Assembly (NCBI RefSeq): GCF_011761235.1
Contig: NZ_JAAOYW010000002.1
Location: 248,001-312,000 of the forward strand
DNA length: 64,000 nt
Direction of reading: 5' to 3'
Source: Frigoribacterium faeni
GTDB lineage: Bacteria; Actinomycetota; Actinomycetes; Actinomycetales; Microbacteriaceae
Positions 1 to 64,000 of the stretch are shown here, one piece after another (the stretch's first letter is position 1; every line of letters starts with the position of its first letter). The notes under the pieces were generated by a model. It saw only the letters and a list, made by a program, of their open reading frames with translations. It searched no databases and was not told the origin of the DNA. The position numbers and the translations under genes were made by a program.

Positions 1-1092
1 GGCGACGAAGAGCAGCACGCGGCGGTGGGTCTCGTTCGGCGAGCGGATGCCGATGCGCGAGGCGGTGTCGGGGTCGAGGGCGCGCTGCTGCTCGGCGAGC
101 TCGCGGACGCCGGCGTCGGCCGGGGTGTCGGCCTCGTCGAGGGTGAGCGTGCCGCCGATGCGGCTCGTCGCGCGGTGCAGGCCGAGCAGCACGTGCTCGG
201 AGGCGATCTCGGCGGCGGCGCGCGTCACCTCGGCGGTGACGTGCGGGTTGCCGTCGCGGTCGCCCCCGATCCAGCTGCTGAAGCGCATGAACGCGGGCGC
301 GGCGACGGGCTGCCGGCCGGCTCCGTCGCCGTTGAGGCGGTCGTCGAGCACGCGGTAGACGTGCGGCACGACCTCGAACAGGGTCTGGTCGAAGACGTTC
401 ATCGCCGTGCGGACCTCGTCGAGCGGGGTCGGGCGGGTCGTGCGCAGCGGCGAGGTGCGCCAGAGCACGTCGATCTCCTCGAGGAGGCGGCGCTCGGTCT
501 CGAGCAGGTCGGCGGTGCTCTGCGCCGAGTCGCGCTCGTCGAGCAGGTCGCTGATGCGGCGGATCGTGCTGGCGACCGCCCGACGGCGGGCCTCGGTGGG
601 GTGCGCGGTGAAGACGGGCTGGAACCGCAGCTCCTGCAGGCGGGCCGACGCCTCCTCGGCCCCCAGCTCGTCGACGAGCCGCTCGACCGCGGCGGGCAAC
701 GAGTCGGCGCGCTCGCGGCGGCGGCGCAGCACGCGGACGCGGTGGTGCTCCTCGGCGAGGTTCGACAGGTGGAAGTACACGGTGAAGGCACGCGCGACCT
801 GCTCGGCGCGCTGCTGGTCGAGCTCGGCGACGATCTCGCCGGCGCGGTCGACCGGCTCGGCGGAGTCGGTCTTGCCGGCGTGGCCCGCGGCGGCGTCCTC
901 GTAGGCCGAGATGACGGCGGCGCGCAGCCGCTCGACGTCGGCGAGCAGGTCGGGGCCGCCGGCCTCGGTGAGCACGCGTCCGAGCAGGCTGCCCAGGAAG
1001 CTGACGTCGGCGCGCAGGTCGGTGTCGACCGCCCCTCGGACGTCGTCTCGGCTGGCTCCGTCGGGTCGCTTCGCGGTGTCGGTGTCGGTCAC
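1..1092 (-). CDS. ppc: Phosphoenolpyruvate carboxylase, N-terminal part (runs off the left edge)
   Basis: PEP carboxylase makes oxaloacetate from PEP and bicarbonate, an anaplerotic reaction in the cytoplasm. The 364 residues seen here are the N-terminal ~40% of a family that is usually 880-930 residues; the C-terminal part lies outside the window. Diagnostic stretches are VFTAHPTEARRR, which carries the catalytic histidine region, and WIGGDRDGNPHVT. A GTG at 1092 is chosen because an upstream ATG in another register meets a stop at once and the reading is continuous from here. The first residues are Asp/Thr-rich, then the conserved LGxLLGxVLxE region begins at about residue 35. The gene points away from the HTH/MFS pair and is probably its own transcription unit. 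Confidence 0.93.
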   Translation of the reverse strand, partial: MTDTDTAKRPDGASRDDVRGAVDTDLRADVSFLGSLLGRVLTEAGGPDLLADVERLRAAVISAYEDAAAGHAGKTDSAEPVDRAGEIVAELDQQRAEQVARAFTVYFHLSNLAEEHHRVRVLRRRRERADSLPAAVERLVDELGAEEASARLQELRFQPVFTAHPTEARRRAVASTIRRISDLLDERDSAQSTADLLETERRLLEEIDVLWRTSPLRTTRPTPLDEVRTAMNVFDQTLFEVVPHVYRVLDDRLNGDGAGRQPVAAPAFMRFSSWIGGDRDGNPHVTAEVTRAAAEIASEHVLLGLHRATSRIGGTLTLDEADTPADAGVRELAEQQRALDPDTASRIGIRSPNETHRRVLLFVA

Positions 1093-1158
1093 GGGACCAT
1101 CATGGACGAACTCGGGGCCGGATGACGCCGTGTTCGCGTCCTGCTGCGTGCCCGCGGC

Positions 1159-1545
1159 CTAGAACCAGCGGCGGATGACCTGGTCGAACACGTTCTTCGC
1201 GACGCCGAGGGGGCCGGGCAGCGGCTCGCCGTCGTCCCGGCCGACCGCCCTCAGGAGGGCGAGCTGCGCCTCCTCGTACTGCTCGGCCTCGTCCTCGGAG
1301 AGGTCGGAAGGGGCGTCGCGGCGGGCGCGCGCCAGGGCCTCGAGCTGGCGCACGCTCCACCGCATGCCGACGGGCTGCGGCGCGGTCTCGATCAGCTGGT
1401 GCAGGTCGACGTCCGACCGGCGGCCCCGCGGGTCGGCGGCCGCGCGGACCAGGTCGGTGAGGCCCCGCAGGCTCGCCTCGGTGCCGTGGGCGTCCTGCAC
1501 GCGGCGGGCGCGGCTGCACAGGTCATAGAGCAGTGCCTCGTCCAT
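1159..1545 (-). CDS. Small conserved-type hypothetical protein
   Basis: This gene encodes 128 residues and I do not recognise a family. The start MDEALLYDL at 1545 is preceded by GGGGAGAG at good spacing, so upstream in-frame methionines are rejected. The protein is charged, looks largely helical and shows no membrane segment or signal peptide. It ends in KNVFDQVIRRWF, an aromatic-basic tail. It lies upstream of ppc on the same strand with a 66-bp gap, so the two could be cotranscribed, but nothing in the sequence ties it to carbon metabolism. Confidence 0.7.
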   Translation of the reverse strand: MDEALLYDLCSRARRVQDAHGTEASLRGLTDLVRAAADPRGRRSDVDLHQLIETAPQPVGMRWSVRQLEALARARRDAPSDLSEDEAEQYEEAQLALLRAVGRDDGEPLPGPLGVAKNVFDQVIRRWF

Positions 1546-1655
1546 GGGCTCTCCCCTCGTCTCTCCGACATGCAGCATGCCAGAGACGAGGGGCGGCGTC
1601 CACGACCCCCAAAGACACATTTGACGGTGGGGCCCCGGCGGCGCACGCTGGGCAC

Positions 1656-2180
1656 GTGACCGAACTCGACGAACTCCGCGCGACCGCCCACCCGATCCGG
1701 CTGCGCCTGCTCTCGCTGCTCACGGGCGTCGCCCTCAGCGCGGCCGAGGCGGGCCGCGAGCTCGGCCTGTCGCAGGCGACCGCGAGCTACCACCTGCGGG
1801 TGCTCGAGCGCGTCGGGCTCGTCTCGGTCGTCGAGGTCGTGCGGGTGCGCGGCGGCGACGCGAAGCGCTACCGGCACCGGTCGTCGGCGGAGCCGTTCCC
1901 CCTCCGCCCCTCGCCCGCGGTCGCGGGGGGCGACGAGGAACGCGCGCAGTACGTCGAGGCGCTGGCCGACGAGCTGCGTCGCCGCTCGCGGCAGCGCGTC
2001 GCCGGCCCGCAGGTCTCGACCGACGCCGAGCTGTGGGTCGACCCTGAGACCTGGCAGCGCGTGGTGCAGCACGTCGGCCGGGCCTCCGCGGCCCTGCACG
2101 CGGCGGCGCGTCCGCCCCGCACGCCCGGCACCGTGCCGGTGTCGATGACGGCCGCGCTGTTCCCGCTGAGGCGACCGTGA
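1656..2180 (+). CDS. ArsR-like winged-helix transcriptional regulator
   Basis: A 174-residue DNA-binding protein. Residues 5-75 form a winged helix: ATAHPIRLRLLSLL is the ArsR-type first helix and LSQATASYHLRVLERVGL the recognition helix, followed by a wing with RVRGGDAKRYR. The C-terminal half is poorly conserved and probably mediates dimerisation or ligand sensing. No CxC metal-binding pair is visible in the recognition helix, so metal sensing is unlikely. The GTG start at 1656 begins with VTELDELR. The stop overlaps the GTG of the following transporter gene (GTGA), so the two are translationally coupled and the regulator probably controls the exporter. Confidence 0.88.
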   Translation: MTELDELRATAHPIRLRLLSLLTGVALSAAEAGRELGLSQATASYHLRVLERVGLVSVVEVVRVRGGDAKRYRHRSSAEPFPLRPSPAVAGGDEERAQYVEALADELRRRSRQRVAGPQVSTDAELWVDPETWQRVVQHVGRASAALHAAARPPRTPGTVPVSMTAALFPLRRP

Positions 2181-3481
2181 CCCGGGACGCAGGAGGCGCC
2201 TCCTCGGCCCCCGGGACGCGCACCGGCCGCGCCGGCCCGCTCGCGCGCCCCGCGTTCCGCTGGCTGCTCGCGGCGCGCACGACCAGCGTGCTCGGCAACG
2301 CCGTCGCCCCGATCGCCCTCGCCTTCGCCGTGCTCGACCTCACCGGGTCGGCCGCCGACCTCGGGCTCGTCGTCGCCGCGCGCTCCGTGGCGAACGTGGC
2401 GGTGCTGCTGCTCGGCGGGGTGGTCGCCGACCGGCTGCCGCGCGACGTCGTGCTCGTGGGCACGTCGCTCGCCGCCGCCGCGACCCAGGGCGTCGTCGCC
2501 GCGCTCGTGCTGACGGGGTCGGCGACGATCCCCTCGCTCGTCGTGCTGGGCGTGCTCAACGGCGCCGTCGCCGCCGTGAGCCTGCCGGCGGCGGCGGCCC
2601 TGGTGCCCGAGACGGTGCCCGTCGAGCAGCTGCGCCCCGCGAACGCGCTGCTGCGACTGGGCCTGAACGGCGGCAGCATCGTCGGCGCCTCCGTCGGGGC
2701 GGCCGTCGTCGCGGTCGTCGGGCCCGGCTGGGGGCTGGCCGTCGACGCCGCGGGCTTCGCGCTGGCCGCCCTGCTCTTCACGCGACTACGGCTGCCGCGG
2801 GGCGCTCGGGGCGAGGCGGCGGCCGCGGCCGGGCCGGGTCTCGGCTCGGTGCCCGCCGCCTCCGCGCCGTCCGTGCTCGCCGACCTGCGCGAGGGGTGGC
2901 AGGAGTTCCGCAGCCGGTCGTGGGTGTGGATCGTCGTGGTGCAGTTCGCCGTGCTCAACGCCGCCTTCGTCGGGGCGACGACCGTGCTGGGGCCCCTCGT
3001 GGCCGACCAGTCGTTCGGCCGCGCCGCCTGGGGCCTCGTCGTCGCCGCCCAGGCCGTGGGGCTGGCGGTGGGCGCGGTGCTCGCCCTGCGCTGGCGGCCC
3101 CGGCAGGCGCTCGGCGTCGGCGTCGCGCTCATGGCGGTGACGGCCGTGCCGGTCGCGGCGCTCGGCCTCGCCCCCGCGCTGCCCGTGCTGCTCGTGGCGT
3201 TCGGGCTGGGCGGGGTCGCCCTCGAGGTGTTCGCCATCGCCTGGGACCAGTCGCTGCAGACCAGGGTGCCGCGCGAGGCGCTCTCGCGGGTCTACTCGTA
3301 CGACATGGTCGGGTCGTTCGTGGCCGTGCCGCTCGGCGAGGTGCTCGTCGGCCCCGCCGCCCACGTGTTCGGCACCGCCCCGACGCTCGTCGCCTGCGCG
3401 ACGGTCATCGTCGTCGCGACCGCGGCGGCCGTGTCGACCCGCAGCGTGCGGCAGCTGACGGTCGAGGTGCCGGCGCCCTGA
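2177..3481 (+). CDS. Major facilitator superfamily transporter, EntS/MFS_3-like
   Basis: A 434-residue inner-membrane protein with about twelve hydrophobic segments. The N-terminal half contains FRWLLAARTTSVLGNAVAPIA and the loop VVADRLPRDVVLV, which matches the MFS motif A region (GxxxDRxxRR) between helices 2 and 3. The two six-helix halves are separated by an Ala/Gly-rich loop near residues 210-235. The fold resembles MFS_3 drug or siderophore exporters; the substrate cannot be deduced. It overlaps the upstream ArsR-like gene by four bases (GTGA), so expression is coupled. A GC-rich hairpin lies a few tens of bases after the stop, near 3509-3531, and may end the operon. Confidence 0.87.
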   Translation: MTRDAGGASSAPGTRTGRAGPLARPAFRWLLAARTTSVLGNAVAPIALAFAVLDLTGSAADLGLVVAARSVANVAVLLLGGVVADRLPRDVVLVGTSLAAAATQGVVAALVLTGSATIPSLVVLGVLNGAVAAVSLPAAAALVPETVPVEQLRPANALLRLGLNGGSIVGASVGAAVVAVVGPGWGLAVDAAGFALAALLFTRLRLPRGARGEAAAAAGPGLGSVPAASAPSVLADLREGWQEFRSRSWVWIVVVQFAVLNAAFVGATTVLGPLVADQSFGRAAWGLVVAAQAVGLAVGAVLALRWRPRQALGVGVALMAVTAVPVAALGLAPALPVLLVAFGLGGVALEVFAIAWDQSLQTRVPREALSRVYSYDMVGSFVAVPLGEVLVGPAAHVFGTAPTLVACATVIVVATAAAVSTRSVRQLTVEVPAP

Positions 3482-3553
3482 CGCCGCCCGGGCGGAGGGG
3501 GCGGACGGGCACCGCCGCCCGTGCCCCCCGTTCGGGTACTGGACAGGGGGGTC

Positions 3554-3582
3554 TTGTTATCGGCTGGGGACGGACGTACGGT
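3554..3582 (+). promoter_or_regulatory. Candidate sigma70-type promoter for the GH16 gene
   Basis: TTGTTA at 3554-3559 and TACGGT at 3577-3582 are separated by 17 bp, about 40 bp upstream of the GH16 start. The -10 box departs from TATAAT at two positions. Confidence 0.45.
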
Positions 3583-3622
3583 GCCGGGAGGCGACGACGA
3601 CGTCGCCGGAGACGAGACGACC

Positions 3623-4486
3623 ATGCACAGACGCACTCGGACACTCATCGCGGCAGGAGCCGCAGCCACCCTGGTGGGGACGGTGCTGCCGTCGCTGGCG
3701 GCACAGTCGGCGCCCGACCCGACCGGGAGCGACCGGCTCTCGGCGACCGCCGCCTCCTCGACGTCGCAGCAGGCGGCCGTCTGGTCGCAGGACTTCGACG
3801 GCGCCGCGGGCAGCGCGCCCGACCCGGCCGTGTGGAACCTCGAGACCGGGGGCGGCGGCTGGGGCAACGGCGAGCTGCAGAACTACACGGCCTCCCGCGC
3901 GAACTCGGCGCTCGACGGCCAGGGCAACCTCGTCGTCACCGCGAAGCGCGAGGGCGACGGCTCGTACACCTCGGCCCGGCTGACGACGCAGGGGAAGTAC
4001 GCGGCCCAGTACGGGCGGGTGGAGGCGCGCATCCAGATCCCCCGCGGGCAGGGCATCTGGCCCGCGTTCTGGATGCTCGGCGCCGACCTGCCGAGCAACC
4101 CGTGGCCGGGCTCCGGCGAGATCGACGTGATGGAGAACGTCGGCTTCGAGCCGCACCGCGTGCACGGCACCGTGCACGGCCCCGGCTACTCGGGAGGCGA
4201 GGGGCTGACGAGCACCTGGCAGCACCCGCGGGGCTGGTCGATCGCCGACGACTTCCACACCTTCGCGGTCGACTGGGCACCGGGCTCGATCACCTGGTCG
4301 GTCGACGGCCAGGTGTACCACCAGGTCACCCCGGCGAGCACCGGCGGCGACCCGTGGGTGTTCGACAAGCCGTTCTTCATCGTGCTCAACGTGGCCGTGG
4401 GAGGCGCCTGGCCGGGATACCCGGACGGCACGACCCAGCTCCCGCAGCAGATGAAGATCGACTACGTGAGGGTCACCTCGCGCTGA
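3623..4486 (+). CDS. Secreted glycoside hydrolase family 16 endo-beta-1,3-glucanase-like
   Basis: GH16 enzymes hydrolyse beta-1,3(4)-glucans with retention of configuration. The 287-residue protein starts with a signal peptide (MHRRTRTLIAAGAAATLVGTV, cleavage probably after the AAQSA region near residue 30). A single GH16 jelly-roll domain fills residues ~52-285. The catalytic motif GEIDVMENVG puts the nucleophile at Glu166 and the acid/base at Glu171. Conserved aromatic stretches follow, such as FHTFAVDWAPGSITW and FFIVLNVAVGGAWPG. No carbohydrate-binding module is attached, so this is a minimal laminarinase-type enzyme, plausibly for plant or fungal glucan. It is a single-gene unit with its own promoter and converges on the TetR gene. 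Confidence 0.93.
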   Translation: MHRRTRTLIAAGAAATLVGTVLPSLAAQSAPDPTGSDRLSATAASSTSQQAAVWSQDFDGAAGSAPDPAVWNLETGGGGWGNGELQNYTASRANSALDGQGNLVVTAKREGDGSYTSARLTTQGKYAAQYGRVEARIQIPRGQGIWPAFWMLGADLPSNPWPGSGEIDVMENVGFEPHRVHGTVHGPGYSGGEGLTSTWQHPRGWSIADDFHTFAVDWAPGSITWSVDGQVYHQVTPASTGGDPWVFDKPFFIVLNVAVGGAWPGYPDGTTQLPQQMKIDYVRVTSR

Positions 4487-4499
4487 GCCGAGGCCGGCG

Positions 4500-5069
4500 T
4501 CAGGGCCGGACGCGCAGCCCGTCGAGCAGGAGGCGGACCATCGCGTTCGGCGAGCCGTCCGCCGACGGAGCCCGGTGGCTGAGGTCGCCGACCGCCTGCA
4601 GCAGCTCGAGCGGGTCGACGCCGGGGCGGACCTCGCCCGCCTCGACCGCGGCGTCGAGGAGCGAGCTGATGGCGGGGCCCAGCCGGTCGCGGAAGTAGCC
4701 GGGCAGGGCGTCGAACGCCGGGTCGCCCGACCGCAGCGCGGCCGACAGCCCCTGCTTCGTCGCCACGAACGACGTGAAGCGGGTGATCCAGAGGTCGAGG
4801 GCCCGCCAGGGGGCGTGCTCGGCCAGCAGCTCGTCGGCCGCGGCCGCCGTGGCGTCGATCTCGGTCGTGAAGACGGCCGACACCAGGGCCGCCCGGTTGG
4901 GGAAGTGCCGGTAGAGCGTGCCGACGCCGACCCCCGCCTCGGCCGCGACGTCCCGCGCCGGCGCGTCGACGCCCGCCCGGGCGAAGACGGCGCGGGCCGC
5001 GACGAGCAGGGCGTCGAGGTTCTGCTGCGCGTCGGCACGCACGCGACGCGGGGCGGGAGAAGCGGACAC
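4500..5069 (-). CDS. TetR/AcrR family repressor
   Basis: 189 residues. The N-terminal helix-turn-helix reads LVAARAVFARAGV ... AAEAGVGVGTLYRHFPNRAALV, the standard TetR signature; the rest is a helical ligand-binding and dimerisation domain. GTG at 5069 is preferred over the upstream ATG at 5138, because the longer reading would run through two perfect operators and because AAGGGG lies about 8 bases before the GTG. It is divergent from an aldo-keto reductase, and the shared region carries two palindromes, so autorepression and control of the reductase are likely. The inducer is unknown. Confidence 0.92.
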   Translation of the reverse strand: MSASPAPRRVRADAQQNLDALLVAARAVFARAGVDAPARDVAAEAGVGVGTLYRHFPNRAALVSAVFTTEIDATAAAADELLAEHAPWRALDLWITRFTSFVATKQGLSAALRSGDPAFDALPGYFRDRLGPAISSLLDAAVEAGEVRPGVDPLELLQAVGDLSHRAPSADGSPNAMVRLLLDGLRVRP

Positions 5070-5080
5070 GGAGGCACCCC

Positions 5081-5110
5081 TTGCGAAAGCGGAACAGTGT
5101 TCCGTATAGT
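5081..5110 (+). promoter_or_regulatory. Promoter of the aldo-keto reductase gene
   Basis: TTGCGA (5081-5086) and TATAGT (5105-5110) are 18 bp apart. The left TetR operator fills most of the spacer, so repressor binding would block RNA polymerase directly. Confidence 0.6.
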
Positions 5111-5136
5111 CGGACGAGAGCGGAACGACGTTCCGC
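5090..5136. promoter_or_regulatory. Two perfect palindromic TetR operators
   Basis: CGGAACAGTGTTCCG at 5090-5104 is a perfect 7-1-7 palindrome and GCGGAACGACGTTCCGC at 5120-5136 a perfect 8-1-8 palindrome. They share CGGAAC/GTTCCG arms and their centres are 31 bp apart, three helical turns, so two dimers would sit on the same DNA face. They lie between the divergent TetR and aldo-keto reductase genes. Confidence 0.85.
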
Positions 5137-5160
5137 ATCCGACTCTACAGGAGGACCCCC

Positions 5161-6183
5161 ATGCAGCACCGCACCCTCGGCCGCACCGGCATCCAGGTGA
5201 CGCCCTTCGCCCTCGGCGCCATGATGCTCGGCTCGTTCGGCAACCCGGACAGGGATGAGGGGGTGCGCATCGTGCGCCGCGCCCTCGACGCCGGGATCAA
5301 CCTCGTCGACACGGCCGACCGCTACGGCGACTCGGAGGAGGTCGTCGGCGAGGCCCTCGTCGGCCGGCGCGACGAGGTCGTCCTCGCGACGAAGTTCTGG
5401 GGTCCCGTCGACGACGACGTGAACCACCGCGGCGCGTCGCGGCGCTGGATCGTCCAGGCCGTCGAGCGCTCGCTCCGCGCCCTGCGCACCGACTACATCG
5501 ACCTCTACCAGCTGCACCGGCCCGACCCCGAGACCGACGTCGACGAGACGCTGTCGGCGCTCAGCGACCTCGTGCGCCAGGGCAAGGTGCGGGCCATCGG
5601 CACCTCGTCGATGCGCGGCTCGGAGATCGTCGAGGCCCAGTGGGCCTCGGAGCGACGCGGGCACGAGCGCTTCCGCACCGAACAGCCCAACTACTCGATG
5701 CTCGACCGCGAGATCGAGCGCGAGATCCTGCCCGTGGCCCAGCGGTACGGCATGGGCACCCTCGTCTACAGCCCGCTCGCGGGCGGCGCGCTCTCGGGCA
5801 GGTACCGGGCCGGCCAGGCCAACGAGAACTTCCGGGCGAGCACCGGCATGCGGCACTTCCGTGACGAGCGCCGCCTGGCCGCGATCGAGCAGCTGATCGC
5901 CCTGGCGGACGAGCTCGGGATGCCCCTCGCGCACCTCGCCATGGCCTTCACGCTCGCCCACCCGGGCGTCACGTCGGCCATCGCCGGCCCCCGCACCATG
6001 GAGCAGCTCGAGGCCACCCTCGCGGGCGCCGACGTCAGCCTGTCCGACGAGGTGCTCGACCGGATCGACCAGATCGTGCCCCCGGGCGAGAGCGTCGGCG
6101 CGATGGACATGGTCTACCGCGGCCCGGAGGTCGGCGACCCGTCGCTGCGTCGTCGCCCGGTCGGCTCGCGCTCGGCCGCCTGA
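5161..6183 (+). CDS. Aldo/keto reductase
   Basis: A 340-residue NADPH-dependent oxidoreductase with a TIM-barrel fold. The catalytic tetrad can be followed: Asp and Tyr in VDTADRYGDSEE, Lys in VLATKFWG, and His in YQLHRPDP. The N-terminal strand pattern (MQHRTLGRTGIQVTPFALGAMMLG) and the C-terminal cofactor region (AIAGPRTMEQLEATL) are typical of the AKR11/AKR12-like group. An AGGAGG-type ribosome-binding site precedes the ATG. It is transcribed divergently from a TetR gene with two operators in between, which suggests an inducible detoxification or sugar-aldehyde role; the substrate is not predictable. Confidence 0.93.
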   Translation: MQHRTLGRTGIQVTPFALGAMMLGSFGNPDRDEGVRIVRRALDAGINLVDTADRYGDSEEVVGEALVGRRDEVVLATKFWGPVDDDVNHRGASRRWIVQAVERSLRALRTDYIDLYQLHRPDPETDVDETLSALSDLVRQGKVRAIGTSSMRGSEIVEAQWASERRGHERFRTEQPNYSMLDREIEREILPVAQRYGMGTLVYSPLAGGALSGRYRAGQANENFRASTGMRHFRDERRLAAIEQLIALADELGMPLAHLAMAFTLAHPGVTSAIAGPRTMEQLEATLAGADVSLSDEVLDRIDQIVPPGESVGAMDMVYRGPEVGDPSLRRRPVGSRSAA

Positions 6184-6194
6184 CTCCGGAGGGG

Positions 6195-6235
6195 CCGGCC
6201 CCCACGGCGGCGTGCGACGCCGCGGAGGGGGCCGG
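6195..6235. terminator. Bidirectional terminator between convergent genes
   Basis: CCGGCCCCC (6195-6203) pairs with GGGGGCCGG (6227-6235), enclosing a second smaller stem (GGCGT/ACGCC). It sits between the convergent aldo-keto reductase and dicarboxylate carrier genes. There is no T-run, as is usual in high-GC actinobacteria. Confidence 0.65.
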
Positions 6236-6240
6236 GCCGG

Positions 6241-7773
6241 TCAGCGGCGGGCGACGCGGTCGTCGTGCCCGACGATCGTGCGCACCGTGTCGGTCGAGAT
6301 GCGGTCGTCGCGAGCGGTGCCCGTCGAGGCGGCCGCCGCCTCCTCGGCTCCCGCCCCCGTGGCGGCGGCGTGGGCCGCCTCGCCGTGGCCGTCGGCGCTC
6401 ATGGTCGACTCGTCGAAGGGCGAGTCGCCGCCGAGCACGCGCTCGACCTGGCCCTTGTCGACCTCGCCGGTCCAGGTGCCGACGAGCAGGGTCGCGACCG
6501 CGTTGCCCGTGAAGTTCGTCAGGGCCCGCGCCTCGGACATGAAGCGGTCGATGCCGACGATCACGCCGACGCCGTCGACGAGGTCGGGCCGGTGCGCCTG
6601 CAGCCCGCCGGCGAGGGTGGCGATGCCGGCGCCGGTGACGCCCGCGGCGCCCTTCGACGCGATCATCATGAACAGCAGCAGCGACAGCTGCTCGCCCACG
6701 CTCAGCGGCGTGCCCATCGCGTTCGCGATGAAGAGCGACGCCATCGTCAGGTAGATCGCCGTGCCGTCGAGGTTGAACGAGTAGCCGGTGGGCACGGTGA
6801 TGCCGACCACGGGCTTCGAGACGCCGAGGTGCTCCATCTTCGCGATGAGGCGGGGCAGCGCGACCTCGCTCGACGACGTCGACACGATCAGCAGGTACTC
6901 GCGGCCCAGGTACTTCATGACCCGGAAGATGTTGATGCCCGTGACGAGCTTCAGCACGGTGCCCAGCACGCCCGCGACGAAGACGATGCACGTCACGTAG
7001 AAGGCGACCATCAGCGTCGCCAGGGCGACGATGGCCGCGACCCCGGTCTCGCCGACGACGGCCGCGATGGCGCCGAAGGCGCCGATCGGGGCGACCCACA
7101 TGATCATCGCGAGGATGCGGAACACGAGCACCTGCAGGTTGCGGACCCCTTCGAGGATCGTCGCGCCGCGCGCCCCCATCCGCTGCAGCGCGAAGCCGAC
7201 CAGCAGGGCGACGAACAGCGTCTGCAGGATCGACCCGCTCGTCAGCGACGAGACGAGCGTCTCGGGGATGATGCCGAGCAGGAACGCGGCGGTGCCGCCG
7301 GCCTCCTCGCTCGCCGGCGCCTCGTAGCCGGTGTTGCCGACCATCAGCCCCTCGCCCGGGTGGATCAGGTTGCCGACGACGAGGCCGATGGCCAGGGCGA
7401 AGGTCGACATGGCGATGAAGTAGCCGAGGGCCAGGCCGCCGACCTTGCCCACCGTCGCGGCCTTCGCGATCGAGCCGACCCCGAGCACGATGGTGCAGAA
7501 GATCACCGGCGCGATCATCATCGAGATGAGCGACACGAAGGCGGTGCCGATCGGCTTGAGCTGCACCGCGACGTCGGGCGCGGTCAGGCCGACGAGGATG
7601 CCGGCCCCCACCGCGACGATGACGGCGATGTAGAGCCAGTGCGACTTCTCGATGCGCCGGAGGCGCGCGAGGGGACGACGGGGAGGCTCGCCCGACGAGG
7701 CGGTGCGGCCGGGGCCGTCGGGGCGGTCGCTGCCGTCGGGGCGGGGCGTTCGGGCGGAGGGCGTCTTTGCCAT
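6241..7773 (-). CDS. dctA: Dicarboxylate/amino acid:cation symporter (DctA/DAACS family)
   Basis: A 510-residue inner-membrane carrier. After a ~55-residue Pro/Arg-rich cytoplasmic extension, the hydrophobic core begins with HWLYIAVIVAVGAGILVGL. The signature of the elevator-type DAACS fold is present: the serine-rich reentrant segment VSTSSSEVALPRLI and PTGYSFNLDGTAIYLTMAS, typical of C4-dicarboxylate carriers. The Glu-, Asp- and Ser-rich C-terminal tail is about 60 residues longer than in E. coli DctA. Start MAKTPSART at 7773 follows GAGGAAC. A CitA/DcuS-like two-component system is encoded next door, which supports a substrate such as succinate, fumarate or malate. A glutamate/aspartate substrate remains possible. 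Confidence 0.9.
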   Translation of the reverse strand: MAKTPSARTPRPDGSDRPDGPGRTASSGEPPRRPLARLRRIEKSHWLYIAVIVAVGAGILVGLTAPDVAVQLKPIGTAFVSLISMMIAPVIFCTIVLGVGSIAKAATVGKVGGLALGYFIAMSTFALAIGLVVGNLIHPGEGLMVGNTGYEAPASEEAGGTAAFLLGIIPETLVSSLTSGSILQTLFVALLVGFALQRMGARGATILEGVRNLQVLVFRILAMIMWVAPIGAFGAIAAVVGETGVAAIVALATLMVAFYVTCIVFVAGVLGTVLKLVTGINIFRVMKYLGREYLLIVSTSSSEVALPRLIAKMEHLGVSKPVVGITVPTGYSFNLDGTAIYLTMASLFIANAMGTPLSVGEQLSLLLFMMIASKGAAGVTGAGIATLAGGLQAHRPDLVDGVGVIVGIDRFMSEARALTNFTGNAVATLLVGTWTGEVDKGQVERVLGGDSPFDESTMSADGHGEAAHAAATGAGAEEAAAASTGTARDDRISTDTVRTIVGHDDRVARR

Positions 7774-7904
7774 CGGTCGTTCCTCGTGCTGGTGACCGGG
7801 ACGACGTCGTCGACCGGTCGGCGGGGTGGTCGGGCCATCTTGATCGGCCCGGGCGGCCGGCACGAGGTTGCGTTCATAGTGTTCGCGGCCGCGACGGCCC
7901 GCGC

Positions 7905-7940
7905 GGGGCGTCGGGGCGTCGGGGCGTCGGGGCGTCGGGG
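7905..7940. repeat. Tandem octamer GGGGCGTC, four copies
   Basis: Four consecutive GGGGCGTC units plus a GGGG remnant lie in the gap between the dctA start and the small NIPSNAP-like gene. Such an array can change length by slippage and sits upstream of both divergent genes. Confidence 0.85.
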
Positions 7941-7985
7941 CCTGCGTCGACCGTCGGCGTCGGGGGCGGTCGCTAGGGTGTCGCC

Positions 7986-8306
7986 ATGACCGACGACGCC
8001 GTGCCCCAGAAGACCGTCCAGCTGCGCCGCTACGAGCTCGCCCCCGGGGTGCTCGACGACTTCGTCGCGTGGTTCACCTCCCGGCTGGTGCCGGCCCGCA
8101 CCTCCTCGGGCTTCACGGTCGAGTTCGCCTACGCCGACCGCGAGGTCGACGAGTTCACCTGGGCCGTCAGTGCGCCCGGCGACGCCGAGGCGTTCCTCGC
8201 GCTCGAGGCCGACTACCTGGCCTCCGACGCGCGGGCCTCCGCGTTCGCGGGCGAGCCGCAGCGCGTCGCCGTGTCGCACGTGCGGCTGGTCGAGCCCGTC
8301 GTCTGA
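7986..8306 (+). CDS. Small NIPSNAP-like / dimeric alpha-beta barrel protein
   Basis: 106 residues. The pattern TVQLRRYELAPGVLDDFVAWF ... FTVEFAYADREVDEFTWAVSAPGDAEAFLALEADY resembles NIPSNAP and related dimeric alpha-beta barrel proteins, in which RRYxLxPG starts the first strand. Function unknown; such folds often act as small monooxygenases or stress proteins. No signal or membrane segment. ATG at 7986 opens the reading; it precedes the histidine kinase gene by 90 bp on the same strand but is probably not part of that operon. Confidence 0.65.
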   Translation: MTDDAVPQKTVQLRRYELAPGVLDDFVAWFTSRLVPARTSSGFTVEFAYADREVDEFTWAVSAPGDAEAFLALEADYLASDARASAFAGEPQRVAVSHVRLVEPVV

Positions 8307-8396
8307 GGTCGGGGCGGGCTTCCCGTCCCGCCTGTCCTGCCCGTCCTGCTGTTCGCCCGCCGACGCCCGCCCGCACCGTCGCGAGAGGAGTCCTCG

Positions 8397-10112
8397 ATGC
8401 GTCGTTCCTCCATCGCCGCGCGGCTCTTCGCGCTGCAGGTCGTCGGCGTCGTCGTGCTCGCCCTCGTCGCGGGCGCCTGGCAGTGGACGAGCGCCCGCAC
8501 CGACACCGAGCGCGCCGCCGCGGCGCGCTGCACCGCCCTGGCGACGTCGATCGCCGACAACCCGTTCGTGCTCGAGGCGCTCCGCTCCGACGACCCGTCC
8601 GCCGAGCTCGAGCCGTACGCGCTCGACCTCATGCGCGACACCGACACCGACTTCGTCACCGTCATGACGCCCGACCGCACCCGCCTGACGCACCCCGACC
8701 CGGCCGAGATCGGGCGACCCTTCATCGGCACGATCGAGCCTGCCCTCGAGGGCCGTGCGTTCAGCGAGACCTACGCGGGCACGCTCGGGCCCTCGGTCCG
8801 CGCCGTCGTGCCCGTCCGTGACGAGGGCGGCTCGATCGTCGCCCTCGTGGCCGCGGGCGTGACCGTCGACAGCGTGTCCGCGGCCCTGAGCACGCGCCTC
8901 CCCCTGCTCGTGGGCGGGGCGCTCGCGACCGTGGCCCTCGGGGCGCTGGCGGCGTGGCTGCTCAGCCGCCACCTCCGGCGCGTGACCCGCGGCCTCGGCG
9001 CGGAGGAGCTCGGCCGGGTCAGCGACCACCACGAGGCCGTGCTGCACTCGGTCGGCGAGGGGCTCGTGCTCGTCGACGACCGGGGACGCCTCACCCTGGC
9101 GAACGACCACGCCGCCGCGCTGCTCGAGGAGCCCGCGCTGGCCGCCGACGTCGCGCGGCGGCCCGTCCCCGTCGCCGAGCTCGACCTGCCCGCCTCGCTG
9201 GCCGAGCTGCTGCGCGGCGGCGGCGAGGCCCAGGACGAGGTGCACGTCGCCGGCGACCGCGTGCTCGTCGTCAACCAGCGCGTCGCGGCGGCCCCGGGCA
9301 CGGCGCGGGCGCGCACGGGCGCGGGCCGCCGCCTCGGGACGGTCACCACCCTGCGCGACCACACCGAGCTGCGGCAGCTGACCGACGAGCTGCGCACCAT
9401 GAGCACCCTGTCGGAGGCCCTGCGGTCGCAGACCCACGAGTTCGCCAACCGGCTGCACACGATCGTCGCGCTGATCGAGCTGGGCCGTGCCGACGAGGCC
9501 CTCCGCTTCGCGTCAGACGAGCTCGACCTCGGCCAGGTCCTCGCCGACCAGGTGGTGGCGGCGGTGGACGAGCCGGTGCTCGCCGCGCTGCTGCTCGGCA
9601 AGAGCGCCCAGGCGCGGGAGCGGGCCGTCGACCTCAGGCTGCACGTCTCGCCCGACTTCGGCACGCCGCGGGTGCCGGTCCGCGACCTGGTCACCGTCGT
9701 CGGCAACCTCGTCGACAACGCCCTCGACGCGGCGGCGCCCCGGGCTCGTGCCGGGGCCGACGCGGCAGGCCACGTGGGGCAGGGGCCGGCCGAGCCGGGG
9801 CTGGCCGAGCCGGGCCTGGGCGCGCAGAGCCCTGCTCGCGCGGTCGTCCGGGTCGCCCTCGAGCGCCCGGCGCCGGGGCTCGTCCGCGTCGCCGTCTCCG
9901 ACACCGGCCCCGGGCTGCCCGAGGGCCGGGACGTGTTCCTCCGCGGGGTGAGCACCAAGGCGGCGGGCCCCGAGGGGCGCGGCATCGGCCTCGCGCTCGT
10001 CGCCCAGGTCGCGCGGCGGGCGGGCGGCACCGTCGACGCCCGCACGACGCAGGACGGCACCACGATCACCGTCGAGCTGCCCGACGACGACGAGGGGCAG
10101 GTGCGGTCGTGA
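8397..10112 (+). CDS. CitA/DcuS-type sensor histidine kinase
   Basis: 571 residues, membrane-bound. TM1 is near residues 8-28 and TM2 near residues 165-190 (LLVGGALATVALGALAAWLL), framing a periplasmic PDC/sCACHE domain of ~135 residues containing DFVTVMTPDRTRLTHPDP, typical of dicarboxylate and citrate sensors. A cytoplasmic PAS region follows (HHEAVLHSVGEGLVLVDD). The phosphoacceptor box is SQTHEFANRLHTIVALIELG, the DcuS/CitA type. ATP-binding motifs are VVGNLVDNALDAA, DTGPGLP and GRGIGLALV. The stop overlaps the GTG of the response regulator. It lies close to the dctA gene, so it probably senses C4-dicarboxylates or citrate. Confidence 0.93.
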   Translation: MRRSSIAARLFALQVVGVVVLALVAGAWQWTSARTDTERAAAARCTALATSIADNPFVLEALRSDDPSAELEPYALDLMRDTDTDFVTVMTPDRTRLTHPDPAEIGRPFIGTIEPALEGRAFSETYAGTLGPSVRAVVPVRDEGGSIVALVAAGVTVDSVSAALSTRLPLLVGGALATVALGALAAWLLSRHLRRVTRGLGAEELGRVSDHHEAVLHSVGEGLVLVDDRGRLTLANDHAAALLEEPALAADVARRPVPVAELDLPASLAELLRGGGEAQDEVHVAGDRVLVVNQRVAAAPGTARARTGAGRRLGTVTTLRDHTELRQLTDELRTMSTLSEALRSQTHEFANRLHTIVALIELGRADEALRFASDELDLGQVLADQVVAAVDEPVLAALLLGKSAQARERAVDLRLHVSPDFGTPRVPVRDLVTVVGNLVDNALDAAAPRARAGADAAGHVGQGPAEPGLAEPGLGAQSPARAVVRVALERPAPGLVRVAVSDTGPGLPEGRDVFLRGVSTKAAGPEGRGIGLALVAQVARRAGGTVDARTTQDGTTITVELPDDDEGQVRS

Positions 10113-10936
10113 CCGGCGCCTCCTCGTCCCGGCCCCCGGCCGCTCCCCCGGTGCGCGTGCTCGTCGTCGACGACGAGCCGCTCACGGCCGAGGCCCACGG
10201 CGCGTACCTCGCCCGCCTCGACGGGTTCGAGCTCGTCGGCGTCGTGCACGACGGCCGGTCCGCCCTCGACCGGCTGCGGCAGCCCGACGTCGACCTCGTG
10301 CTGCTCGACCTGACGCTGCCCGACATCCACGGACTGCAGCTCTGCCGGGCGCTGCGCGCGGCGGGCTCGACGGTCGACGTCGTGGCGATCACCGCCGTGC
10401 GCGACGTCGCCGTCGTCAAGAGCGCGGTCTCGCTCGGCATCGTGCAGTACCTGATCAAGCCGTTCACGTTCGCGACCTTCGCCGAGCGGCTCGCCGGCTA
10501 CCTCGCGTTCCGCCGCGGGCTCGACCAGGGCGAGGGGCAGGTGACCCAGTCCGAGGTCGACGCCAGCCTGGCCACGCTGCGCACCGCGACGACGCCCGCG
10601 CTCGCCAAGGGCATCGCCCCCGAGACGCTGGCCGCCGTGGTCGAGGCGCTGCGCTCGGCGTCGACGGCGGCGTCCGTGTCGGCGTCGGCATCGACGTCGG
10701 CATCCGAGGCCTGGGCGCGACCGCCGGCCGACGACGCAGCGGACGTCGACCCCGACGACGGCGCGACCACCCCGCGAGGAGGCGCGCTCTCGGCCGGCGA
10801 GGTCGCCGCGGCCGTCGCGGTCTCGCGCGTCACCGCCCGCCGCTACCTCGAGCACCTCGCCGACGCGGGCCAGGTCGACCGCGTGCCCCGCTACGGGGCG
10901 CCGGGCCGCCCCGAGCACGAGTACCGCTGGCGCTGA
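10109..10936 (+). CDS. CitB/DcuR-type response regulator
   Basis: 275 residues. The receiver domain (residues ~14-130) contains the acidic pair DDEP, the phosphoacceptor Asp67 in LVLLDLTLPDIHG, and the conserved Lys in YLIKPFTF. After a ~70-residue Ala/Ser-rich linker, a C-terminal HTH reads LSAGEVAAAVAVSRVTARRYLEHLADAGQV, as in CitB/DcuR/MalR regulators. GTG at 10109 overlaps the kinase stop (GTGA), so kinase and regulator are made together. Likely target: the nearby dctA-type carrier gene. The serine/alanine linker is longer than usual. Confidence 0.93.
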   Translation: MTGASSSRPPAAPPVRVLVVDDEPLTAEAHGAYLARLDGFELVGVVHDGRSALDRLRQPDVDLVLLDLTLPDIHGLQLCRALRAAGSTVDVVAITAVRDVAVVKSAVSLGIVQYLIKPFTFATFAERLAGYLAFRRGLDQGEGQVTQSEVDASLATLRTATTPALAKGIAPETLAAVVEALRSASTAASVSASASTSASEAWARPPADDAADVDPDDGATTPRGGALSAGEVAAAVAVSRVTARRYLEHLADAGQVDRVPRYGAPGRPEHEYRWR

Positions 10937-10973
10937 GGTGCCCCGCCGCCCGGCCGCCGGCGCGGCGCACGAC

Positions 10974-11033
10974 GAACCCCGTTCCATTCAGGGAACCACC
11001 GAGCAACGGGGTTCGTTGAACGGAACGTGGTTC
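10974..11033. repeat. Nested palindrome, GAACC family, copy 1 (60 bp)
   Basis: Outer arms of 16 bp at 10974-10989 and 11018-11033 (14 of 16 paired) enclose, after 3-bp spacers, a 22-bp inner hairpin at 10993-11014 whose arms again begin GAACC and end GGTTC. It lies between the convergent response regulator and lipid kinase genes. A closely related copy in the opposite orientation is at 45380-45439. Confidence 0.85.
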
Positions 11034-11044
11034 ACAACGGGATC

Positions 11045-11110
11045 GCCGGGTGCCGGGTGCCGGGTGCCGGGCACCGGGAGCCGGACACCGGGCACCGGGT
11101 GCCGGGCACG
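11045..11110. repeat. GCCGGGT-type heptamer tract with inverted part
   Basis: Several consecutive GCCGGGT units are followed by inverted ACCGGGC-like units, so the whole tract can fold back on itself. It ends just after the stop of the lipid kinase gene and may act as its terminator. The units are imperfect. Confidence 0.7.
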
Positions 11111-11126
11111 GAGCCAGGCGCCGCCG

Positions 11127-12167
11127 CTACGCCCGGGGCACCCGCACGGTCAGCCCGCCCGGCTCGACCCAGGTGCGGAACCCGGTCGCGACGCCGAAGC
11201 CGTCGCCGTCGACCTCGATGTCCTCGGGGCTCTTCAGCGACACCTCGATCTGCTTCGCCTTGACGTAGCGCAGGGCCTCGTTCTCGGTGCCCGGCAGCTT
11301 GTCGGCGAAGGGCAGGCGGCGCACGACGCCGTTCTCCCAGAACACCTTGTAGAGGATGTGCGCCCAGCCGCGCACGCCCTTCGGGCGCAGCAGCAGGATG
11401 TCGAACAGGCCGTCGTCGATGGCCGCGTCGGGCAGCAGCACGATGTTGGCGGGCAGGGCGCCGCAGTTGCCGACGATGATCGTGTGGGCGCGCATGTCGC
11501 GCTGCTGGCCGCCGTCGATCCGGTAGCGGAAGACGAGCTGGTTCTCGTCGCGCAGCGTCGCGGCAAGGGCCTTGACGTAGGCGAGCCAGCCGACCTTCTT
11601 CTTGAGGTCGTCGTCGGTGTTCGCGAGCATCTTCGCGTCGATGCCGAGACCGGCCATGACGACGTAGACGTGCTCGCTGGTCGAGCCGTCCTCGCGGCGG
11701 ATCTCGAGCATGCCGAGGTCGATCTCCCGGTCCTCGCCGCCGAACGCGGTGTCGAGCGAGTTGTCGAGGTCCTCGAGGGTCAGCTTGAGGTTGCGGGCGA
11801 GCAGGTTGCCCGTGCCGCTGGGCAGCAGGGCGAGCGAGGCGCCGGAGTCGTGCACCGCCTCCGCCACCGCCCGCACGGTGCCGTCGCCGCCGGCCGCGAT
11901 GACCATCGTCGCCCCGGCGTCGAGCGCCTCGCGGGCGGGGCCCTGGCCCGCGTCGTCCTCGCTGGTCTCGAACCAGAGCGTCGTGCCCCAGCCGGAGGCG
12001 CCCTCGGCTCGGGCGACCGCGGCCTTGACGGCGTCGAGGTCCACCTTGATCGGGTTGTAGACGACGGCCGCGACGCGCGTGCCCGTGCCGGGGGCGCCGG
12101 TCGAGGAGGCGGCGGTCTCGTCGGCGCCGGACGTCGCGGAGGACGTCGGGTCGGTGTCTGTGCTCAC
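11127..12167 (-). CDS. Diacylglycerol kinase-like lipid kinase (DAGKc domain)
   Basis: 346 residues. The DAGKc fold starts near residue 30 with VAAVVYNPIKVDL and contains the nucleotide-binding GGDGTVRAVAEAV and the LPSGTGNLLARNL loop. The C-terminal beta-sandwich includes VGNCGALPANIVLLPDAAIDDG and ends VEVDGDGFGVATGF. This family phosphorylates diacylglycerol or related lipid alcohols at the cytoplasmic membrane face, feeding phosphatidic acid to phospholipid synthesis. GTG at 12167 is followed by an Asp/Thr/Ser-rich tail of about 28 residues that precedes the domain. It is separated from its neighbours on both sides by palindromic elements, so probably monocistronic. Confidence 0.92.
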   Translation of the reverse strand: MSTDTDPTSSATSGADETAASSTGAPGTGTRVAAVVYNPIKVDLDAVKAAVARAEGASGWGTTLWFETSEDDAGQGPAREALDAGATMVIAAGGDGTVRAVAEAVHDSGASLALLPSGTGNLLARNLKLTLEDLDNSLDTAFGGEDREIDLGMLEIRREDGSTSEHVYVVMAGLGIDAKMLANTDDDLKKKVGWLAYVKALAATLRDENQLVFRYRIDGGQQRDMRAHTIIVGNCGALPANIVLLPDAAIDDGLFDILLLRPKGVRGWAHILYKVFWENGVVRRLPFADKLPGTENEALRYVKAKQIEVSLKSPEDIEVDGDGFGVATGFRTWVEPGGLTVRVPRA

Positions 12168-12232
12168 CCGTCGATGATGGCACCGCGCCGCCGCGCACGG
12201 TCGGGCCCGCGGAGGACTGCGTTCTGTGCACA

Positions 12233-12325
12233 GTTCAGGGACCCGGCCGGGCTGGGTCCTGAGCCGTGCACGAGTCAGGAGCGCGCCTCCTGAGCCGTGC
12301 GGATCCAGGACTCGTGTTCCTGAAC
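12233..12325. repeat. Complex palindromic cluster built on TCAGGA/TCCTGA arms
   Basis: Outer GTTCAGG (12233-12239) and CCTGAAC (12319-12325) enclose a hairpin TCAGGGACCC/GGGTCCTGA, a second hairpin TCAGGAG/CTCCTGA, and GCACGAGTC pairing with GACTCGTG further right. CCTGAGCCGTGC occurs twice as a direct repeat. It lies between the start of the lipid kinase gene and the end of the anti-sigma gene, both on the minus strand. Confidence 0.7.
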
Positions 12326-12404
12326 GAGGAGAGGGGACGGGGCTCGGCGATCCGGGCGGGGCGGGAGCCGAGGAACGGCGGGGCGGGAGCCGAGGAGGGG
12401 CGGG

Positions 12405-13196
12405 TCAGGCCCCGAGGGAGGGCACCGTCGCCGTCGCGATGTCCGTGCCGTCCGCACCGCGCACCTCGACGGCGACGACGTGCTCGCGCAGCACCGCCGC
12501 GTTCATCCGGCAGTCGATCGTCACGTCGGTGCCGAGGAACGTGCCCGACTCGTGCTCGACGCCCGCGTCGTCGACGACGACGACCGAGAACGCGTCGCCG
12601 ACCGGCAGGCCGTCGACGCTGAGCACGGTCTCGGTGCCCCAGGTGTGGGCGACGAGGTCGCCGTCGACGGCGACGCCCGAGGGCTCCCCCGCGAAGGCCA
12701 CGTGCTCGACGGCGCCGAGCGTGCCGGGCGGACCGGCGACGGGGGCGTCGCGCACGGTCGTGGCGAGCACGCCGCCGCCGACCCCGACCGCGACGCAGGC
12801 GGCCGCGCCGGGCACGGCGAGCGCCGCACGCCGCGCACGGCGGGGGCGCAGGGGCACGAGGGGGGCGACCGGCGCGACGTCCGGCGCCGCCGCGACGCCC
12901 GACGCGACCGGCGCGCCCGACGCTGCGGGCGCCTCCTCGGCCCGACCCTCGCGGGCCACGGCGGACTCGACGCGGTCGCGCAGGTCGTCGCCGGCCACGG
13001 CGTCGTGCCAGGCGCCGACGGGCCGGAGGCGGGCCACGACCCCGCCCAGCGAGGCGATCTCGTCGTCGACGGTCGGGTCGACGGCGCGCAGCGCGTCGAG
13101 CTCGACGGCCTCGGCGGGCGACAGGTCGGAGGCCAGTGCGGCGGCGATCAGCTCGGCGCGGCGGTCGGCCGAGGTGTCGGGAGCAGGGTCGGTCAC
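12405..13196 (-). CDS. Anti-sigma factor, RskA-like
   Basis: 263 residues. The N-terminal ~85 residues form the cytoplasmic sigma-binding part (RAELIAAALASDLSPAEAVELDALRAVDP), a zinc-less anti-sigma helical domain. One transmembrane segment follows an Arg-rich stop (RPRRARRAALAVPGAAACVAVGVGGG, around residue 140-165), and the C-terminal ~95 residues are extracytoplasmic with an RskA-like beta fold (DGLPVGDAFSVVVVDDAGVEHESGTF). GTG at 13194-13196 overlaps the sigma stop, so the two are coupled. It is expected to hold the adjacent sigma factor at the membrane until a surface signal triggers proteolysis. Confidence 0.88.
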   Translation of the reverse strand: MTDPAPDTSADRRAELIAAALASDLSPAEAVELDALRAVDPTVDDEIASLGGVVARLRPVGAWHDAVAGDDLRDRVESAVAREGRAEEAPAASGAPVASGVAAAPDVAPVAPLVPLRPRRARRAALAVPGAAACVAVGVGGGVLATTVRDAPVAGPPGTLGAVEHVAFAGEPSGVAVDGDLVAHTWGTETVLSVDGLPVGDAFSVVVVDDAGVEHESGTFLGTDVTIDCRMNAAVLREHVVAVEVRGADGTDIATATVPSLGA

Positions 13197-13744
13197 GAGC
13201 GGTTCTCCCCGTCGTCGAGGTGGCTGCGGAGGGCGCGCAGGGCGTAGAAGCACCGCGTGCGGAGGGTGGCGACCGGGACGCCCGAGACGTCGGAGAACTC
13301 CTGGTAGCTGAGCCCGGTCAGGTGGACGGCGACGACGACCTCGCGGTGCTCGTCGCTGAGCCGTGCGAGGCCCTCGACGATGCCGAGCCGGTCGAGCGGG
13401 TCGGCGGCGGGCGCCGCCTGCTCGGGCGCCTGGTCGTCGGGGACGAGCTGCGGCGTGCGCTGCCGGGCGCGGTGCACGTCGAGCACGACGCGGCGCTCGA
13501 TGGCGAAGAGCCAGGTGCGCGCACCGCCGCGGGCGGGGTCGTACGAGGCGCGGGCACGCCAGGCGCGGAGGAACGTCTCCTGCACGCAGTCCTCGGCCAG
13601 GGCCCGGTCGCGGAGAGCGTTGACGGCGAACCCGAGCAGGGCCGAGCCGTGCTCGGCGAAGGCGGCGGACACGTCCAGGCCCGTCGTCGTCCCGCCCATG
13701 CGGCTCCCCTCGTACGTGTCGGGACGCGTCATCACGAGCGGCAT
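13193..13744 (-). CDS. ECF RNA polymerase sigma factor
   Basis: 183 residues. Region 2 runs from FAEHGSALLGFAVNAL through DCVQETFLRAWRARASYDP and RTWLFAIERRVVLDVHR; region 4 is GLARLSDEHREVVVAVHLTGLSYQEFSDVSGVPVATLRTRCFYAL. No region 3, as expected for ECF sigmas. Two starts are possible: ATG 13744 and ATG 13699, each preceded by the same GAGGGGAGCCG string, so the upstream 45 bp look like a local duplication. The longer one is listed. Translationally coupled to the anti-sigma gene. A promoter-like motif shared with the divergent CHRD/sortase operon suggests autoregulation and a surface regulon. Confidence 0.9.
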   Translation of the reverse strand: MPLVMTRPDTYEGSRMGGTTTGLDVSAAFAEHGSALLGFAVNALRDRALAEDCVQETFLRAWRARASYDPARGGARTWLFAIERRVVLDVHRARQRTPQLVPDDQAPEQAAPAADPLDRLGIVEGLARLSDEHREVVVAVHLTGLSYQEFSDVSGVPVATLRTRCFYALRALRSHLDDGENRS

Positions 13745-13790
13745 CCGGCTCCCCTCACCCTACGGACATCGAGACGGTCGCCTCACGGGG

Positions 13791-13818
13791 AGTACGCCGA
13801 GGAGGCGCCGGGCGTTCA
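13791..13818 (-). promoter_or_regulatory. Candidate ECF promoter for the sigma/anti-sigma operon
   Basis: Read on the minus strand, TGAACG (13818-13813), a 16-bp spacer and CGTACT (13796-13791), ending about 45 bp before the first start codon. The same TGAACG-N16-CGTA pattern faces the other way upstream of the CHRD gene. The spacer happens to contain the recurrent 12-mer CCGAGGAGGCGC. Confidence 0.55.
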
Positions 13819-13876
13819 TCCGGGACCGGTCCCGTCCGCCGCCCCGCACCTCCTCGGATCTTTCTCGGCTCGGCGG

Positions 13877-13904
13877 TGAACGCGCGGGCCCCGTCGCTCG
13901 TAAG
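13877..13904 (+). promoter_or_regulatory. Candidate ECF promoter for the CHRD/sortase operon
   Basis: TGAACG (13877-13882), a 16-bp spacer and CGTAAG (13899-13904). It matches the motif on the divergent sigma gene in sequence and spacing. A 12-bp palindrome CGACACGTGTCG follows at 13911-13922. Confidence 0.55.
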
Positions 13905-13958
13905 GCCCTCCGACACGTGTCGTCCGCCTGGGCGGCACCCACGAGAGGCAGAGGAAGC

Positions 13959-14690
13959 ATGACGATGAAGCGTTCCGTCCGACACCTGACCATCGGAGGC
14001 GCGGCCGCGGCCGCCGCCACCCTGATCGTGGCCTCGCCCGCCGCGGCCGAGACCACCGTGCCCGAGCCGAGCTCGTTCACCAGCGCGTTCACCGTGATGG
14101 CGACGCCGGACCAGGTGATCAACAACGACGGCGTGGCCGTCGCCGGCGAGCCCGGAGCCACCGGCACCTTCGACTTCCGGATCAACTCGGACACCGAGGT
14201 GATCTGCTACGACATCACCCTCACGGGCGTCACGGGCGACTACCAGAGCCCCGCCAAGACGGCGACGCACATCCACCAGGCCGCCGCGGGCAAGGCCGGG
14301 CCGCCGCGCATCGCGTTCCCGAACCCGACCGACGCCGACGGCGACGGCGTGCGCGAGGCGAGCGGCTGCCTGCAGGGGCCCTTCACCACCGGCGTCACGA
14401 GCGACGCGGGCACCGACACCGGCGAGGGCTTCACCCTCGCGCAGATCGAGGCCGACCCGGCCGGCTTCACCGGCGACTCGCACACCGCGGCCTTCGCCGC
14501 GGGCGTGGTGCGCGGCCAGCTGACCCAGGTGCCGGTCGGCGGCGTCGACACCGGTGCGGGCGGGGCGGCCTCGGCCGTGTCGTCGACCTCGGACGGCGGT
14601 GCCCTCGTCGGCGCCGCGGCCGTCGGCGGGCTCGTGCTCGCGGGCGCGACCGGGCTCGTGCTGCGTCGTCGGGCCGCCGCGCGGGCATGA
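13959..14690 (+). CDS. Secreted CHRD-domain protein with C-terminal membrane anchor
   Basis: 243 residues. The signal peptide is residues 1-29 (MTMKRSVRHLTIGGAAAAAA, cleavage near SPAAAET). A CHRD (chordin-like) domain occupies ~40-190, with FDFRINSDTEVICYDITLTG and ATHIHQAAAGKAGPP, the conserved histidine-containing turn. A Ser/Gly-rich linker leads to a hydrophobic helix (GALVGAAAVGGLVLAGATGL) and the positive tail RRRAAARA, i.e. a cell-envelope anchor without a clear LPxTG motif. The start codon follows GAGGAAGC. The stop overlaps the start of the sortase gene (ATGA), so this is the probable partner of that sortase. Confidence 0.85.
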   Translation: MTMKRSVRHLTIGGAAAAAATLIVASPAAAETTVPEPSSFTSAFTVMATPDQVINNDGVAVAGEPGATGTFDFRINSDTEVICYDITLTGVTGDYQSPAKTATHIHQAAAGKAGPPRIAFPNPTDADGDGVREASGCLQGPFTTGVTSDAGTDTGEGFTLAQIEADPAGFTGDSHTAAFAAGVVRGQLTQVPVGGVDTGAGGAASAVSSTSDGGALVGAAAVGGLVLAGATGLVLRRRAAARA

Positions 14691-15385
14691 GCCTGCGGGC
14701 GGGGTCGGCTCGGGCCGGCGTGGGCCGGGCTCGCGTGGCTCGGGCTCCGGTGGCTCGGGCCGGCGCCGGGCTGGCGGTCGCGCTGACCGCTGCCCTGCTG
14801 CTGACGGGGTGCACGTCGGGCACGACGGGGCCGACGCCGACGGGCGGCGTGGGTGCGGGGGCGGAGCCGAGCGCTCCTGCCTCGGTGCCCGCGCCTCCTG
14901 CGACGTCCTCGCCCGAGCCGGCCGCGCCCGTGGCGGCGGTCGGTGCTGAGCCCGCCCGGGTCTCGGTGCCGGCCATCGACCTGGACGAGCCGCTGATCGG
15001 CCTCGGCATCGCCGAGGGCGGCGCCATGGAGGTGCCCGTCGACGCCGACGAGGTGGGCTGGTTCACGGGAGGCGGTCGTCCGGGAGGGCGTGGCCCGACC
15101 GTGATCGCCGCCCACGTCGACTCGACGACGGGGCCGGCGGTGTTCTTCCGGCTGTCGGAGCTCGTGCCCGGCGACGAGGTCACGGTCACGACCGTCGAGG
15201 GCACGGCCGTGCGCTACGTGGTCGACGAGGTCGTCGACGTGCCCAAGGCCGAGTTCCCGACCGCCCGGGTCTTCGGCGCCCGCCCGGGCGACGAGCTGCG
15301 CCTGATCACGTGCGGCGGGGTCTTCGACCCGGGCTCCGGCCACTACGACGAGAACCGGGTCGTCTTCGCGTCGCCCGCCGGGTGA
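14687..15385 (+). CDS. Class F sortase
   Basis: 232 residues. A signal/lipobox-like N-terminus (LAVALTAALLLTGCTSG, cysteine at about residue 42) is followed by a Pro/Ala/Ser-rich spacer, then the sortase beta-barrel from VSVPAIDLDEPLIGLGI. The catalytic triad can be read: His in VIAAHVDSTTG, Cys in LRLITCGGVFD and Arg in YDENRVVFAS. Class F sortases are transpeptidases that attach or trim surface proteins in actinobacteria. The gene overlaps the CHRD gene by four bases. The nearby LAFTG adhesin gene converges on it, so it may also be a substrate. The lipoprotein-like cysteine is unusual for a sortase. Confidence 0.88.
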   Translation: MSLRAGSARAGVGRARVARAPVARAGAGLAVALTAALLLTGCTSGTTGPTPTGGVGAGAEPSAPASVPAPPATSSPEPAAPVAAVGAEPARVSVPAIDLDEPLIGLGIAEGGAMEVPVDADEVGWFTGGGRPGGRGPTVIAAHVDSTTGPAVFFRLSELVPGDEVTVTTVEGTAVRYVVDEVVDVPKAEFPTARVFGARPGDELRLITCGGVFDPGSGHYDENRVVFASPAG

Positions 15386-15397
15386 GCCCGCAAGGCC

Positions 15398-15465
15398 GAG
15401 GGCGGGTCCCCCGGTGCGAGGGCGGGTCGCGATCGACCCGCCCTCGGCCCGGAGGACCCGCCCTC
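15398..15465. repeat. Nested palindrome, GAGGGCGGGTC family, copy 1 (68 bp)
   Basis: Outer 17-bp arms (15398-15414 and 15449-15465, one mismatch), 3-bp spacers, and an inner hairpin GAGGGCGGGTCG-CGAT-CGACCCGCCCTC at 15418-15445. It lies between the convergent sortase and adhesin genes. Copies 2 and 3 are at 28828 and 29360 with identical dimensions. Confidence 0.92.
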
Positions 15466-15494
15466 GGCGGATCGGCGGCGCGGCGGCCGTGGGG

Positions 15495-17186
15495 TCAGCG
15501 GCGGCGTGCCTGACGGTGCGCCGCGACCACGAGGCCGGTGCCGACCAGGGCGAACAGCAGCGCGATCAGCGCCGGCGCCAGGGGCTCGTCACCCGTGAAG
15601 GCGAGCGACGAGTCGTCGTCGGAGCGGTCGCCCTGACGAGCGGCCGCGGGGGCCGCGGACGCCTGCGTGGTCGGCGCGACGGTGGTCCCGGCGGGCGTCG
15701 TCGCGGAGGGCGTCGTCGCGGAGGGCGTCGTCGTCACCGGCGTGGTGCCGGCGGGCACCGTCACGGGCGTCGTGTCGGCGGGGACCGTCGTCACCGGGGG
15801 CGTGGTGGCCGGCGGCGTCGTGACGGGGGGCGTCGTCTCCGGGGGCGTGACCACCGGCGGGTTGTCGGCGGGCAGCGTCGGGGGCGTGGTCACGGGGGGC
15901 GTGGTCTCCGGCGGCGTCTCCACCGGCGGCGTGGTCACGGGCGGGGTCGTCTCCGGCGGCGTTACGACCGGGGGCGTGGTCTCGGGGGGCGTGGTGACGG
16001 GGGGCGTGGTGACCGGGGGCGTGACCTCGGTGCCGTCCGCCTCGCCGCCGGCGCTGGCCTGACGGGTGACCGACTGGGCGGGGTACGTCAGGGGCGCGCC
16101 GCCGGCCGTCCGCGTGAGCACCGTCACGGCGCTGTTGCTGAAGCTCTGCGCAGCGCCCGTGCCGGTCGCGGCCGCGAGGTCGACGGGGGCGATCAGGCGG
16201 TAGAAGTGGCTGCTCGCGGCGACGGGCCACGTGACCGTGACCTTGTCCGGAGCACAGGTGACCGAGCCCGCGGGCAGCGTCAGCGCCTTCGAGGTGTTCG
16301 GGACGTACAGCCCGGCGGCGTCGGCCTGTCGGTCCTGGAAGCTCAGCGCGTCGCAGGCGAAGGTCCACGTCTGGCCGGCGGGCCGGGTGTCGGTCGTCGT
16401 GGCCGTCGCGAACGGGCCGACGGGGGTGTCGATGCGGTACTCGAGGGCGCGCTGCGGGTTCACACGGCCCTGGTCGGAGCGGGTGAAGACCCCGTACTTC
16501 GAGGCGTTGAGGTGGCTGCCCACCGGGCCCCGGGGCGTGATCTCCGTCGTGAAGGCCTCGCCGTCCAGCACCTGCGAGGTGAAGGGGGTGGTGACGCCCG
16601 ACGGGGTCGTGGCCGCGTCGAACGACGACTCGATGTAGGCCGAGCCGCTGACGTTCGAGTGCGTCTCGACGAAGCCGGTGAAGGTGACGACCAGGCGGTA
16701 GCTCGCGGGCGTGGTGCCCGACGCCGGCGTGGTCACGACGACGGCGTTCGCGACGACCTCGTCGCTGGCCGTGTCGATCACCGGGAACGTCTGCGGCAGG
16801 TCCTTCAGGCGCGGGCTCAGCTGCACGGTGAAGCTGTCGCCCGCGACCGTGCCGGCCGGCACGGTGAAGTCGAGCGTCGTCTTGACCTGCGCGCCCTGCT
16901 CCGGGGTGGTGGGGCTGACGACGATGTCCGTGACGGCGCTGGGCATGTTCTGGCCGGCGCGCGGCGACACCGCGGTCGAGTCGCCCGTGACGGGGCCGGC
17001 GGCGGACGCCGGGGCCGCGACGCCGAGGGCGAGGCCCCCGGTGGCGAGCGCCAGGGCGACGGCCGCGGCGAGGCCCGCACGGCGACGAGGCCGGTGCAGG
17101 GACGAGGAGGCGGCGGGCGCCTCCTGCAGGGAGGTCAGGGCAGGCTGGACGGGCGGATCGGCGACGATCCGGGGGTTTCTGGGCAT
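15495..17186 (-). CDS. Large LAFTG-anchored surface adhesin-like protein with Thr/Pro repeats
   Basis: 563 residues. MPRNPRIV at 17186 starts a long YSIRK-less signal region, with a hydrophobic core GLAAAVALALATGGLALGVA cleaved near ASAAG. Residues ~80-365 look like two Ig-like adhesin domains similar to the SDR/fibrinogen-binding type (DFTVPAGTVAGDSFTVQLSP; ASYRLVVTFTGFVETHSNVSG). Residues ~375-500 are a cell-wall spanning Thr/Pro tract of TPPVTTPPE-like units. The C-terminus is a sorting signal: LAFTG, a hydrophobic helix (LAPALIALLFALVGTGLVVA) and the tail HRQARRR. LAxTG motifs are usually read by class E sortases, yet the neighbour is class F. A longer reading from 17384 would run through the promoter region and is rejected. 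Confidence 0.85.
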   Translation of the reverse strand: MPRNPRIVADPPVQPALTSLQEAPAASSSLHRPRRRAGLAAAVALALATGGLALGVAAPASAAGPVTGDSTAVSPRAGQNMPSAVTDIVVSPTTPEQGAQVKTTLDFTVPAGTVAGDSFTVQLSPRLKDLPQTFPVIDTASDEVVANAVVVTTPASGTTPASYRLVVTFTGFVETHSNVSGSAYIESSFDAATTPSGVTTPFTSQVLDGEAFTTEITPRGPVGSHLNASKYGVFTRSDQGRVNPQRALEYRIDTPVGPFATATTTDTRPAGQTWTFACDALSFQDRQADAAGLYVPNTSKALTLPAGSVTCAPDKVTVTWPVAASSHFYRLIAPVDLAAATGTGAAQSFSNSAVTVLTRTAGGAPLTYPAQSVTRQASAGGEADGTEVTPPVTTPPVTTPPETTPPVVTPPETTPPVTTPPVETPPETTPPVTTPPTLPADNPPVVTPPETTPPVTTPPATTPPVTTVPADTTPVTVPAGTTPVTTTPSATTPSATTPAGTTVAPTTQASAAPAAARQGDRSDDDSSLAFTGDEPLAPALIALLFALVGTGLVVAAHRQARRR

Positions 17187-17438
17187 TCGGGTGCTCTCTG
17201 TCGGGGGCCCGCTCGGGTGGGGGCGACGGCGCGACGAGCCACGGTGTCGCCGGTGGGTGGCCGACGAGGTCGTTCGGGTGGGGCTCGGCGCGGACGATGC
17301 CGCGGGACGTTGAAATCTAACCCCCCGGACGGGGGTCCCGGCACGTCCGGCCTCGATGCTCACCCGTATCGCGTACGAATCCACCCGTGGCGGGTGAGGC
17401 CGACGTGGCGGAGGATGAGAGGCGCGGAGGGGCGGGGA

Positions 17439-18011
17439 TCAGCGGTAGTGCAGCTCGCCGCGCGCCGCCTTCTCGACGACGTCGCTGACGCGTGCCGCGC
17501 GCACCGCGGGCGTCTTGATCGACTGCAGCCGGAAGAGCACCCGGAAGCGCTCGGTCTTGGTCAGGCCGGCGAAGAACGCGGCCGCCGCCGGCTCGGCGTC
17601 GAGCGCGGCCTGCAGGTCGTCCGGGACGCGGGCGTCGCGCTGGCGGTAGGCGGCGTCCCACCGGCCGTCGGCCTTGGCGCGCTCGACCTCGGCGAGCCCC
17701 GCCGGCCGCATGCGCCCCTCGGCGACCAGCCGGGCGACGTGCTCGCGGTTGACCTGCGACCACGGGCTCGCGCGCCGCCTCGGCTGGAACGCGGTCAGCA
17801 CGTGGTCGTCGTCGAGCCGGGCGGTCTGCCCGTCGATCCAGCCGTGGCAGAGCGCCACGTCGAGCGCCTCGGACCAGGTCATGCCCGGGGGCCGGCTCGT
17901 CTTCTTGCGCAGCTTCAGCCGCACCCCGACGACGTCGTCGGTGGCGGACAGCCACGCCTCCCACTGCTCGACCGTGAACTCGACCACGGGCTTGTCGGCG
18001 ACGCTGACCAT
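17439..18011 (-). CDS. YdeI/OmpD-associated family protein
   Basis: 190 residues. The motif string LCHGWIDGQTARLDDDHVLTAFQPRRRASPWSQ... (read as separate blocks CHGWIDG, FxPRRxxSxWSxxN) is the YdeI-like signature, followed by a C-terminal helical part with SIKTPAVRAARVSDVVEKAARGE. This soluble family has no established biochemical activity; some members are linked to antimicrobial peptide resistance. ATG at 18011. It shares the minus strand with glsA upstream (25-bp gap), so the two are probably one transcription unit. Confidence 0.8.
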   Translation of the reverse strand: MVSVADKPVVEFTVEQWEAWLSATDDVVGVRLKLRKKTSRPPGMTWSEALDVALCHGWIDGQTARLDDDHVLTAFQPRRRASPWSQVNREHVARLVAEGRMRPAGLAEVERAKADGRWDAAYRQRDARVPDDLQAALDAEPAAAAFFAGLTKTERFRVLFRLQSIKTPAVRAARVSDVVEKAARGELHYR

Positions 18012-18036
18012 GCGGCGAGGGTAGCGCCCGCCCCCG

Positions 18037-18996
18037 TCAGCCGCGACCGGCGTCGAAGACGTGCAGCCCCAGCTCGCGGCTGAGCCTCTCCATCAGCAGG
18101 GCCCCGCGCACGCTCGTGCCGAGCTCGTCGAGCCGCGGGCTGTACGAGGCCGCGCCGAGGCGGCCGGGCGACGACAGCACCAGCGCGCCCGAGACGCTCG
18201 ACTTGGCCGGCACCCCGACGCTGCGCATCCACCGCCCCGACCCGTCGTAGACGCCGCAGGTCGCCATGACCGACACCACGTCGCGGGCGACCGCCGCCGA
18301 CACGACCTGCTCGCCGGTGACCGGGTTGCGACCGCCCAGGGCGAGCGTGGCGCCCATCACGGCGAGCGCCTCCGCGTCGACGAGCACGGCACAGGCGCGG
18401 GCGTAGGCCGAGACGGCGTCGTCGGCCCCGACGTGCAGCGTGCCCTCGGACCGCATCAGGTGGGCGAGGGCGTGGTTGCGGTCGCCGAGCAGTATCTCGG
18501 ACCCGGCCACGTCGTCGTCGACCTCGAGGTCGCGCCCGGCGAACGACGCCAGCCCGCGCACGATGCGCTCGGCCCGGCCGTCGGCGTCGCCGCCGTCGAC
18601 GAGCGCGGCCGTCAGCAGGGCGCCGGCGTTCACCATGGGGTTGGGCGGCCGGCCCGTGCCGCCCTCGAGAACGATGGCGTCGAAGGCCTCGCCGGTGGGC
18701 TCGATGCCGACGGCGTCGACGGCCTCCCCGTCGGTGTCGACGAGCGCGAGGGCGAAGAGGAACGGCTTGACCGCCGACTGGATCGAGAACGCCTGCCGGG
18801 AGTCGCCCGCCGCCCGCACCTCGCCGTCGGGCGTCGCGAGCGCGAGACCGAGCAGGGCCGGGTCGGCCTCGGCGAGCCGCGGCACGCTGTCGTCGACCTC
18901 GCCGCCGTCGCGGTCGCGGACGCCCTCGATCAGGGCCGCGAGCCGCGCGCCCAGGTCGTCCGAGGAGGTGCGGGTCGAGGAGTCGGGAGAGGTCAC
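18037..18996 (-). CDS. glsA: Glutaminase A
   Basis: 319 residues, close to the ~310 typical of serine-dependent glutaminases, which hydrolyse glutamine to glutamate and ammonia. The catalytic SxxK motif appears in AFSIQSAVKPFLFAL. Other family blocks are GRPPNPMVNAGALL, the Tyr-containing AYARACAVL and GVPAKSSVSGALV. GTG at 18996 is supported by GGGAGG eight bases upstream. Cytoplasmic; contributes to nitrogen metabolism or acid tolerance. Divergent from the GNAT gene with a ~50-bp gap. Confidence 0.93.
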   Translation of the reverse strand: MTSPDSSTRTSSDDLGARLAALIEGVRDRDGGEVDDSVPRLAEADPALLGLALATPDGEVRAAGDSRQAFSIQSAVKPFLFALALVDTDGEAVDAVGIEPTGEAFDAIVLEGGTGRPPNPMVNAGALLTAALVDGGDADGRAERIVRGLASFAGRDLEVDDDVAGSEILLGDRNHALAHLMRSEGTLHVGADDAVSAYARACAVLVDAEALAVMGATLALGGRNPVTGEQVVSAAVARDVVSVMATCGVYDGSGRWMRSVGVPAKSSVSGALVLSSPGRLGAASYSPRLDELGTSVRGALLMERLSRELGLHVFDAGRG

Positions 18997-19045
18997 CTCC
19001 CCATCCTCCCGCGACGCGTCGGCGGCGGTCCGCCAGACTGGTCGG

Positions 19046-19531
19046 GTGACCGCTCCTCACGACGCCGCCCGGATCCGTCCCCTGCCGTACGACCACCCGC
19101 ACGTGCAGCAGCTCGTCGAGGGGCTGCAGCAGCTCTACGTCGAGCTGTACGGCGGGCGCGACGAGAGCCCGATCGACCGGGCCGAGTTCGAGCTGCCGCG
19201 CGGCACGTTCGCCGTGGCCTACGACGCGTCCGACGAGCCGGTGGCGATGGGCGCCTGGCGCCTGCTGCCCGACGGACGGGCCGAGCTCAAGCGCATGTTC
19301 GTGCGGCCCGAGCGACGCGGTCGCGGGCTGTCGAGGCTCGTGCTCGACTGGCTCGAGCGGTCCGCCCGCGACGCGGGCGTCGCCGAGATGGTCATCGAGA
19401 CGAACACCGTGCACGCCGAGGCGATCCGGCTCTACGAGTCGGTCGGCTACGCGCCGATCCCCGCGTACGGCCACTACGCCGACGAGCCCGAGACGGTGTC
19501 GCTCGGGCGGTCGCTCGGGCCCGCCGACTGA
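19046..19531 (+). CDS. GNAT family N-acetyltransferase
   Basis: 161 residues. The acetyl-CoA-binding motif A is [22 protein letters not shown], followed by [21 protein letters not shown], the usual end of the fold. The substrate is unknown. GTG at 19046 starts [15 protein letters not shown]. It is a single-gene unit ending at a strong hairpin and convergent with the isocitrate dehydrogenase gene. Confidence 0.88.
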
Positions 19532-19569
19532 GGCGGGGCGCCCGAGCGTCCGAGGCCGGGCGCCCCGCC
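19532..19569. terminator. Strong bidirectional hairpin (13-bp stem) with a third repeated arm
   Basis: GGCGGGGCGCCCG (19532-19544) pairs perfectly with CGGGCGCCCCGCC (19557-19569). The sequence continues with GTCCGAGACGGGGCGCCCGAGCG, repeating the left arm and loop a second time, so alternative folds are possible. It sits between the convergent GNAT and isocitrate dehydrogenase genes. Confidence 0.75.
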
Positions 19570-19604
19570 GTCCGAGACGGGGCGCCCGAGCGACCGTCCT
19601 GCCG

Positions 19605-21815
<2,211 letters not shown>

Positions 21816-21937
21816 GCGGCAGGTGCTCCTCTGGTGTCGCGCGTGCGTGCGGTCGCCCCCACGGTACTCGGCAGGGGTCTCTCGACATCAAGATACATGC
21901 CGCCGTCGGCGGCTCCCTGAAGGAGGCGCGGGTCGGC

Positions 21938-22315
21938 TCAGCGACCGGGCGACGGCTCCACGACACGGGCCGTCACCGACACGACGACCTCGTCGTCCGC
22001 CGAGTCGGAGGCGTGCCCCGCGTGGTCCCGCAGCACCTCGGCCGCCCGCGCGAGCGTCTCGGGCGTCGGCAGCGCCGCGTCCGTCGCCACGGAGGCGGTC
22101 ACGCTCAGCACGCGGCCCGAGCGCTCGACCTCGACGAGGCCGTGCCGCCGCCGGCCGTCGACGGCGCCGGCCACGGCCCGCACGGCGGCGACGACCGGCC
22201 GCGCGTCGAGGACGTCGACGACCCCCTCGACGGCGCGCAGCGCCTCCGTCAGCTCCCGGGCCAGGTCGACGAACTCGCCCCGACGCCCCCGGCCTCGCCC
22301 TCGTGCGTCCGTCAT
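21938..22315 (-). CDS. Small protein of the sigma/Asp23 operon
   Basis: 125 residues. It has no assigned family, but the beta-strand rhythm ([40 protein letters not shown] ... [12 protein letters not shown]) resembles the short Asp23-related proteins encoded beside Gls24 genes. The Arg/Gly-rich N-terminus ([14 protein letters not shown]) could bind nucleic acid or acidic membrane. ATG at 22315 overlaps the stop of the preceding Gls24-like gene (ATGA), so it is the third cistron of a coupled operon headed by an ECF sigma factor. Confidence 0.7.
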
Positions 22316-22929
22316 CGTCGCCTCCGTTCCGCCAGCCACACGTCGTCCACGAGCACGTGCACGGCGGCGACCGTGAGCTGGGTGTGCCGGTCGAGGGCCG
22401 AGACGACGGCCGCCCGCAGGGCCTGCGCGACGTCGCGCGCGGGCAGCCCGTACCTCGTCGTGACGCGGAGCGTCACCTCGATCGGCGCGCCCGGCTCCGA
22501 CACGTCGCCCTCGAGCTCGCTCGACCGGACGAGCACCCCGTCCACGAGGTCGCCGACCTGCCTCAGCAGGCCGCGCACCGCGGCCTCCGTGACGGCGAGC
22601 CGGACGCCGGGGTCGGGGTGGCGCAGCGGGATGTCGCGACCGCTGACGACCTCGGCCTTGATCGAGGCCACCAGTCCCGCGATCCACCGGTCGTCCCGTG
22701 CGGGCAGGCGGGCGGCCTCGTCCTCGAGCACCGCGAGCGACAGGCCCCTGACCTGCTCGAGGGCGCGCAGGGCGAGGCGGCAGGCGGCGCTCGACTCGAT
22801 CGCCGGGTCGCGGGGCATGCGGCCGCGGTCGAGGTACGCCTCGAGGTCGTCGAGCGTGCGGCCGTCCACCAGCTCGTCGGGGGCCACGAGCGGGTCGAGG
22901 CCGTCGGGCGCGTCGTCGTGACCGCTCAT
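22312..22929 (-). CDS. Asp23/Gls24-like envelope stress protein
   Basis: 205 residues. The C-terminal half carries the Asp23 pattern (VRLAVTEAAVRGLLRQVGDLVDGVLVRSSELEG ... IEVTLRVTTRYGLPARDVAQALRAAVVSALDRHT). The N-terminal half is acidic and contains ESSAACRLALRALEQVRGLSLAVLED, which resembles the zinc-less regulatory domains coupled to ECF sigmas, so it could be an anti-sigma-like module; that is inference. It overlaps both neighbours by four bases. Asp23 proteins of Firmicutes localise near the membrane through AmaP and respond to envelope stress. Confidence 0.75.
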   Translation of the reverse strand: MSGHDDAPDGLDPLVAPDELVDGRTLDDLEAYLDRGRMPRDPAIESSAACRLALRALEQVRGLSLAVLEDEAARLPARDDRWIAGLVASIKAEVVSGRDIPLRHPDPGVRLAVTEAAVRGLLRQVGDLVDGVLVRSSELEGDVSEPGAPIEVTLRVTTRYGLPARDVAQALRAAVVSALDRHTQLTVAAVHVLVDDVWLAERRRR

Positions 22930-23558
22930 CGCCAGGCCTCCATCTCGTGGAGCAGGAACGTGCGTGCCCGGGCGATCCGACCGCGCACCGTCGACACGGG
23001 CAGCTGCAGCGCGTCGGCGATCTCGCCGTACGACCAGCCGCCCGTCTCCCGCAACAGCCAACACCGTCTCTGGTCGAGGGGGAGCTTGTCGAGGGCCGTC
23101 CACATGGCGTCCATCTGCAGCCGCGACTCGACCACGCGGTCGGGAGCCGCCGCCCGCGAGGCAGGGGCGTCGTGCGCGTCGATGTCGTCGTGGTCGCGCC
23201 GGACCCGCAGCCGGTCGATGCTCTTGTTGCTGACGATCCGCATGAGCCACGGCCGCAGGCGGGCCGGGTCCTCGAGGTCGCCGAGACGGCGCCACGCCGT
23301 CAGGAAGGCGTCCTGCACGACGTCGTCGGACTCGAGGTCGTTGCCGAGCAGCCGCGCCGCGTAGACCCGCATCAGCGGCCCGTGCCGACGGGCGACGGCC
23401 TCGAAGGCCTGGACGTCGCCGTCCCGGGCGCGGACGGCGAGGGTGTCGTCCGAGGCGTCGACCAGCACGTCGGCGCCGGGGTCGGGGACGGCGGGGAGGG
23501 AGGCGGAGGGACCAGGGACGTCGGGTCCGGGACCCGCCTCGGTGCCTGTGTCCGAGAT
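22926..23558 (-). CDS. ECF RNA polymerase sigma factor, probable ATC start
   Basis: 210 residues from the chosen start. Region 2 is FEAVARRHGPLMRVYAARLLGNDLESDDVVQDAFLTAWRRLGDLE with RPWLMRIVSNKSIDRLRVRRD; region 4 is LDKLPLDQRRCWLLRETGGWSYGEIADALQLPVSTVRGRIARAR. The start is odd: the only strong ribosome-binding site, GGAGGAGG, lies five bases before an ATC codon (23558), and no in-frame ATG, GTG or TTG is near it. A GTG at 23468 would still give the full sigma domains (180 residues), and a distant ATG at 23780 would overlap the AraC start. Its stop overlaps the Gls24-like gene, so sigma and envelope proteins are co-made. Confidence 0.85.
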   Translation of the reverse strand: MSDTGTEAGPGPDVPGPSASLPAVPDPGADVLVDASDDTLAVRARDGDVQAFEAVARRHGPLMRVYAARLLGNDLESDDVVQDAFLTAWRRLGDLEDPARLRPWLMRIVSNKSIDRLRVRRDHDDIDAHDAPASRAAAPDRVVESRLQMDAMWTALDKLPLDQRRCWLLRETGGWSYGEIADALQLPVSTVRGRIARARTFLLHEMEAWR

Positions 23559-23708
23559 GACGTCCTCCTCCGGCTCTCTCCGTGCCGCGGTCGCGACCCC
23601 CGCACGAGGATGCCACCCCGGGCGGCCCCGCCGTCCACCTCTGGCCGCTCCCCGAGTCGCGCCGATCTGTGACGATCCCCGTCCGGGGCCCGTCCCAGAG
23701 GTGCACGG

Positions 23709-23721
23709 GTCCCTGAGGGAC
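23709..23721. promoter_or_regulatory. Palindrome between divergent sigma and AraC genes
   Basis: GTCCCTGAGGGAC is a perfect 6-1-6 palindrome about 30 bp upstream of the AraC start, within the only shared intergenic region. Candidate operator; the binding protein is not known. Confidence 0.45.
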
Positions 23722-23751
23722 GGACCCGGGCGACGGCACGAGAGGACCCGA

Positions 23752-24756
23752 ATGACCACGACGAGCACCGGAGCCGTCACCCCGGCGGGCCCCGGGTCCG
23801 CCGACCCGGCGACGCCCCGCCCCTTCCGCCGTTCCGAGCAGGGGGGCCACGACGTCCGGGAGGCGGCGGCCCGTCTCGAGGAGCTCTACGGCGGTCGGCG
23901 GTTCCGCCTCCGGCCCGGGGTCGAGCCGTTCCGCTGGCGCTACGCGTCGGCGGGCGACGACCGACTGAGCCTCCGCACGGCGACCGTGACCGGCCACCTC
24001 GAGGGCGACGTGCCCTGGTCGTCCGAGTACGTGATGTCGTGGTTCCGCCACGGCCGGGGCACCCTGGCGACCCGGGGCAGCTCGTTCACGACCATCGACG
24101 GCGAGCCGTTCCTGCTGCCGGCCGAGGCGTCGTTCTCCTTCACGCTCACGCCGCACCGCAACTCCCTCGTGCACGTCTCCGCCGAGTTCCTCGAGCAGGT
24201 CGCGACCGAGCGCCACGGCGGGCCGGCTCAGCGGGTGCTGTTCGCCCGGGCGCCCGAGCTGCCGGCCGAGGCCCTGGCCGCCTGGCGCCGCCGGGTGTCC
24301 GGCGCCACCGCGGCCGTCGTCGACGACGTCCCGCCGCTCGTCAGGCTCGAGGGCCAGCTGACCTTCGCCCGGGCCATGCTCGACCTCTTCCCGTGGCGTG
24401 CGGTCGACGTGCCCCGCAGCATCCGCACGCCGCGCACCGCCCGCCTCCGCGAGGCCGCCGAGTACGTGCACGCCTTCGCCGACCAGGCCATCACCTCGGC
24501 CGACATCGCCGACGCCGTCGGCATGCACACCCGCACGCTGCAGCAGGCCATGAACACCCACCTCGGCATGACCCCGACGAGCTACCTGCGGCAGGTCAGG
24601 CTCGACCGCGCCCAGCAGGAGCTCCGCGAGGCGTCGCCGGGCGAGGTGCTCGTGTCGGACGTGGCGCGGCGCTGGGGGTTCGGCAACCTCGGCCGGTTCG
24701 CGGCGGCGTACCGGGCGCGCTTCGGCGAGCACCCGCGCGACACCCTGGCCGGCTGA
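23752..24756 (+). CDS. AraC family transcriptional regulator
   Basis: 334 residues. The N-terminal ~200 residues are an AraC-binding-domain-like sensory region (RWRYASAGDDRLSLRTATVTG ... SFSFTLTPHRNSLVHVS). The C-terminal double HTH begins near residue 230: AITSADIADAVGMHTRTLQQAMNTHLGMTPTSYLRQVRLDRAQQEL, then VSDVARRWGFGNLGRFAAAYRARFGEHPRDTL, the AraC signature. GAGAGGA precedes ATG 23752. It is divergent from the ECF sigma/Gls24 operon and upstream of the Asp23/AmaP genes, so it may tune either, but its ligand and targets are unknown. Confidence 0.9.
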   Translation: MTTTSTGAVTPAGPGSADPATPRPFRRSEQGGHDVREAAARLEELYGGRRFRLRPGVEPFRWRYASAGDDRLSLRTATVTGHLEGDVPWSSEYVMSWFRHGRGTLATRGSSFTTIDGEPFLLPAEASFSFTLTPHRNSLVHVSAEFLEQVATERHGGPAQRVLFARAPELPAEALAAWRRRVSGATAAVVDDVPPLVRLEGQLTFARAMLDLFPWRAVDVPRSIRTPRTARLREAAEYVHAFADQAITSADIADAVGMHTRTLQQAMNTHLGMTPTSYLRQVRLDRAQQELREASPGEVLVSDVARRWGFGNLGRFAAAYRARFGEHPRDTLAG

Positions 24757-24772
24757 GGCGCGCACCTCGACC

Positions 24773-24844
24773 AGCCGGCCGTGGGCCGGCCGTGTCGTCG
24801 GCCGGCCCCTAGGCCGGCCGTGTCATCAGCCGGCCCTAGGCCGG
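24773..24844. repeat. GGCCGGC palindromic direct repeats
   Basis: A 27-28-bp unit (GGCCGGCCGTGTCRTCRGCC, then GGCCCCTA or GGCCCTA) occurs twice in tandem, preceded by a partial copy, and each unit is itself an inverted repeat of GGCCGGC. It follows the AraC stop and may serve as a terminator before the Asp23 operon. Confidence 0.7.
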
Positions 24845-24946
24845 AAAGCGAGCACCGCCTCCTCGGTTCCTGAGAGCAGTCTGAACGACCGTGACGTCGA
24901 GGGCACTCGGTGCGCCTGACTGTATGAGTCCCACACCGGGGCCCCG

Positions 24947-24964
24947 GACGACCGACCGGTCGTC
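24947..24964. promoter_or_regulatory. 18-bp palindrome upstream of the Asp23 operon
   Basis: GACGACCG-AC-CGGTCGTC is a perfect 8-2-8 inverted repeat ending 30 bp before the first Asp23 start codon, a position suited to a repressor operator. Confidence 0.45.
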
Positions 24965-24994
24965 GAACCCGACTCACGAACTGAGGAGAAGCAC

Positions 24995-25432
24995 ATGAGC
25001 ACCGTCGCCCCCACCACCTCGACCACCTCGGCCGCCACGCAGACCACCGACGCCGGCGGCAAGAACACGATCGCCGACGGCGTCGTCTCGAAGGTCGCCG
25101 GCATCGCGGCCCGCCAGGTGCCCGGCGTGCACGACCTCGGCAACGGCGCGGCCCGTGCCATCGGCGCGATCCGCAACGCCATCAACCAGCAGGACCGCGG
25201 CCAGGGCGTCTCCGTCGAGGTCGGCGAGAAGCAGGTCGCCGCCGACATCGTCATCGTCGCCGAGTACCCCGTCGACCTCCAGCAGGTCGCCGACGACGTC
25301 CGCTCCTCCGTCACCGACGCGATCTCGCAGGTCGTGGGCATGGAGGTCACCGAGGTCAACGTCACCGTCTCCGACGTGTACATCCCCTCCGAGGACGACA
25401 ACGACTCCGCCGACGACAGCCGCGTCAAGTGA
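24995..25432 (+). CDS. Asp23/Gls24 family envelope stress response protein
   Basis: 145 residues. A Thr/Ser-rich head (~20 residues) leads into the Asp23 domain: IADGVVSKVAGIAARQVPGVHDLG ... VSVEVGEKQVAADIVIVAEYPVDLQQVADDVRSSVTDAISQVVGMEVTEVNVTVSDVYIP. It ends in an acidic tail (EDDNDSADDS). ATG at 24995 follows GAGGAGAA. It is the first gene of a series in which each stop overlaps the next start. Asp23 homologues form membrane-proximal assemblies held by AmaP, and an AmaP-like gene lies four genes downstream. Confidence 0.92.
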   Translation: MSTVAPTTSTTSAATQTTDAGGKNTIADGVVSKVAGIAARQVPGVHDLGNGAARAIGAIRNAINQQDRGQGVSVEVGEKQVAADIVIVAEYPVDLQQVADDVRSSVTDAISQVVGMEVTEVNVTVSDVYIPSEDDNDSADDSRVK

Positions 25433-25617
25433 CCGCGACCACCAAGGGCATGCTCGTCGGCGCGGTCCTCGCGCTGACGGCCCTGCAGTTCGGCTTCGGG
25501 GGTCTCCTCCTGGTCGCCCTCGCACTGGTGATCGGCTACTTCGTCGGTCGCTTCACCGAGGGCAAGCTGGACGTCCGCGGTGTCGCGGACGCCCTCCGCG
25601 GGCGGCGGTCCTCGTGA
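25429..25617 (+). CDS. Small DUF2273-like membrane protein
   Basis: 62 residues with two closely spaced hydrophobic helices (GMLVGAVLALTALQFGFGGLLLVALALVIGYFVGRF) and a short charged tail ending in RGRRSS. Size and pattern match the small DUF2273-type membrane proteins found next to Asp23 genes. GTG at 25429 overlaps the Asp23 stop; its own stop overlaps the next gene's GTG. Probably a membrane anchor component of the Asp23 assembly. Confidence 0.8.
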   Translation: MTATTKGMLVGAVLALTALQFGFGGLLLVALALVIGYFVGRFTEGKLDVRGVADALRGRRSS

Positions 25618-25967
25618 CCGCGGCGGTGACGGCCGACCAGGCCTCCCACGGCCGCACCGTGATCACGTCGCGCGCCGTGCGCCGTGTGGTGTCGGCCGTC
25701 ACCGCGGAGGCACTGGACGCCAAGGCGTCCGACGTGTCCGTGGAGCTGACCGACCGCGACGGCGGGCTCACCCTCGTCGCCAAGGCACCCGTGCGGATCA
25801 CCCCGCTCGGCCTGCCCGACCGGTCGACGGGCACCCTGCTGGACCGGCTCACGTCGGCCCAGTCCACCATCCGGCAGCGCGTCCTGCAGCTGACCGGCAC
25901 CGAAGTCGAACGCGTCGACCTGCAGATCACCGGCGCCGAGCTCAGCCAGAGGAGGCGGGTTTCATGA
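25614..25967 (+). CDS. Small Asp23-like protein
   Basis: 117 residues. The order TVITSRAVRRVVSAVTAEALDAKASDVSVELTDRDGGLTLVAKAPVRITPL ... RQRVLQLTGTEVERVDLQITG keeps the strand-helix-helix-strand plan of Asp23 in shortened form. No signal or membrane segment. GTG at 25614 overlaps the stop upstream, and the stop overlaps the ATG downstream. Role inferred only from operon context. Confidence 0.8.
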   Translation: MTAAVTADQASHGRTVITSRAVRRVVSAVTAEALDAKASDVSVELTDRDGGLTLVAKAPVRITPLGLPDRSTGTLLDRLTSAQSTIRQRVLQLTGTEVERVDLQITGAELSQRRRVS

Positions 25968-26545
25968 GCACCAGCACCACCTACCGCCGCATCCTCCGTC
26001 GCGAGACGCACTCGTCGAGGTCGGGCATCGCCGTGACCCTCGCCGTGCTGCTCGTGCTGGTGTTCGCGTGGATCGGCACGGAGTCCGTGCTCGCCGCCGT
26101 GGGCACCGCCCCGCTGCTCGTGGCCCCGGCGGACGCCGCCTCGGCCGTGCTCGGCGCAGCCGGCGCCCCCGTCGGCACGCTCACCGCGATCGGTATCGTC
26201 GTCGCGATCGTCGGCCTCGTCCTGATCGTCGTCTCGCTGGCTCCCGGTCGCCGTGGCCGCCGAGCCGCCGGCGCCGACCGCACCGCCGCCGTGGTCGACG
26301 ACCGCGTCATCGCCCGGTCGCTCGCCCGCACGGCCAGCTTCGCCGGCGACGTCCACCCGGACCGGGTGAGCGTCAGCGTCGGCAAGAAGGTCGCCCTCGT
26401 CGAGATCGACCCGGTCTCGGGCCGCACCGCCGACCTCCGCAGCATCGAGGAGGCGGTCCGCGACGAGATCTCGGGCTACGACTACACGCCGGCGCTCCGG
26501 CCGCGCGTGAAGCTGTCCACCAAGAAGGGGAAGGTCGGCCGATGA
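25964..26545 (+). CDS. DUF6286-type membrane protein of the Asp23 operon
   Basis: 193 residues. Two transmembrane helices (about 22-45, IAVTLAVLLVLVFAWIG, and about 70-95, TAIGIVVAIVGLVLIVVSLAP) flank a short outer loop. The cytoplasmic C-terminus resembles an Asp23-like fold (DDRVIARSLARTASFAGDVHPDRVSVSVGKKVALVEIDPVS). The protein begins MSTSTTYRRILRRETHSSRSG. Coupled by ATGA overlaps on both sides. It fits the DUF6286/AmaP-related group of anchors; exact role unproven. Confidence 0.8.
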   Translation: MSTSTTYRRILRRETHSSRSGIAVTLAVLLVLVFAWIGTESVLAAVGTAPLLVAPADAASAVLGAAGAPVGTLTAIGIVVAIVGLVLIVVSLAPGRRGRRAAGADRTAAVVDDRVIARSLARTASFAGDVHPDRVSVSVGKKVALVEIDPVSGRTADLRSIEEAVRDEISGYDYTPALRPRVKLSTKKGKVGR

Positions 26546-27147
26546 ACGACACCAACCGCGGTCTCAACCGCCTCCTGGTCTTCGTCGTCGGGCTCGTGCT
26601 GCTCCTCGCCGGCGCAGCCGTGGCCGTGGGCGCCCTGTGGCCCGACGTGCAGCAGACGGTCTCGGACGGCGCGTCCGACGCGACCGGCCAGGTCACGGAC
26701 GCCCTCTCGGGCAGCCAGGTCTGGATCCTCTGGGTCACGGCCGTCGTCTGCCTCGTGCTGATCGTCCTGCTGATCGCGTTCATCGTCCGTCAGGGCGGCG
26801 GCCGCACCAGCACGCTGCTCGACCTCTCGGAGGCGGACGACAGCCACTCGCCGACCGGCGGCCACGTCGTCATCGACGCCAAGGTCGCGGCGAACGTCCT
26901 CGAGGAGGCGCTGTCGAACACCCCCGGCGTCGTCTCCGCCGACGTCGTCGCGTTCCGGATCAAGGGCGAGAACGTGCTCCGCGTGACCGTGGACGCCCGT
27001 CGCGGCGCCTCCCCGGTCGACCTGCGCCGCGCCGTCGACGAGGCGGTCTCCCGCTGGGACGACCTGCTCGGCACGGTGACCCCCGTGGTCGTGCAGATCA
27101 ACGGCGGCCTGCGCACGCAGATGTCGTCGGCCACCCGGCTCGACTGA
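26542..27147 (+). CDS. amaP: AmaP-like alkaline shock membrane anchor protein
   Basis: 201 residues. The N-terminal hairpin of two membrane helices (LLVFVVGLVLLLAGAAVAVGALW and ILWVTAVVCLVLIVLLIAFIV) is the plan of AmaP, which recruits Asp23 to the membrane in staphylococci. The C-terminal cytoplasmic domain (VVIDAKVAANVLEEALSNTPGVVSADVVAFRIKGENVLRVTVDARRG) resembles Asp23. Last gene of the tightly overlapping series; 157 bp separate it from the following Asp23 fusion gene. Confidence 0.8.
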   Translation: MNDTNRGLNRLLVFVVGLVLLLAGAAVAVGALWPDVQQTVSDGASDATGQVTDALSGSQVWILWVTAVVCLVLIVLLIAFIVRQGGGRTSTLLDLSEADDSHSPTGGHVVIDAKVAANVLEEALSNTPGVVSADVVAFRIKGENVLRVTVDARRGASPVDLRRAVDEAVSRWDDLLGTVTPVVVQINGGLRTQMSSATRLD

Positions 27148-27303
27148 CCCGGCTCCACACCGCACCACCCGGACGGCCCTCGCTCTCGACCGAGGGCGGG
27201 GGCCGTCCGCGTCCCGACCCCGGGACGACCGCGTCCCCTCGACGCCCGAGCGTCGCCTCCGGCGCTCCCCCGACTCCGCACCCTCCAGGAAGGACGGCCC
27301 ATC

Positions 27304-28350
27304 GTGACCGACTCCGCACACCACGTCACCCCCATCGCCCTCGACGACGCCGGCCCGGCCGAGGCCGAGACGCCCGAGCAGGCCCTGCACCGCATGATCG
27401 CCGTGACCACCCTCGGCACCACGGGCGTGCACGGCCTCGGCACCACCGCCGACCGCGTCGCCGGCGCGCTCCGCACGGCCGTGGGCGCCACCTCCACCCC
27501 CGGCATCCGCACCAGCACGACCGACGCCGGCCTCCTCGTCGAGATCTCCGTCGTCGCCGAGTACCCGGCGACGGTGACCGCGGTCGCCGACCACGTCCGC
27601 ACCGCCGTGCGCCACGCCGTCGGCCAGGTCGGCGACGAGGTCGTCACGGTCGACGTGGCCGTCACCGACGTCCACGGCCCCTTCGACGAGGCCGACGAGG
27701 CCCGCCGCAAGGCGGCCGCCGAGAAGCGCAAGGCCGCCCTCGACGACGCCCGCGACTCGGCGAAGGCGAAGGCCGGGCAGGTCCGCGACACCGTCGCCGA
27801 CCGCGCCGGCCAGGTCGGCGACGCGCTGAAGGACGGCGCCGACCGCGCCTCCGACACGCTCCAGGAGAAGGCCGCGCAGGTCGCCGACACGGCGGCCGAG
27901 GTGCGCGACGCCGCCTCCGACAAGGCCGACGAGGTCGGCGAGCAGGCCCGCCGCAAGGCCGGAGAGCTGGGCGACCAGGCCCGCGACCTCCGCGACGAGG
28001 CCGGCCGCCGCGGCGACGACGCGGCCGCGAGCGCAGGAGGCGCGGCGTCCGACGCGAAGGACGCCGCCGGCGACCTGCTCGACGCCGCCCGCACCCGGGC
28101 CGCCGACGCGCTGGACTCGCTGTCCGACGCGTCCGACCGGGCCGGCGACGACCGCGACCGGTCCGCCGACGCGACCACCGCCTCCTCCGCCGACACCGCC
28201 TCCTCGGCCGGCACCGCCGACGAGTCGGTCACGGACGTGCCCGACGGCACGACCGTGACGGTCACCGTCGAGGACGGCGACACGAGCGTCGTCGTCGACA
28301 CGCCGGACGACCGCCGCACCGACGGCGACCAGGGCACCTCCGCCCGCTGA
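27304..28350 (+). CDS. Asp23 domain fused to a LEA-like helical repeat tail
   Basis: 348 residues. Residues ~20-125 are an Asp23/Gls24 domain (HRMIAVTTLGTTGVHGLGTTADRVAGALRTAV ... LLVEISVVAEYPATVTAVADHVRTAV). Residues ~130-285 are Ala/Asp/Lys-rich with a loose 11-residue rhythm (AGQVRDTVADRAGQVGDAL; DTLQEKAAQVADTAAEV), as in group 3 LEA or YtxH-type proteins that form amphipathic helices. The tail (~285-348) is acidic and Val/Thr-rich. GTG at 27304 follows AAGGACGG. It probably links the Asp23 layer to membranes or protects under desiccation; this is inference. Confidence 0.85.
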   Translation: MTDSAHHVTPIALDDAGPAEAETPEQALHRMIAVTTLGTTGVHGLGTTADRVAGALRTAVGATSTPGIRTSTTDAGLLVEISVVAEYPATVTAVADHVRTAVRHAVGQVGDEVVTVDVAVTDVHGPFDEADEARRKAAAEKRKAALDDARDSAKAKAGQVRDTVADRAGQVGDALKDGADRASDTLQEKAAQVADTAAEVRDAASDKADEVGEQARRKAGELGDQARDLRDEAGRRGDDAAASAGGAASDAKDAAGDLLDAARTRAADALDSLSDASDRAGDDRDRSADATTASSADTASSAGTADESVTDVPDGTTVTVTVEDGDTSVVVDTPDDRRTDGDQGTSAR

Positions 28351-28387
28351 CCCGCACCACCACCCACCACCGCGAGAGGCGACGACG

Positions 28388-28789
28388 ATGTTCCGACGCA
28401 CGACGATGTCCACCCGATGCGCCCGGCCCCGTGCCGTCTGGGCCGCGCTCGTCACCTCGGTAGTGCTGTGCCTGCTGATCGTGGGCGGCGTGTTCTTGCC
28501 CGTGCTCGGGCTGATCGGGGCGGCCGACGGCGGCACGGCGGGGGCGCTCGACGTCCCCGTCGGGTCGATCGCCGCGGCCGCCGCGATCGGCTACCTGCTG
28601 GCGCTGGTGCTGCTGGCGCTGATCCTCGTCGTGCGCAACGGCCCGCTCGCCTGGGTGCTCGGCGTGGCCGCCGTCGTCTCGACGCTGCTCGTGTCGCTCT
28701 GGCCGCTCGTCGCGACCGCGCTGGCGGGCGTCGACCAGGCGCGCGACGTGTGGCCGTTCATCCAGGAGCTGCTGCAGCGCTTCAGCTGA
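28388..28789 (+). CDS. Hypothetical multi-pass membrane protein
   Basis: 133 residues, three or four hydrophobic helices (WAALVTSVVLCLLIVGGVFLPVLGLI; VGSIAAAAAIGYLLALVLLALILVV; LAWVLGVAAVVSTLLVSLWPLV) and a short soluble end, DVWPFIQELLQRFS. I do not recognise a family. It follows the Asp23 fusion gene by 37 bp on the same strand and so may belong to that operon. Two ATGs (28388 and 28406) could start it; the first has the better upstream GAGAGGCG. Confidence 0.75.
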   Translation: MFRRTTMSTRCARPRAVWAALVTSVVLCLLIVGGVFLPVLGLIGAADGGTAGALDVPVGSIAAAAAIGYLLALVLLALILVVRNGPLAWVLGVAAVVSTLLVSLWPLVATALAGVDQARDVWPFIQELLQRFS

Positions 28790-28827
28790 GCCGCGCTGCT
28801 CCGCTCTGCTCTGCTGCTCACTCCGCC

Positions 28828-28895
28828 GAGGGCGGGTCTTCCGGCTCGAGGGCGGGTCGTCCGCGACCCGCCCTCGGCCCGGAACACCCGCCCTC
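28828..28895. repeat. Nested palindrome, GAGGGCGGGTC family, copy 2 (68 bp)
   Basis: Outer arms at 28828 and 28895 (10 outermost bp perfect), inner hairpin GAGGGCGGGTCG-TCCG-CGACCCGCCCTC at 28848-28875. It lies between the convergent membrane-protein and arsenate reductase genes. Confidence 0.92.
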
Positions 28896-28922
28896 GACCG
28901 CGTGGAGCGCCCGACCGGTCGG

Positions 28923-29324
28923 CTAGGGCAGCAGCTCGCCGAGCAGGCGCTCGACCCGCCCGCGGATGTCGTCCCGGATCGGGCGCACCGCCTCCAGGTC
29001 CTGCCCGGCGGGGTCGGCGAGTTCCCAGTCCTCGTAGCGCTTGCCGGGGAAGATCGGGCACACGTCGCCGCAGCCCATCGTCACGACCGCGTCCGAGGCG
29101 TGCACCTGCTCGGTCGTCATGAGCTGGGGCACGGCGGCCGAGATGTCGATGCCGACCTCGGCCATGGCCTGCACGGCGACGGGGTTGATGCTGTCGCCCG
29201 GCTCGGAGCCGCCCGACCGAACCTCGACCGCCCCGCCGGACAGCGAGCGCATGAAGCCGGCGGCCATCTGCGACCTCCCGGCGTTGTGGACGCAGACGAA
29301 CAGGACGACGGGCTTCGGGGTCAT
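28923..29324 (-). CDS. arsC: Arsenate reductase, low-molecular-weight phosphatase type (thioredoxin-coupled)
   Basis: 133 residues. The P-loop is VLFVCVHNAGRSQMAAGF (CX5R), the general-acid region DWELADPAGQ, and the middle cysteine pair lies in MGCGDVCPIFPG, as in ArsC of the thioredoxin-linked class, which reduces arsenate to arsenite through a cysteine cascade. No arsenite pump or ArsR gene is adjacent, so it stands alone between two copies of the same palindromic element. ATG at 29324. Confidence 0.9.
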   Translation of the reverse strand: MTPKPVVLFVCVHNAGRSQMAAGFMRSLSGGAVEVRSGGSEPGDSINPVAVQAMAEVGIDISAAVPQLMTTEQVHASDAVVTMGCGDVCPIFPGKRYEDWELADPAGQDLEAVRPIRDDIRGRVERLLGELLP

Positions 29325-29359
29325 GTCGACATCCTGCCGGAGGCGTCCGTCCTGAAGCT

Positions 29360-29427
29360 GAGGGCGGGTCTTCCGGCTCGAGGGCGGGTCGGCGTCGACC
29401 CGCCCTCGGCCCGGAAGACCCGCCCTC
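29360..29427. repeat. Nested palindrome, GAGGGCGGGTC family, copy 3 (68 bp)
   Basis: Perfect 17-bp outer arms GAGGGCGGGTCTTCCGG (29360-29376) and CCGGAAGACCCGCCCTC (29411-29427), 3-bp spacers, inner hairpin at 29380-29407 (12-4-12). It lies between arsC and crcB, 465 bp after copy 2 ends. This is the most regular copy. Confidence 0.95.
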
Positions 29428-29457
29428 GACCCGTCTCGGCGAGCGGGGGCGCGACGC

Positions 29458-29835
29458 TCAGGCCGAGCCGAGCAGCACGCCGAGCAGGCCCGCGCCGACG
29501 GCGAGCACGAGCACGCCGAGCCCGTAGAGCAGCCCCGGCCCCCGTCGCCCCTCTGCGAGCAGGCGGACGGTCTCGACGCTCGCCGTGCTGAACGTCGTGT
29601 ACCCGCCCATCAGCCCGCCGCCCAGCACCAGCAGCCACCCGGGGGCCAGAGCCGAGGAGGCGGCGAGCCCGGTGAGCAGGCCGAGCACGAACGAGCCCCC
29701 CACGTTGATGACCGCCGTGGCGAGCGGCACCCGTGTCGGCACCGCCGCGCGGACGGTGCCGTCGACGACGAGCCGCAGCGCGGCGCCGACGCCGCCGGCC
29801 GCCGCCACCGCGACGAAGAGCCAGGGCGCGATCAC
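29458..29835 (-). CDS. crcB: Fluoride channel CrcB/Fluc, subunit 2
   Basis: 125 residues, four membrane helices. Family motifs: AAAGGVGAALRLVVDG, ATAVINVGGSFVLGLLTG and GGGLMGGYTTFSTASVETV, the last carrying the Phe/Ser track of the channel. GTG at 29835 overlaps the stop of the paired crcB gene. In many Gram-positive bacteria two divergent Fluc subunits from adjacent genes are both needed, giving a heterodimer that exports fluoride. Confidence 0.93.
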   Translation of the reverse strand: MIAPWLFVAVAAAGGVGAALRLVVDGTVRAAVPTRVPLATAVINVGGSFVLGLLTGLAASSALAPGWLLVLGGGLMGGYTTFSTASVETVRLLAEGRRGPGLLYGLGVLVLAVGAGLLGVLLGSA

Positions 29836-30338
29836 GAGCGCTCCCCCGGACGATCGTCCCGGGCACCGTCCCGGGTGCCGCGCCGGGCCCCGCGCCGGGC
29901 GGCCGCGGCGCCGAGCGCGATGCCGCCCGCCGCGGCGAGCGCACCGATGACGACCGACCCCAGCGCGTACGCGGCGGCCGTGCCGGGGTGCCCGTCGAGC
30001 AGCAGCCCCGTGTCGACGGCGAGCGCGCTGTAGGTGGTGAAGCCGCCGAGCACGCCCGTGCCGACGAAGAGCCGCAGGTCGCGTCGGCGACCGCGGTCGG
30101 GCCCCCGCCGCAGCAGCGACTCGAGCAGCAGGCCGAGCACGAACGACCCGGCGACGTTGATGACCGCGATCGTGACGGGAAGCGTGCCGGGAGCGGCGGG
30201 CAGGGACAGGGCCAGGGCCTCTCGGGCCCCGGTGCCGATCGTGCCGCCCAGGGCGACGAGGCCGAGCGACCGCCAGCGCAGGTGCACCGGCCGGGCCGCC
30301 GCCTCCTCGGGGTCGACGCCGGGCGCGGGTGTCGTCAC
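29832..30338 (-). CDS. crcB: Fluoride channel CrcB/Fluc, subunit 1
   Basis: 168 residues with a ~30-residue N-terminal and a ~25-residue Arg-rich C-terminal extension around four membrane helices. Motifs: GLVALGGTIGTGAREALALSL, VTIAVINVAGSFVLGLLLE and GTGVLGGFTTYSALAVDT. GTG at 30338 is chosen because GAGGAGG lies about 6 bases upstream; an ATG at 30377 would lack a site. Overlaps the second crcB gene by four bases. I see no fluoride riboswitch-like structure upstream. Confidence 0.92.
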   Translation of the reverse strand: MTTPAPGVDPEEAAARPVHLRWRSLGLVALGGTIGTGAREALALSLPAAPGTLPVTIAVINVAGSFVLGLLLESLLRRGPDRGRRRDLRLFVGTGVLGGFTTYSALAVDTGLLLDGHPGTAAAYALGSVVIGALAAAGGIALGAAAARRGARRGTRDGARDDRPGERS

Positions 30339-30439
30339 GGGCGCCTCCTCGGGGTCGGCGCCCCCAGTCGGGGGCACCGTCGAGAGTCAAGCACGTCGAC
30401 CGCCCCCGGTCCGGCTCCGGTCGATGCCATGATGCGCGG

Positions 30440-31093
30440 ATGGATCCCCTCACCGACGACATGGCCCGGGCGCTCGCCCGGCTCGCCGACGTGCTGCCCC
30501 GGTGCGGCCCCGAGCTGTGGGCGAGCCTCGGCGGGCCGGTCGGCGAGGACGACCTCGAGGCCCTCCGGGACGCCGCCGCCCCGTTCGTGCTGCCGGCCGA
30601 GCTCGTGCTGCTGCTCCGCACCCACGACGGGCAGCCCGAGCGGCAGGGCACCCGGCTGCCCTGGTGGCCCTCGATCGACATGGGTCCGCTGCTCCCCGCA
30701 CGGATCATGGCGGAGGGGCAGCTGCAGCTTCGCGAGTTCGTCGAGCCGTGGCAGTGGAGCCGGGCGTGGCTGTCGATCTCGCACGAGGGCTGGTGGCAGT
30801 CCGTGCTCGACCTGTCCTCCCCGCAGGGCGGCGTCGTCGTCGACGCGAGCTGGCCCGACCTGCCCCGGGTGGTGGCCCCCTCGCTCGTCCACGTCGTGGA
30901 CGCGGTGAGCACCCTGGCCGAGGCCGGTCTGCTCGACGAGCACGAGCAGGACGTTCCCCTCGGCCCCGATCGGGACGCGCTGCTCGCCGAGCTGTGGGCC
31001 GACGCCTGGGCGCACAGCCCGTACCCTCCGCGCACCGAGATCGACCCGGGCACCTGGCCCGCCGCCTGGGGCGGGCCGCACCCGCTGTTCTGA
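30440..31093 (+). CDS. SMI1/KNR4-like protein
   Basis: 217 residues. The arrangement PVGEDDLEALRDAAAPFVLPAELVLLLRTHDGQ ... WWPSIDMGPLLPARIMAEG is that of SMI1/KNR4 superfamily proteins, some of which are immunity proteins for contact-dependent toxins. No toxin gene is nearby, so a housekeeping or orphan role is equally likely. The C-terminus ends in a Trp/Pro-rich stretch. ATG 30440; convergent with the next gene at a strong terminator. Confidence 0.7.
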   Translation: MDPLTDDMARALARLADVLPRCGPELWASLGGPVGEDDLEALRDAAAPFVLPAELVLLLRTHDGQPERQGTRLPWWPSIDMGPLLPARIMAEGQLQLREFVEPWQWSRAWLSISHEGWWQSVLDLSSPQGGVVVDASWPDLPRVVAPSLVHVVDAVSTLAEAGLLDEHEQDVPLGPDRDALLAELWADAWAHSPYPPRTEIDPGTWPAAWGGPHPLF

Positions 31094-31102
31094 GAGCGCA
31101 CG

Positions 31103-31134
31103 AGGGCCCCGGGTCGACGACGACCCGGGGCCCT
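31103..31134. terminator. Bidirectional terminator hairpin (14-4-14)
   Basis: AGGGCCCCGGGTCG (31103-31116) pairs perfectly with CGACCCGGGGCCCT (31121-31134). It lies between the convergent SMI1-like and PPOX-like genes. Confidence 0.85.
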
Positions 31135-31157
31135 GCGGCGAGCGGTGGGCGGTCGCC

Positions 31158-31655
31158 CTAGAGCTCGATCTTCTCGTTCTCGGCGTCGAGCGCGTCGCCG
31201 GTCACCTTCGACTTGACGAACGACAGGGCCGAGGCGACCTTGCCGCCGGGGCTGTCCCAGTACTCGGCGCTGTGGGCCGTGAACTTGACGAGGCCGACCG
31301 TCGGGTCGCTCGGTCCCTCGGGGAACCACGCCTCGACACGGCTGTTCCACAGCTGCTCGAGCTTGGCGTGGTCATCGACGACGGCCGCGGTGCCGGCGAG
31401 CGAGACCCACGAGTCGCGGGCGCTGAGGGTGACCCCGACGGTGTCCTTGCGGCTCAGGTGCGCGACGGCCGTCGAGCCGAGGCCGACGATGAACCAGAGG
31501 TCGCCGTCGAACTCGGCCTCCTGCAGGGTCATCGGGTGCCCGACGAGGGCGCCGTCCTCGTCGATGGTGGTCAGCATCGCGAAGTCGAAGTCGCCGAGCA
31601 GCTTCGCGAGCTTGGCGACGTCGTCGTGATGGGTGGTGCTGGTGTTGTCGGCCAC
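31158..31655 (-). CDS. Pyridoxamine 5'-phosphate oxidase-like general stress protein
   Basis: 165 residues. A split-barrel flavin-binding fold: AKLLGDFDFAMLTTIDEDGALVGHPMTL, then LWFIVGLGSTAVAHLSRKDTVGVTL and VSLAGTAAVVDDHAKLEQLWN, the pattern of the GSP26-like PPOX subgroup, which binds FMN or FAD but is not a PNP oxidase. It ends VKSKVTGDALDAENEKIEL. GTG at 31655 is preceded by GAAGGAG. Monocistronic. Confidence 0.88.
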   Translation of the reverse strand: MADNTSTTHHDDVAKLAKLLGDFDFAMLTTIDEDGALVGHPMTLQEAEFDGDLWFIVGLGSTAVAHLSRKDTVGVTLSARDSWVSLAGTAAVVDDHAKLEQLWNSRVEAWFPEGPSDPTVGLVKFTAHSAEYWDSPGGKVASALSFVKSKVTGDALDAENEKIEL

Positions 31656-31860
31656 GAGTGGCTCCTTCCGTCCGTCGGCCTGGGCCGACACGAGTCGAGC
31701 GGGGGTGGTGCTGCGCCCACCCTGCTCCCCCGGTGCCGCCGGATGCACGGCTCCCGACGCGGGACCTCGCAGACCGTTCCCAGCACAAGGCGTGTCCCAC
31801 GGCCGACGGGGGCGCGACGTACGCTGGTCCGTGCACGTCCCCCCGGCGCGAAGGACTCCC

Positions 31861-32295
31861 ATGCGACACGACGGTCACCCCGACGACCTGCCTGCCGACC
31901 AGCCCGAGGGCGGGCCGGCCACCGGCCCCGTCGAGGAGGCGCGCGAGACCGGGCAGGACGCCCCGACGACCGATGGCACAGCTCCCGAGGAGGCGCCCCC
32001 CGCCTCCTCGCTGGACGCCTGGTCCGAAGAGCGGCACCGCGAGCTCGAGCTGTACCTCGAGCACGACCGCGAGGTCGAGGCGCTGCGTCGGCGCGAGCGC
32101 GAGACCGCCGAGCGGGAGCGCCGCGAGCGCGCCGCCCGCCTGCGCGAGGCCGAGCTGCCGCCCGAGCTGCGCGACGCGGACGACGACGACTGGGTGCCGG
32201 GCCGGCGACGCCGCCTCGTGATGGGCACGTCGCGGGTTGTCGCCGCGATCGCCCTGGTGGCGGTGCTGGCGCTGGCCGTCACCGCCGTGTTCTAG
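31861..32295 (+). CDS. Hypothetical protein with C-terminal membrane helix
   Basis: 144 residues. An acidic Pro/Ala-rich N-terminal half leads to a long charged helix (ERHRELELYLEHDREVEAL, then RRRERETAERERRERAAR), likely coiled coil, then RRRRLVMGTSRVV and one C-terminal transmembrane helix (AAIALVAVLALAVTAVF). A tail-anchored protein of unknown function. ATG at 31861 after GAAGGACTCCC. Its stop codon is part of a direct repeat unit that continues past the gene. Confidence 0.75.
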   Translation: MRHDGHPDDLPADQPEGGPATGPVEEARETGQDAPTTDGTAPEEAPPASSLDAWSEERHRELELYLEHDREVEALRRRERETAERERRERAARLREAELPPELRDADDDDWVPGRRRRLVMGTSRVVAAIALVAVLALAVTAVF

Positions 32296-32339
32296 GCGAC
32301 CCGCGCCTCCTCGGTTCTAGGCGACCCGCGCCTCCTCGG
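32291..32339. repeat. Tandem 24-bp direct repeat carrying ACCCGCGCCTCCTCGG
   Basis: Two 24-bp copies (32291-32314 and 32316-32339), each TCTAGGCG followed by ACCCGCGCCTCCTCGG, separated by one base. The first copy contains the stop codon of the preceding gene, so the duplication copied the gene end. Confidence 0.9.
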
Positions 32340-32379
32340 GGCTGCCGCCCGCGCGGGCTGCGCCCGCCGAACGGACTCG

Positions 32380-32441
32380 GACACCGCCGAGTGGACGGAA
32401 CACCGCGAAAGTGGGCGGTGTCTCGTCCACTCGGCGGTGTC
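32380..32441. repeat. Nested palindrome, GACACCGCC type (62 bp)
   Basis: Outer 17-bp perfect arms GACACCGCCGAGTGGAC (32380-32396) and GTCCACTCGGCGGTGTC (32425-32441), 3-bp spacers, and an inner 22-bp hairpin ACACCGC-N8-GCGGTGT (32400-32421) repeating the outer arm's end. Same geometry as the other families but unrelated sequence. It lies between convergent genes and overlaps the last bases of the HxlR gene. Confidence 0.9.
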
Positions 32442-32832
32442 AGCCGACCTCGGCGTCGTAGCGGGCCCGGGCGCGCTCGACGTCGGGCAGTGCCCCGCTG
32501 GTCCAGCGCAGCAGGGCGTCGACCAGCTCGTTCAGCGAGTCGCCGATCGGGGCGATGCGGTACTCGACGGCGACCGGCCTCGTCTGCAGGACGACGCGCT
32601 CGATCATCCCGTTGCGCTCGAGTCGGCGCAGCGTCGCCGTCAGCGACTTCTGGCCGACCGCCGGCACGGCGCGACGCAGCTCGTTGAAGCGGAGCGGCCG
32701 CCCGCAGAGCTGGTCGAGCACCTGCAGCGACCACTTGTCGAGCAGCTCGTCGAGCAGCTCGCGGTGCGGGGCGTCGACGGCGAGCAGCTCGGGGCCGACG
32801 TCGTGGGGAGGGCGGGCGGCGGTGTCGTCCAT
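32440..32832 (-). CDS. HxlR family transcriptional regulator
   Basis: 130 residues. The winged helix reads ELLDKWSLQVLDQLCGRPLRFNELRRAVPAVGQKSLTATLRRLERNGMIERVV ... VEYRIAPIGDSL, the HxlR signature. The N-terminal cysteine found in many aldehyde-sensing HxlR proteins is not present. Divergent from a RidA-family gene with a 91-bp gap, so probably its regulator. Start ATG 32832; the stop lies inside the right arm of a nested palindrome. Confidence 0.9.
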   Translation of the reverse strand: MDDTAARPPHDVGPELLAVDAPHRELLDELLDKWSLQVLDQLCGRPLRFNELRRAVPAVGQKSLTATLRRLERNGMIERVVLQTRPVAVEYRIAPIGDSLNELVDALLRWTSGALPDVERARARYDAEVG

Positions 32833-32846
32833 GGCACCTAGTCTCG

Positions 32847-32876
32847 TTGAAGTCGCTCTCGTGCACCAGGTAGACA
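32847..32876 (+). promoter_or_regulatory. Candidate promoter of the RidA-family gene
   Basis: TTGAAG (32847-32852) and TAGACA (32871-32876), 18 bp apart, about 48 bp before the GTG start. Moderate match only. Confidence 0.35.
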
Positions 32877-32923
32877 GAGGGAACCACGACGATCCCCCGT
32901 CGTGCCCTGACGAGAGGACCCCC

Positions 32924-33334
32924 GTGACCGTCCAGACCCTGAGCCCCGAGGGCATGTTCCAGCCCGTGCCGTACGACCACGTGTCGATCGCGACCGGCTC
33001 CCGCCACGTGCACGTGGCGGGCCAGATCGCGCGCGACGGCGAGGGCCGGCGCCTGTCCCCCGGCGACCTCGCCCAGCAGGTCGCCGCGGTGCTCCGCAAC
33101 GCGCACCGGGGCCTCACGGCGGCGGGCGCCGGCTACGGCGACGTCGTCCGCCTGCGGTTCTTCGTCACCGGGTCGACGCCCGAGATGTTCGGCGACTTCA
33201 TGGCGGGCATCGAGCTGGTGGCCGACGAGCTCGACCTGCCGACGCCCCTGCCGCCGGTGTCGGTGATCGGCGTCGACTTCCTCTTCGAGCCCGACGTGCT
33301 CGTCGAGCTCGAGGCGTACGCCGTCCTCGACTGA
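32924..33334 (+). CDS. RidA/YjgF family protein
   Basis: 136 residues. The RidA fold is seen in SIATGSRHVHVAGQIARDGEGRRLSPGDLAQQVAAVLRNAHRGLTAAGAGYGDVVRLRFFVTG and the C-terminal PLPPVSVIGVDFLFEPDVLVELEAYAV. Classic RidA enzymes deaminate reactive enamines/imines using an Arg near the end (RxxxE region); the equivalent Arg is not obvious here, so this may belong to a RidA subgroup of unknown activity. GTG at 32924. Paired with the divergent HxlR regulator. Confidence 0.85.
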   Translation: MTVQTLSPEGMFQPVPYDHVSIATGSRHVHVAGQIARDGEGRRLSPGDLAQQVAAVLRNAHRGLTAAGAGYGDVVRLRFFVTGSTPEMFGDFMAGIELVADELDLPTPLPPVSVIGVDFLFEPDVLVELEAYAVLD

Positions 33335-33412
33335 GACGGAGGCGGATGCGGAGGGGCGGATCGTCGGGTCCTGGCTCGCGCCGGGCCCGTGCGCGAGGAT
33401 CGAGCCACGCCC

Positions 33413-34276
33413 ATGGCCCGGAAGGCAGGACCCGTGATCGACCGCCCCGCACTCGCCGACTTCCTCCGCCGACGGCGCACGTCGCTGCAGCCCGAGGACG
33501 TCGGCCTCACCCGCGGCGCCCGTCGCCGGACGGCCGGGCTGCGCCGTGAGGAGGTCGCCGCCCTCTGCCACATGTCCGCCGACTACTGGGCCCGCCTCGA
33601 GCGAGGAACGGGCCCGCACCCCTCCGAGCAGATGCTGTCGAGCATCGCCCAGGGCCTGCACCTCACGCTCGACGAGCGCGACCACGTGTTCCGGCTCGCC
33701 GGGCACCGGCCGCCCGTGCGGGGCTCCGACGGCGAGCACGTCGCGCCGGGCCTGCTGCGGGTGCTCGACCGCCTCGTCGACACCCCCGCCGAGATCGTCA
33801 CCGAGCTCGGCGAGACGCTGCGGCAGAGCCCGCTGGGAACGGCCCTGCTGGGCGACGCGTCCCGACGCCGCGGCCCGGCGCGCAGCCTCGGCTACCGCTG
33901 GTTCACCGACGAGGAGGCGCGGGCCGCGTACCCGGAGGACGAGCAGCACCAGCTCTCGCGGCTCTACGCCTCGGGCCTGCGCGAGCTCGTCGCCCTTCGC
34001 GGCCCCGGCTCGCGCGCCGCCGGCCTGGTCGACCTGCTGATCGACGACGAGCGGTTCCGCCGCGTGTGGGAGGCCCACGAGGTGGGCCTGCGACCGCCCG
34101 ACGTGAAGCGGTTCCGGCACCCGGTCGTCGGCGCGCTCGAGCTGTCGTGCCAGACGCTCGTCGACCCCGACCAGTCGCACCGGCTGCTCGTGTACACGGC
34201 CGCGCCGGGCAGCGCGAGCCACGACGCGTTGCAGCTGCTCGCGGTCGTCGGCGGCGGGCAGTTCGCCACGTCGTAG
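33413..34276 (+). CDS. XRE-type regulator with MmyB-like ligand-binding domain
   Basis: 287 residues. The N-terminal HTH ([19 protein letters not shown], then [26 protein letters not shown]) and the C-terminal MmyB-like domain ([37 protein letters not shown]) define the helix-turn-helix MmyB family. These regulators are typically found next to short-chain dehydrogenases, and one follows here. ATG 33413 has a weak ribosome-binding site; an upstream in-frame start at 33389 exists. Likely controls the SDR gene. Confidence 0.92.
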
Positions 34277-34301
34277 GGCAGCGGTGCGGGCCCGGGCCTG
34301 C

Positions 34302-34374
34302 GCGGACAGTGCCCGCGCGCCGGTGCGCTCGGCGCCCGCCTGTCCGCTCGGTGCCCACCCACCTGTGCGGACAG
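34302..34374. repeat. GCGGACAG repeats, forward-reverse-forward
   Basis: GCGGACAG at 34302-34309, its inverse CTGTCCGC at 34340-34347, and GCGGACAG again at 34367-34374, each followed or preceded by GCCCG-like bases; a GCGCCG/CGGCGC stem lies inside the first pair. It is found between the MmyB-like regulator and the SDR gene and could form alternative hairpins or regulator sites. Confidence 0.65.
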
Positions 34375-34487
34375 CGCCCGACGAGGAGCGTCGAGCCGTG
34401 GATCGACAGGCCCTGGATGCGGTCCGCGACCGGTCGCAGCATGGGACCACCACCTCCTCGGGTGGCCCTGACACGAAGGAGCACCCC

Positions 34488-35414
34488 ATGCCTCGCACAT
34501 CCGACGCCGACCTGCCCGACCTGACCGGCCAGCTGGCCGTCGTCACCGGCGCGAGCGACGGCATCGGCCACGTCGTCGCGACCCGGCTCGCCCGGGCCGG
34601 TGCCGAGGTCGTCATGCCCGTCCGGTCGGCCGAGAAGGGCGAGCGCGCGGCGCAGCGCATCCGCGACGCGGTGCCGGGCGCCGTGGTCGGCACGCGGCCG
34701 CTCGACCTGTCGTCGCTGGCCTCGGTCGCGGCCCTGGTCGACGGGCTCGGCGCTGAGGGGCGGCCCGTCCACCTGCTCGTGAACAACGCGGGGGTGATGC
34801 GGCCCGCTCAGCGGCAGGAGACCGTGGACGGCTTCGAGCTGCAGATGGGCACGAACCACCTCGGGCACGCGGCCCTGACGCTGGGGCTGCTGCCGCTCCT
34901 CCGGGCGGGTCGTGCCCGGGTCGTGCACCAGACCAGCGTGGCCGCCCGCCGGGGCCGAATCGACTGGGACGACCTCGACGCCCGCCGGTCGTACGACGTC
35001 ATGGCCGCCTACTCGGCGTCGAAGATCGCGGTGGGGCTGTTCGCCCGCGAGCTCGACCGGCGCAGCCGCGAGGCAGGGTGGGGCGTCAGCAGCACGCTCG
35101 CGCACCCCGGCGTCTCGCCGACCAACCTGTTGGCGGCGCAGCCCGGCATGGGGCGTCCCGGCGTCTCGCCCGAGCGGAGGGTCATCGGGGTGCTGTCCCG
35201 CCTCGGCGTGGTCGGGACCGTCGAGAGCGCGGCCCTGCCCGCCCTCGCCGCCGCCCGGCCCGACACGGCCGGCGACGAGTTCTGGGGCCCGCGCCGCACG
35301 CTCGGCGGCCCGCCCGCGCGGCAGCAGTTCTGGGAGCCGCTGCGGGACACGACGGAGGCGCGGCGCCTGTGGGACGTGTCGGAGCAGCTGACCGGGGTGC
35401 GCGCCGAGGGCTGA
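34488..35414 (+). CDS. Short-chain dehydrogenase/reductase
   Basis: 308 residues. NAD(P)-binding TGASDGIG (TGxxxGIG) at residues ~20-27, NNAGVM, the catalytic serine in VHQTSVAA, and YSASK (YxxxK) give the classical SDR active site. The C-terminal extension (~80 residues) resembles retinol-dehydrogenase-like or WWOX-like SDRs of actinobacteria. ATG 34488 follows AAGGAG. Downstream of, and probably controlled by, the MmyB-like regulator. The substrate is unknown. Confidence 0.92.
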
Positions 35415-35480
35415 GCCCCGACCGCGGACGGGGCACGGGCCTGGGCCCTGTGGCCGACGCCTGCGGCCTGTGACGGTAGC

Positions 35481-35504
35481 GGTGGCGGTGGCGGTGGCGG
35501 TGGC
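35481..35504. repeat. Tandem hexamer GGTGGC, four copies
   Basis: Four perfect GGTGGC units between the convergent SDR and PAP2 genes; a slippage-prone tract. Confidence 0.8.
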
Positions 35505-35512
35505 GGGGCCGC

Positions 35513-36358
35513 CTACTCGCCGATCTCGTCGTCGTCCTGGGCCGAGAGGTAGAGCCGGTGGCTCGTGATGACGAGCGAGAGCCAGCCGGTGCCGGTGACC
35601 CAGCCGACGGCGACGTCCGTGAACCAGTGGGCGCCGAGCAGCACCCGCGAGAGGCCGACGGTCACCGCGGTGGCCGCGGCGCCGCCGATGACGGCCACCT
35701 GCGGCCCGTTCTTCTCCTGGCGCAGCGCGACGAGGTAGGCGAGGATCCCGATGATCGTGGTCGTGTTCAGCGTGTGCCCCGACGGGAACGACGGCGACTT
35801 CTCGTAGGGCGGGATGGCCTCGTGGCGGGGCGGGCGGTTCCGCGCGATGAGCCTCTTGCCGACGAGCGTCATGACGAGCGACCCCGCGCTGGCCGCGACG
35901 ATCACCGTGACGGGGTTCGCCCGGCGGTCGCGCACGCCGAACGCCACGGCCGCGCCGACCGTGAGCAGCGGCATCGCGACCGGGCCGAAGGCGTGGGCGA
36001 TCGTCGCGGCGGCCCGGTTGACGGCGGGCGAGCGCAGCGACTTGGCCTTCTCGAGCGCCGGGCGGTCGAGGCTCCCGATGCCGTCGCGGCCGGTGACGCC
36101 GTCGTAGATCCACGCGGCGCCCGCCGTCGCGGCGACGACGACGCTGCCCCCGACGGCGAGCGTGGCGACGAGGGCCCGTCGCGCGCCGACGCGCTTGGCG
36201 ACCTCGCGGTGCTGCGACGCGAGCCGCTGCCCCGCGGGCGTGCGCCACTCGGTGAGGTCGCGCCGGCCGATGCGCCGGTCGGCACGGCCGGGCGGGACGG
36301 AGCGACCGGCGCCCCTCCGCGAGCTCGTCACGCCGGCAGGATCAGAGGTGCGGGTCAT
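35513..36358 (-). CDS. PAP2 superfamily membrane phosphatase
   Basis: 281 residues. A basic cytoplasmic head of ~60 residues precedes about five or six membrane helices. The three PAP2 active-site motifs are present: KRLIARNRPP, SFPSGH and SRVLLGAHWFTDV, with the catalytic His in the second and third. Substrates of such enzymes include phosphatidic acid, undecaprenyl pyrophosphate and PGP; none can be singled out. ATG 36358. Head-to-tail with the next membrane-protein gene. Confidence 0.93.
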   Translation of the reverse strand: MTRTSDPAGVTSSRRGAGRSVPPGRADRRIGRRDLTEWRTPAGQRLASQHREVAKRVGARRALVATLAVGGSVVVAATAGAAWIYDGVTGRDGIGSLDRPALEKAKSLRSPAVNRAAATIAHAFGPVAMPLLTVGAAVAFGVRDRRANPVTVIVAASAGSLVMTLVGKRLIARNRPPRHEAIPPYEKSPSFPSGHTLNTTTIIGILAYLVALRQEKNGPQVAVIGGAAATAVTVGLSRVLLGAHWFTDVAVGWVTGTGWLSLVITSHRLYLSAQDDDEIGE

Positions 36359-36389
36359 GCGACCAGTCTGGCCCTCGGCTGCGTGCCGT

Positions 36390-37364
36390 TCACAGCGGGA
36401 CGCCCTCGTCGCCCCGATCCTGCTGCGCCCAGTCGTCGTACCCGACGACGCCGCGGAAGTCCGGGGCACCGTCCGTCCCCGCCGGCAGCAGGGTGCCGTC
36501 CTCGTACCGGGGCCACTGCAGCGTCCGCTGCCCCGGACGTGCGTACGCCTCTGCGGGCGGCCGGAACCCCGCCGAGGAGGCGCCCGTCCCGTTGACGGGA
36601 CCGGGCACGCCCGTCGTCCACCCGCCTCCTCGCTGTGCCGTCCACGACGCCGTCGGTGGGACGGGGCCCGCCCCGGTCGGCTGAACCGCGCCCGGCCCGG
36701 TCACCGGCGGCGGCGCGCCCGCCCCCGACCCGGCGCGCGGCGTCGACCCGGCGAAGAGCTGGTACCCGAGCGGCACGAGCACGGTGCCCAGGGCGTCGAG
36801 CACCGCGACGACGCCGACCGCGCGCCAGTACGACTCGTCGACGTCGGACCACGAGAACAGCACCGGCAGGGTGAGCAGGACGGCCAGCGTGCCGACGAGC
36901 ACGAGCGTCACCGTCGTGACGACCGACATGACGCGGTACTGCAGGCGGGCCCCGATGATGAGTACGAGGTGCACGTGCAGAAGTGCGATCCGTGCGATGA
37001 CGGCGAGGAGCACCCACCCGAGGAACCCGTCGAAGGGCGACCACTCCGCGTAGCCGTACGAGTCGTACGACACCGGCGGCGGGGCCCAGATCTTGAGCAT
37101 GCCCGCGACGAACAGGTAGACGGACACGGCGAAGCTCACCAGGGCGAAGACCGAGCTGCGTCGGGACGACACGTCGGCGTCGTACCAGGAGAAGAGCGCG
37201 AAGGCGGTGAAGAGCACGGCGGTGCCGATGAGGCGCCACGAGGTCTCGCCGAACTGCGCCGTGGCGATCGACACGATCGCGACGACGGCGGCCACCACGA
37301 GCGAGACGATCACCACCCGGAGCATGATCGGCCTGACGCGGCCGAACGGGAACGTGGTCGGCAT
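36390..37364 (-). CDS. Hypothetical membrane protein with Pro/Gly-rich C-terminus
   Basis: 324 residues. Six hydrophobic segments fill residues ~15-205 (LRVVIVSLVVAAVVAIVSIA; SVFALVSFAVSVYLFVAGML; GWVLLAVIARIALLHVHLVLII and others). The C-terminal ~115 residues are soluble, rich in Pro, Gly and Thr, and end PDFRGVVGYDDWAQQDRGDEGVPL. I do not recognise the family. ATG 37364 lies 31 bp from the PAP2 gene, so the two probably share a transcript. Confidence 0.75.
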   Translation of the reverse strand: MPTTFPFGRVRPIMLRVVIVSLVVAAVVAIVSIATAQFGETSWRLIGTAVLFTAFALFSWYDADVSSRRSSVFALVSFAVSVYLFVAGMLKIWAPPPVSYDSYGYAEWSPFDGFLGWVLLAVIARIALLHVHLVLIIGARLQYRVMSVVTTVTLVLVGTLAVLLTLPVLFSWSDVDESYWRAVGVVAVLDALGTVLVPLGYQLFAGSTPRAGSGAGAPPPVTGPGAVQPTGAGPVPPTASWTAQRGGGWTTGVPGPVNGTGASSAGFRPPAEAYARPGQRTLQWPRYEDGTLLPAGTDGAPDFRGVVGYDDWAQQDRGDEGVPL

Positions 37365-37531
37365 GGGCGGGTCTCCTCGAGATCGGGGCCGGTGGTCACC
37401 TCGACACTGGCACGCGCCTCCGCTCCGCCACAGTCCCCCGAGCGGGACCTGGGGACTACGGGCCCCGAGTTCAGCCCTGGGGAGGGGCCTTCGCGATCGC
37501 CGGCGTCTCCGAGGTACGGCATCATGGCCGC

Positions 37532-37915
37532 ATGACCGCTCTCACCGGGATCGACGTCGCCACCGAGCTGCGCCAGGTCACCGCCCACTGGACGCCTCGG
37601 GTCGTCGGCCGCGTCAACGACCAGTACGTCAAGGTCGCGAAGCTGCTCGGCGAGCTCGTCTGGCACGCCCACGACGCCGAGGACGAGATGTTCCTCGTGG
37701 TGTCGGGCCGGCTCCGGATCCAGCTGCCCGACGACCAGGAGGTCGTGCTGACCCCGGGTCAGTTCCACGTCGTCCCGCGGGGCGTGCAGCACAACCCGGT
37801 CGCCGACGAGGAGGTGGAGATCGTCCTGATCGAGACGGTCACCACCGCGCACACGGGCGACGTCGTCGTCGAGGGCACCGTGCCCGTCGAGCGCCAGGTC
37901 GGCACCTTCCGCTGA
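37532..37915 (+). CDS. Cupin-domain protein
   Basis: 127 residues. One cupin beta-barrel: metal-ligand motif 1 in LVWHAHDAEDEMFLVVSGRLRI (HxH...E...G) and motif 2 in GQFHVVPRGVQHNPVADEEVEIVLIE (His). Such single-domain cupins act as isomerases or as sensors; no further assignment is possible. ATG 37532. The 167-bp gap before it contains a small AGTCCCC/GGGGACT hairpin near 37433-37457. Confidence 0.88.
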   Translation: MTALTGIDVATELRQVTAHWTPRVVGRVNDQYVKVAKLLGELVWHAHDAEDEMFLVVSGRLRIQLPDDQEVVLTPGQFHVVPRGVQHNPVADEEVEIVLIETVTTAHTGDVVVEGTVPVERQVGTFR

Positions 37916-37987
37916 CCCGGACGCCGCGCTGACCTCGACGTCGCGGCCGGCATCGGCGCGCGACCCCATCGACCAGGAGCCCCCGCC

Positions 37988-38527
37988 GTGCCTGCGCCCC
38001 GCCCCGACCACTCGTCCCCGTCGGCCGTCCCGCCCCGCGGCGAGCGCCAGGCGAGCCTCGATCACGAGCGCCTGACCGGCGTCGCCCCGCCCCAGCGGAA
38101 GAGGGAGCAGCTCACGCCGCGTCAGCGGACCGCCCGACGCGTCGTGTCCGTGGTCACGCTCGTCGTCCTGGTCGGCAGCGGGGTCCTCTTCGGCCTGGTC
38201 CCGTTCGCGTCGAGCGTGCACGACAGCACGCACCGGACCACCCTCACGTGCGACGTCCAGAGCGCCCGGGGGTCCGAGCGCTCCGGCCACCGGCCCCGGC
38301 GCGGCGCGAGCTCGTGGGACCGGGCGGTCGTCGTCGAGACCCGCGACTGCGGCCAGCTCGTGCTGCGCGGCGTGGACTCCGACGACTACCTCGACGTGGC
38401 CGCCGACATCGACGCACGCCCCGGCGAGTACCGCATCGAGGTGGGCGAGAGCGAATGGGCACTGAGGGGCCTCTGGCGCTTCTTCAGGAGCTCCCCCGGG
38501 ATCGCGTCCTACGAACGCGTGGAGTGA
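37988..38527 (+). CDS. Hypothetical single-pass membrane protein
   Basis: 179 residues. A ~55-residue Pro/Arg-rich cytoplasmic head (ending KREQLTPRQRTARRV), one membrane helix (VVSVVTLVVLVGSGVLFGLVPF) and a ~100-residue outer domain with two cysteines (LTCDVQSARG and ETRDCGQLVLRG) that may form a disulfide. GTG 37988 follows AGGAG. No family recognised. Confidence 0.72.
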   Translation: MPAPRPDHSSPSAVPPRGERQASLDHERLTGVAPPQRKREQLTPRQRTARRVVSVVTLVVLVGSGVLFGLVPFASSVHDSTHRTTLTCDVQSARGSERSGHRPRRGASSWDRAVVVETRDCGQLVLRGVDSDDYLDVAADIDARPGEYRIEVGESEWALRGLWRFFRSSPGIASYERVE

Positions 38528-38651
38528 CCTCGCCGCCGCCCTGCTGGCGGGTCGTCACGACGACGTGAGTCCCTGCGGATGTGGACGGCGCTCCAGGCGG
38601 CATGGGCGCGCCCGGCTCGGAGCCGTGACGATCCCCTCCTAGGATCACTCA

Positions 38652-38918
38652 GTGCACACCGGATACCGCGACTTCCTGCTGGCCCTGTGGATCTTCCTGC
38701 TCGTCGCCGCGCTCGTCTCGTTCGGGCTCGGCATCTATCTGCTCTCGCAGGCGAGCACGGGCCCCGACGGCTTCCCGACCGGATCGCAGCTCACGACGGC
38801 CAGCATCGCAGGCTCGGTGGGCATCCTCGCGCTGTCCGGCTGGTTCTCGACGCTCCTCGCGTGGATCACCGTCAAGGCGCTGTGGGGAACACCGAACCCT
38901 GGGGGCGTCAGCCGCTGA
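38652..38918 (+). CDS. Small two-helix membrane protein
   Basis: 88 residues. Two hydrophobic helices (FLLALWIFLLVAALVSFGLGIYLL and SIAGSVGILALSGWFSTLLAWI) with a short polar loop. GTG start at 38652. Function unknown, no domain recognised. Confidence 0.7.
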   Translation: MHTGYRDFLLALWIFLLVAALVSFGLGIYLLSQASTGPDGFPTGSQLTTASIAGSVGILALSGWFSTLLAWITVKALWGTPNPGGVSR

Positions 38919-38932
38919 GGGCGGGTGGTCGG

Positions 38933-39250
38933 TCAGCCGTCCGAGTCTCGAGACTGCTCGCGGGCGATCCTGTTCGACTCCCTGACTCGGGACATGAGCG
39001 CGTGCTCCTCGGCCCGGAGCCTCATGAGGCGCAGGAAGTCGTCCAGCGCGTCGGACAGGTCCTCGTACGTGCGGATGCTGGTCGTCACGACGCTCGCGCG
39101 CTCGCTCGTGGAGAAGGACGTCCAGACACCGTCGCGGCATGTGAGGACGAGGGCGTTCATCTCGTTGCCGTGGTCGTCACCGATCACGTACCTGAACCGG
39201 TCGAGCCCCTCTGCCTCGATGGTGGCCACGGTGGCTTCGACTGTCGTCAT
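38933..39250 (-). CDS. Small soluble hypothetical protein
   Basis: 105 residues. Alpha-beta pattern (MTTVEATVATIEAEGLDRFRYVIGDDHGNEMNALVLTCRDGVWTSF as separate strands) with a charged C-terminal helix (LDDFLRLMRLRAEEHALMSRVRESNRIAREQSRDSDG). The internal wording resembles immunity-type or Imm-like orphan proteins only weakly; no family assigned. ATG 39250 is clear. Confidence 0.7.
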   Translation of the reverse strand: MTTVEATVATIEAEGLDRFRYVIGDDHGNEMNALVLTCRDGVWTSFSTSERASVVTTSIRTYEDLSDALDDFLRLMRLRAEEHALMSRVRESNRIAREQSRDSDG

Positions 39251-39347
39251 GTCGCCCACGATACGGTCGACGTGACCCGTCGTGCGGGGCGCAGCTGGGC
39301 AGCAGGCTCGCCCACCTACGCTGCTGTCACCAATCGAAAGGCCTCTC

Positions 39348-39524
39348 ATGGTGTTCGCGATCGTCCTCCTCGTCCTGGGTCTCGTCGGCGTCGTCGGCGG
39401 CGCGCTCATCATCCGGCGGCGTGAAGGCGGCAGCGCGCTGCCGGGCATCGTGATCGTCGTGCTGGGTGCGGTGGCGGCTGCTCTCGGCATCGCGCTCGTA
39501 ACGTTCCCCGGGGTCCCCGCCTGA
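39348..39524 (+). CDS. Small two-helix membrane protein
   Basis: 58 residues: IVLLVLGLVGVVGGALII, a basic loop RRREGGSALPG, then IVIVVLGAVAAALGIALVTF. ATG 39348 follows GAAAGG at good spacing; a longer in-frame extension to 39282 lacks a site. A common type of tiny membrane protein with no assigned role. Confidence 0.7.
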   Translation: MVFAIVLLVLGLVGVVGGALIIRRREGGSALPGIVIVVLGAVAAALGIALVTFPGVPA

Positions 39525-39935
39525 CGCCTCGCCCGCCAGCGCCGAGCCGCGATGGGCGAGGTCCGTGCCGCTGCCGGCATCAGGTCGACGTGGTGCCCCT
39601 GGACGGGCGCGCGAAGCGCGGGGCCACCGGGGTTCGAGGCCCGGAAGGGGCCGACGAGCGCCAGCGAGGAGTGCCCCTGGAGGGACTCGAACCCCCAACC
39701 CTTTCCTTGGGATCACCGAGACGATCTCCCTTGTTCATAAGCCACGGGCCGCAGAACCGCCGCCTCGGGCCGCTACAGCAAGACAGGCACTTGCTCGTTT
39801 CGACCCGTAGTGTCCCGTCGGGTCCCACGGATGGCGTGGGGTGAACGCGGGGCCATCGCCCGTTCTGCACCTGCACCGCGATCACCACAGCAGAACTCGA
39901 GGACGGACACCTAGGGAGAACGCCTTCAGGCCTTG
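39525..39935. other. Gene-free stretch holding the left island boundary
   Basis: The left part (39525-39592) shows nothing recognisable. It is followed by one 78-bp unit (39593-39670), the 37-bp tRNA-Arg 3'-end copy (39672-39708), and then about 225 bp of lower-GC DNA in which I see no gene, promoter or integrase remnant. Confidence 0.6.
39593..39708. other. Left attachment-site-like repeat: 78-bp unit plus 37 bp of tRNA-Arg 3' end
   Basis: 39672-39708 is identical over 37 bp to 45223-45259, the 3' half of tRNA-Arg(CCT), ending one base before the anticodon. The unit before it (39593-39670) matches two tandem units at 45066-45221 almost perfectly. This is the layout left when an element inserts into a tRNA 3' end. 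Confidence 0.85.
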
Positions 39936-40907
39936 TCATCCGCGGGAATCAGGCATGAACCCCTCGCCACGGAGCCGCGCTGAAGTGCTGGGGCGTTGGC
40001 CGCCAGCTTCAGTCCAGTGGACGGGCGGGCGCCCGGGACGTCTGATGGGCTGTACGTCACGAGCCTGACGCCTAGCGTCCGATTCCTGCTTGAAGGAGTC
40101 CGACGCCGCATCCCAGTCCCGGGACTCGCCGGTGCAGTCGTACTCGTACAAGGCGATCTCGGCACGCACGAACGTCTCGAGCATCCGCAGGCGGTCACTG
40201 AACCGCCTTGCTCGATAGAAGTCCGACTGAGCCCAGTCTCCGATCTCGGGGTCGATGCCCATTCGAGGGTTCGCGCGAGGAACAGCCCCAGGATGCTCCG
40301 TTGTCAGCCTGAAGAGATCGCACTGACCGGCGGAGAACAACCGTTCACCCCACTCGAGCCGGACTTCCGATCCCCCACTGAGTTCGACGACGGGCTCCGC
40401 TACCGCAACGTATGCGGTGGCAACAGTCATGCGGCGGTGCCGGTCGATACGTGCCAGTTTGTTGATCCAACCAAGGAAGTTTGCGTCCGGATTCTCGGAC
40501 ATGAACGGTTGCATCGTCAGGAGCATCTCGCGGTGGTGCTCGGCGAGCGGACGAAGCCGGGTCAGATTGCGGTCCCAAGAGGCACGCGACTCGAAAATCG
40601 GGTACTGCAGGCGATCCTCACCTGGCGGGGGTTCCTGACGGGAAACGTGCACTGCTGTGGCCCAGATGACCGAATCGAGAGCGCTTCGAAGGTCGAACAA
40701 CCACTCACCGAACACGATCGACATTTCCGGCGGGACAGGTCGGTCCTGTGTGATCGTCATTGTCCACTGCTCGTTCCCGGTCTGATGTAGATCGAAGTCG
40801 AACGGATGGCCATCGAGGTAGGTGTTCCAGATCTCCGAGAGCTCCTTGGCGTGGACACGAGCTCGCGCGGCCTTCAGGTGGGCAGTGTCGAACTCGGCTG
40901 CGGGCAT
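39936..40907 (-). CDS. Hypothetical protein of the island, lower GC
   Basis: 323 residues, soluble, no signal or membrane helix. Trp- and Arg-rich with alpha-helical blocks (HLKAARARVHAKELSEIWNTYLDGH; EMSIVFGEWLFDLRSALDSVIWATAVH; LAEHHREMLLTMQPFMSE). Its plan resembles hypothetical proteins sometimes found in phage-related or abortive-infection contexts, but I cannot name a family. GC is clearly lower than in all neighbours, supporting recent acquisition. ATG 40907; about 200 bp of AT-richer DNA precede it. Confidence 0.75.
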   Translation of the reverse strand: MPAAEFDTAHLKAARARVHAKELSEIWNTYLDGHPFDFDLHQTGNEQWTMTITQDRPVPPEMSIVFGEWLFDLRSALDSVIWATAVHVSRQEPPPGEDRLQYPIFESRASWDRNLTRLRPLAEHHREMLLTMQPFMSENPDANFLGWINKLARIDRHRRMTVATAYVAVAEPVVELSGGSEVRLEWGERLFSAGQCDLFRLTTEHPGAVPRANPRMGIDPEIGDWAQSDFYRARRFSDRLRMLETFVRAEIALYEYDCTGESRDWDAASDSFKQESDARRQARDVQPIRRPGRPPVHWTEAGGQRPSTSARLRGEGFMPDSRG

Positions 40908-41036
40908 GACATGACGGTAGTTGCTTGCCGACGAGCTAACTGGCTAGTCAGAATGAATAGATTTTGACTCAGTCGCTCTTGCGACGAGCCGGCCCCTCCT
41001 GCGTCGTCGATCACCGGACTCTTGCTCGTACAGCAC

Positions 41037-41094
41037 GAGGGCGCAACTCGAGACAATCTTCCGAGTTGCACCCCCTGGCAGGTGCAGCGCCCTC
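41037..41094 (-). terminator. Nested hairpin after the reductase gene
   Basis: Outer arms GAGGGCGC (41037-41044) and GCGCCCTC (41087-41094) enclose GCAACTCG (41043-41050)/CGAGTTGC (41062-41069). It directly follows the stop of the NAD(P)-binding reductase gene on the minus strand. Confidence 0.55.
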
Positions 41095-41109
41095 GCCCGA
41101 CCAGCGGTG

Positions 41110-41679
41110 TCAGCGGACGATGCCGAAGCCGCCGGTCCAGTTGATCTTCTCGGCGGCGGCGAGCGTCAGCTGCAGGAAGCCGACCGCCTCGAGCTCGTGG
41201 GCACGCTTCAGCGAGCCGGCGTCGATCGCGTGCACGCCGCCGGCGGTGATGAGCCCGGCCAGGGTCTGCTTGGCGGCCTCGTCGTCGCCGGCGATGAGGA
41301 CGGTCGTGTCGAGGTCGCCGACCTTCTTCGTCGCGAGCGTCGCGGCGAAGGTCGTGTTGAAGGCCTTCAGCACCGACGACGAGGGGAGCTTCGCGGCGAG
41401 CTCGGCGGTGGCCGAGCTGCCGTCGGCGACGACGAGCGAGTCGAAGGTGGAGAAGTCGAGGGGGTTGGTGATGTCGACGACGATCTTGCCGGCGAGCTGG
41501 TCGCCGTGGCTGGCGACGATGGCGTCGAGGGCCGGGTACGGGACGGCGAGGACGACGACGTCGCCGGTGACGGTGCCGCCGTCGGTGCCGATGTGCTCGA
41601 CGGAGGCGCCGTTGGCTGCGAGGACGCTCGCGATGGCCGAGCCCATGTTGCCGGAACCGAAGATGGTGACGTTGGTCAT
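41110..41679 (-). CDS. F420-dependent NADP reductase-like Rossmann protein
   Basis: 189 residues. The N-terminal dinucleotide motif is MTNVTIFGSGNMGSAIAS (GxGxxG), followed by VVVLAVPYPALDAIVASHGDQLAGKIVVDITNPLD and VLKAFNTTFAATL, the pattern of NpdG-like NAD(P)-binding proteins and oxidoreductase coenzyme F420-dependent families. Without F420 genes nearby, the true cofactor partner is unknown. Start ATG 41679. It is divergent from a MarR gene and separated by a long inverted repeat, so likely its target. Confidence 0.87.
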   Translation of the reverse strand: MTNVTIFGSGNMGSAIASVLAANGASVEHIGTDGGTVTGDVVVLAVPYPALDAIVASHGDQLAGKIVVDITNPLDFSTFDSLVVADGSSATAELAAKLPSSSVLKAFNTTFAATLATKKVGDLDTTVLIAGDDEAAKQTLAGLITAGGVHAIDAGSLKRAHELEAVGFLQLTLAAAEKINWTGGFGIVR

Positions 41680-41728
41680 GCGGATTCTCCTTCTGCTGGG
41701 TCTCGTCGACGAGGCCGGGACCAATGGT

Positions 41729-41769
41729 TGCTTCTACAACTAACGTAGACGGCAATAGTTGTAGATGCA
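41729..41769. promoter_or_regulatory. Long inverted repeat operator between reductase and MarR genes
   Basis: TGCTTCTACAACTA (41729-41742) and TAGTTGTAGATGCA (41756-41769) are 14-bp arms with one mismatch, 13 bp apart. It lies in the divergent intergenic region, which is AT-richer than its surroundings. Probable MarR binding site controlling both genes. Confidence 0.75.
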
Positions 41770-41790
41770 AGTCATTGGTACGATGGACCC

Positions 41791-42273
41791 ATGACCGAGA
41801 CGAGGTGGCTGTCCGAGACCGAGCGCGCAGCCTGGGTGCGGTTCACAGCCGTGCTCGAGCTGTTGCCGTCCGCGCTCGACGTGCAGCTGACGACGGACGA
41901 GGGCCTGACCCACTTCGACTACTTCACCCTCGCGATGCTCTCCGAGGCGCCGGGGCGCGTCCTCCGCACGAGCGCCCTCGCGGCTCGGGCCAACGCCACG
42001 CTTCCTCGACTGTCGAAGGTGGTCACCCGCCTCGAGAACGCAGGGCTGGTCGAGCGGGCACCGTGCCCCGAGGACCGACGCGCGACGAACGTCACCCTCA
42101 CGGACGCCGGGTGGAAGAAGGTCGTCGCGGCAGCCCCGGGTCATGTCGGCGCGGTCCGGCATCTCGTGATCGACGCGTTGACCGCAGAGCAGGTAGAACA
42201 GCTCGGCGCGATCTCGGCAGCACTCCTCGGCCGCCTCGACCCCGACGGTCGCATGCTCGCCAGCGAGGCCTGA
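41791..42273 (+). CDS. MarR family transcriptional regulator (1)
   Basis: 160 residues. The winged-helix core reads DYFTLAMLSEAPGRVLRTSALAARANATLPRLSKVVTRLENAGLVERAPCPEDRRATNVTLTDAGWKKVV, including the conserved DxR wing (EDRR). One cysteine (in PCPEDRR) lies near the wing and could serve redox sensing. ATG 41791. Divergent from the NAD(P)-binding reductase with a strong inverted repeat between them. Confidence 0.92.
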   Translation: MTETRWLSETERAAWVRFTAVLELLPSALDVQLTTDEGLTHFDYFTLAMLSEAPGRVLRTSALAARANATLPRLSKVVTRLENAGLVERAPCPEDRRATNVTLTDAGWKKVVAAAPGHVGAVRHLVIDALTAEQVEQLGAISAALLGRLDPDGRMLASEA

Positions 42274-42279
42274 CGACGG

Positions 42280-43260
42280 TCAGCGGACCGTGACGACGAG
42301 CTTCCCGGGTGCCGAGCCGGATTCCATGTCGGCGTGGGCCTGGACGATGTCGTCGAACGCGTAGACGCGGCCGATCGGCACCGTGACGTGGCCGGCCTCG
42401 ACGGCGTCGAGGAACTCCTGCAGCACGGCAGCCGGCAGGTCGCTGGCCTCGCCCGAGTACGCGGTGAGGCGGACCCCGTTGGGCAGGTAGTCGATGGGGT
42501 AGAAGTCCGGCACGGTCCACTGGTCGCTGAGCATGCCCGTGAAGCAGACCGTCCCGTGGACGGCAGTCGCCCTCAGGGTGTCGCGCAACGTGGGCGCGCC
42601 CACGAGCTCGACGGCGCCGGCGACCCCACCGGGCACGATGCGGCGCACGGCATCCGCGACGGCTCCGTCGTCAACGACGACGTGGTCGACGCCCGCAGCC
42701 TCGAGGACAGCGGACTTGGCGGCGCTCCTGGTGGTGGAGATCACCGTCATGCCTCGCTGCTTGGCGATCACGGCGAGGGCGAGGCCGATCGAGGAGGTGC
42801 CGCCCCGGATGAGCAGGCTGTCACCCGACTGCGCGTCCACACCGGTCACCAGCGAACCGTAGGCGGTCTGGAGCATCTCCGGGACGGCACCGATCACGCT
42901 CCAGTCGAGGGAGCTGACGAACGGGACGACGGACGAGGTCGGCACGGCCACGTACTCGGCGTAGCCGCCGTCGATGGTCCGTCCCATGCCGCCCATCAGC
43001 GCCGCGACCTGGGTGCCGGGCTCGAACTCGCCGCCCGGCGCCTCGACGACGACACCGACCGCCTCGATCCCCGGGACGCGCGGGAACGACCCGAACGACC
43101 CGATGCCTTGCCGGAAGTGCAGCTCGGAACGGTTCAGCCCGAACGCGCGCACCTCGATCAGCACCTGCCCCACTGTGGCGCCAGGGCGCGGAACATCCCG
43201 GATCTTCAGGACGTCCGGTGTGCCCGGTCCGTCGAGGACGATCGCTCGCATGGTGCTCAT
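42280..43260 (-). CDS. Zinc-binding dehydrogenase-like quinone oxidoreductase
   Basis: 326 residues. A medium-chain dehydrogenase of the zinc-free quinone oxidoreductase type: PGIEAVGVVVEAPGG, then the nucleotide site LLIRGGTSSIGLALAVIAKQRG, and GVDHVVVDDGAVADAVRRIVPGG. The zinc-ligand cysteines of ADHs are absent. NADPH-dependent reduction of quinones or enones is expected. ATG 43260. It is divergent from the isochorismatase-like gene across a 7-5-7 palindrome and convergent with MarR(1). Confidence 0.9.
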   Translation of the reverse strand: MSTMRAIVLDGPGTPDVLKIRDVPRPGATVGQVLIEVRAFGLNRSELHFRQGIGSFGSFPRVPGIEAVGVVVEAPGGEFEPGTQVAALMGGMGRTIDGGYAEYVAVPTSSVVPFVSSLDWSVIGAVPEMLQTAYGSLVTGVDAQSGDSLLIRGGTSSIGLALAVIAKQRGMTVISTTRSAAKSAVLEAAGVDHVVVDDGAVADAVRRIVPGGVAGAVELVGAPTLRDTLRATAVHGTVCFTGMLSDQWTVPDFYPIDYLPNGVRLTAYSGEASDLPAAVLQEFLDAVEAGHVTVPIGRVYAFDDIVQAHADMESGSAPGKLVVTVR

Positions 43261-43312
43261 CTCGCGCCTTCCCGACCCCCAGATCGTCCCGGGGGTCACA
43301 CAAAGTAGTTGA

Positions 43313-43331
43313 CAAGGAATATAGTTCCTTG
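43313..43331. promoter_or_regulatory. Palindromic operator CAAGGAA-N5-TTCCTTG
   Basis: CAAGGAA (43313-43319), TATAG, TTCCTTG (43325-43331): perfect 7-5-7 palindrome between the divergent oxidoreductase and isochorismatase-like genes. TTGACA (43309-43314) overlaps its left arm. Candidate site for the MarR regulator encoded downstream at 43985. Confidence 0.75.
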
Positions 43332-43372
43332 GAGTGCACATCCGCACCGCCCCTCCCAAGGAAGGCCGCATC

Positions 43373-43981
43373 ATGTCGACCCCCCTCGCCCCCACGACCA
43401 CCGCGGTCCTCGTCATCGACATGCAGAACGACACCGTCCACGCCGACAGGGCCTACGCCACCTCCGGCGCTGTCGAGCACGCCCAGTCGCAGAACGTGAC
43501 CGCGAACGTCGGCTCCGTCGTCGACGCCGCCCGCACCTCCGGCGCCCCCGTCTTCTACAGCCGCATCGTCGTCTACCCGGTCGCGGGCATGAGCGGCACC
43601 AACGCCCCGATCTTCCAGATGCTCGCCCCCGACACGTTCAAGCTCGACAGCTGGGGCGCCCAGATCGTCGACGAGCTGACCCCGGTCGCCGGCGACGTCG
43701 TCCTCGACCGCACCCGGATGAGCGTCTTCAACGGCACCGCGATCGACAACATGCTCCGGAACCTCGGCATCGAGACGCTCGTCGTCGTGGGAGCGTGGAC
43801 GAACATGGCCGTCGAGCACACCGTCCGCGACGCCGCTGACCACGGCTACCGGGTGACCCTGGTCGAGGACGCCACCTCGAGCCTCAGCGCCGAGTGGCAG
43901 CACGCCGCGACGAGCTTCGCCCTGACGAACATCGCCACCGTGAGCGACACCGCCACGGTCACCGCCGCCCTCGCCGGCTGA
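43373..43981 (+). CDS. Isochorismatase-like hydrolase lacking the nucleophilic cysteine
   Basis: 202 residues. The fold is clear: AVLVIDMQNDTVHADRAY carries the conserved Asp of the family. The position of the catalytic Lys reads DRTRMSVFNGT (Arg/Met instead), and the nucleophile motif, normally GxxTxxCVxxTxRDA, reads VVGAWTNMAVEHTVRDA, so Cys is replaced by Ala. It is therefore either a non-hydrolytic member, as in PhzD-like isochorismatases, or a distinct subgroup. ATG 43373 follows AAGGAAGG. The stop lies 3 bp from the GTG of the next MarR gene, so the two are probably coupled. Confidence 0.87.
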   Translation: MSTPLAPTTTAVLVIDMQNDTVHADRAYATSGAVEHAQSQNVTANVGSVVDAARTSGAPVFYSRIVVYPVAGMSGTNAPIFQMLAPDTFKLDSWGAQIVDELTPVAGDVVLDRTRMSVFNGTAIDNMLRNLGIETLVVVGAWTNMAVEHTVRDAADHGYRVTLVEDATSSLSAEWQHAATSFALTNIATVSDTATVTAALAG

Positions 43982-43984
43982 CCC

Positions 43985-44446
43985 GTGACGACCCGCCCCG
44001 ACGACGTGAGCCTGTACGACGTGTTCTTCGACCTGACCCGCGCCGAGATGCACCTCTGGGACCACATCGACGACGCCCTCCGGGCAGAGATCGACGTGCC
44101 GTTGGGGCGGTTCGAAGCGCTCCTCGTCCTCCGGCGACTGGGCCCCTGCCGCATCCTCGACGTCTCCCGCGAACTCGCACTGACCGTCGGCGGCACGAGC
44201 AAGCTCATCGACAAGCTCGAGACCACCGGCCTCTGCCTTCGGGCACCCAACCCCGACGACCGGCGGTCGTCCCTCATCACCCTCGCCGAGACCGCCCCCG
44301 CCGTCATCGACCGCGGCGAGGCCGTCATCGAGACGACCCTCCGGTCCCACCTCGACGCCCATCTCACGGCCGACGAGATCACCGCCCTACGCGGTGCTCT
44401 CCGTGCTCTCCGCCGCGCCACCAACGAATCCTCCCTCCCGGAATGA
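43985..44446 (+). CDS. MarR family transcriptional regulator (2)
   Basis: 153 residues. MarR core: LGRFEALLVLRRLGPCRILDVSRELALTVGGTSKLIDKLETTGLCLRAPNPDDRRSSLITLAETAPAVI, with the DDRR wing. Three cysteines (GPCR, LCLR) are suited to redox control. GTG 43985 starts right after the isochorismatase-like stop. Probable regulator of that gene and of the divergent quinone oxidoreductase via the CAAGGAA palindrome. Confidence 0.9.
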   Translation: MTTRPDDVSLYDVFFDLTRAEMHLWDHIDDALRAEIDVPLGRFEALLVLRRLGPCRILDVSRELALTVGGTSKLIDKLETTGLCLRAPNPDDRRSSLITLAETAPAVIDRGEAVIETTLRSHLDAHLTADEITALRGALRALRRATNESSLPE

Positions 44447-44456
44447 CCGACAGAAC

Positions 44457-44968
44457 ATGACTCCCCTGCACCGCACCCTGGCGACGGCGACAGCGCTCGT
44501 CACGTCCCTCGCCGTCGCCAGCTGCGCGTCGTCCGACCCGTTGGCCTCGAAGGACGCGGGCGCCGGCGCCGGCGCCATCGTAATCGGCTCTCAGCAGTAC
44601 TACTCGAACGAGATCCTCGCGCAGGCACTCGAGGCCGACGGGCGCGAGGTCGACCGCCAGTTCGCCATCGGCCGACGCGAGGTCCACCTCCCAAAGATCG
44701 AAGAGAGGGGCATCGACCTCTTCCCCGAGTACACCGGCCCCCTCCTGCACGCCTGGGACCCCGACTCCACCGCCAACTCAGAGGCGGACGTCTAGAAGGC
44801 CCTGGCTGCAGCGACGCCCTCGACGCGGACGCCGCTGCCGTGATGGACGAGGTGACCGCAGCGCTCACCATGGACCAGCTCCTCGCCCTCAACACCAGGA
44901 GCGTCGACGAGCAGGCCTCCGCGACCCTCATCGCCCGCGGCTGGCTCGCGGGCATCGGCCTCGACTGA
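44457..44968 (+). pseudogene. ProX/OpuAC-type substrate-binding lipoprotein, internally deleted
   Basis: The first 112 codons give a lipoprotein signal (LVTSLAVASC, Cys at the lipobox), a lobe start IVIGSQQYYSNEILAQALEADG and FPEYTGPLLHAW, typical of osmoprotectant (glycine betaine/choline) binding proteins of ~300 residues. A stop follows at 44793-44795. The C-terminal end of the same family continues in another frame (VMDEVTAALTMDQLLALN ... ARGWLAGIGLD, stop at 44966-44968). About 120-150 middle residues and the frame are lost, so it is a pseudogene; no permease or ATPase gene is nearby. Confidence 0.82.
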
Positions 44969-45065
44969 CCGGCACGCGGAGAACACGACCATGGAGCACG
45001 AAGGAGAACCGCTCGCAGCCGACGAGACCGACTCCCACCACCGACTCGCCTGGGCAACGTTCGCG

Positions 45066-45221
45066 GTGCCCCTGGACGGGCGCGCGAAGCGCGGGGCCGC
45101 CGGGGTTCGAGGCCCGGAAGGGGCCGACGAGCGCCGGTGAGGAGTGCCCCTGGATGGGCGCGCGAAGCGCGGGGCCGCCGGGGTTCGAGGCCCGGAAGGG
45201 GCCGACGAGCGCCGGCGAGGA
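45066..45221. repeat. Two tandem 78-bp units next to tRNA-Arg
   Basis: Units 45066-45143 and 45144-45221 are nearly identical to each other and to 39593-39670. Each starts with GTGCCCCTGGA, the last bases of the tRNA 3' end, followed by a GC hairpin region (GGGCGCGCGAAGCGCGGGGCC in two pieces: GGGCGCGCGAAG and CGCGGGGCC). Consistent with repeated duplication at the tRNA end. The stretch before them (44969-45065) shows no gene. Confidence 0.85.
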
Positions 45222-45222
45222 G

Positions 45223-45294
45223 TGCCCCTGGAGGGACTCGAACCCCCAACCCTTTCCTTAGGACGGAACTGCTCTTCCATTGAGCTACAGAGGC
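45223..45294 (-). tRNA. tRNA-Arg(CCT)
   Basis: 72 nt. Acceptor stem GCCTCTG/CAGGGGC (one G-T pair), D-arm GCTC-AATGGAA-GAGC, anticodon loop GTCCTAA with anticodon CCT (reads AGG), T-arm GGGGG-TTCGAGT-CCCTC, discriminator A; CCA is not encoded. The anticodon stem has one unpaired end (G-A). The 3' half is duplicated at 39672-39708. Confidence 0.93.
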
Positions 45295-45379
45295 TGACCG
45301 GGCGAGTCTACCGAACCCGCGCCTCCTCGTCCCTGCCCCGCGAGCCCGTGCCGCCCCGCGCGGCGACCACGACCCCGAC

Positions 45380-45439
45380 GAACCACGTTCCGTTCAAAGA
45401 ACCCCGTTGCTTGGTGGTTCTCAGAACGGAACGTGGTTC
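45380..45439. repeat. Nested palindrome, GAACC family, copy 2 (60 bp)
   Basis: Perfect 16-bp outer arms GAACCACGTTCCGTTC (45380-45395) and GAACGGAACGTGGTTC (45424-45439), 3-bp spacers, inner 22-bp hairpin 45399-45420 (GAACCCCG...GGTGGTTC). Reverse-complement relative of 10974-11033. It lies between the tRNA-Arg promoter side and the end of the HNH gene. Confidence 0.93.
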
Positions 45440-45493
45440 GATGCCACCGAGCAGAGCGAGAGCGGCAGCAGCGGCAGCAGCCGCACCCCGCCC

Positions 45494-45988
45494 TCACGCC
45501 GCCGCGAGGTACTCGTCCCACTCCGCCTGCGGCCGGTCCGTCCCGCGCACGACCCAGCCGACGCCGTGGGGCGCCTTCGGCTGCCAGCGCAGCGTCCACC
45601 CCATCTCGGCCGGCGTGCGGTCGCTCTTGACGTTGTTGCAGCGGAGGCAGCACGCCACGAGGTTCTCCCAGCTGTCCGCGCCGCCGCGCGAGCGCGGCTG
45701 CACGTGGTCGATGGTCGAGGCTGAGCGGCCGCAGTAGGCGCAGTGGTGCGCGTCGCGGCGCAGCACCCCGCGGCGCGAGACGGGCACGGTGCGGCCGTGC
45801 GGGATGCGCACGTACCGCGTCAGCACGATCACCGTGGGGCGGTCGTAGGCGAACCCGGCGCCGTGCACGGGGTGCTCGACGTCGGCGGCGACCACGGTCG
45901 CCTTCTGGGTCATGACGAGCACGAGGGCCCGGCGGAACGACACGACGGCGAGGGGCTCGAAACCGGCGTTGAGGACGAGAGTGCGCAT
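45494..45988 (-). CDS. HNH endonuclease
   Basis: 164 residues. The HNH core is RRDAHHCAYCGRSASTIDHVQPRSRGGADSWENLVACCLRCNNVKSDRTPAEMGW: two CxxC pairs (CAYC, CLRC) bind structural zinc and the DHxxPRSRGG...N...N...K pattern is the nuclease site. The N-terminal part (MRTLVLNAGFEPLAVVSFRRALVLVM) is the conserved head of this widespread stand-alone actinobacterial family, which is not a homing or restriction enzyme by context. ATG 45988 follows AAAGGGAAAG. A 24-codon ORF and a hairpin precede it. Confidence 0.93.
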   Translation of the reverse strand: MRTLVLNAGFEPLAVVSFRRALVLVMTQKATVVAADVEHPVHGAGFAYDRPTVIVLTRYVRIPHGRTVPVSRRGVLRRDAHHCAYCGRSASTIDHVQPRSRGGADSWENLVACCLRCNNVKSDRTPAEMGWTLRWQPKAPHGVGWVVRGTDRPQAEWDEYLAAA

Positions 45989-46074
45989 GCTTTCCCTTTC
46001 GAAGCACCCTGGACGGCTTCCAGGGATTCGACTGCACTCGGGGCAGCGGGGGCCAGCAGGCCGGGGAACGAGAA

Positions 46075-46100
46075 GAGCACCGTCACGGATGACGGTGCTC
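46075..46100 (-). terminator. Hairpin between the leader ORF and the HNH gene (attenuator-like)
   Basis: GAGCACCGTC and GACGGTGCTC pair perfectly over 10 bp with a 6-base loop; on the minus strand TTCTCGTT follows. Its start coincides with the stop codon of the 24-codon ORF. It could terminate or attenuate transcription before the HNH gene. Confidence 0.7.
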
Positions 46101-46174
46101 TATCGGTCGACGGTGTGTCGTATGTGCTCGTGCGACAGCGCACCCATGGTGCGGGTGGCTGTCGTGCGGCTCAT
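46100..46174 (-). CDS. 24-codon leader ORF / small protein
   Basis: ATG 46174, stop TAG at 46100-46102. AGGAG lies 6 bases before the ATG (AGGAGCGTCAC-ATG), a near-ideal ribosome-binding site. The peptide begins MSRTTATRTM and ends SHEHIRHTVDR, with three His in its last ten residues and five Arg overall. Stop codon and hairpin are adjacent, as in attenuation leaders. Function unknown. Confidence 0.55.
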   Translation of the reverse strand: MSRTTATRTMGALSHEHIRHTVDR

Positions 46175-46225
46175 GTGACGCTCCTGGTCTCAGCGGAACT
46201 CCGAGATCGCCAGGTTAACCCGCGA

Positions 46226-46255
46226 GAGCCGCCCTGCCTAGAGGCGGGGCGGCTC
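46226..46255 (-). terminator. Hairpin terminator after the NlpC/P60 gene
   Basis: GAGCCGCCC pairs with GGGCGGCTC, with further pairing GCCT/AGGC in the centre. About 60 bp after the stop of the NlpC/P60 gene. Confidence 0.7.
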
Positions 46256-46316
46256 TTCACTGCTCGTTCACTGCTGCTCGACCCGGGGCCGGGCGGAGGA
46301 GGCGCGGGTGCGGACC

Positions 46317-47297
46317 CTAGACCGCGAACCGCACGTAGTGCACGGCGCTCGACCACAGCGGCCGCACGCTGACGGAGCCGCCGGGCTTGGGCGCGTCGAG
46401 GATCATCCCGTTGCCGGCGTAGAAGCCGTCGTGCGAGCCGTCGTTGAAGACGACGATGTCGCCGGGGCGCGCCTCGGCGGCCGAGATCGTCGTGCCGCGG
46501 GCGGCCTGGGCGCCCACCGAGTGCGGCAGCGAGACGCCGAACTTCGCATAGACGTACATGACGAACCCGGAGCAGTCGAAGCCGGCCGGGGTGGCGCCGC
46601 CGAAGACGTAGGGCGTGCCGACGTACTGCAGGGCCGTCTGGTAGACGGCCGCCTGGCCGGTCGACGACGACGCGATGGCCTCGGTGGCGACCGAGCGCGA
46701 CGAGGTGGTGCCGGCGCTGCCGGCGCTGCTCGTCGTCGAGGCCGTCGACGACGAGGCGGCCGCGGCCGCGCTGGCCGCCTCGGCCTGCTGCTGCGCGGCG
46801 AGGGCCGCGGCGGCAGCGGCGGCGTCGAGGGTGGCCTGCGAGGTGGCCGACCAGTCGGCGCGCGTGGCGTCGGCCCCGGTCGCGGCGGCGTCGACCGAGA
46901 GGGTCTGCCCGTCGAGGGCGACGGGGCCGGCGGCCGTCGTGGTCGTCGCGGCGTCGTCGGGGTCGAGCGCGAAGGCGGGCAGCGCCACCGTGCCGAACAG
47001 GCCAGCGGTGACGGTCATGACCGTCACGCTGACGACGCTGCGGCGGACCGAGAGACGCGAGCGGGTCGCGGGCTCCGCGGCGGCGGCCTGCGCCGCGTGG
47101 TGCTCGACGGCACGACGGGCGACGAGCTCCGAGCGCAGCACGCGTCGCGCGGAGGGAGCCACGGCACGACGGCCGGTTGCGGCCGCCGCGGCGGCGGCCT
47201 CGGCACGACGGAGGGACGAGCGGGTGGGCAGGGGGGCGGAGTCGGCGCGCAGGGCGGCGCGGTCGGTTCGGTCGGAGGGCAGCACGGGTGTGGTCAC
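46317..47297 (-). CDS. Secreted NlpC/P60 (C40) cell-wall peptidase
   Basis: 326 residues. A long Arg/Ala-rich cytoplasmic head (~100 residues) precedes a membrane/signal helix (VVSVTVMTVTAGLFGTVALPAFAL, cleavage after FA-L). An Ala/Ser/Thr-rich linker (~residues 125-215) leads to the NlpC/P60 domain: ALQYVGTPYVFGGATPAGFDCSGFVMYVY with the catalytic Cys, and SHDGFYAGNGMILDAPKPG with the His. These enzymes cut the D-Glu to diamino-acid bond in peptidoglycan stems. GTG 47297 follows AGGAG at long spacing. The unusually long N-terminal head is common in such actinobacterial proteins. Confidence 0.9.
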   Translation of the reverse strand: MTTPVLPSDRTDRAALRADSAPLPTRSSLRRAEAAAAAAATGRRAVAPSARRVLRSELVARRAVEHHAAQAAAAEPATRSRLSVRRSVVSVTVMTVTAGLFGTVALPAFALDPDDAATTTTAAGPVALDGQTLSVDAAATGADATRADWSATSQATLDAAAAAAALAAQQQAEAASAAAAASSSTASTTSSAGSAGTTSSRSVATEAIASSSTGQAAVYQTALQYVGTPYVFGGATPAGFDCSGFVMYVYAKFGVSLPHSVGAQAARGTTISAAEARPGDIVVFNDGSHDGFYAGNGMILDAPKPGGSVSVRPLWSSAVHYVRFAV

Positions 47298-47601
47298 GGG
47301 GGGTGGTTCTCCTGCGTCTCGCCACCCTAGGGAGGTGCTCCGTCCGACGTCAGATCGACGACGCGCGGCAGGAGACGGATGCTCGAGACGTCCTGCCACG
47401 GGCCCCTCGGCCGGATTCCTGGCTCGGGGACCATGCGACCCTACGTGACCTCGGCCCGGAAATCATCCTCCAGAGGGACATTCGTCACGAATGGGTAACG
47501 ACCCTTGTGTCGGCAATCCACCTCCTATACGGAAGCTGTGAGGTTCCCGACCGGGACGACCGCACCCGCGCCTCCTGCGGGAGGAGCGGGACGAGGAGGC
47601 G
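47298..47601. promoter_or_regulatory. Intergenic region upstream of NlpC/P60 with a 15-bp palindrome
   Basis: No gene is seen. CATTCGTCACGAATG (47479-47493) is a perfect 7-1-7 palindrome about 180 bp upstream of the NlpC/P60 start, and GGCAGGA/TCCTGCC (about 47362-47399) could form a leader hairpin. The end of the region contains a copy of ACCCGCGCCTCCT. I could not fit a known riboswitch consensus with confidence. Confidence 0.45.
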
Positions 47602-48294
47602 TCAGGCCGACACGTAGATGTGCTGCGCCACCTCGGTCGGCAGCTCGAGGCCCTCGTCGTGGCCCTCGACGCGCACGAGCACGTAGGCCCCGGCAGAGGT
47701 GACGGTGGCGACGCCGCCGGGCAGGACGCCCGCGTCCTGCAGCTGCTGCAGCAGCTCGGGCTCGAACTGCACCGGCTCGGCCAGGCGCCGCACGGGGCGC
47801 GTGACGCCCTCGGGGTTCTCGGCGAGCACCTGCACCAGGTTCACGACACCGTCGAGGAACCGGCCGGCGGGCGAGTCGCCCAGCTCGTCGAGGCCCGGGA
47901 TCGGGTTGCCGTACGGCGACTCGGTCGGGTGGTCGAGCATGTCGAGCAGACGGCGCTCGACCTGCTCGCTCATCACGTGCTCCCACCGGCAGGCCTCGTC
48001 GTGCACGTAGGCCCAGTCGAGCCCGATGACGTCGGCGAGAAGCCGCTCGGCGAGGCGGTGCTTGCGCATGACGTGGGTCGCCTTCGACCGGCCGTCGTGC
48101 GTGAGCTCGAGGTGCCGGTCGCCCGAGACGACGACGAGCCCGTCGCGCTCCATGCGCGCGATCGTCTGCGACACCGTCGGGCCGGAGTGGCCGAGGCGCT
48201 CGGAGATGCGGGCCCGCAGCGGGACGATCGCCTCTTCTTCGAGGTCGAGGATCGTGCGCAGGTACATCTCTGTGGTGTCGACGAGATCGGTCAA
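47602..48294 (-). CDS. DtxR/MntR family metal-dependent regulator
   Basis: 230 residues. Winged helix: TTEMYLRTILDLEEEAIVPLRARISERLGHSGPTVSQTIARMERDGLVVVSGDRHLELT, then the dimerisation/metal-binding domain (MRKHRLAERLLADVIGLDWAYVHDEACRWEHVMSEQVERRLLDML, with conserved Cys, Glu, His ligands) and a C-terminal FeoA/SH3-like domain (~residues 150-230). Likely an iron- or manganese-responsive repressor. TTG 48294 with GGGAGG upstream is taken as start, an uncommon codon. Divergent from serC. Confidence 0.92.
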   Translation of the reverse strand: MTDLVDTTEMYLRTILDLEEEAIVPLRARISERLGHSGPTVSQTIARMERDGLVVVSGDRHLELTHDGRSKATHVMRKHRLAERLLADVIGLDWAYVHDEACRWEHVMSEQVERRLLDMLDHPTESPYGNPIPGLDELGDSPAGRFLDGVVNLVQVLAENPEGVTRPVRRLAEPVQFEPELLQQLQDAGVLPGGVATVTSAGAYVLVRVEGHDEGLELPTEVAQHIYVSA

Positions 48295-48372
48295 CTGGGG
48301 CCTCCCGGTGGAACACGTGGACTACCTCGTCAGCCTATCTGCTGCGCGGAGGGCCCCGTGCCGCCTCACTAG

Positions 48373-49494
<1,122 letters not shown>

Positions 49495-49516
49495 GCGACG
49501 CTCCCCCACGACGACG

Positions 49517-49548
49517 GAGGCCCCGACACCAGCTGGTGTCGGGGCCTC
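49517..49548. terminator. Perfect 32-bp palindrome after serC
   Basis: GAGGCCCCGACACCAGC continues into its exact reverse complement with no loop bases apart from the centre. It ends serC and may also serve the opposing DUF3027 gene. Confidence 0.85.
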
Positions 49549-49605
49549 TCGCACAGTGCCGTCACGCGACCGTCAGCCGAGGAGGCGCGGGTCGCGTGAC
49601 GCAGG

Positions 49606-50280
49606 TCAGCGTCGTCGGCGTCGGCGCGGCCGGGCCGCCGGGGCCTCGTCCTGGTCGGACGGGGCCTCGTCGTCGTCGGAGTCGTCGTCGTCGTCGCTGT
49701 CGTCGGAGTCGTCGTCGTCGTCGGACTCATCGTCGTCGTCCGCGTCGCCGAGGTCGTCGATGTCGACGCCGTCCACGTCGCCGCCGTGGACGGGCCGGGG
49801 GCCGTCGTCCTCGTCGGAGTCGTCATCGTCGTCCGACTCGTCGTCGTCCTCGTCCGAGTCATCGTCGTCGTCGTCCGAGTCCTCGTCGTCCGACTCGTCG
49901 TCCTCGTCCGAGTCCTCGTCGTCCTCGTCGTCGTCAGCGTCCTCGTCGCCGTCGCCCGCCTCCTGCGCCTTCATCTCGGCGAGGCGGTCGGCCCACGGCA
50001 CCCAGTCGGGCGCGACGAGCGCGTGGTCTCCCGGCAGCAGCTCGACCTCGAGGACGGTGGGCTCGGAGCCCTCGACCTGGGCGACGCTGACCGTCCAGAA
50101 CCACCCGGGGTAGCCGGGCAGCAGGGTCGCGAAGCGCACGGAGACGACCCCGTCGACCTCGTCGACCGGGGGCGCCTCGGCGCCGATGGTCTCGTCGGGC
50201 GTGATCTCGAGCAGCGCGGTGCGGGCCAGCCCGGCGAAGGGCGACGTGCGGGGCCCGTCGGTCGAGGCGGCGTCAGGCAT
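49606..50280 (-). CDS. DUF3027 protein with long acidic Asp/Ser/Glu tail
   Basis: 224 residues. The conserved part (~40-100) is VDGVVSVRFATLLPGYPGWFWTVSVAQVEGSEPTVLEVELLPGDHALVAPDWVPWADRL, typical of actinobacterial DUF3027. Residues ~110-200 are almost wholly Asp, Ser and Glu, and the protein ends in ARPRRRRRR. DUF3027 proteins are usually longer with the acidic part shorter. No function is established; the acidic stretch with basic end is reminiscent of chaperone or RNA-polymerase-binding tails. ATG 50280 overlaps the stop of the cold-shock gene, so the two are coupled. Confidence 0.85.
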   Translation of the reverse strand: MPDAASTDGPRTSPFAGLARTALLEITPDETIGAEAPPVDEVDGVVSVRFATLLPGYPGWFWTVSVAQVEGSEPTVLEVELLPGDHALVAPDWVPWADRLAEMKAQEAGDGDEDADDDEDDEDSDEDDESDDEDSDDDDDDSDEDDDESDDDDDSDEDDGPRPVHGGDVDGVDIDDLGDADDDDESDDDDDSDDSDDDDDSDDDEAPSDQDEAPAARPRRRRRR

Positions 50281-50650
50281 CGAACTGGTCCGCGACGGTG
50301 CGCAGCAGCACGGCGAGCTTGGCGCCGTTCTGCGGGTAGCGGCCGTGGCGGAGGTCTCCGCCGGCCTGGTCGAGCACCTTCACGAGGTCCTCGACGATGA
50401 CCGCCATGTCGTCGGCGCTGCGCCGGTTGCGCTTGACGAGGCTCGGGGCGGCCTCGAGGACGCGCACCGAGAGGGCCTGGGCGCCGCGCTTGCCGTCGGC
50501 GATCCCGTACTCGAGGCGGGTGCCCGCCTTGACGCCGACGGTGCCCGCGGGCAGGGCGGACGCGTGGAGGAAGACCTCCTGGCCGTCATCGCTGCTGATG
50601 AAGCCGAAGCCCTTCTCGTCGTCGTAGAACTTGACCTTGCCGGTGGGCAT
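50273..50650 (-). CDS. Cold-shock domain protein with C-terminal extension
   Basis: 125 residues. The first ~65 residues are a cold-shock domain (GKVKFYDDEKGFGFISSDDGQEVFLHASALPAG; RNP1 KGFGFI, RNP2 VFLHAS) that binds single-stranded nucleic acid. The extra ~60 residues (VKRNRRSADDMAVIVEDLVKVLDQAGGDLRHGRYPQNGAKLAVLLRTVADQFDA) are helical and match a family seen in actinobacteria next to DUF3027. ATG 50650. Coupled to the DUF3027 gene. Confidence 0.93.
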   Translation of the reverse strand: MPTGKVKFYDDEKGFGFISSDDGQEVFLHASALPAGTVGVKAGTRLEYGIADGKRGAQALSVRVLEAAPSLVKRNRRSADDMAVIVEDLVKVLDQAGGDLRHGRYPQNGAKLAVLLRTVADQFDA

Positions 50651-50744
50651 GAGATGACTCCTCGTCGGGGTGGGCGTGCGCCCTGAGCTTAGGACGTGAG
50701 GCACGGGACCGCCGTGCTCGGCGGCCTGCCACTACTCTGGGCAG

Positions 50745-51023
50745 GTGGCAGACAAGAGCGAGCAGACGGCACCTCAGGGCGTCCATCGTACTGAACGCGT
50801 CCTGATCGTCATGATGGTCACCATCGTGGGGCTCTCGATCGCGGCCTTCGTGGTCCGCCTCGTGGGCAGGGTCGTCGGCGTCGACGACTACTCGGGCGGC
50901 GTGTGGCCCATGGTGACGATCCTGCCGCTCATCGGACTGCCGCTCGCGATCCTGTTGATCATCGCGTCGGTGGTGGTCAGCATCGTCCGGCGAAGCAGGG
51001 CGAGTCGCGACACCACACGGTAG
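50745..51023 (+). CDS. Small membrane protein
   Basis: 92 residues, two hydrophobic helices (VLIVMMVTIVGLSIAAFVV and VTILPLIGLPLAILLIIASVVVSIV) and a positive tail. GTG 50745 with a weak ribosome-binding site. Located 40 bp before the XPB operon; no family recognised. Confidence 0.7.
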   Translation: MADKSEQTAPQGVHRTERVLIVMMVTIVGLSIAAFVVRLVGRVVGVDDYSGGVWPMVTILPLIGLPLAILLIIASVVVSIVRRSRASRDTTR

Positions 51024-51063
51024 ACGCAGCACCGAGCTGCTCACCACCAGGAGGCCAGGCCCC

Positions 51064-52917
51064 ATGTCCAGTGCACTCGACCTCGCGGGCGTGCTCCGCT
51101 CCTCCGCGCCCGACGACCTCGTCCGGCGGCTGTCCTCGAGGCTGCTGCGCGCCTCCTCGGTCGACGACGCGTTCGACCTCGCCGACACCCTGCTCGACCC
51201 GTCGTCGGTGCGCGACGCCCTGTCTCACCTCGACCGCACCGAGCTGCTCGTGCTGCACGCGGCCCGCACCCCGGGCGACCTCGACGCCCTCGCCGGGCGC
51301 GTCGACGCCGTCTTCGAGATCGGCCGGGGCGCGCTCGCCCTCGCGGTCGACCACCTCGTCGAGCTGTTCCTCGTCGTCCGTCAGGGCGACGGCCCGGCCG
51401 CGAGCGTCAGCACCCTCGACGGGGTCGCCGAGCGCCTCGACGACGACCCGACCCTGTCGCCCGGCCGCCTCGGCGCCGAGCACCCGCCCGTCGTGCTGGA
51501 GGCCGTCGCCGACGTCGACCGCGACGCGACCGACGCCCGATCGGCCGAGCGCCTCTACGCCGTCGTGATCGAGGTCGCCGAGATCCTCCGCGCCCTCGAC
51601 CGCTCCCCGGCCCGCGAGCTCGCCAAGGGCGGCCTGGCGCTGCCCGAGGTGCGACGGCTCGCCGAGGCCGCCCGCCTCGACGTCGACGACGTCCCCGCCG
51701 TCGTGGGCATCGCCTCCCGCGCCGGCCTCGCGGCCGCGGGCCCCGACGGCGTGGCGACCACGCAGGACGCGGCGGCCTGGCTCGCGTCCTCGTGGCCCGA
51801 CCGCTGGGAGTCGCTCACCCGCGCGTGGCTCGCCTCGCTGCCCGCCGAGATCCTGGCGGTGCTGCACGAGCGCGTCGAGACGTCGTGGGGCGAGCCGCTG
51901 TCGGAGTACGCCTGCTGGGCGTACCCGGCGGGCCGCGCGTGGCTGCCCGAGCGGCTCGCGGCCTTCGCCCGCGCCGCCGAGCTGCTGGGCCTCACGAGCG
52001 GGCAGGCCCCCACCCGGGCCGCCGTCGCCCTGCTGCGCGAGGGGCCGGAGGCGGCGCGCACCAGGGTCGCCGAGCTGCTGCCCGACGCCATCGAGCAGGT
52101 GTACCTGCAGCACGACCTCACCGTGGTCGCACCCGGTCCGCTGGCCCCGGCGCTGGACGCCCGCCTCCGGGTCATCGCCGACGTCGAGAGCGCGGGGCTC
52201 GCCGCCACCTACCGCATCACCGAGGGCGGCATCCAGCGTGCGCTGACCGCCGGCGAGACGGCGGACAGCCTCCGGTCGTTCCTCGACGGCATCAGCCTCA
52301 CGGGCGTGCCGCAGCCGCTCGACTACCTGCTGCAGCAGTCCGCCGAGCGCCACGGCCGGTACCGGGTCGAGCGCGTCGTCGGCGGCGCCGACCTGCCCGC
52401 CGGCGCCGTGACGGTCGTCAGCTCCGACGAGCGGACGAGCGTCGACACCCTCGAGGTCGACCACGCCCTGGCTCCCCTCGCCCTGCAGCGCGTCGACGCG
52501 CAGCGCGTGGCGACGACCTTCGACCGCGACACCGTCTTCTGGGCGCTGAGCGACGAGCGCTACCCCGTGGTCGTCGTCGACGGCGACGGCGAGACGGCTC
52601 CCCCGGCTCGCCGCCGCCTGCACCGGCCCGTGCCGGTGCCGCCGCGCGACGCCGTGCGCGACATGGTCGAGCGCCTGACGGCGGGCACCGAGGCCAGCAC
52701 CGAGACGACCGACCGCGCGTGGATCACCCGCCAGCTCGACGCCGCGGTGAAGGGCCGCCTCACGGTGACGATCGCGATCGCCATGCCCGACGGCAGCACG
52801 AGCCACCTCGAGATGGAGCCGACCGGCGTCGGCGGCGGCCGCGTGCGCGGCCGCGACAAGAAGTCCGACGTCGAGCGCACGCTGCCGCTCTCGCACGTCG
52901 TCTCGGTGTCGAGCTAG
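51064..52917 (+). CDS. Helicase-associated domain protein (XPB partner)
   Basis: 617 residues. The family, encoded next to XPB helicases in mycobacteria and relatives, carries a helicase C-terminal-like / XPB_Ssl2 domain rather than a motor. Characteristic parts: LRSSAPDDLVRRLSSRLLRASSVDDAF, LDRTELLVLHAARTPGDLD, and the C-terminal YLQHDLTVVAPGPLAPALDARLRVIADVESAG, GVPQPLDYLLQQSAERHGRYRV. It contains no Walker A. ATG 51064 after AGGAGGCC. It is 98 bp from the XPB gene on the same strand, suggesting a common role in DNA repair or transcription. Confidence 0.88.
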   Translation: MSSALDLAGVLRSSAPDDLVRRLSSRLLRASSVDDAFDLADTLLDPSSVRDALSHLDRTELLVLHAARTPGDLDALAGRVDAVFEIGRGALALAVDHLVELFLVVRQGDGPAASVSTLDGVAERLDDDPTLSPGRLGAEHPPVVLEAVADVDRDATDARSAERLYAVVIEVAEILRALDRSPARELAKGGLALPEVRRLAEAARLDVDDVPAVVGIASRAGLAAAGPDGVATTQDAAAWLASSWPDRWESLTRAWLASLPAEILAVLHERVETSWGEPLSEYACWAYPAGRAWLPERLAAFARAAELLGLTSGQAPTRAAVALLREGPEAARTRVAELLPDAIEQVYLQHDLTVVAPGPLAPALDARLRVIADVESAGLAATYRITEGGIQRALTAGETADSLRSFLDGISLTGVPQPLDYLLQQSAERHGRYRVERVVGGADLPAGAVTVVSSDERTSVDTLEVDHALAPLALQRVDAQRVATTFDRDTVFWALSDERYPVVVVDGDGETAPPARRRLHRPVPVPPRDAVRDMVERLTAGTEASTETTDRAWITRQLDAAVKGRLTVTIAIAMPDGSTSHLEMEPTGVGGGRVRGRDKKSDVERTLPLSHVVSVSS

Positions 52918-53014
52918 GCGCCGACCCTCACGGCCGCCCCGGGTGCGCCCCTCGGGGGACGCCGGGGGCGGACACCGGCCGTCCCCAGGCGGGCCGCGCC
53001 TAGACTCGACCCTC

Positions 53015-54649
53015 ATGACCGGCCCCCTGATCGTGCAGAGCGACCGCACCGTCCTGCTCGAGGTGGCGCACCCCCAGGCGGAGGACGCTCGTCACGACCT
53101 GAGCGTGTTCGCCGAGCTGGAACGCGCGCCCGAGCACGTGCACACCTACCGCATCACGCGCCTCGGCCTCTGGAACGCGCGCGCCGCGGGCCACACCGCC
53201 GAGGACATGCTCGCCACGCTCGAGAAGTACAGCAAGTTCCCGGTGCCGCAGAGCGTCACGGTCGACGTGGCCGAGACGGTGGCGCGCTACGGCCGCATCG
53301 TCATCGAACGCGACGGCGACGCCCTCGTGCTGCGCGGCACCGACGACGCCGTGCTGCGCGAGGTCACCCGCGTCAAGAAGATCGGCGAGCTGCTCGGCGT
53401 GCGCCGCAGCGACACCGTGTGGGAGCTGCTGCCCTGGGCCCGCGGCGAGATCAAGCAGCAGCTGGTCAAGCTCGGCTGGCCCGCCGAGGACCACGCCGGC
53501 TACACCCCCGGCACCCCGCACGCGATCGAGCTCGACCAGACCGACTGGCAGCTGCGGGGCTACCAGCAGAAGGCGATCGACGAGTTCTTCGAGGGCGGCT
53601 CGGGCGTCGTGGTGCTGCCCTGCGGCGCCGGCAAGACCCTCGTGGGCGCGGGCGCGATGGCGGCCGCCGGCACGACGACGCTCATCCTCGTCACGAACAC
53701 CGTCAGCGCGCGGCAGTGGCGCGACGAGCTGCTGCGCCGCACCTCCCTGACGGAGGACGAGATCGGCGAGTACTCGGGCTCGGTGAAGGAGGTCAAGCCG
53801 GTCACGATCGCGACGTACCAGATCCTCACCGCGCGGCGTGCGGGCAAGTACACGCACCTGTCGCTGCTCGACGCGCTCGACTGGGGCCTCGTGGTCTACG
53901 ACGAGGTCCACCTGCTGCCGGCCCCGGTCTTCAAGCTGACGGCCGAGCTGCAGGCCCGCCGCCGGCTCGGCCTCACCGCGACGCTCGTCCGCGAGGACGG
54001 CCGCGAGGGCGACGTCTTCAGCCTGATCGGCCCCAAGCGGTTCGACGCTCCCTGGAAGGAGATCGAGGCACAGGGCTACATCTCGCCCGCGAGCTGCTTC
54101 GAGGTGCGCGTCGACCTGCCGCAGCAGGACCGGCTCGAGTACGCCGCCGCCCCTGACGACGAGCGCTACCGCCTCGCCGCGACGGCCCCCGCCAAGCTCG
54201 ACGTCGTGCGCCACCTGGTCGACCGGCACGAGGGCGAGCAGATCCTCGTCATCGGCCAGTACCTCGACCAGCTCGACGAGCTGGCCGCCGTGCTCGACGC
54301 CCCGACGCTGACCGGCGCGACGCCTGTCGACGAGCGCGAGCGGCTGTTCCAGGCGTTCCGGTCGGGCGAGGTCAAGGTGCTGGTCGTCTCGAAGGTGGCC
54401 AACTTCTCGGTCGACCTGCCGGAGGCGACGGTCGCCATCCAGGTGAGCGGCTCGTTCGGCTCCCGGCAAGAAGAGGCCCAGCGGCTCGGACGCCTGCTGC
54501 GGCCGAAGAAGTCCGGCCTGCCCGCCTCCTTCTACACGCTGGTCAGCCGCGACACGGTCGACCAGGACTTCGCGCAGAACCGCCAGCGGTTCCTCGCCGA
54601 GCAGGGCTACAGCTACACGATCCTCGACTCCCCGGCGCTGGCGGCGTGA
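53015..54649 (+). CDS. XPB/Ssl2-type DEAD-like DNA helicase
   Basis: 544 residues. Superfamily 2 helicase homologous to XPB/ERCC3. After an N-terminal damage-recognition-like domain (~residues 1-170) come the motor motifs: Q-motif region LRGYQQKAIDEF, Walker A LPCGAGKTLVG, DEVH box VVYDEVHLLPA, motif III LTATLVREDG, and motifs V/VI VVSKVANFSVDLPEA ... FGSRQEEAQRLGRLLRPKK. Start ATG 53015. In archaea and bacteria XPB unwinds DNA in a repair context. It overlaps the next gene by four bases (GTGA). Confidence 0.94.
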   Translation: MTGPLIVQSDRTVLLEVAHPQAEDARHDLSVFAELERAPEHVHTYRITRLGLWNARAAGHTAEDMLATLEKYSKFPVPQSVTVDVAETVARYGRIVIERDGDALVLRGTDDAVLREVTRVKKIGELLGVRRSDTVWELLPWARGEIKQQLVKLGWPAEDHAGYTPGTPHAIELDQTDWQLRGYQQKAIDEFFEGGSGVVVLPCGAGKTLVGAGAMAAAGTTTLILVTNTVSARQWRDELLRRTSLTEDEIGEYSGSVKEVKPVTIATYQILTARRAGKYTHLSLLDALDWGLVVYDEVHLLPAPVFKLTAELQARRRLGLTATLVREDGREGDVFSLIGPKRFDAPWKEIEAQGYISPASCFEVRVDLPQQDRLEYAAAPDDERYRLAATAPAKLDVVRHLVDRHEGEQILVIGQYLDQLDELAAVLDAPTLTGATPVDERERLFQAFRSGEVKVLVVSKVANFSVDLPEATVAIQVSGSFGSRQEEAQRLGRLLRPKKSGLPASFYTLVSRDTVDQDFAQNRQRFLAEQGYSYTILDSPALAA

Positions 54650-55215
54650 GCGGGCCCGACCTCGGCCCGGGCGACGTCCCGCTCGGCGACGACGAGCTCT
54701 GGCGCGACGGGCTGCGCCGTGTGTTCCTGGCCGACCAGTCGCCGTGGGCGGCCTTCGGGCCCCTGGTCGCCTCCCTCGACCACGAGGCCGTGGAGTACCG
54801 GGGCCAGCGCTCCCGCACCGCCCCGTGGGACCCGACGGTCGTCGTGTCGGTCGAGCGCACCTACGAGGTGCAGGGCGGCCTGCACGCCGGCGCCAGCCTG
54901 AGCGTCGTCACGTGGACGCGCGACCCCGAGGTGCTCGAGCGCAGCGACCTGCTCGCGGGCTCCCCCGTGGTCGACCACCTGTACGCGGGCCTCAGCGCCG
55001 TGGCCGACCTGGACGACGCCGAGGAGGCGCGGGTCGTCACTGCGCCCGTCGAGCGGTTCCCGGGATGGGAGATCGCCCGCGCCTCCGGCTACACGGCCGT
55101 GCTCGAGCAGCGCGACGGCGTCGCCTTCACCCTCGCCGTGCCGGACGAGCTGCTCGAGCTGACGACCCGCATCGCCCTGGTGCCGAACACGGAGTGGGAC
55201 GACCCGACCGCGTAG
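54646..55215 (+). CDS. Hypothetical protein coupled to XPB
   Basis: 189 residues. GTG 54646 overlaps the XPB stop. An alpha-beta protein (DDELWRDGLRRVFLADQSPWAAFGPLVASLDHEAVEYRG; VVSVERTYEVQGGLHAGASLSVVTW) without recognised motifs, signal or helix. Overlap suggests a working relationship with the helicase. Confidence 0.78.
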   Translation: MSGPDLGPGDVPLGDDELWRDGLRRVFLADQSPWAAFGPLVASLDHEAVEYRGQRSRTAPWDPTVVVSVERTYEVQGGLHAGASLSVVTWTRDPEVLERSDLLAGSPVVDHLYAGLSAVADLDDAEEARVVTAPVERFPGWEIARASGYTAVLEQRDGVAFTLAVPDELLELTTRIALVPNTEWDDPTA

Positions 55216-55374
55216 TCCAGGCACCTGGGCCGGACGCTGCGCCCGGACGCCGGGCCCGGAAGCCGGGAACGGACGCTCGGGGTCAGCGAGCTGGCGGCGC
55301 GCACGCTGCCGACACGCGGCTGACGCACTCACGACTCACAGGGAACACCGAGGGCGCGGACAGATACTGGGGCC

Positions 55375-56067
55375 ATGAGCGACGGCCCCAAGATTCTCAT
55401 CGTCGATGACGAGCCCAACATCCGCGACCTGCTGACCACCAGCCTCCGGTTCGCCGGCTTCGCCGTGCGTGCGGTCGGCAACGGCGCCCAGGCGATCTCC
55501 GCCGTGCTCGAAGAAGAGCCCGACCTGATCATCCTCGACGTCATGCTGCCCGACATGAACGGCTTCGGCGTCACCAAGCGCCTGCGGTCGTCGGGCTACA
55601 CGTCGCCGATCCTGTTCCTCACCGCGAAGGACGACACGGAGGACAAGATCACCGGCCTCACCGTCGGCGGCGACGACTACGTGACGAAGCCCTTCAGCCT
55701 CGACGAGATCGTGGCCCGCATCAAGGCGATCCTCCGTCGCACCATGAACGAGGACGAGGACGCGATCATCCGCGCCGGCGAGCTCACCATGGACCAGGAC
55801 ACCCACGAGGTCACCATCGGCGAGACGGCCATCGAGCTCAGCCCCACCGAGTTCAAGCTGCTGCGCTACCTCATGCTCAACCCCAACCGGGTGCTGTCGA
55901 AGGCGCAGATCCTCGACCACGTGTGGGAGTACGACTTCAACGGCGACGCCGGCATCGTCGAGAGCTACATCTCGTACCTGCGCCGCAAGCTCGACCAGTT
56001 CTCGGCCGAGCCGATCATCCAGACGAAGCGCGGCTTCGGCTACATGCTCAAGGCCGCCAAGGCCTGA
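55375..56067 (+). CDS. OmpR/PhoB family response regulator
   Basis: 230 residues. Receiver: acidic pair VDDEPN, phosphoacceptor Asp in LIILDVMLPDMNG, and Lys in YVTKPFSLDEI. DNA-binding winged helix: ELSPTEFKLLRYLMLNPNRVLSKAQILDHVWEYDFNGDAGIVESYISYLRRKL, then TKRGFGYML. ATG 55375. Followed by its kinase gene; a strong hairpin lies between them. Confidence 0.95.
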   Translation: MSDGPKILIVDDEPNIRDLLTTSLRFAGFAVRAVGNGAQAISAVLEEEPDLIILDVMLPDMNGFGVTKRLRSSGYTSPILFLTAKDDTEDKITGLTVGGDDYVTKPFSLDEIVARIKAILRRTMNEDEDAIIRAGELTMDQDTHEVTIGETAIELSPTEFKLLRYLMLNPNRVLSKAQILDHVWEYDFNGDAGIVESYISYLRRKLDQFSAEPIIQTKRGFGYMLKAAKA

Positions 56068-56080
56068 CGCGGTACGAACC

Positions 56081-56120
56081 CCGGTGGCGCCCGGGAGCCT
56101 CGGCTCCCAGGCGCCACCGG
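56081..56120. terminator. Hairpin between response regulator and kinase genes
   Basis: CCGGTGGCGCC and GGCGCCACCGG pair, with an inner stem GGGAGCC/GGCTCCC and a two-base loop; a nearly perfect 40-nt fold. In an operon this probably reduces read-through into the kinase gene or stabilises the upstream mRNA. Confidence 0.75.
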
Positions 56121-56134
56121 TATGTTCGCTTCCC

Positions 56135-57877
56135 ATGCACGAACGCCTGTCGCAGTGGTGGAACGAGATCTCCATCCGAACCAAGATCACCGGGATCACG
56201 GTCACCCTGGTGACCCTCGGCCTGCTGGTCGCGGGGCTCGGCACGATGACGGTGCTGAGCACCTACCTCTACGGCCAGGTCGACCTGTCGCTCAAGTCGG
56301 CGGCCGAGACGTTCTCCGGCGCCTCGCAGAGCGCGACCAACGCCCAGTCGTGCACGGTCACCTTCGGCGCGACGAGCAGCAGCTTCGTGGCGCTGTTCCG
56401 TGAGGACGGCACGCGCATCTGCGACAACGCCGACGAGCTGCAGGGCGGCACCGGCCCCGACCTCTCGGCGGTCGACCTGCCGCGGGCGGCCGCCGCGGCC
56501 GAGCCGATGAGCGTCTACAACTCCGACCACGACCAGCAGTGGCGCATCTACGCCTTCGACAAGCCCCTGACCCAGCGCGACCAGGTGACGGGCGTCGTCG
56601 AGCAGATCGACGCGACCATCGTCACGGGCACGAACCTCGCCAGCACGAACGCCGTGATCGGCCGCTTCAGCGGCATCTTCCTGGGCTTCGGCGTCTCGGT
56701 CATCGTGCTCGGCGCCGCGCTGACGCGTCTGCTCGTCACGTCGACGTTCTCGCCGCTGCGCGACGTCGAGGCCACGGCGGCCCGGTTCGCCGACGGCGAC
56801 TTCAGCCAGCGCCTCGACTCGACGACGCCCAACACCGAGGTCGGCCGCCTCAACCGCTCGCTCAACACGATGCTCAGCCGCATCGACTCAGCCTTCGACG
56901 ACCGCTCGAAGACCATCGACCAGATGCGGCGCTTCGTCGGCGACGCCAGCCACGAGCTGCGCACGCCCCTCGTCAGCCTGCGCGGCTACGCCGAGCTCTA
57001 CCGGATGGGCGCGCTCACCAAACCGGAGGACGTCGCGCAGGCGATGGACCGCATCGAGAAGGAGGCGATCCGCATGGGCGTCCTCGTGCAGGACCTCCTC
57101 GCGCTCGCCCGTCTCGACGAGTCGAAGCCCCTGGAGCTCGGCCCGGTCGACCTGGTCGCCATCGCCCGCGACTCCGCCCTCGACACCATGGCCTCGAACC
57201 CCGACCGCGACATCGCCGTCGTCGTGCACGACCCGGTCGTCAGCGGCCAGGTCGTCGAGGCGCCGGCTCCCGAGGCACCGGTCGCGGCCGACGACGCCGC
57301 GGTCGCGCCGCCCGGGTCGACGGGCGCCATCTCGTTCGCCGGGGCGACCCTCGCCCGCCTCCGTGGGCTGCGGGCCCGGGCCGTGCGGGCCGGTGAGCCC
57401 GTCGACGACGCCGGGTCGGGCGACCAGGCCGGCCACGGGCCGCAGGCTCCCGCCGTGGTGCTCGGCGAGGAGAACAAGCTGCGCCAGGTGATCACCAACC
57501 TCATGGGCAACGCCATGCGCTTCACCGAGCACGACAGCCCCATCGAGCTCGCCGTGCAGTCCGACCCCGGTCGCGGCGTGGCCACGATCGACATCGTCGA
57601 CCACGGCGAGGGCATCCCGCCCCAGATCCGCGAGAAGATCTTCCAGCGCTTCTGGCGTGCCGACTCGTCGCGCACCCGCGACACGGGCGGCTCGGGTCTC
57701 GGACTCGCCATCGTGTCGGGGATCGTCTCGGCCCACGGCGGCAGCGTCGACGTGCTCGACACCCCGGGCGGCGGAGCCACGTTCCGCGTCGCGCTGCCCC
57801 TCTTCCCCGAGGCGGCCAGCGCGGCCGGGGCGCCCGACGTGGCGACCCCCGCGCCCGTGCCGACCCCCGCCTCCTAG
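56135..57877 (+). CDS. HAMP-domain sensor histidine kinase with long insertion
   Basis: 580 residues. TM1 (~19-41, GITVTLVTLGLLVAGLGTMTVL) and TM2 (~185-207, FLGFGVSVIVLGAALTRLL) frame an outer sensor domain with two Cys (AQSCTVTF, RICDNADE). HAMP (FSPLRDVEATAARFADGDF), then the H-box RFVGDASHELRTPLVSLRGYAELY. Between DHp and the catalytic domain lies an unusual ~75-residue Ala/Pro/Asp-rich insertion (APAPEAPVAADDAAVAPPGS ...). Catalytic: NLMGNAMRFTEHDSPI, DHGEGIPPQI, GGSGLGLAI. ATG 56135. Partner of the upstream OmpR-type regulator. Confidence 0.93.
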   Translation: MHERLSQWWNEISIRTKITGITVTLVTLGLLVAGLGTMTVLSTYLYGQVDLSLKSAAETFSGASQSATNAQSCTVTFGATSSSFVALFREDGTRICDNADELQGGTGPDLSAVDLPRAAAAAEPMSVYNSDHDQQWRIYAFDKPLTQRDQVTGVVEQIDATIVTGTNLASTNAVIGRFSGIFLGFGVSVIVLGAALTRLLVTSTFSPLRDVEATAARFADGDFSQRLDSTTPNTEVGRLNRSLNTMLSRIDSAFDDRSKTIDQMRRFVGDASHELRTPLVSLRGYAELYRMGALTKPEDVAQAMDRIEKEAIRMGVLVQDLLALARLDESKPLELGPVDLVAIARDSALDTMASNPDRDIAVVVHDPVVSGQVVEAPAPEAPVAADDAAVAPPGSTGAISFAGATLARLRGLRARAVRAGEPVDDAGSGDQAGHGPQAPAVVLGEENKLRQVITNLMGNAMRFTEHDSPIELAVQSDPGRGVATIDIVDHGEGIPPQIREKIFQRFWRADSSRTRDTGGSGLGLAIVSGIVSAHGGSVDVLDTPGGGATFRVALPLFPEAASAAGAPDVATPAPVPTPAS

Positions 57878-58255
57878 TCCCGGGCGCCGCACCACCTCGG
57901 CCCGAAGCCCCGACTCGTTCCGGTTCAGCTCTGCTCGGCCTCCGAATTTGAGAGCATTCGGCGACGCGGGAACGGCGGCTGCGGGGCTCCCAGGGAAGCC
58001 TCCGGCGAATTGCTCTCGTTCTCCGAGCCGGGGGCTCCGAGGCGGTGCGGCGGCGCCGCGGCCTCTGTCAGGGGCGCGCGCTCCGAGAACGAGAGCACCC
58101 CCGTCTCGGCGGACCCGCGCCTCCTCGGTTCGTACGTCGGTCGCGCGCGGGATGCTCTCAAATTGCGCCCGAGACCGGTGGCGGCGGGGACGCCGAAGGG
58201 CGGCTCCCCCGGAGGAGAGCCGCCCTTGCGGATGACGCGGTGGTGCAGTCGCGGA
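57878..58255. other. Gene-free stretch between histidine kinase and groEL
   Basis: 378 bp between convergent genes, almost entirely occupied by the 220-bp nested palindrome. A copy of the recurrent 16-mer ACCCGCGCCTCCTCGG (58113-58128) lies inside. No ORF is supported. Confidence 0.7.
57945..58164. repeat. 220-bp nested palindrome with AT-rich outer arms
   Basis: Outer arms AATTTGAGAGCAT (57945-57957) and ATGCTCTCAAATT (58152-58164) are perfect 13-bp inverses. Inner arms TGCTCTCGTTCTC (58011-58023) and GAGAACGAGAGCA (58085-58097) are also perfect 13-bp inverses, extended by CGAG/CTCC. The centre holds GGCGGCGCCGCGGCC. Inner and outer arms share GAGAGCA. Located between the convergent kinase and groEL genes. 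Confidence 0.85.
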
Positions 58256-59899
<1,644 letters not shown>

Positions 59900-59916
59900 T
59901 CATGAAGCAGAAGCAT

Positions 59917-59941
59917 TGGCACTCACCAGCGGCGAGTGCCA
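59917..59941. promoter_or_regulatory. CIRCE operator (proximal)
   Basis: TGGCACTC-N9-GAGTGCCA, a perfect inverted repeat matching the CIRCE core (GCACTC-N9-GAGTGC), 42 bp upstream of the groEL start. HrcA binding site. Confidence 0.93.
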
Positions 59942-59951
59942 GGGACGATTC

Positions 59952-59976
59952 TGGCACTCTCACCTATGGAGTGCAA
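59952..59976. promoter_or_regulatory. CIRCE operator (distal)
   Basis: TGGCACTC-N9-GAGTGCAA; one arm base departs from symmetry. Its start lies 35 bp from that of the proximal CIRCE. Confidence 0.9.
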
Positions 59977-60002
59977 GTGAGCTCGCGCCTCCTCGCACAC
60001 GG

Positions 60003-60033
60003 CGGCGCCGCCTGCCGGGGGCAGGCGGCGCCG
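60003..60033. terminator. Strong 14-bp-stem terminator of the cold-shock gene
   Basis: CGGCGCCGCCTGCC (60003-60016), loop GGG, GGCAGGCGGCGCCG (60020-60033). Located 45-75 bp beyond the stop of the cold-shock gene. Confidence 0.85.
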
Positions 60034-60077
60034 GTGCCGACGACGGGCCCGGGAGGAGCCCGTCGGACGTCGTGCGG

Positions 60078-60281
60078 TCAGGCCGGGCGGACGCCCTCGG
60101 CCTGCGGGCCCTTGTCGCCCGTGCCCACCTCGAAGACGACCGCCTGGCCCTCCTCGAGGACCTTGTAGCCGCTCATGTCGATGGCCGAGTAGTGGACGAA
60201 GACGTCCTGGCCGCCCTCCTCGACGGTGATGAAGCCGTAGCCCTTCTCCGCGTTGAACCACTTGACGGTGCCGTGTGCCAT
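60078..60281 (-). CDS. CspA-type cold-shock protein
   Basis: 67 residues, the standard Csp length. [67 protein letters not shown]-type sequence, seen as KGYGFI (RNP1) and VFVHYS (RNP2). Binds single-stranded RNA/DNA as an RNA chaperone. ATG 60281 with AAGGGGAGC upstream. A long leader of about 200 nt or more would be typical; the upstream region has a phased GCAAC array. Confidence 0.96.
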
Positions 60282-60592
60282 GGTGCTGCTCCCCTTGCTG
60301 TCCTCCGGTGCGGCGCGTGCGATGGTGCCAGTGCCGGGTCTCCGCGCAGGCTCTGCGCGCCCCGACGTGGCGGCCTCGCCCGTGCTGCGCACGCGGTCGG
60401 CGAGCCGGAAGGGGGCGACCGAGACAGATGCTAGCCAGGGACGAGCCCGTGGAACAGGCCCCGGAGGCCGACATCGCCCACGGACCTGACGAATTCACAC
60501 GTTCTGCAACACGACCGCAACACGGCCGCAACACCTCGGCAACGACAGGGCCGGCAGGCGGGCACGCGCGGGACGGGGCGGGACGGTACGGA
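60282..60592. other. Gene-free stretch upstream of the cold-shock gene
   Basis: 311 bp. No ORF is supported. The half near the LytR-C gene end contains the phased GCAAC repeat array; the half near csp is GC-rich, with no clear promoter. Confidence 0.6.
60506..60543. repeat. Four GCAAC repeats at exactly 11-bp spacing
   Basis: GCAAC begins at 60506, 60517, 60528 and 60539; the first three extend to GCAACAC. Spacing is one helical turn, as in iteron or regulator-binding arrays. On the minus strand (GTTGC) it lies about 225-260 bp upstream of the cold-shock start codon and within 60 bp of the LytR-C stop. Confidence 0.85.
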
Positions 60593-61204
60593 CTACGGCG
60601 AGTAGTCGGCGCCGAGCACCACGGTGACGGACGAGTCGGGGAACTGGTCGCTGAGCTCGACCGTGGCCGAGCCGAGGTCGCGCGCGACGCCGAGGGCGAC
60701 GGCCTCGTCGCCCGCCTCGGAGTAGTAGACGACCGTCGAGGGCGCCGAGCCGTCGGCGTTGCCCTGCCCCGCGACCGTCCAGCCCGCCTCTGCGAGGGCG
60801 AGCGAGGCCTGCCCGGCCAGCCCGCTCGTGGTCGTGCCGTTCAGCACGGTGATCGACGTGACGTCGGGGTCGACCGACGCGGGGTCGGCCGGGGCGACGG
60901 TCTCGGCCGGGGTCGTCGGCGCGGCCTCGTCGGTCGACCCGCCGGAGGCGCCGTCGGTCGCCTCGTCGGTGGGCGTGGCCGACCCGGCGTCGGCGGTCTC
61001 GTCCGACGTGGGGGCGACGAACTGGAAGCTGTCGTTCACCACGCCGAGGGCGACGACGCCGGCCCCGACGAGCAGGCCCGTCGCGAGGGCCGCCCAGGCG
61101 AAGACGATCCAGCCTCGGCCGCGGCGCGCCTCGGCACGGTGGGCGCCGACCCTCTGCAGGTCGTCGGGCACCTCGTCGAATCGGTCCTGGGGGTGTTTCG
61201 CCAT
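60593..61204 (-). CDS. LytR C-terminal domain membrane protein
   Basis: 203 residues. A basic cytoplasmic head (MAKHPQDRFDEVPDDLQRVGAHRAEARRGRG), one membrane helix (WIVFAWAALATGLLVGAGVVAL), an acidic Thr/Ala linker and a LytR_C domain (ITVLNGTTTSGLAGQASLALAEAGWTVAGQGNADGS ... VVYYSEAGDEAVALGVARDLG). The domain occurs at the end of LytR-CpsA-Psr enzymes and alone in such anchors; a cell-wall role is presumed. ATG 61204. In tandem with the DUF3263 gene upstream. Confidence 0.88.
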   Translation of the reverse strand: MAKHPQDRFDEVPDDLQRVGAHRAEARRGRGWIVFAWAALATGLLVGAGVVALGVVNDSFQFVAPTSDETADAGSATPTDEATDGASGGSTDEAAPTTPAETVAPADPASVDPDVTSITVLNGTTTSGLAGQASLALAEAGWTVAGQGNADGSAPSTVVYYSEAGDEAVALGVARDLGSATVELSDQFPDSSVTVVLGADYSP

Positions 61205-61230
61205 GGTGTGGTGTCGGTCTTCCGTGAGGG

Positions 61231-61524
61231 TCAGCGGTCGGTCGGCCCGAACGAGCGGGCGGCCCGGGCCCGGGAGCGCTCGTCGCGCAGTCGCAGGAGC
61301 CTCCCCACGAGCATGGGCGAGTAGGCCAGTGCAGCAGGCCTGTCCAAGAGGGAGCCGAGCAGCTGCTGGTAGCGCGTGCTCGTGAGGCCGAGCTCGCGAC
61401 GCACCGCCGCCTCCTTGCGTCCCGGCGAGGACGGCGCACGCTGCTCGAAGTCGAGCAGGGCGCGGTCGCGCTCGGACAGCGCGCTGGTGCGCACGTCTCC
61501 GCCGCCGGTGCTCTCGTCGCTCAT
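61231..61524 (-). CDS. DUF3263 protein
   Basis: 97 residues. LSERDRALLDFEQRAPSSPGRKEAAVRRELGLTSTRYQQLLGSLLDRPAALAYSPMLVGRLLRLRDERSRARAARS is the DUF3263 pattern: a small HTH-like protein conserved in actinobacteria. ATG 61524; 26 bp from the LytR-C gene, so cotranscribed. Confidence 0.9.
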   Translation of the reverse strand: MSDESTGGGDVRTSALSERDRALLDFEQRAPSSPGRKEAAVRRELGLTSTRYQQLLGSLLDRPAALAYSPMLVGRLLRLRDERSRARAARSFGPTDR

Positions 61525-61600
61525 GCCCTGCCCTCTCGGTCCCGGTCAGCATAGGGGCGGGCGCCGGGGCGGTCGGGGAGGCGCGGGGCGGTTCGCCAGC

Positions 61601-62563
61601 TCAGGGGACGGTCCACAGGCGCGTGCCGTGCGCGTCCCCCACGGCGAGCGCCCGGCCGTCGAGCGCGAGCACCGCGAAGGCCTCGTCGTCGGCCACGCCC
61701 GCGGGCACCGTCGCGCGGACGTCGTGCAGCAGGTCGCGCCGCTCGTACGAGATCCAGCGCGCCCCGAGGCGCCGCACCTCGTCGACGAACCGCTGTCGGC
61801 GGCGGCCCGGCAGGTAGACGAGCGTGCCGGTCGACACGACGACGAGCGTCGCGTCCCGGGGAGCCTCGGCCGCGAGCCGCGCGAGGTCGTCGACGGCGTC
61901 GCCGCGCACGACCCGAGGAGGCGCGGCGCGCGCGACCGAGACCGCCTGCGCCAGCAGCGCGGCCCGGCCGGGCGACCCGGGCGGCAGCAGGGCGTCCAGC
62001 CAGGCCACCTCGTCGTCCGAGCGCACGTCGACCGGGTCGAGGTCGAGGCCGGCCCGCCAGGCCACCTCGGGCAGCCGCACCGGGCCGAGGTCGCCCCGCA
62101 CGTCGAGGTCGAGCTGCACGGGGCTGTCGGGATGGCCCCACCGCGCGTCGCCCGAGCGGTGCCCGTAGCGGTCGGGCAGCAGCCCGAGGCCCGCCGAGGC
62201 GCCCACCTCGAGCAGCGCGACGGGCCCCTCGACCCGGGCGAGCGCGAGCGACACCGGACCGGTGCGGCGCACGTCGTTGGTCTGGGTGAGACGGCGGCCG
62301 AGCTCGGCGACGACCGCGTCGGGGTGGTCGAGCAGCCAGCGCCGCAGCTCGGGCCAGGGGCCGAGGGGCGCGCCCAGCCACCTCGCGACCGCGAGCACCA
62401 GGACGGGCTGGCGACGCGCCTCCTCGGCCCTCTCGACCAGGGCGAGCACCTCGGGGTCGCCGGCGATGCCCCGGGCGGCCGCGGCCCAGGGCGCGGAGCC
62501 CTCGCGCTCGACCGCGTCGGCGTACGCCGCGAAGCGGGCGGAGAGCGTCGCGGGGCGGGTCAC
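61601..62563 (-). CDS. DUF2332 protein
   Basis: 320 residues. Blocks LLEVGASAGLGLLPDRYGHR, WRAGLDLDPVDVRSDDEVAWLDALLPPG and VVVSTGTLVYLPGRRRQRFVDEVRRLG are those of DUF2332, with a SAM-methyltransferase-like plan but no proven activity. GTG 62563. Monocistronic. Confidence 0.9.
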   Translation of the reverse strand: MTRPATLSARFAAYADAVEREGSAPWAAAARGIAGDPEVLALVERAEEARRQPVLVLAVARWLGAPLGPWPELRRWLLDHPDAVVAELGRRLTQTNDVRRTGPVSLALARVEGPVALLEVGASAGLGLLPDRYGHRSGDARWGHPDSPVQLDLDVRGDLGPVRLPEVAWRAGLDLDPVDVRSDDEVAWLDALLPPGSPGRAALLAQAVSVARAAPPRVVRGDAVDDLARLAAEAPRDATLVVVSTGTLVYLPGRRRQRFVDEVRRLGARWISYERRDLLHDVRATVPAGVADDEAFAVLALDGRALAVGDAHGTRLWTVP

Positions 62564-62706
62564 CGGGCGAGTCTCGCACCCCTGGGCGACCGCTCCGAGG
62601 AGGCGCCCCCGAGGAATGGCTGTCGGCGGCGGGGTGTTGGATGGAGAGTCCCCCCGACGACCGGGCCTCCCGAGCCCGGCGTCCCCCTGACGCAGAGGAG
62701 TGCACC

Positions 62707-63150
62707 ATGGCGAACGAGCCCGTGTCGTACCAGGTCGAGAAGTCCGACGAAGAATGGCGCCGTGAGCTCGGCCCCGACGCCTACCAGGTGCTCCGCCAGG
62801 CGGCGACCGAGCGCCCGTGGACGGGCGAGCTGCTCGACGAGAGCCGCGCCGGCGTCTACGCCTGTGCCGCCTGCGGCGCCGAGCTGTTCAAGAGCGGCAC
62901 CAAGTTCGACAGCGGCTGCGGCTGGCCGAGCTTCTACGAGTCGGTCGACCCCGAGGCCGTCCAGCTGATCGACGACAACTCGCTCGGCATGGTCCGCACC
63001 GAGGTCCGCTGCGCCACGTGCGGCTCGCACCTCGGCCACGTGTTCCCCGACGGCTTCGGCACCCCGACCGGCGACCGCTACTGCATGAACTCGATCTCGC
63101 TCGACTTCAAGGCCGAGGGGTCCGGCTCCGGCGAGCAGGCCGGCGCCTGA
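62707..63150 (+). CDS. msrB: Peptide-methionine (R)-S-oxide reductase
   Basis: 147 residues. Two CxxC zinc pairs (CAACGAELF, CATCGSHLGH) and the catalytic Cys in RYCMNSISLDF. Repairs methionine-R-sulfoxide in oxidised proteins. GCGWPSFYES and HVFPDGFGTPTG are typical MsrB blocks. ATG 62707 after GAGGAG. Its stop overlaps the ATG of the next gene (TGATG). Confidence 0.95.
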   Translation: MANEPVSYQVEKSDEEWRRELGPDAYQVLRQAATERPWTGELLDESRAGVYACAACGAELFKSGTKFDSGCGWPSFYESVDPEAVQLIDDNSLGMVRTEVRCATCGSHLGHVFPDGFGTPTGDRYCMNSISLDFKAEGSGSGEQAGA

Positions 63151-63716
63151 TGGGCGCCGTCGCCGACGCTGCCCGCCGGCGACGGTCCCGGTCGAAGGTC
63201 ACCGACGAGGCGCCCGGGCACGAGCAGCTGCTCGAGCTCGTGCAGGCGGCCGCCACGGTGGCCGACCACTCGTCGCTGCGCCCGTGGCGGCTGATCGAGC
63301 TGCGCGGCGACGACCGGCTGCTGATCGGCCGGGCGCTGGCCGAGGCGAGCGGCGCCGAGGGCGCGTCGGCGGCGAAGCTCGAGCAGAAGTCGCTGCGGGC
63401 CCCGCTGGTGCTCGCGGTCGTGCTGTCGCCGGTCGAGAGCCGCAAGGTGCCCGAGTGGGAGCAGGAGAGCGTCGCCTCGGGCGTCGCCCACCTGCTGTCC
63501 CTCGTGCTCGACGACGAGGGCTGGGGCGTGTTCTGGCGCACCGGCACCGACACGCGCCACGAGGCGGTCCACCGTGCCCACGGCCTCGCGCCGCACGAGA
63601 AGCTGCTCGGCTGGCTCTACGTCGGCGGGCGCACCGAGCGCGACGAGAAGCCCCGCAAGCTCGTCGAGCCCGGGCGCTTCGTCAGCGCACCGGGCTCGCG
63701 AGCGGTCTCGGCCTAG
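63150..63716 (+). CDS. Nitroreductase-family protein
   Basis: 188 residues. FMN-binding nitroreductase fold: ELVQAAATVADHSSLRPWRLIEL, LRAPLVLAVVLSPVESRKVPEWEQESVASGVAHLLSLVLDDEGWGVFWRTG and KLLGWLYVGGRTERDEKPRK. NAD(P)H-dependent reduction of an unknown acceptor. ATG 63150 overlaps the msrB stop, so it is the second gene of an oxidative-repair operon. Confidence 0.85.
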   Translation: MGAVADAARRRRSRSKVTDEAPGHEQLLELVQAAATVADHSSLRPWRLIELRGDDRLLIGRALAEASGAEGASAAKLEQKSLRAPLVLAVVLSPVESRKVPEWEQESVASGVAHLLSLVLDDEGWGVFWRTGTDTRHEAVHRAHGLAPHEKLLGWLYVGGRTERDEKPRKLVEPGRFVSAPGSRAVSA

Positions 63717-63728
63717 GCCGGGCCGGCC

Positions 63729-63911
63729 CTACCAGGACTTGCGGCTCTGCCCCACCACGGTGATCGGCAGCCAGAACGACCCGGTCATCAGCACGATGCC
63801 GGCGAAGAAGATGAACGCGTTGGGCTCGTCCTGGCCGAACGAGTACGCGAAGAGCGCGAAGCTCGCGAAGAGCAGGATGATCGAGCCGATGGCGGTCAGG
63901 ACGTTGGTCAT
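63729..63911 (-). CDS. Small two-helix membrane protein
   Basis: 60 residues. Hydrophobic segments IGSIILLFASFALFAYSFG and AFIFFAGIVLMTGSFWLPITVV and an SRKSW end. ATG 63911 after GGAGCTCC. Convergent with the nitroreductase gene (12-bp gap). The last 89 bases of the window show no gene. Confidence 0.72.
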   Translation of the reverse strand: MTNVLTAIGSIILLFASFALFAYSFGQDEPNAFIFFAGIVLMTGSFWLPITVVGQSRKSW

Positions 63912-64000
63912 GGGAGCTCCTCGTGATCGGTGCCCGGGGCGACCGGGCGCGACCGCGGGGGTCGCTGCACCTCCTACTTCACCACTTCACGACCGGGTTG

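Follow-up and report, generated by a model that had tools for sequence, protein, structure and literature searches.

Six short intergenic palindromes in the DNA of a Frigoribacterium (Microbacteriaceae) raise the question of how repeats with different arm sequences come to share one shape. They lie in a continuous stretch of 64,000 nucleotides, here called the window. The sequence-only reading had described each as a pair of outer inverted arms of 16-17 bp, separated by exactly 3 bp on either side from an inner inverted repeat of 22 or 28 bp, and thus carrying four half-sites in the order forward, forward, reverse, reverse (F F R R), with like half-sites 19-20 bp apart.

Six elements in the window

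All six elements were found where they had been reported. They are listed here with the arm spacing d and the inner distance in bp.

10974..11033, strand (.), B-type element: half-sites GAACCCCG / GAACCACC / CGGGGTTC / CGTGGTTC; d = 19, inner 22
15398..15465, strand (.), A-type element: four GAGGGCGGGTC half-sites (F F R R); d = 20, inner 28; convergent flanking genes
28828..28895, strand (.), A-type element: d = 20, inner 28; convergent flanking genes
29360..29427, strand (.), A-type element: perfect 17-bp outer arms; d = 20, inner 28; co-oriented flanking genes
32380..32441, strand (.), C-type element: half-sites ACACCGCC / ACACCGCG / GGCGGTGT / GGCGGTGT at 32381-32440; d = 19, inner 22; convergent flanking genes
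45380..45439, strand (.), B-type element: half-sites GAACCACG / GAACCCCG / GGTGGTTC / CGTGGTTC; d = 19, inner 22

The order F F R R is borne out in 6/6 elements, and like half-sites stand 20 bp apart in the GAGGGCGGGTC type and 19 bp apart in the GAACC and ACACCGCC types. The outer arms have the length described, with 14/16 (10974), 16/17 (15398), 16/17 (28828), 17/17 (29360), 17/17 (32380) and 16/16 (45380) positions paired. The three GAGGGCGGGTC elements have an inner repeat of 28 bp (11-6-11) in which 11/11 arm positions pair; in the other three it measures 22 bp (8-6-8), with 6/8 (10974), 7/8 (32380) and 6/8 (45380) arm positions paired. Integron attC and XerCD dif sites have an 11-6-11 core. 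Three bases are indeed seen between the outer and inner repeats, but in the GAGGGCGGGTC family they belong to a longer, looser 14-bp word, GYCGAGGGCGGGTC, which is followed by 6 variable bases. The range had been extended to 58164, but no element of this plan was seen at that end; the sequence has an ordinary 11-10-11 hairpin at 58196 instead.

By our own gene calls five of the six elements lie between convergent genes, as with 10974, which is flanked by genes at 10109-10936 (+) and 11127-12167 (-). At 45380 the left gene is a weak one of 42 aa and the nearest left feature is a tRNA-Arg (45222-45294, -); taking the tRNA as neighbor gives 4/6. The six are predicted to fold as RNA with energies between -35 and -73 kcal/mol, whichever strand is taken, and a search of the whole window against Rfam at gathering scores matched tRNA alone. 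In the literature searched, mostly outside subscription journals, such elements are undescribed for Frigoribacterium or Microbacteriaceae.

A fixed pitch with varying words

We searched for the layout with no sequence assumed, leaving d free over 12-33. Intergenic matches fell at d = 19 (33 matches) or d = 20 (16), with five at the remaining 20 values together, i.e., 49/54 at the two favored spacings. Coding matches were spread out, with 1/25 at these spacings. Over 464 kb there were 56 matches of any layout, many of them scattered coding matches; three dinucleotide shuffles gave 4, 5 and 5. The layout is thus much commoner in real than in shuffled DNA, and the objection that it occurs no more often than by chance does not hold. 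The intergenic pile-up at d = 19 and 20 is a sharper test than the shuffle comparison. With at least 30 of 32 letters required to agree, the search without assumed sequence recovered 5/6 window elements; the one at 10974 was missed because it is too degenerate, but it matches the motif pattern below without mismatch. The nested-palindrome observation is real, and larger than first stated.

The pitch extends beyond the genus. In three other genera of the sample all nine strong intergenic matches had d = 19 with different words, and four of the nine came from stretches that were added once the genus had been selected. The inner distance ranged from 22 to 31 among these nine while d was constant. 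A fourth genus gave one match, at d = 15. Beyond Microbacteriaceae, ten stretches from elsewhere in the order (15.6-20 kb each, with two additional ones left out as too short) contained no intergenic match of at least 30 letters; they had four at 29, one of them with d = 19.

In the source genome (G000), 78 elements match a single motif, RMACCVCS (the GAACCACG, GACACCGCC and GCACCCCG types), and about 28 are of the GAGGGCGGGTC type (28 + 28 A-type arms). One geometry with differing arm families holds genome-wide, across the genus and in the sampled other genera. The families had been called unrelated by sequence. This does not hold for all of them: the GAACCACG and GACACCGCC types, and the GCACCCCG type found outside the window, share both RMACCVCS and a 19/22/19 layout, making common descent plausible for these three. 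By inspection, the reversed A half-site GACCCGCC departs from RMACCVCS at one base. The inner half-sites of G142 are unlike the outer ones. A candidate pattern, ACACCGC with a second copy 20 bp on, was discarded; it matched once in each of 3/16 genomes and never in G000, and the true spacing is 19.

Repeat families are usually recognized by sequence. Here families, genomes and genera differ in sequence but keep the geometry, an observation that points to some machine measuring 19-20 bp, one that could be found biochemically.

Is the pitch simply a consequence of hairpin structure? The elements might be pure RNA hairpins that serve as bidirectional terminators or in 3'-end protection and spread by copying, the repeated half-site being a relic of their origin that no protein reads. 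Both strands fold very stably, and pairing between spacers exceeds that in permuted sets (p ≤ 0.001 for the A, B and D sets; p = 0.03 for C), so that the hairpin is favored as well. In B the half-sites vary together along the stem (F1-R1, p = 0.0035; F2-R2, p = 0.012; the cross pair F1-R2 has p = 0.0015), in D along the arm (F1-F2, p = 0.0045). However, a hairpin requires F1 = R1 and F2 = R2, not F1 = F2, yet F1 = F2 at 19-20 bp recurs across families and genera, and A-type half-sites persist while their spacers change. Among 69 A arrays extra whole units occur on one side, as 3+2 (two arrays), 5+2 (one) and 2+3 (one). Such additions unbalance the hairpin, yet the pitch is kept.

Elements at gene ends

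Enrichment between convergent genes had been proposed as a check, and it was found: elements occupy 23/102 convergent gaps, against 16/289 tandem and 4/139 divergent ones. Another hairpin of at least 8 bp is present in 3/27 convergent gaps with an element and in 31/75 without (p = 0.004). In tandem gaps the share with another hairpin is alike with or without an element (26% and 27%). At convergent ends the elements take the place of other hairpins, which strengthens the earlier suggestion of bidirectional terminators; the substitution is observed, and that transcription ends there we infer from it. No T-run was found after the elements (118 ends, mean T 0.12 against a background of 0.13, with four T in eight at 1/118), and ordinary hairpins in Frigoribacterium likewise lack T-runs. 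The elements prefer gene ends, where they may contribute to ending transcription.

The substitution for other hairpins and the T-run-free hairpins of the genus also agree with the explanation by RNA structure alone, which, weighed against the recurrence of F1 = F2, we consider somewhat unlikely. Alternatively the elements could be sites for a chromosome-organizing or repair protein, gene ends being merely the least harmful location. Only 4/49 lie in divergent regions, which fits plain avoidance of promoters, and REPs are described with a similar placement (PMC3733652). Avoidance alone does not predict that convergent gaps with an element should so seldom hold another hairpin, and we judge such a role very unlikely.

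Our preferred explanation, put forward tentatively as one that is quite possible, is that the elements are REP-like repeats without a RAYT that act as bidirectional 3'-end elements, their pitch probably set by a putative DNA-binding protein. They would belong together as one large superfamily of palindromic repeats dispersed through the genome, with REP-like habits. In each element, sites for sequence-specific DNA binding, 14 bp long in the A family, would follow one another every 19-20 bp, usually two per arm, with a change of direction at the center. The putative protein would read RMACCVCS in the B-E types and a separate motif in A. The array being symmetric, RNA polymerase arriving from either gene would meet the sites in the same polarity, from which a two-sided end of transcription is proposed: the bound element and a very stable transcript hairpin may together end or bound transcription from both sides. 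Copying or gene conversion between elements would keep the copies within a genome alike. Several observations speak against this explanation: a partner protein was looked for and not found, spacer pairing and the stem covariation of B favor the hairpin, the half-sites of G142 differ between outer and inner positions, T-runs are missing, tandem gaps show no substitution, and some elements have no counterpart in a relative or, as two B-type ones do, keep their spacers there.

A wider form of this proposal is that several Microbacteriaceae genera have protein-bound, direction-symmetric polymerase stop elements that replace convergent hairpin terminators, four copies at 19-20 bp being read by a protein family of drifting specificity, with dialects per genus and family. 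This we regard as unlikely. The elements offer a bounded, testable set of gene-end elements in bacteria whose gene-end hairpins are free of T-runs.

Orthologues, mobility and related systems

In ten orthologous A-type pairs 426/440 half-site bases agree (97%, 0.968), against 59/120 in the 6-bp spacers (49%, 0.492). One orthologue keeps 42/44 half-site bases with 0/6 spacer pairs; the orthologue of 15398 in PhB116 agrees at 44/44 half-site bases, and those of 29360 in G001 and G008 have different spacers. The element at 28828 has orthologues in the same two genomes and is absent from G012. Thus A half-sites outlast their spacers, and these orthologues, which keep sites and lose spacers, provide a natural experiment in concerted evolution. 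Non-orthologous A-type elements agree equally well (half-sites 0.973, spacers 50%), while spacers of copies inside G000 agree at 92%. Since orthologues match no better in their half-sites than non-orthologues do, conservation is a property of the family for which copying alone could suffice, and our confidence in the preferred explanation is slightly lowered accordingly. Two B-type elements have identical spacers in G000 and G004.

Could the elements instead be miniature mobile elements, in which the two-site terminal repeats of a transposon are abutted with almost no interior and moved in trans by a putative enzyme? Each inverted end of IS21, Tn7, Mu and Tn402 carries two or more direct transposase sites, spaced by about 19-22 bp. 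An invariant d with a variable inner distance (22-31 in the nine matches from other genera) is consistent with such ends. So are the identical or near-identical copies inside one genome, the recurrence of composite C-B pairs, and the occupation of one orthologous gap by different families in different genomes. For 32 elements of G000 the corresponding gap was located in a relative, and in 13 of these cases it holds no element. Precise empty sites were not placed in six pairwise alignments because the intergenic DNA is too diverged to locate their edges; at the 29360 locus G012 has a deletion that left a degenerate first half-site, and not a clean empty site.

The following results argue against mobility. 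In 100 B-type and 70 A-type elements, target-site duplications of 2-10 bp were no commoner than in controls. No larger element or autonomous two-arm transposon was seen in the scanned stretches of the source genome, G007, G001, G002, G013 and extra loci, where the unpaired arm matches seem to be due to chance, to the edges of elements or to degenerate copies. Neither of two exact arm patterns (A and D) matched viral contigs, and one A element queried had no match in plasmids. The RAYT-like partner that had been suggested was not found, the Y1 transposase domain (PF01797) being present in 0/16 genomes of the genus and in 5/14 control genomes. The rve transposase domain (PF00665) is absent from G000, G004, G007, G008 and G012, and occurs in 4/16 genus genomes at E ≤ 0.001 (controls 6/14). 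A mobile origin therefore seems to us quite unlikely.

Compared with transposon ends, the elements are alike in direct sites at a pitch of about 19-22 bp and in inverted ends, but have no interior and no target duplication, and G000 lacks an rve transposase. Like intrinsic terminators they are stable GC-rich hairpins at gene ends; unlike them they have no T-run, have a strict geometry and belong to repeat families. The accounts of REP, BIME and REPIN sequences with RAYT (PMC3733652, PMC3116915) describe short intergenic palindromes in inverted pairs and many copies, with several families per genome, clusters and a preference for gene ends. The present elements share all of this, but no RAYT gene was found in 16 genomes of the genus, and the word is doubled in each arm at 19-20 bp. 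The DNA uptake sequences of Neisseriaceae (PMC3630211) resemble them in having a short word with species-specific dialects, terminator-associated inverted pairs and conservation inside a genome. They differ in that G000 has about 100 elements, not thousands of words, usually with four sites each, and several words per genome.

Two elements sometimes stand 1.1-1.2 kb apart, which makes the gene between them a candidate for a partner gene; the three intervening genes examined in G000 encode 299, 306 and 295 aa. The A-type ends read GYCGAGGG, with neither a GTAG nor a CGTC tag; CGTC is present within D-type spacers.

Geometry and families of the palindromic elements

The window lies on contig C2 of G000, the 3.2-Mb host genome. 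The six elements that a sequence-only reading had described at 10974, 15398, 28828, 29360, 32380 and 45380, intergenic palindromes with half-sites ordered forward, forward, reverse, reverse, were all found present. We searched blind for four matching 8-mers in this order, leaving the spacing between like half-sites (d) free from 12 to 33 and the inner length free from 16 to 41, and scored the letters agreeing out of 32. The sample comprised 464 kb of G000 (the window and 400 kb beside it, chosen blind) and 200, 200 and 100 kb of the Frigoribacterium relatives G007, G001 and G013. With numbers in the three relatives raised by choosing stretches with known listed elements, spacings of d = 19 and d = 20 accounted for 33 and 16 intergenic matches of at least 30 letters, and all other values of d combined for 5; among the 25 coding matches in the same stretches a single one had d = 19, and d = 20 did not occur. 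A first version of the search gave 56 matches in the 464 kb of G000 versus 4, 5 and 5 in shuffled sequence. The relative G002 (100 kb, cut-off at least 29 letters) gave two intergenic candidates with d = 19 and a third with d = 20. The fixed geometry of the elements is established.

The pattern RMACCVCS repeated four times at 19/22/19, allowing up to three mismatches, finds 78 elements in G000, while its reversal in the same layout finds none there. These 78 divide by spacer into B, C, D and other types; the A type has a different word.

A type: word GYCGAGGGCGGGTC (14 bp), 6-bp gaps at all three joints
B type: GAACCMCG-TTCCGTTC
C type: ACACCGCC-GAGTGAAC
D type: GCACCCCG-AAGTGGAC

Most arrays have 2+2 units (58 of 69 A arrays and 49 of 60 B arrays). 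The other A arrays are 1+1 (four, of which three belong to a variant in G007 whose word is shorter), 2+1 (two, one truncated by the locus end), 3+2 (two), and 5+2, 1+2 and 2+3 (one each).

When the species collection was scanned for exact copies of the A-type arm GAGGGCGGGTC-N9-GAGGGCGGGTC, three Frigoribacterium genomes supplied 40 of the 43 stretches obtained; Nocardia, Pedococcus and Streptomyces each supplied one. If as many as two mismatches are tolerated, the arm occurs in 8 of 60 genomes. G000 is among them, with 28 forward and 28 reverse matches, and so are G006, G051 and G053, with only 1-3 matches. B arms (GAACCNCG-N11-GAACCNC) are present in all 16 genus genomes, G002 having only one per strand, with no match in controls. 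Across the family, 8 of 199 genomes, from 4 of 85 genera, contain the full B pattern when up to two mismatches are allowed. In the G142 matches and one listed G069 element the outer half-sites, for example GCACAACC, are unlike the inner ones, which speaks against the four sites being strictly identical.

The spacing recurs in other genera. All nine intergenic matches of at least 30 letters in G018 (280 kb), G031 (180 kb) and G064 (160 kb) are at d = 19, four of them from stretches added once an earlier match had singled out the genus; their words include TGGGCGTA, TCGTGGGG, GGGGTGCA, CGTAGGTG, TCCGGGCG, GCGCGGTA and TTTCGCCA. Stretches chosen because the full-B-pattern search pointed to them gave two such matches at d = 19 in G069 and one in G124; in G142 they gave no match at d = 19 and one of 30 letters at d = 15. 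Thus 12 of 13 matches of at least 30 letters in the sampled genera outside Frigoribacterium are at d = 19. G021 (60 kb) has one match at d = 19 with 29 letters, and G016, G017, G022 and G029 (60-80 kb each) have no intergenic match at d = 19 or 20.

Constraint and turnover

Spacers on the two sides of an element match each other more than permuted ones do in the A (46 and 24 elements), B (19) and D (27) sets, and the C set (10) shows this weakly; the test left out 44 of 100 B-type elements (34 'other', 10 'CD'). In D, half-site variation tracks the arm; in B it tracks the stem. Both constraints, stem and site, seem to act.

For 32 of the 74 G000 elements compared, the gap could be matched in some relative; 19 of these gaps hold an element in one relative or more and 13 in none, a count favouring presence since many relatives' loci were fetched for holding elements. 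At the gaps matching 28828 and 29360, A elements are also found in G001 and G008, while G012 has lost both, a degenerate first half-site remaining at 29360. In ten orthologous A-A pairs 426/440 half-site positions agree (0.968) versus 59/120 in the 6-bp spacers (0.492). Across species at different loci the agreement is the same as between orthologues (0.973 and 0.500), and no locus-marking spacer signal is left, while the eight G000 copies are alike (0.963 and 0.917). The A-type pattern would reflect either homogenisation within a genome or repeated replacement, the word being kept throughout. Spacers are equal between G000 and G004 in two B elements, which argues against a general rule of spacer loss.

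The type of element can also differ at one gap. Where G000 has B and C, the relative PhB116 has A; where G000 has C, B, C, B, G008 has a GAACCGCG element and D, and G007 a single GAACCGCG element. Four ACACCCCG-type elements lie about 171 bp apart at 394415-394930 of the 464-kb stretch (G000:C2 about 642415-642990), and the matching gap in the relative ACAM 257 has none of the four. Where G000 has the A element 462617, ACAM 257 locus L059 has a different palindrome, CCTGAATCGTGCACGAATCAGG, with extra word copies outside. An array of D and B elements occupies L195:3420-4371, with D copies about 220 bp apart and 10-bp tandem copies of GCACCCCGAA preceding two of these D copies.

Genomic placement and possible role

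Gene orientation was taken from a purpose-written codon-usage caller rather than annotation, with RNA genes left out of the count. Among gaps of at least 60 bp, 23 of the 102 convergent ones hold an element, as do 16 of the 289 tandem and 4 of the 139 divergent ones. The proposed preference for convergent gaps is supported by enrichment (24 of 49 elements versus 21.6% by length, p = 2.7e-5), and divergent gaps are depleted (4 of 49 versus 24.5%, p = 0.007). Another hairpin of at least 8 bp is present in 3 of 27 convergent gaps with an element (at least 29 letters) versus 31 of 75 without; the element-bearing gaps are longer, yet other hairpins are rarer there. It is chiefly this scarcity that argues for the elements working as a terminator or 3'-end hairpin. 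In tandem gaps the share with another hairpin does not differ (26% and 27%), and the mean best-arm excess over shuffles is 0.2 bp with elements versus 1.6 bp without. No T-runs follow either elements or ordinary hairpins. Both location and the scarcity of other hairpins support a role at gene ends; termination itself may be that role, perhaps with a putative reader protein.

Other repeats and hairpins were observed in the window:

11045-11109: tandem GCCGGGTGCC-like repeats, after element 10974
15633-16052: 15-bp tandem repeats within a called gene
49517-49548: perfect loopless 32-bp palindrome, convergent genes on both sides
58196-58227: ordinary 11-10-11 hairpin, after gene 58256-59875 (-), presumably groEL by its C-terminal end

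The suggested RAYT-like partner was not found, with no Y1 transposase among the 16 genus genomes. Nor did we find an rve transposase in G000, target duplications at elements or, within the stretches scanned, a larger element that ends in the same way. Viral contigs gave no exact copy of an A or D arm, and plasmids no match to one A element. REP elements are the nearest known kind in habit, but the present elements lack a REP transposase and differ by their fixed two-word arm, of which the literature searched gave no description.

An over-represented word

The word CCGAGGAGGCGCGG, similar to the A half-site, occurs throughout the 464 kb, in both coding and intergenic DNA. Its window copies are:

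49577, 55019, 61913 (+): CCGAGGAGGCGCGG
32301, 32326, 58115 (-): CCGAGGAGGCGCGG

In the 464 kb of G000 there are 173 copies of GGAGGCGCGG, where a fifth-order model predicts 24, and 183 of GAGGAGGCGC versus 5 of its reversal. In each of the five Frigoribacterium samples the first- or second-ranked 10-mer is a related word; no such word appears among the top words listed for G064, G031, G018, G016 and G017. The top words of G018 and G016 are GTGGATGCCG (20 versus 7.8) and GCGGCATCCG (29 versus 4.7), with CGGCATCC common to both. Among 30 neighbouring CCGAGGAGGCGCGG copies no more than 60 bp apart, the order is + then - in 13 cases and - then + in 1, a bias like that of uptake sequences.
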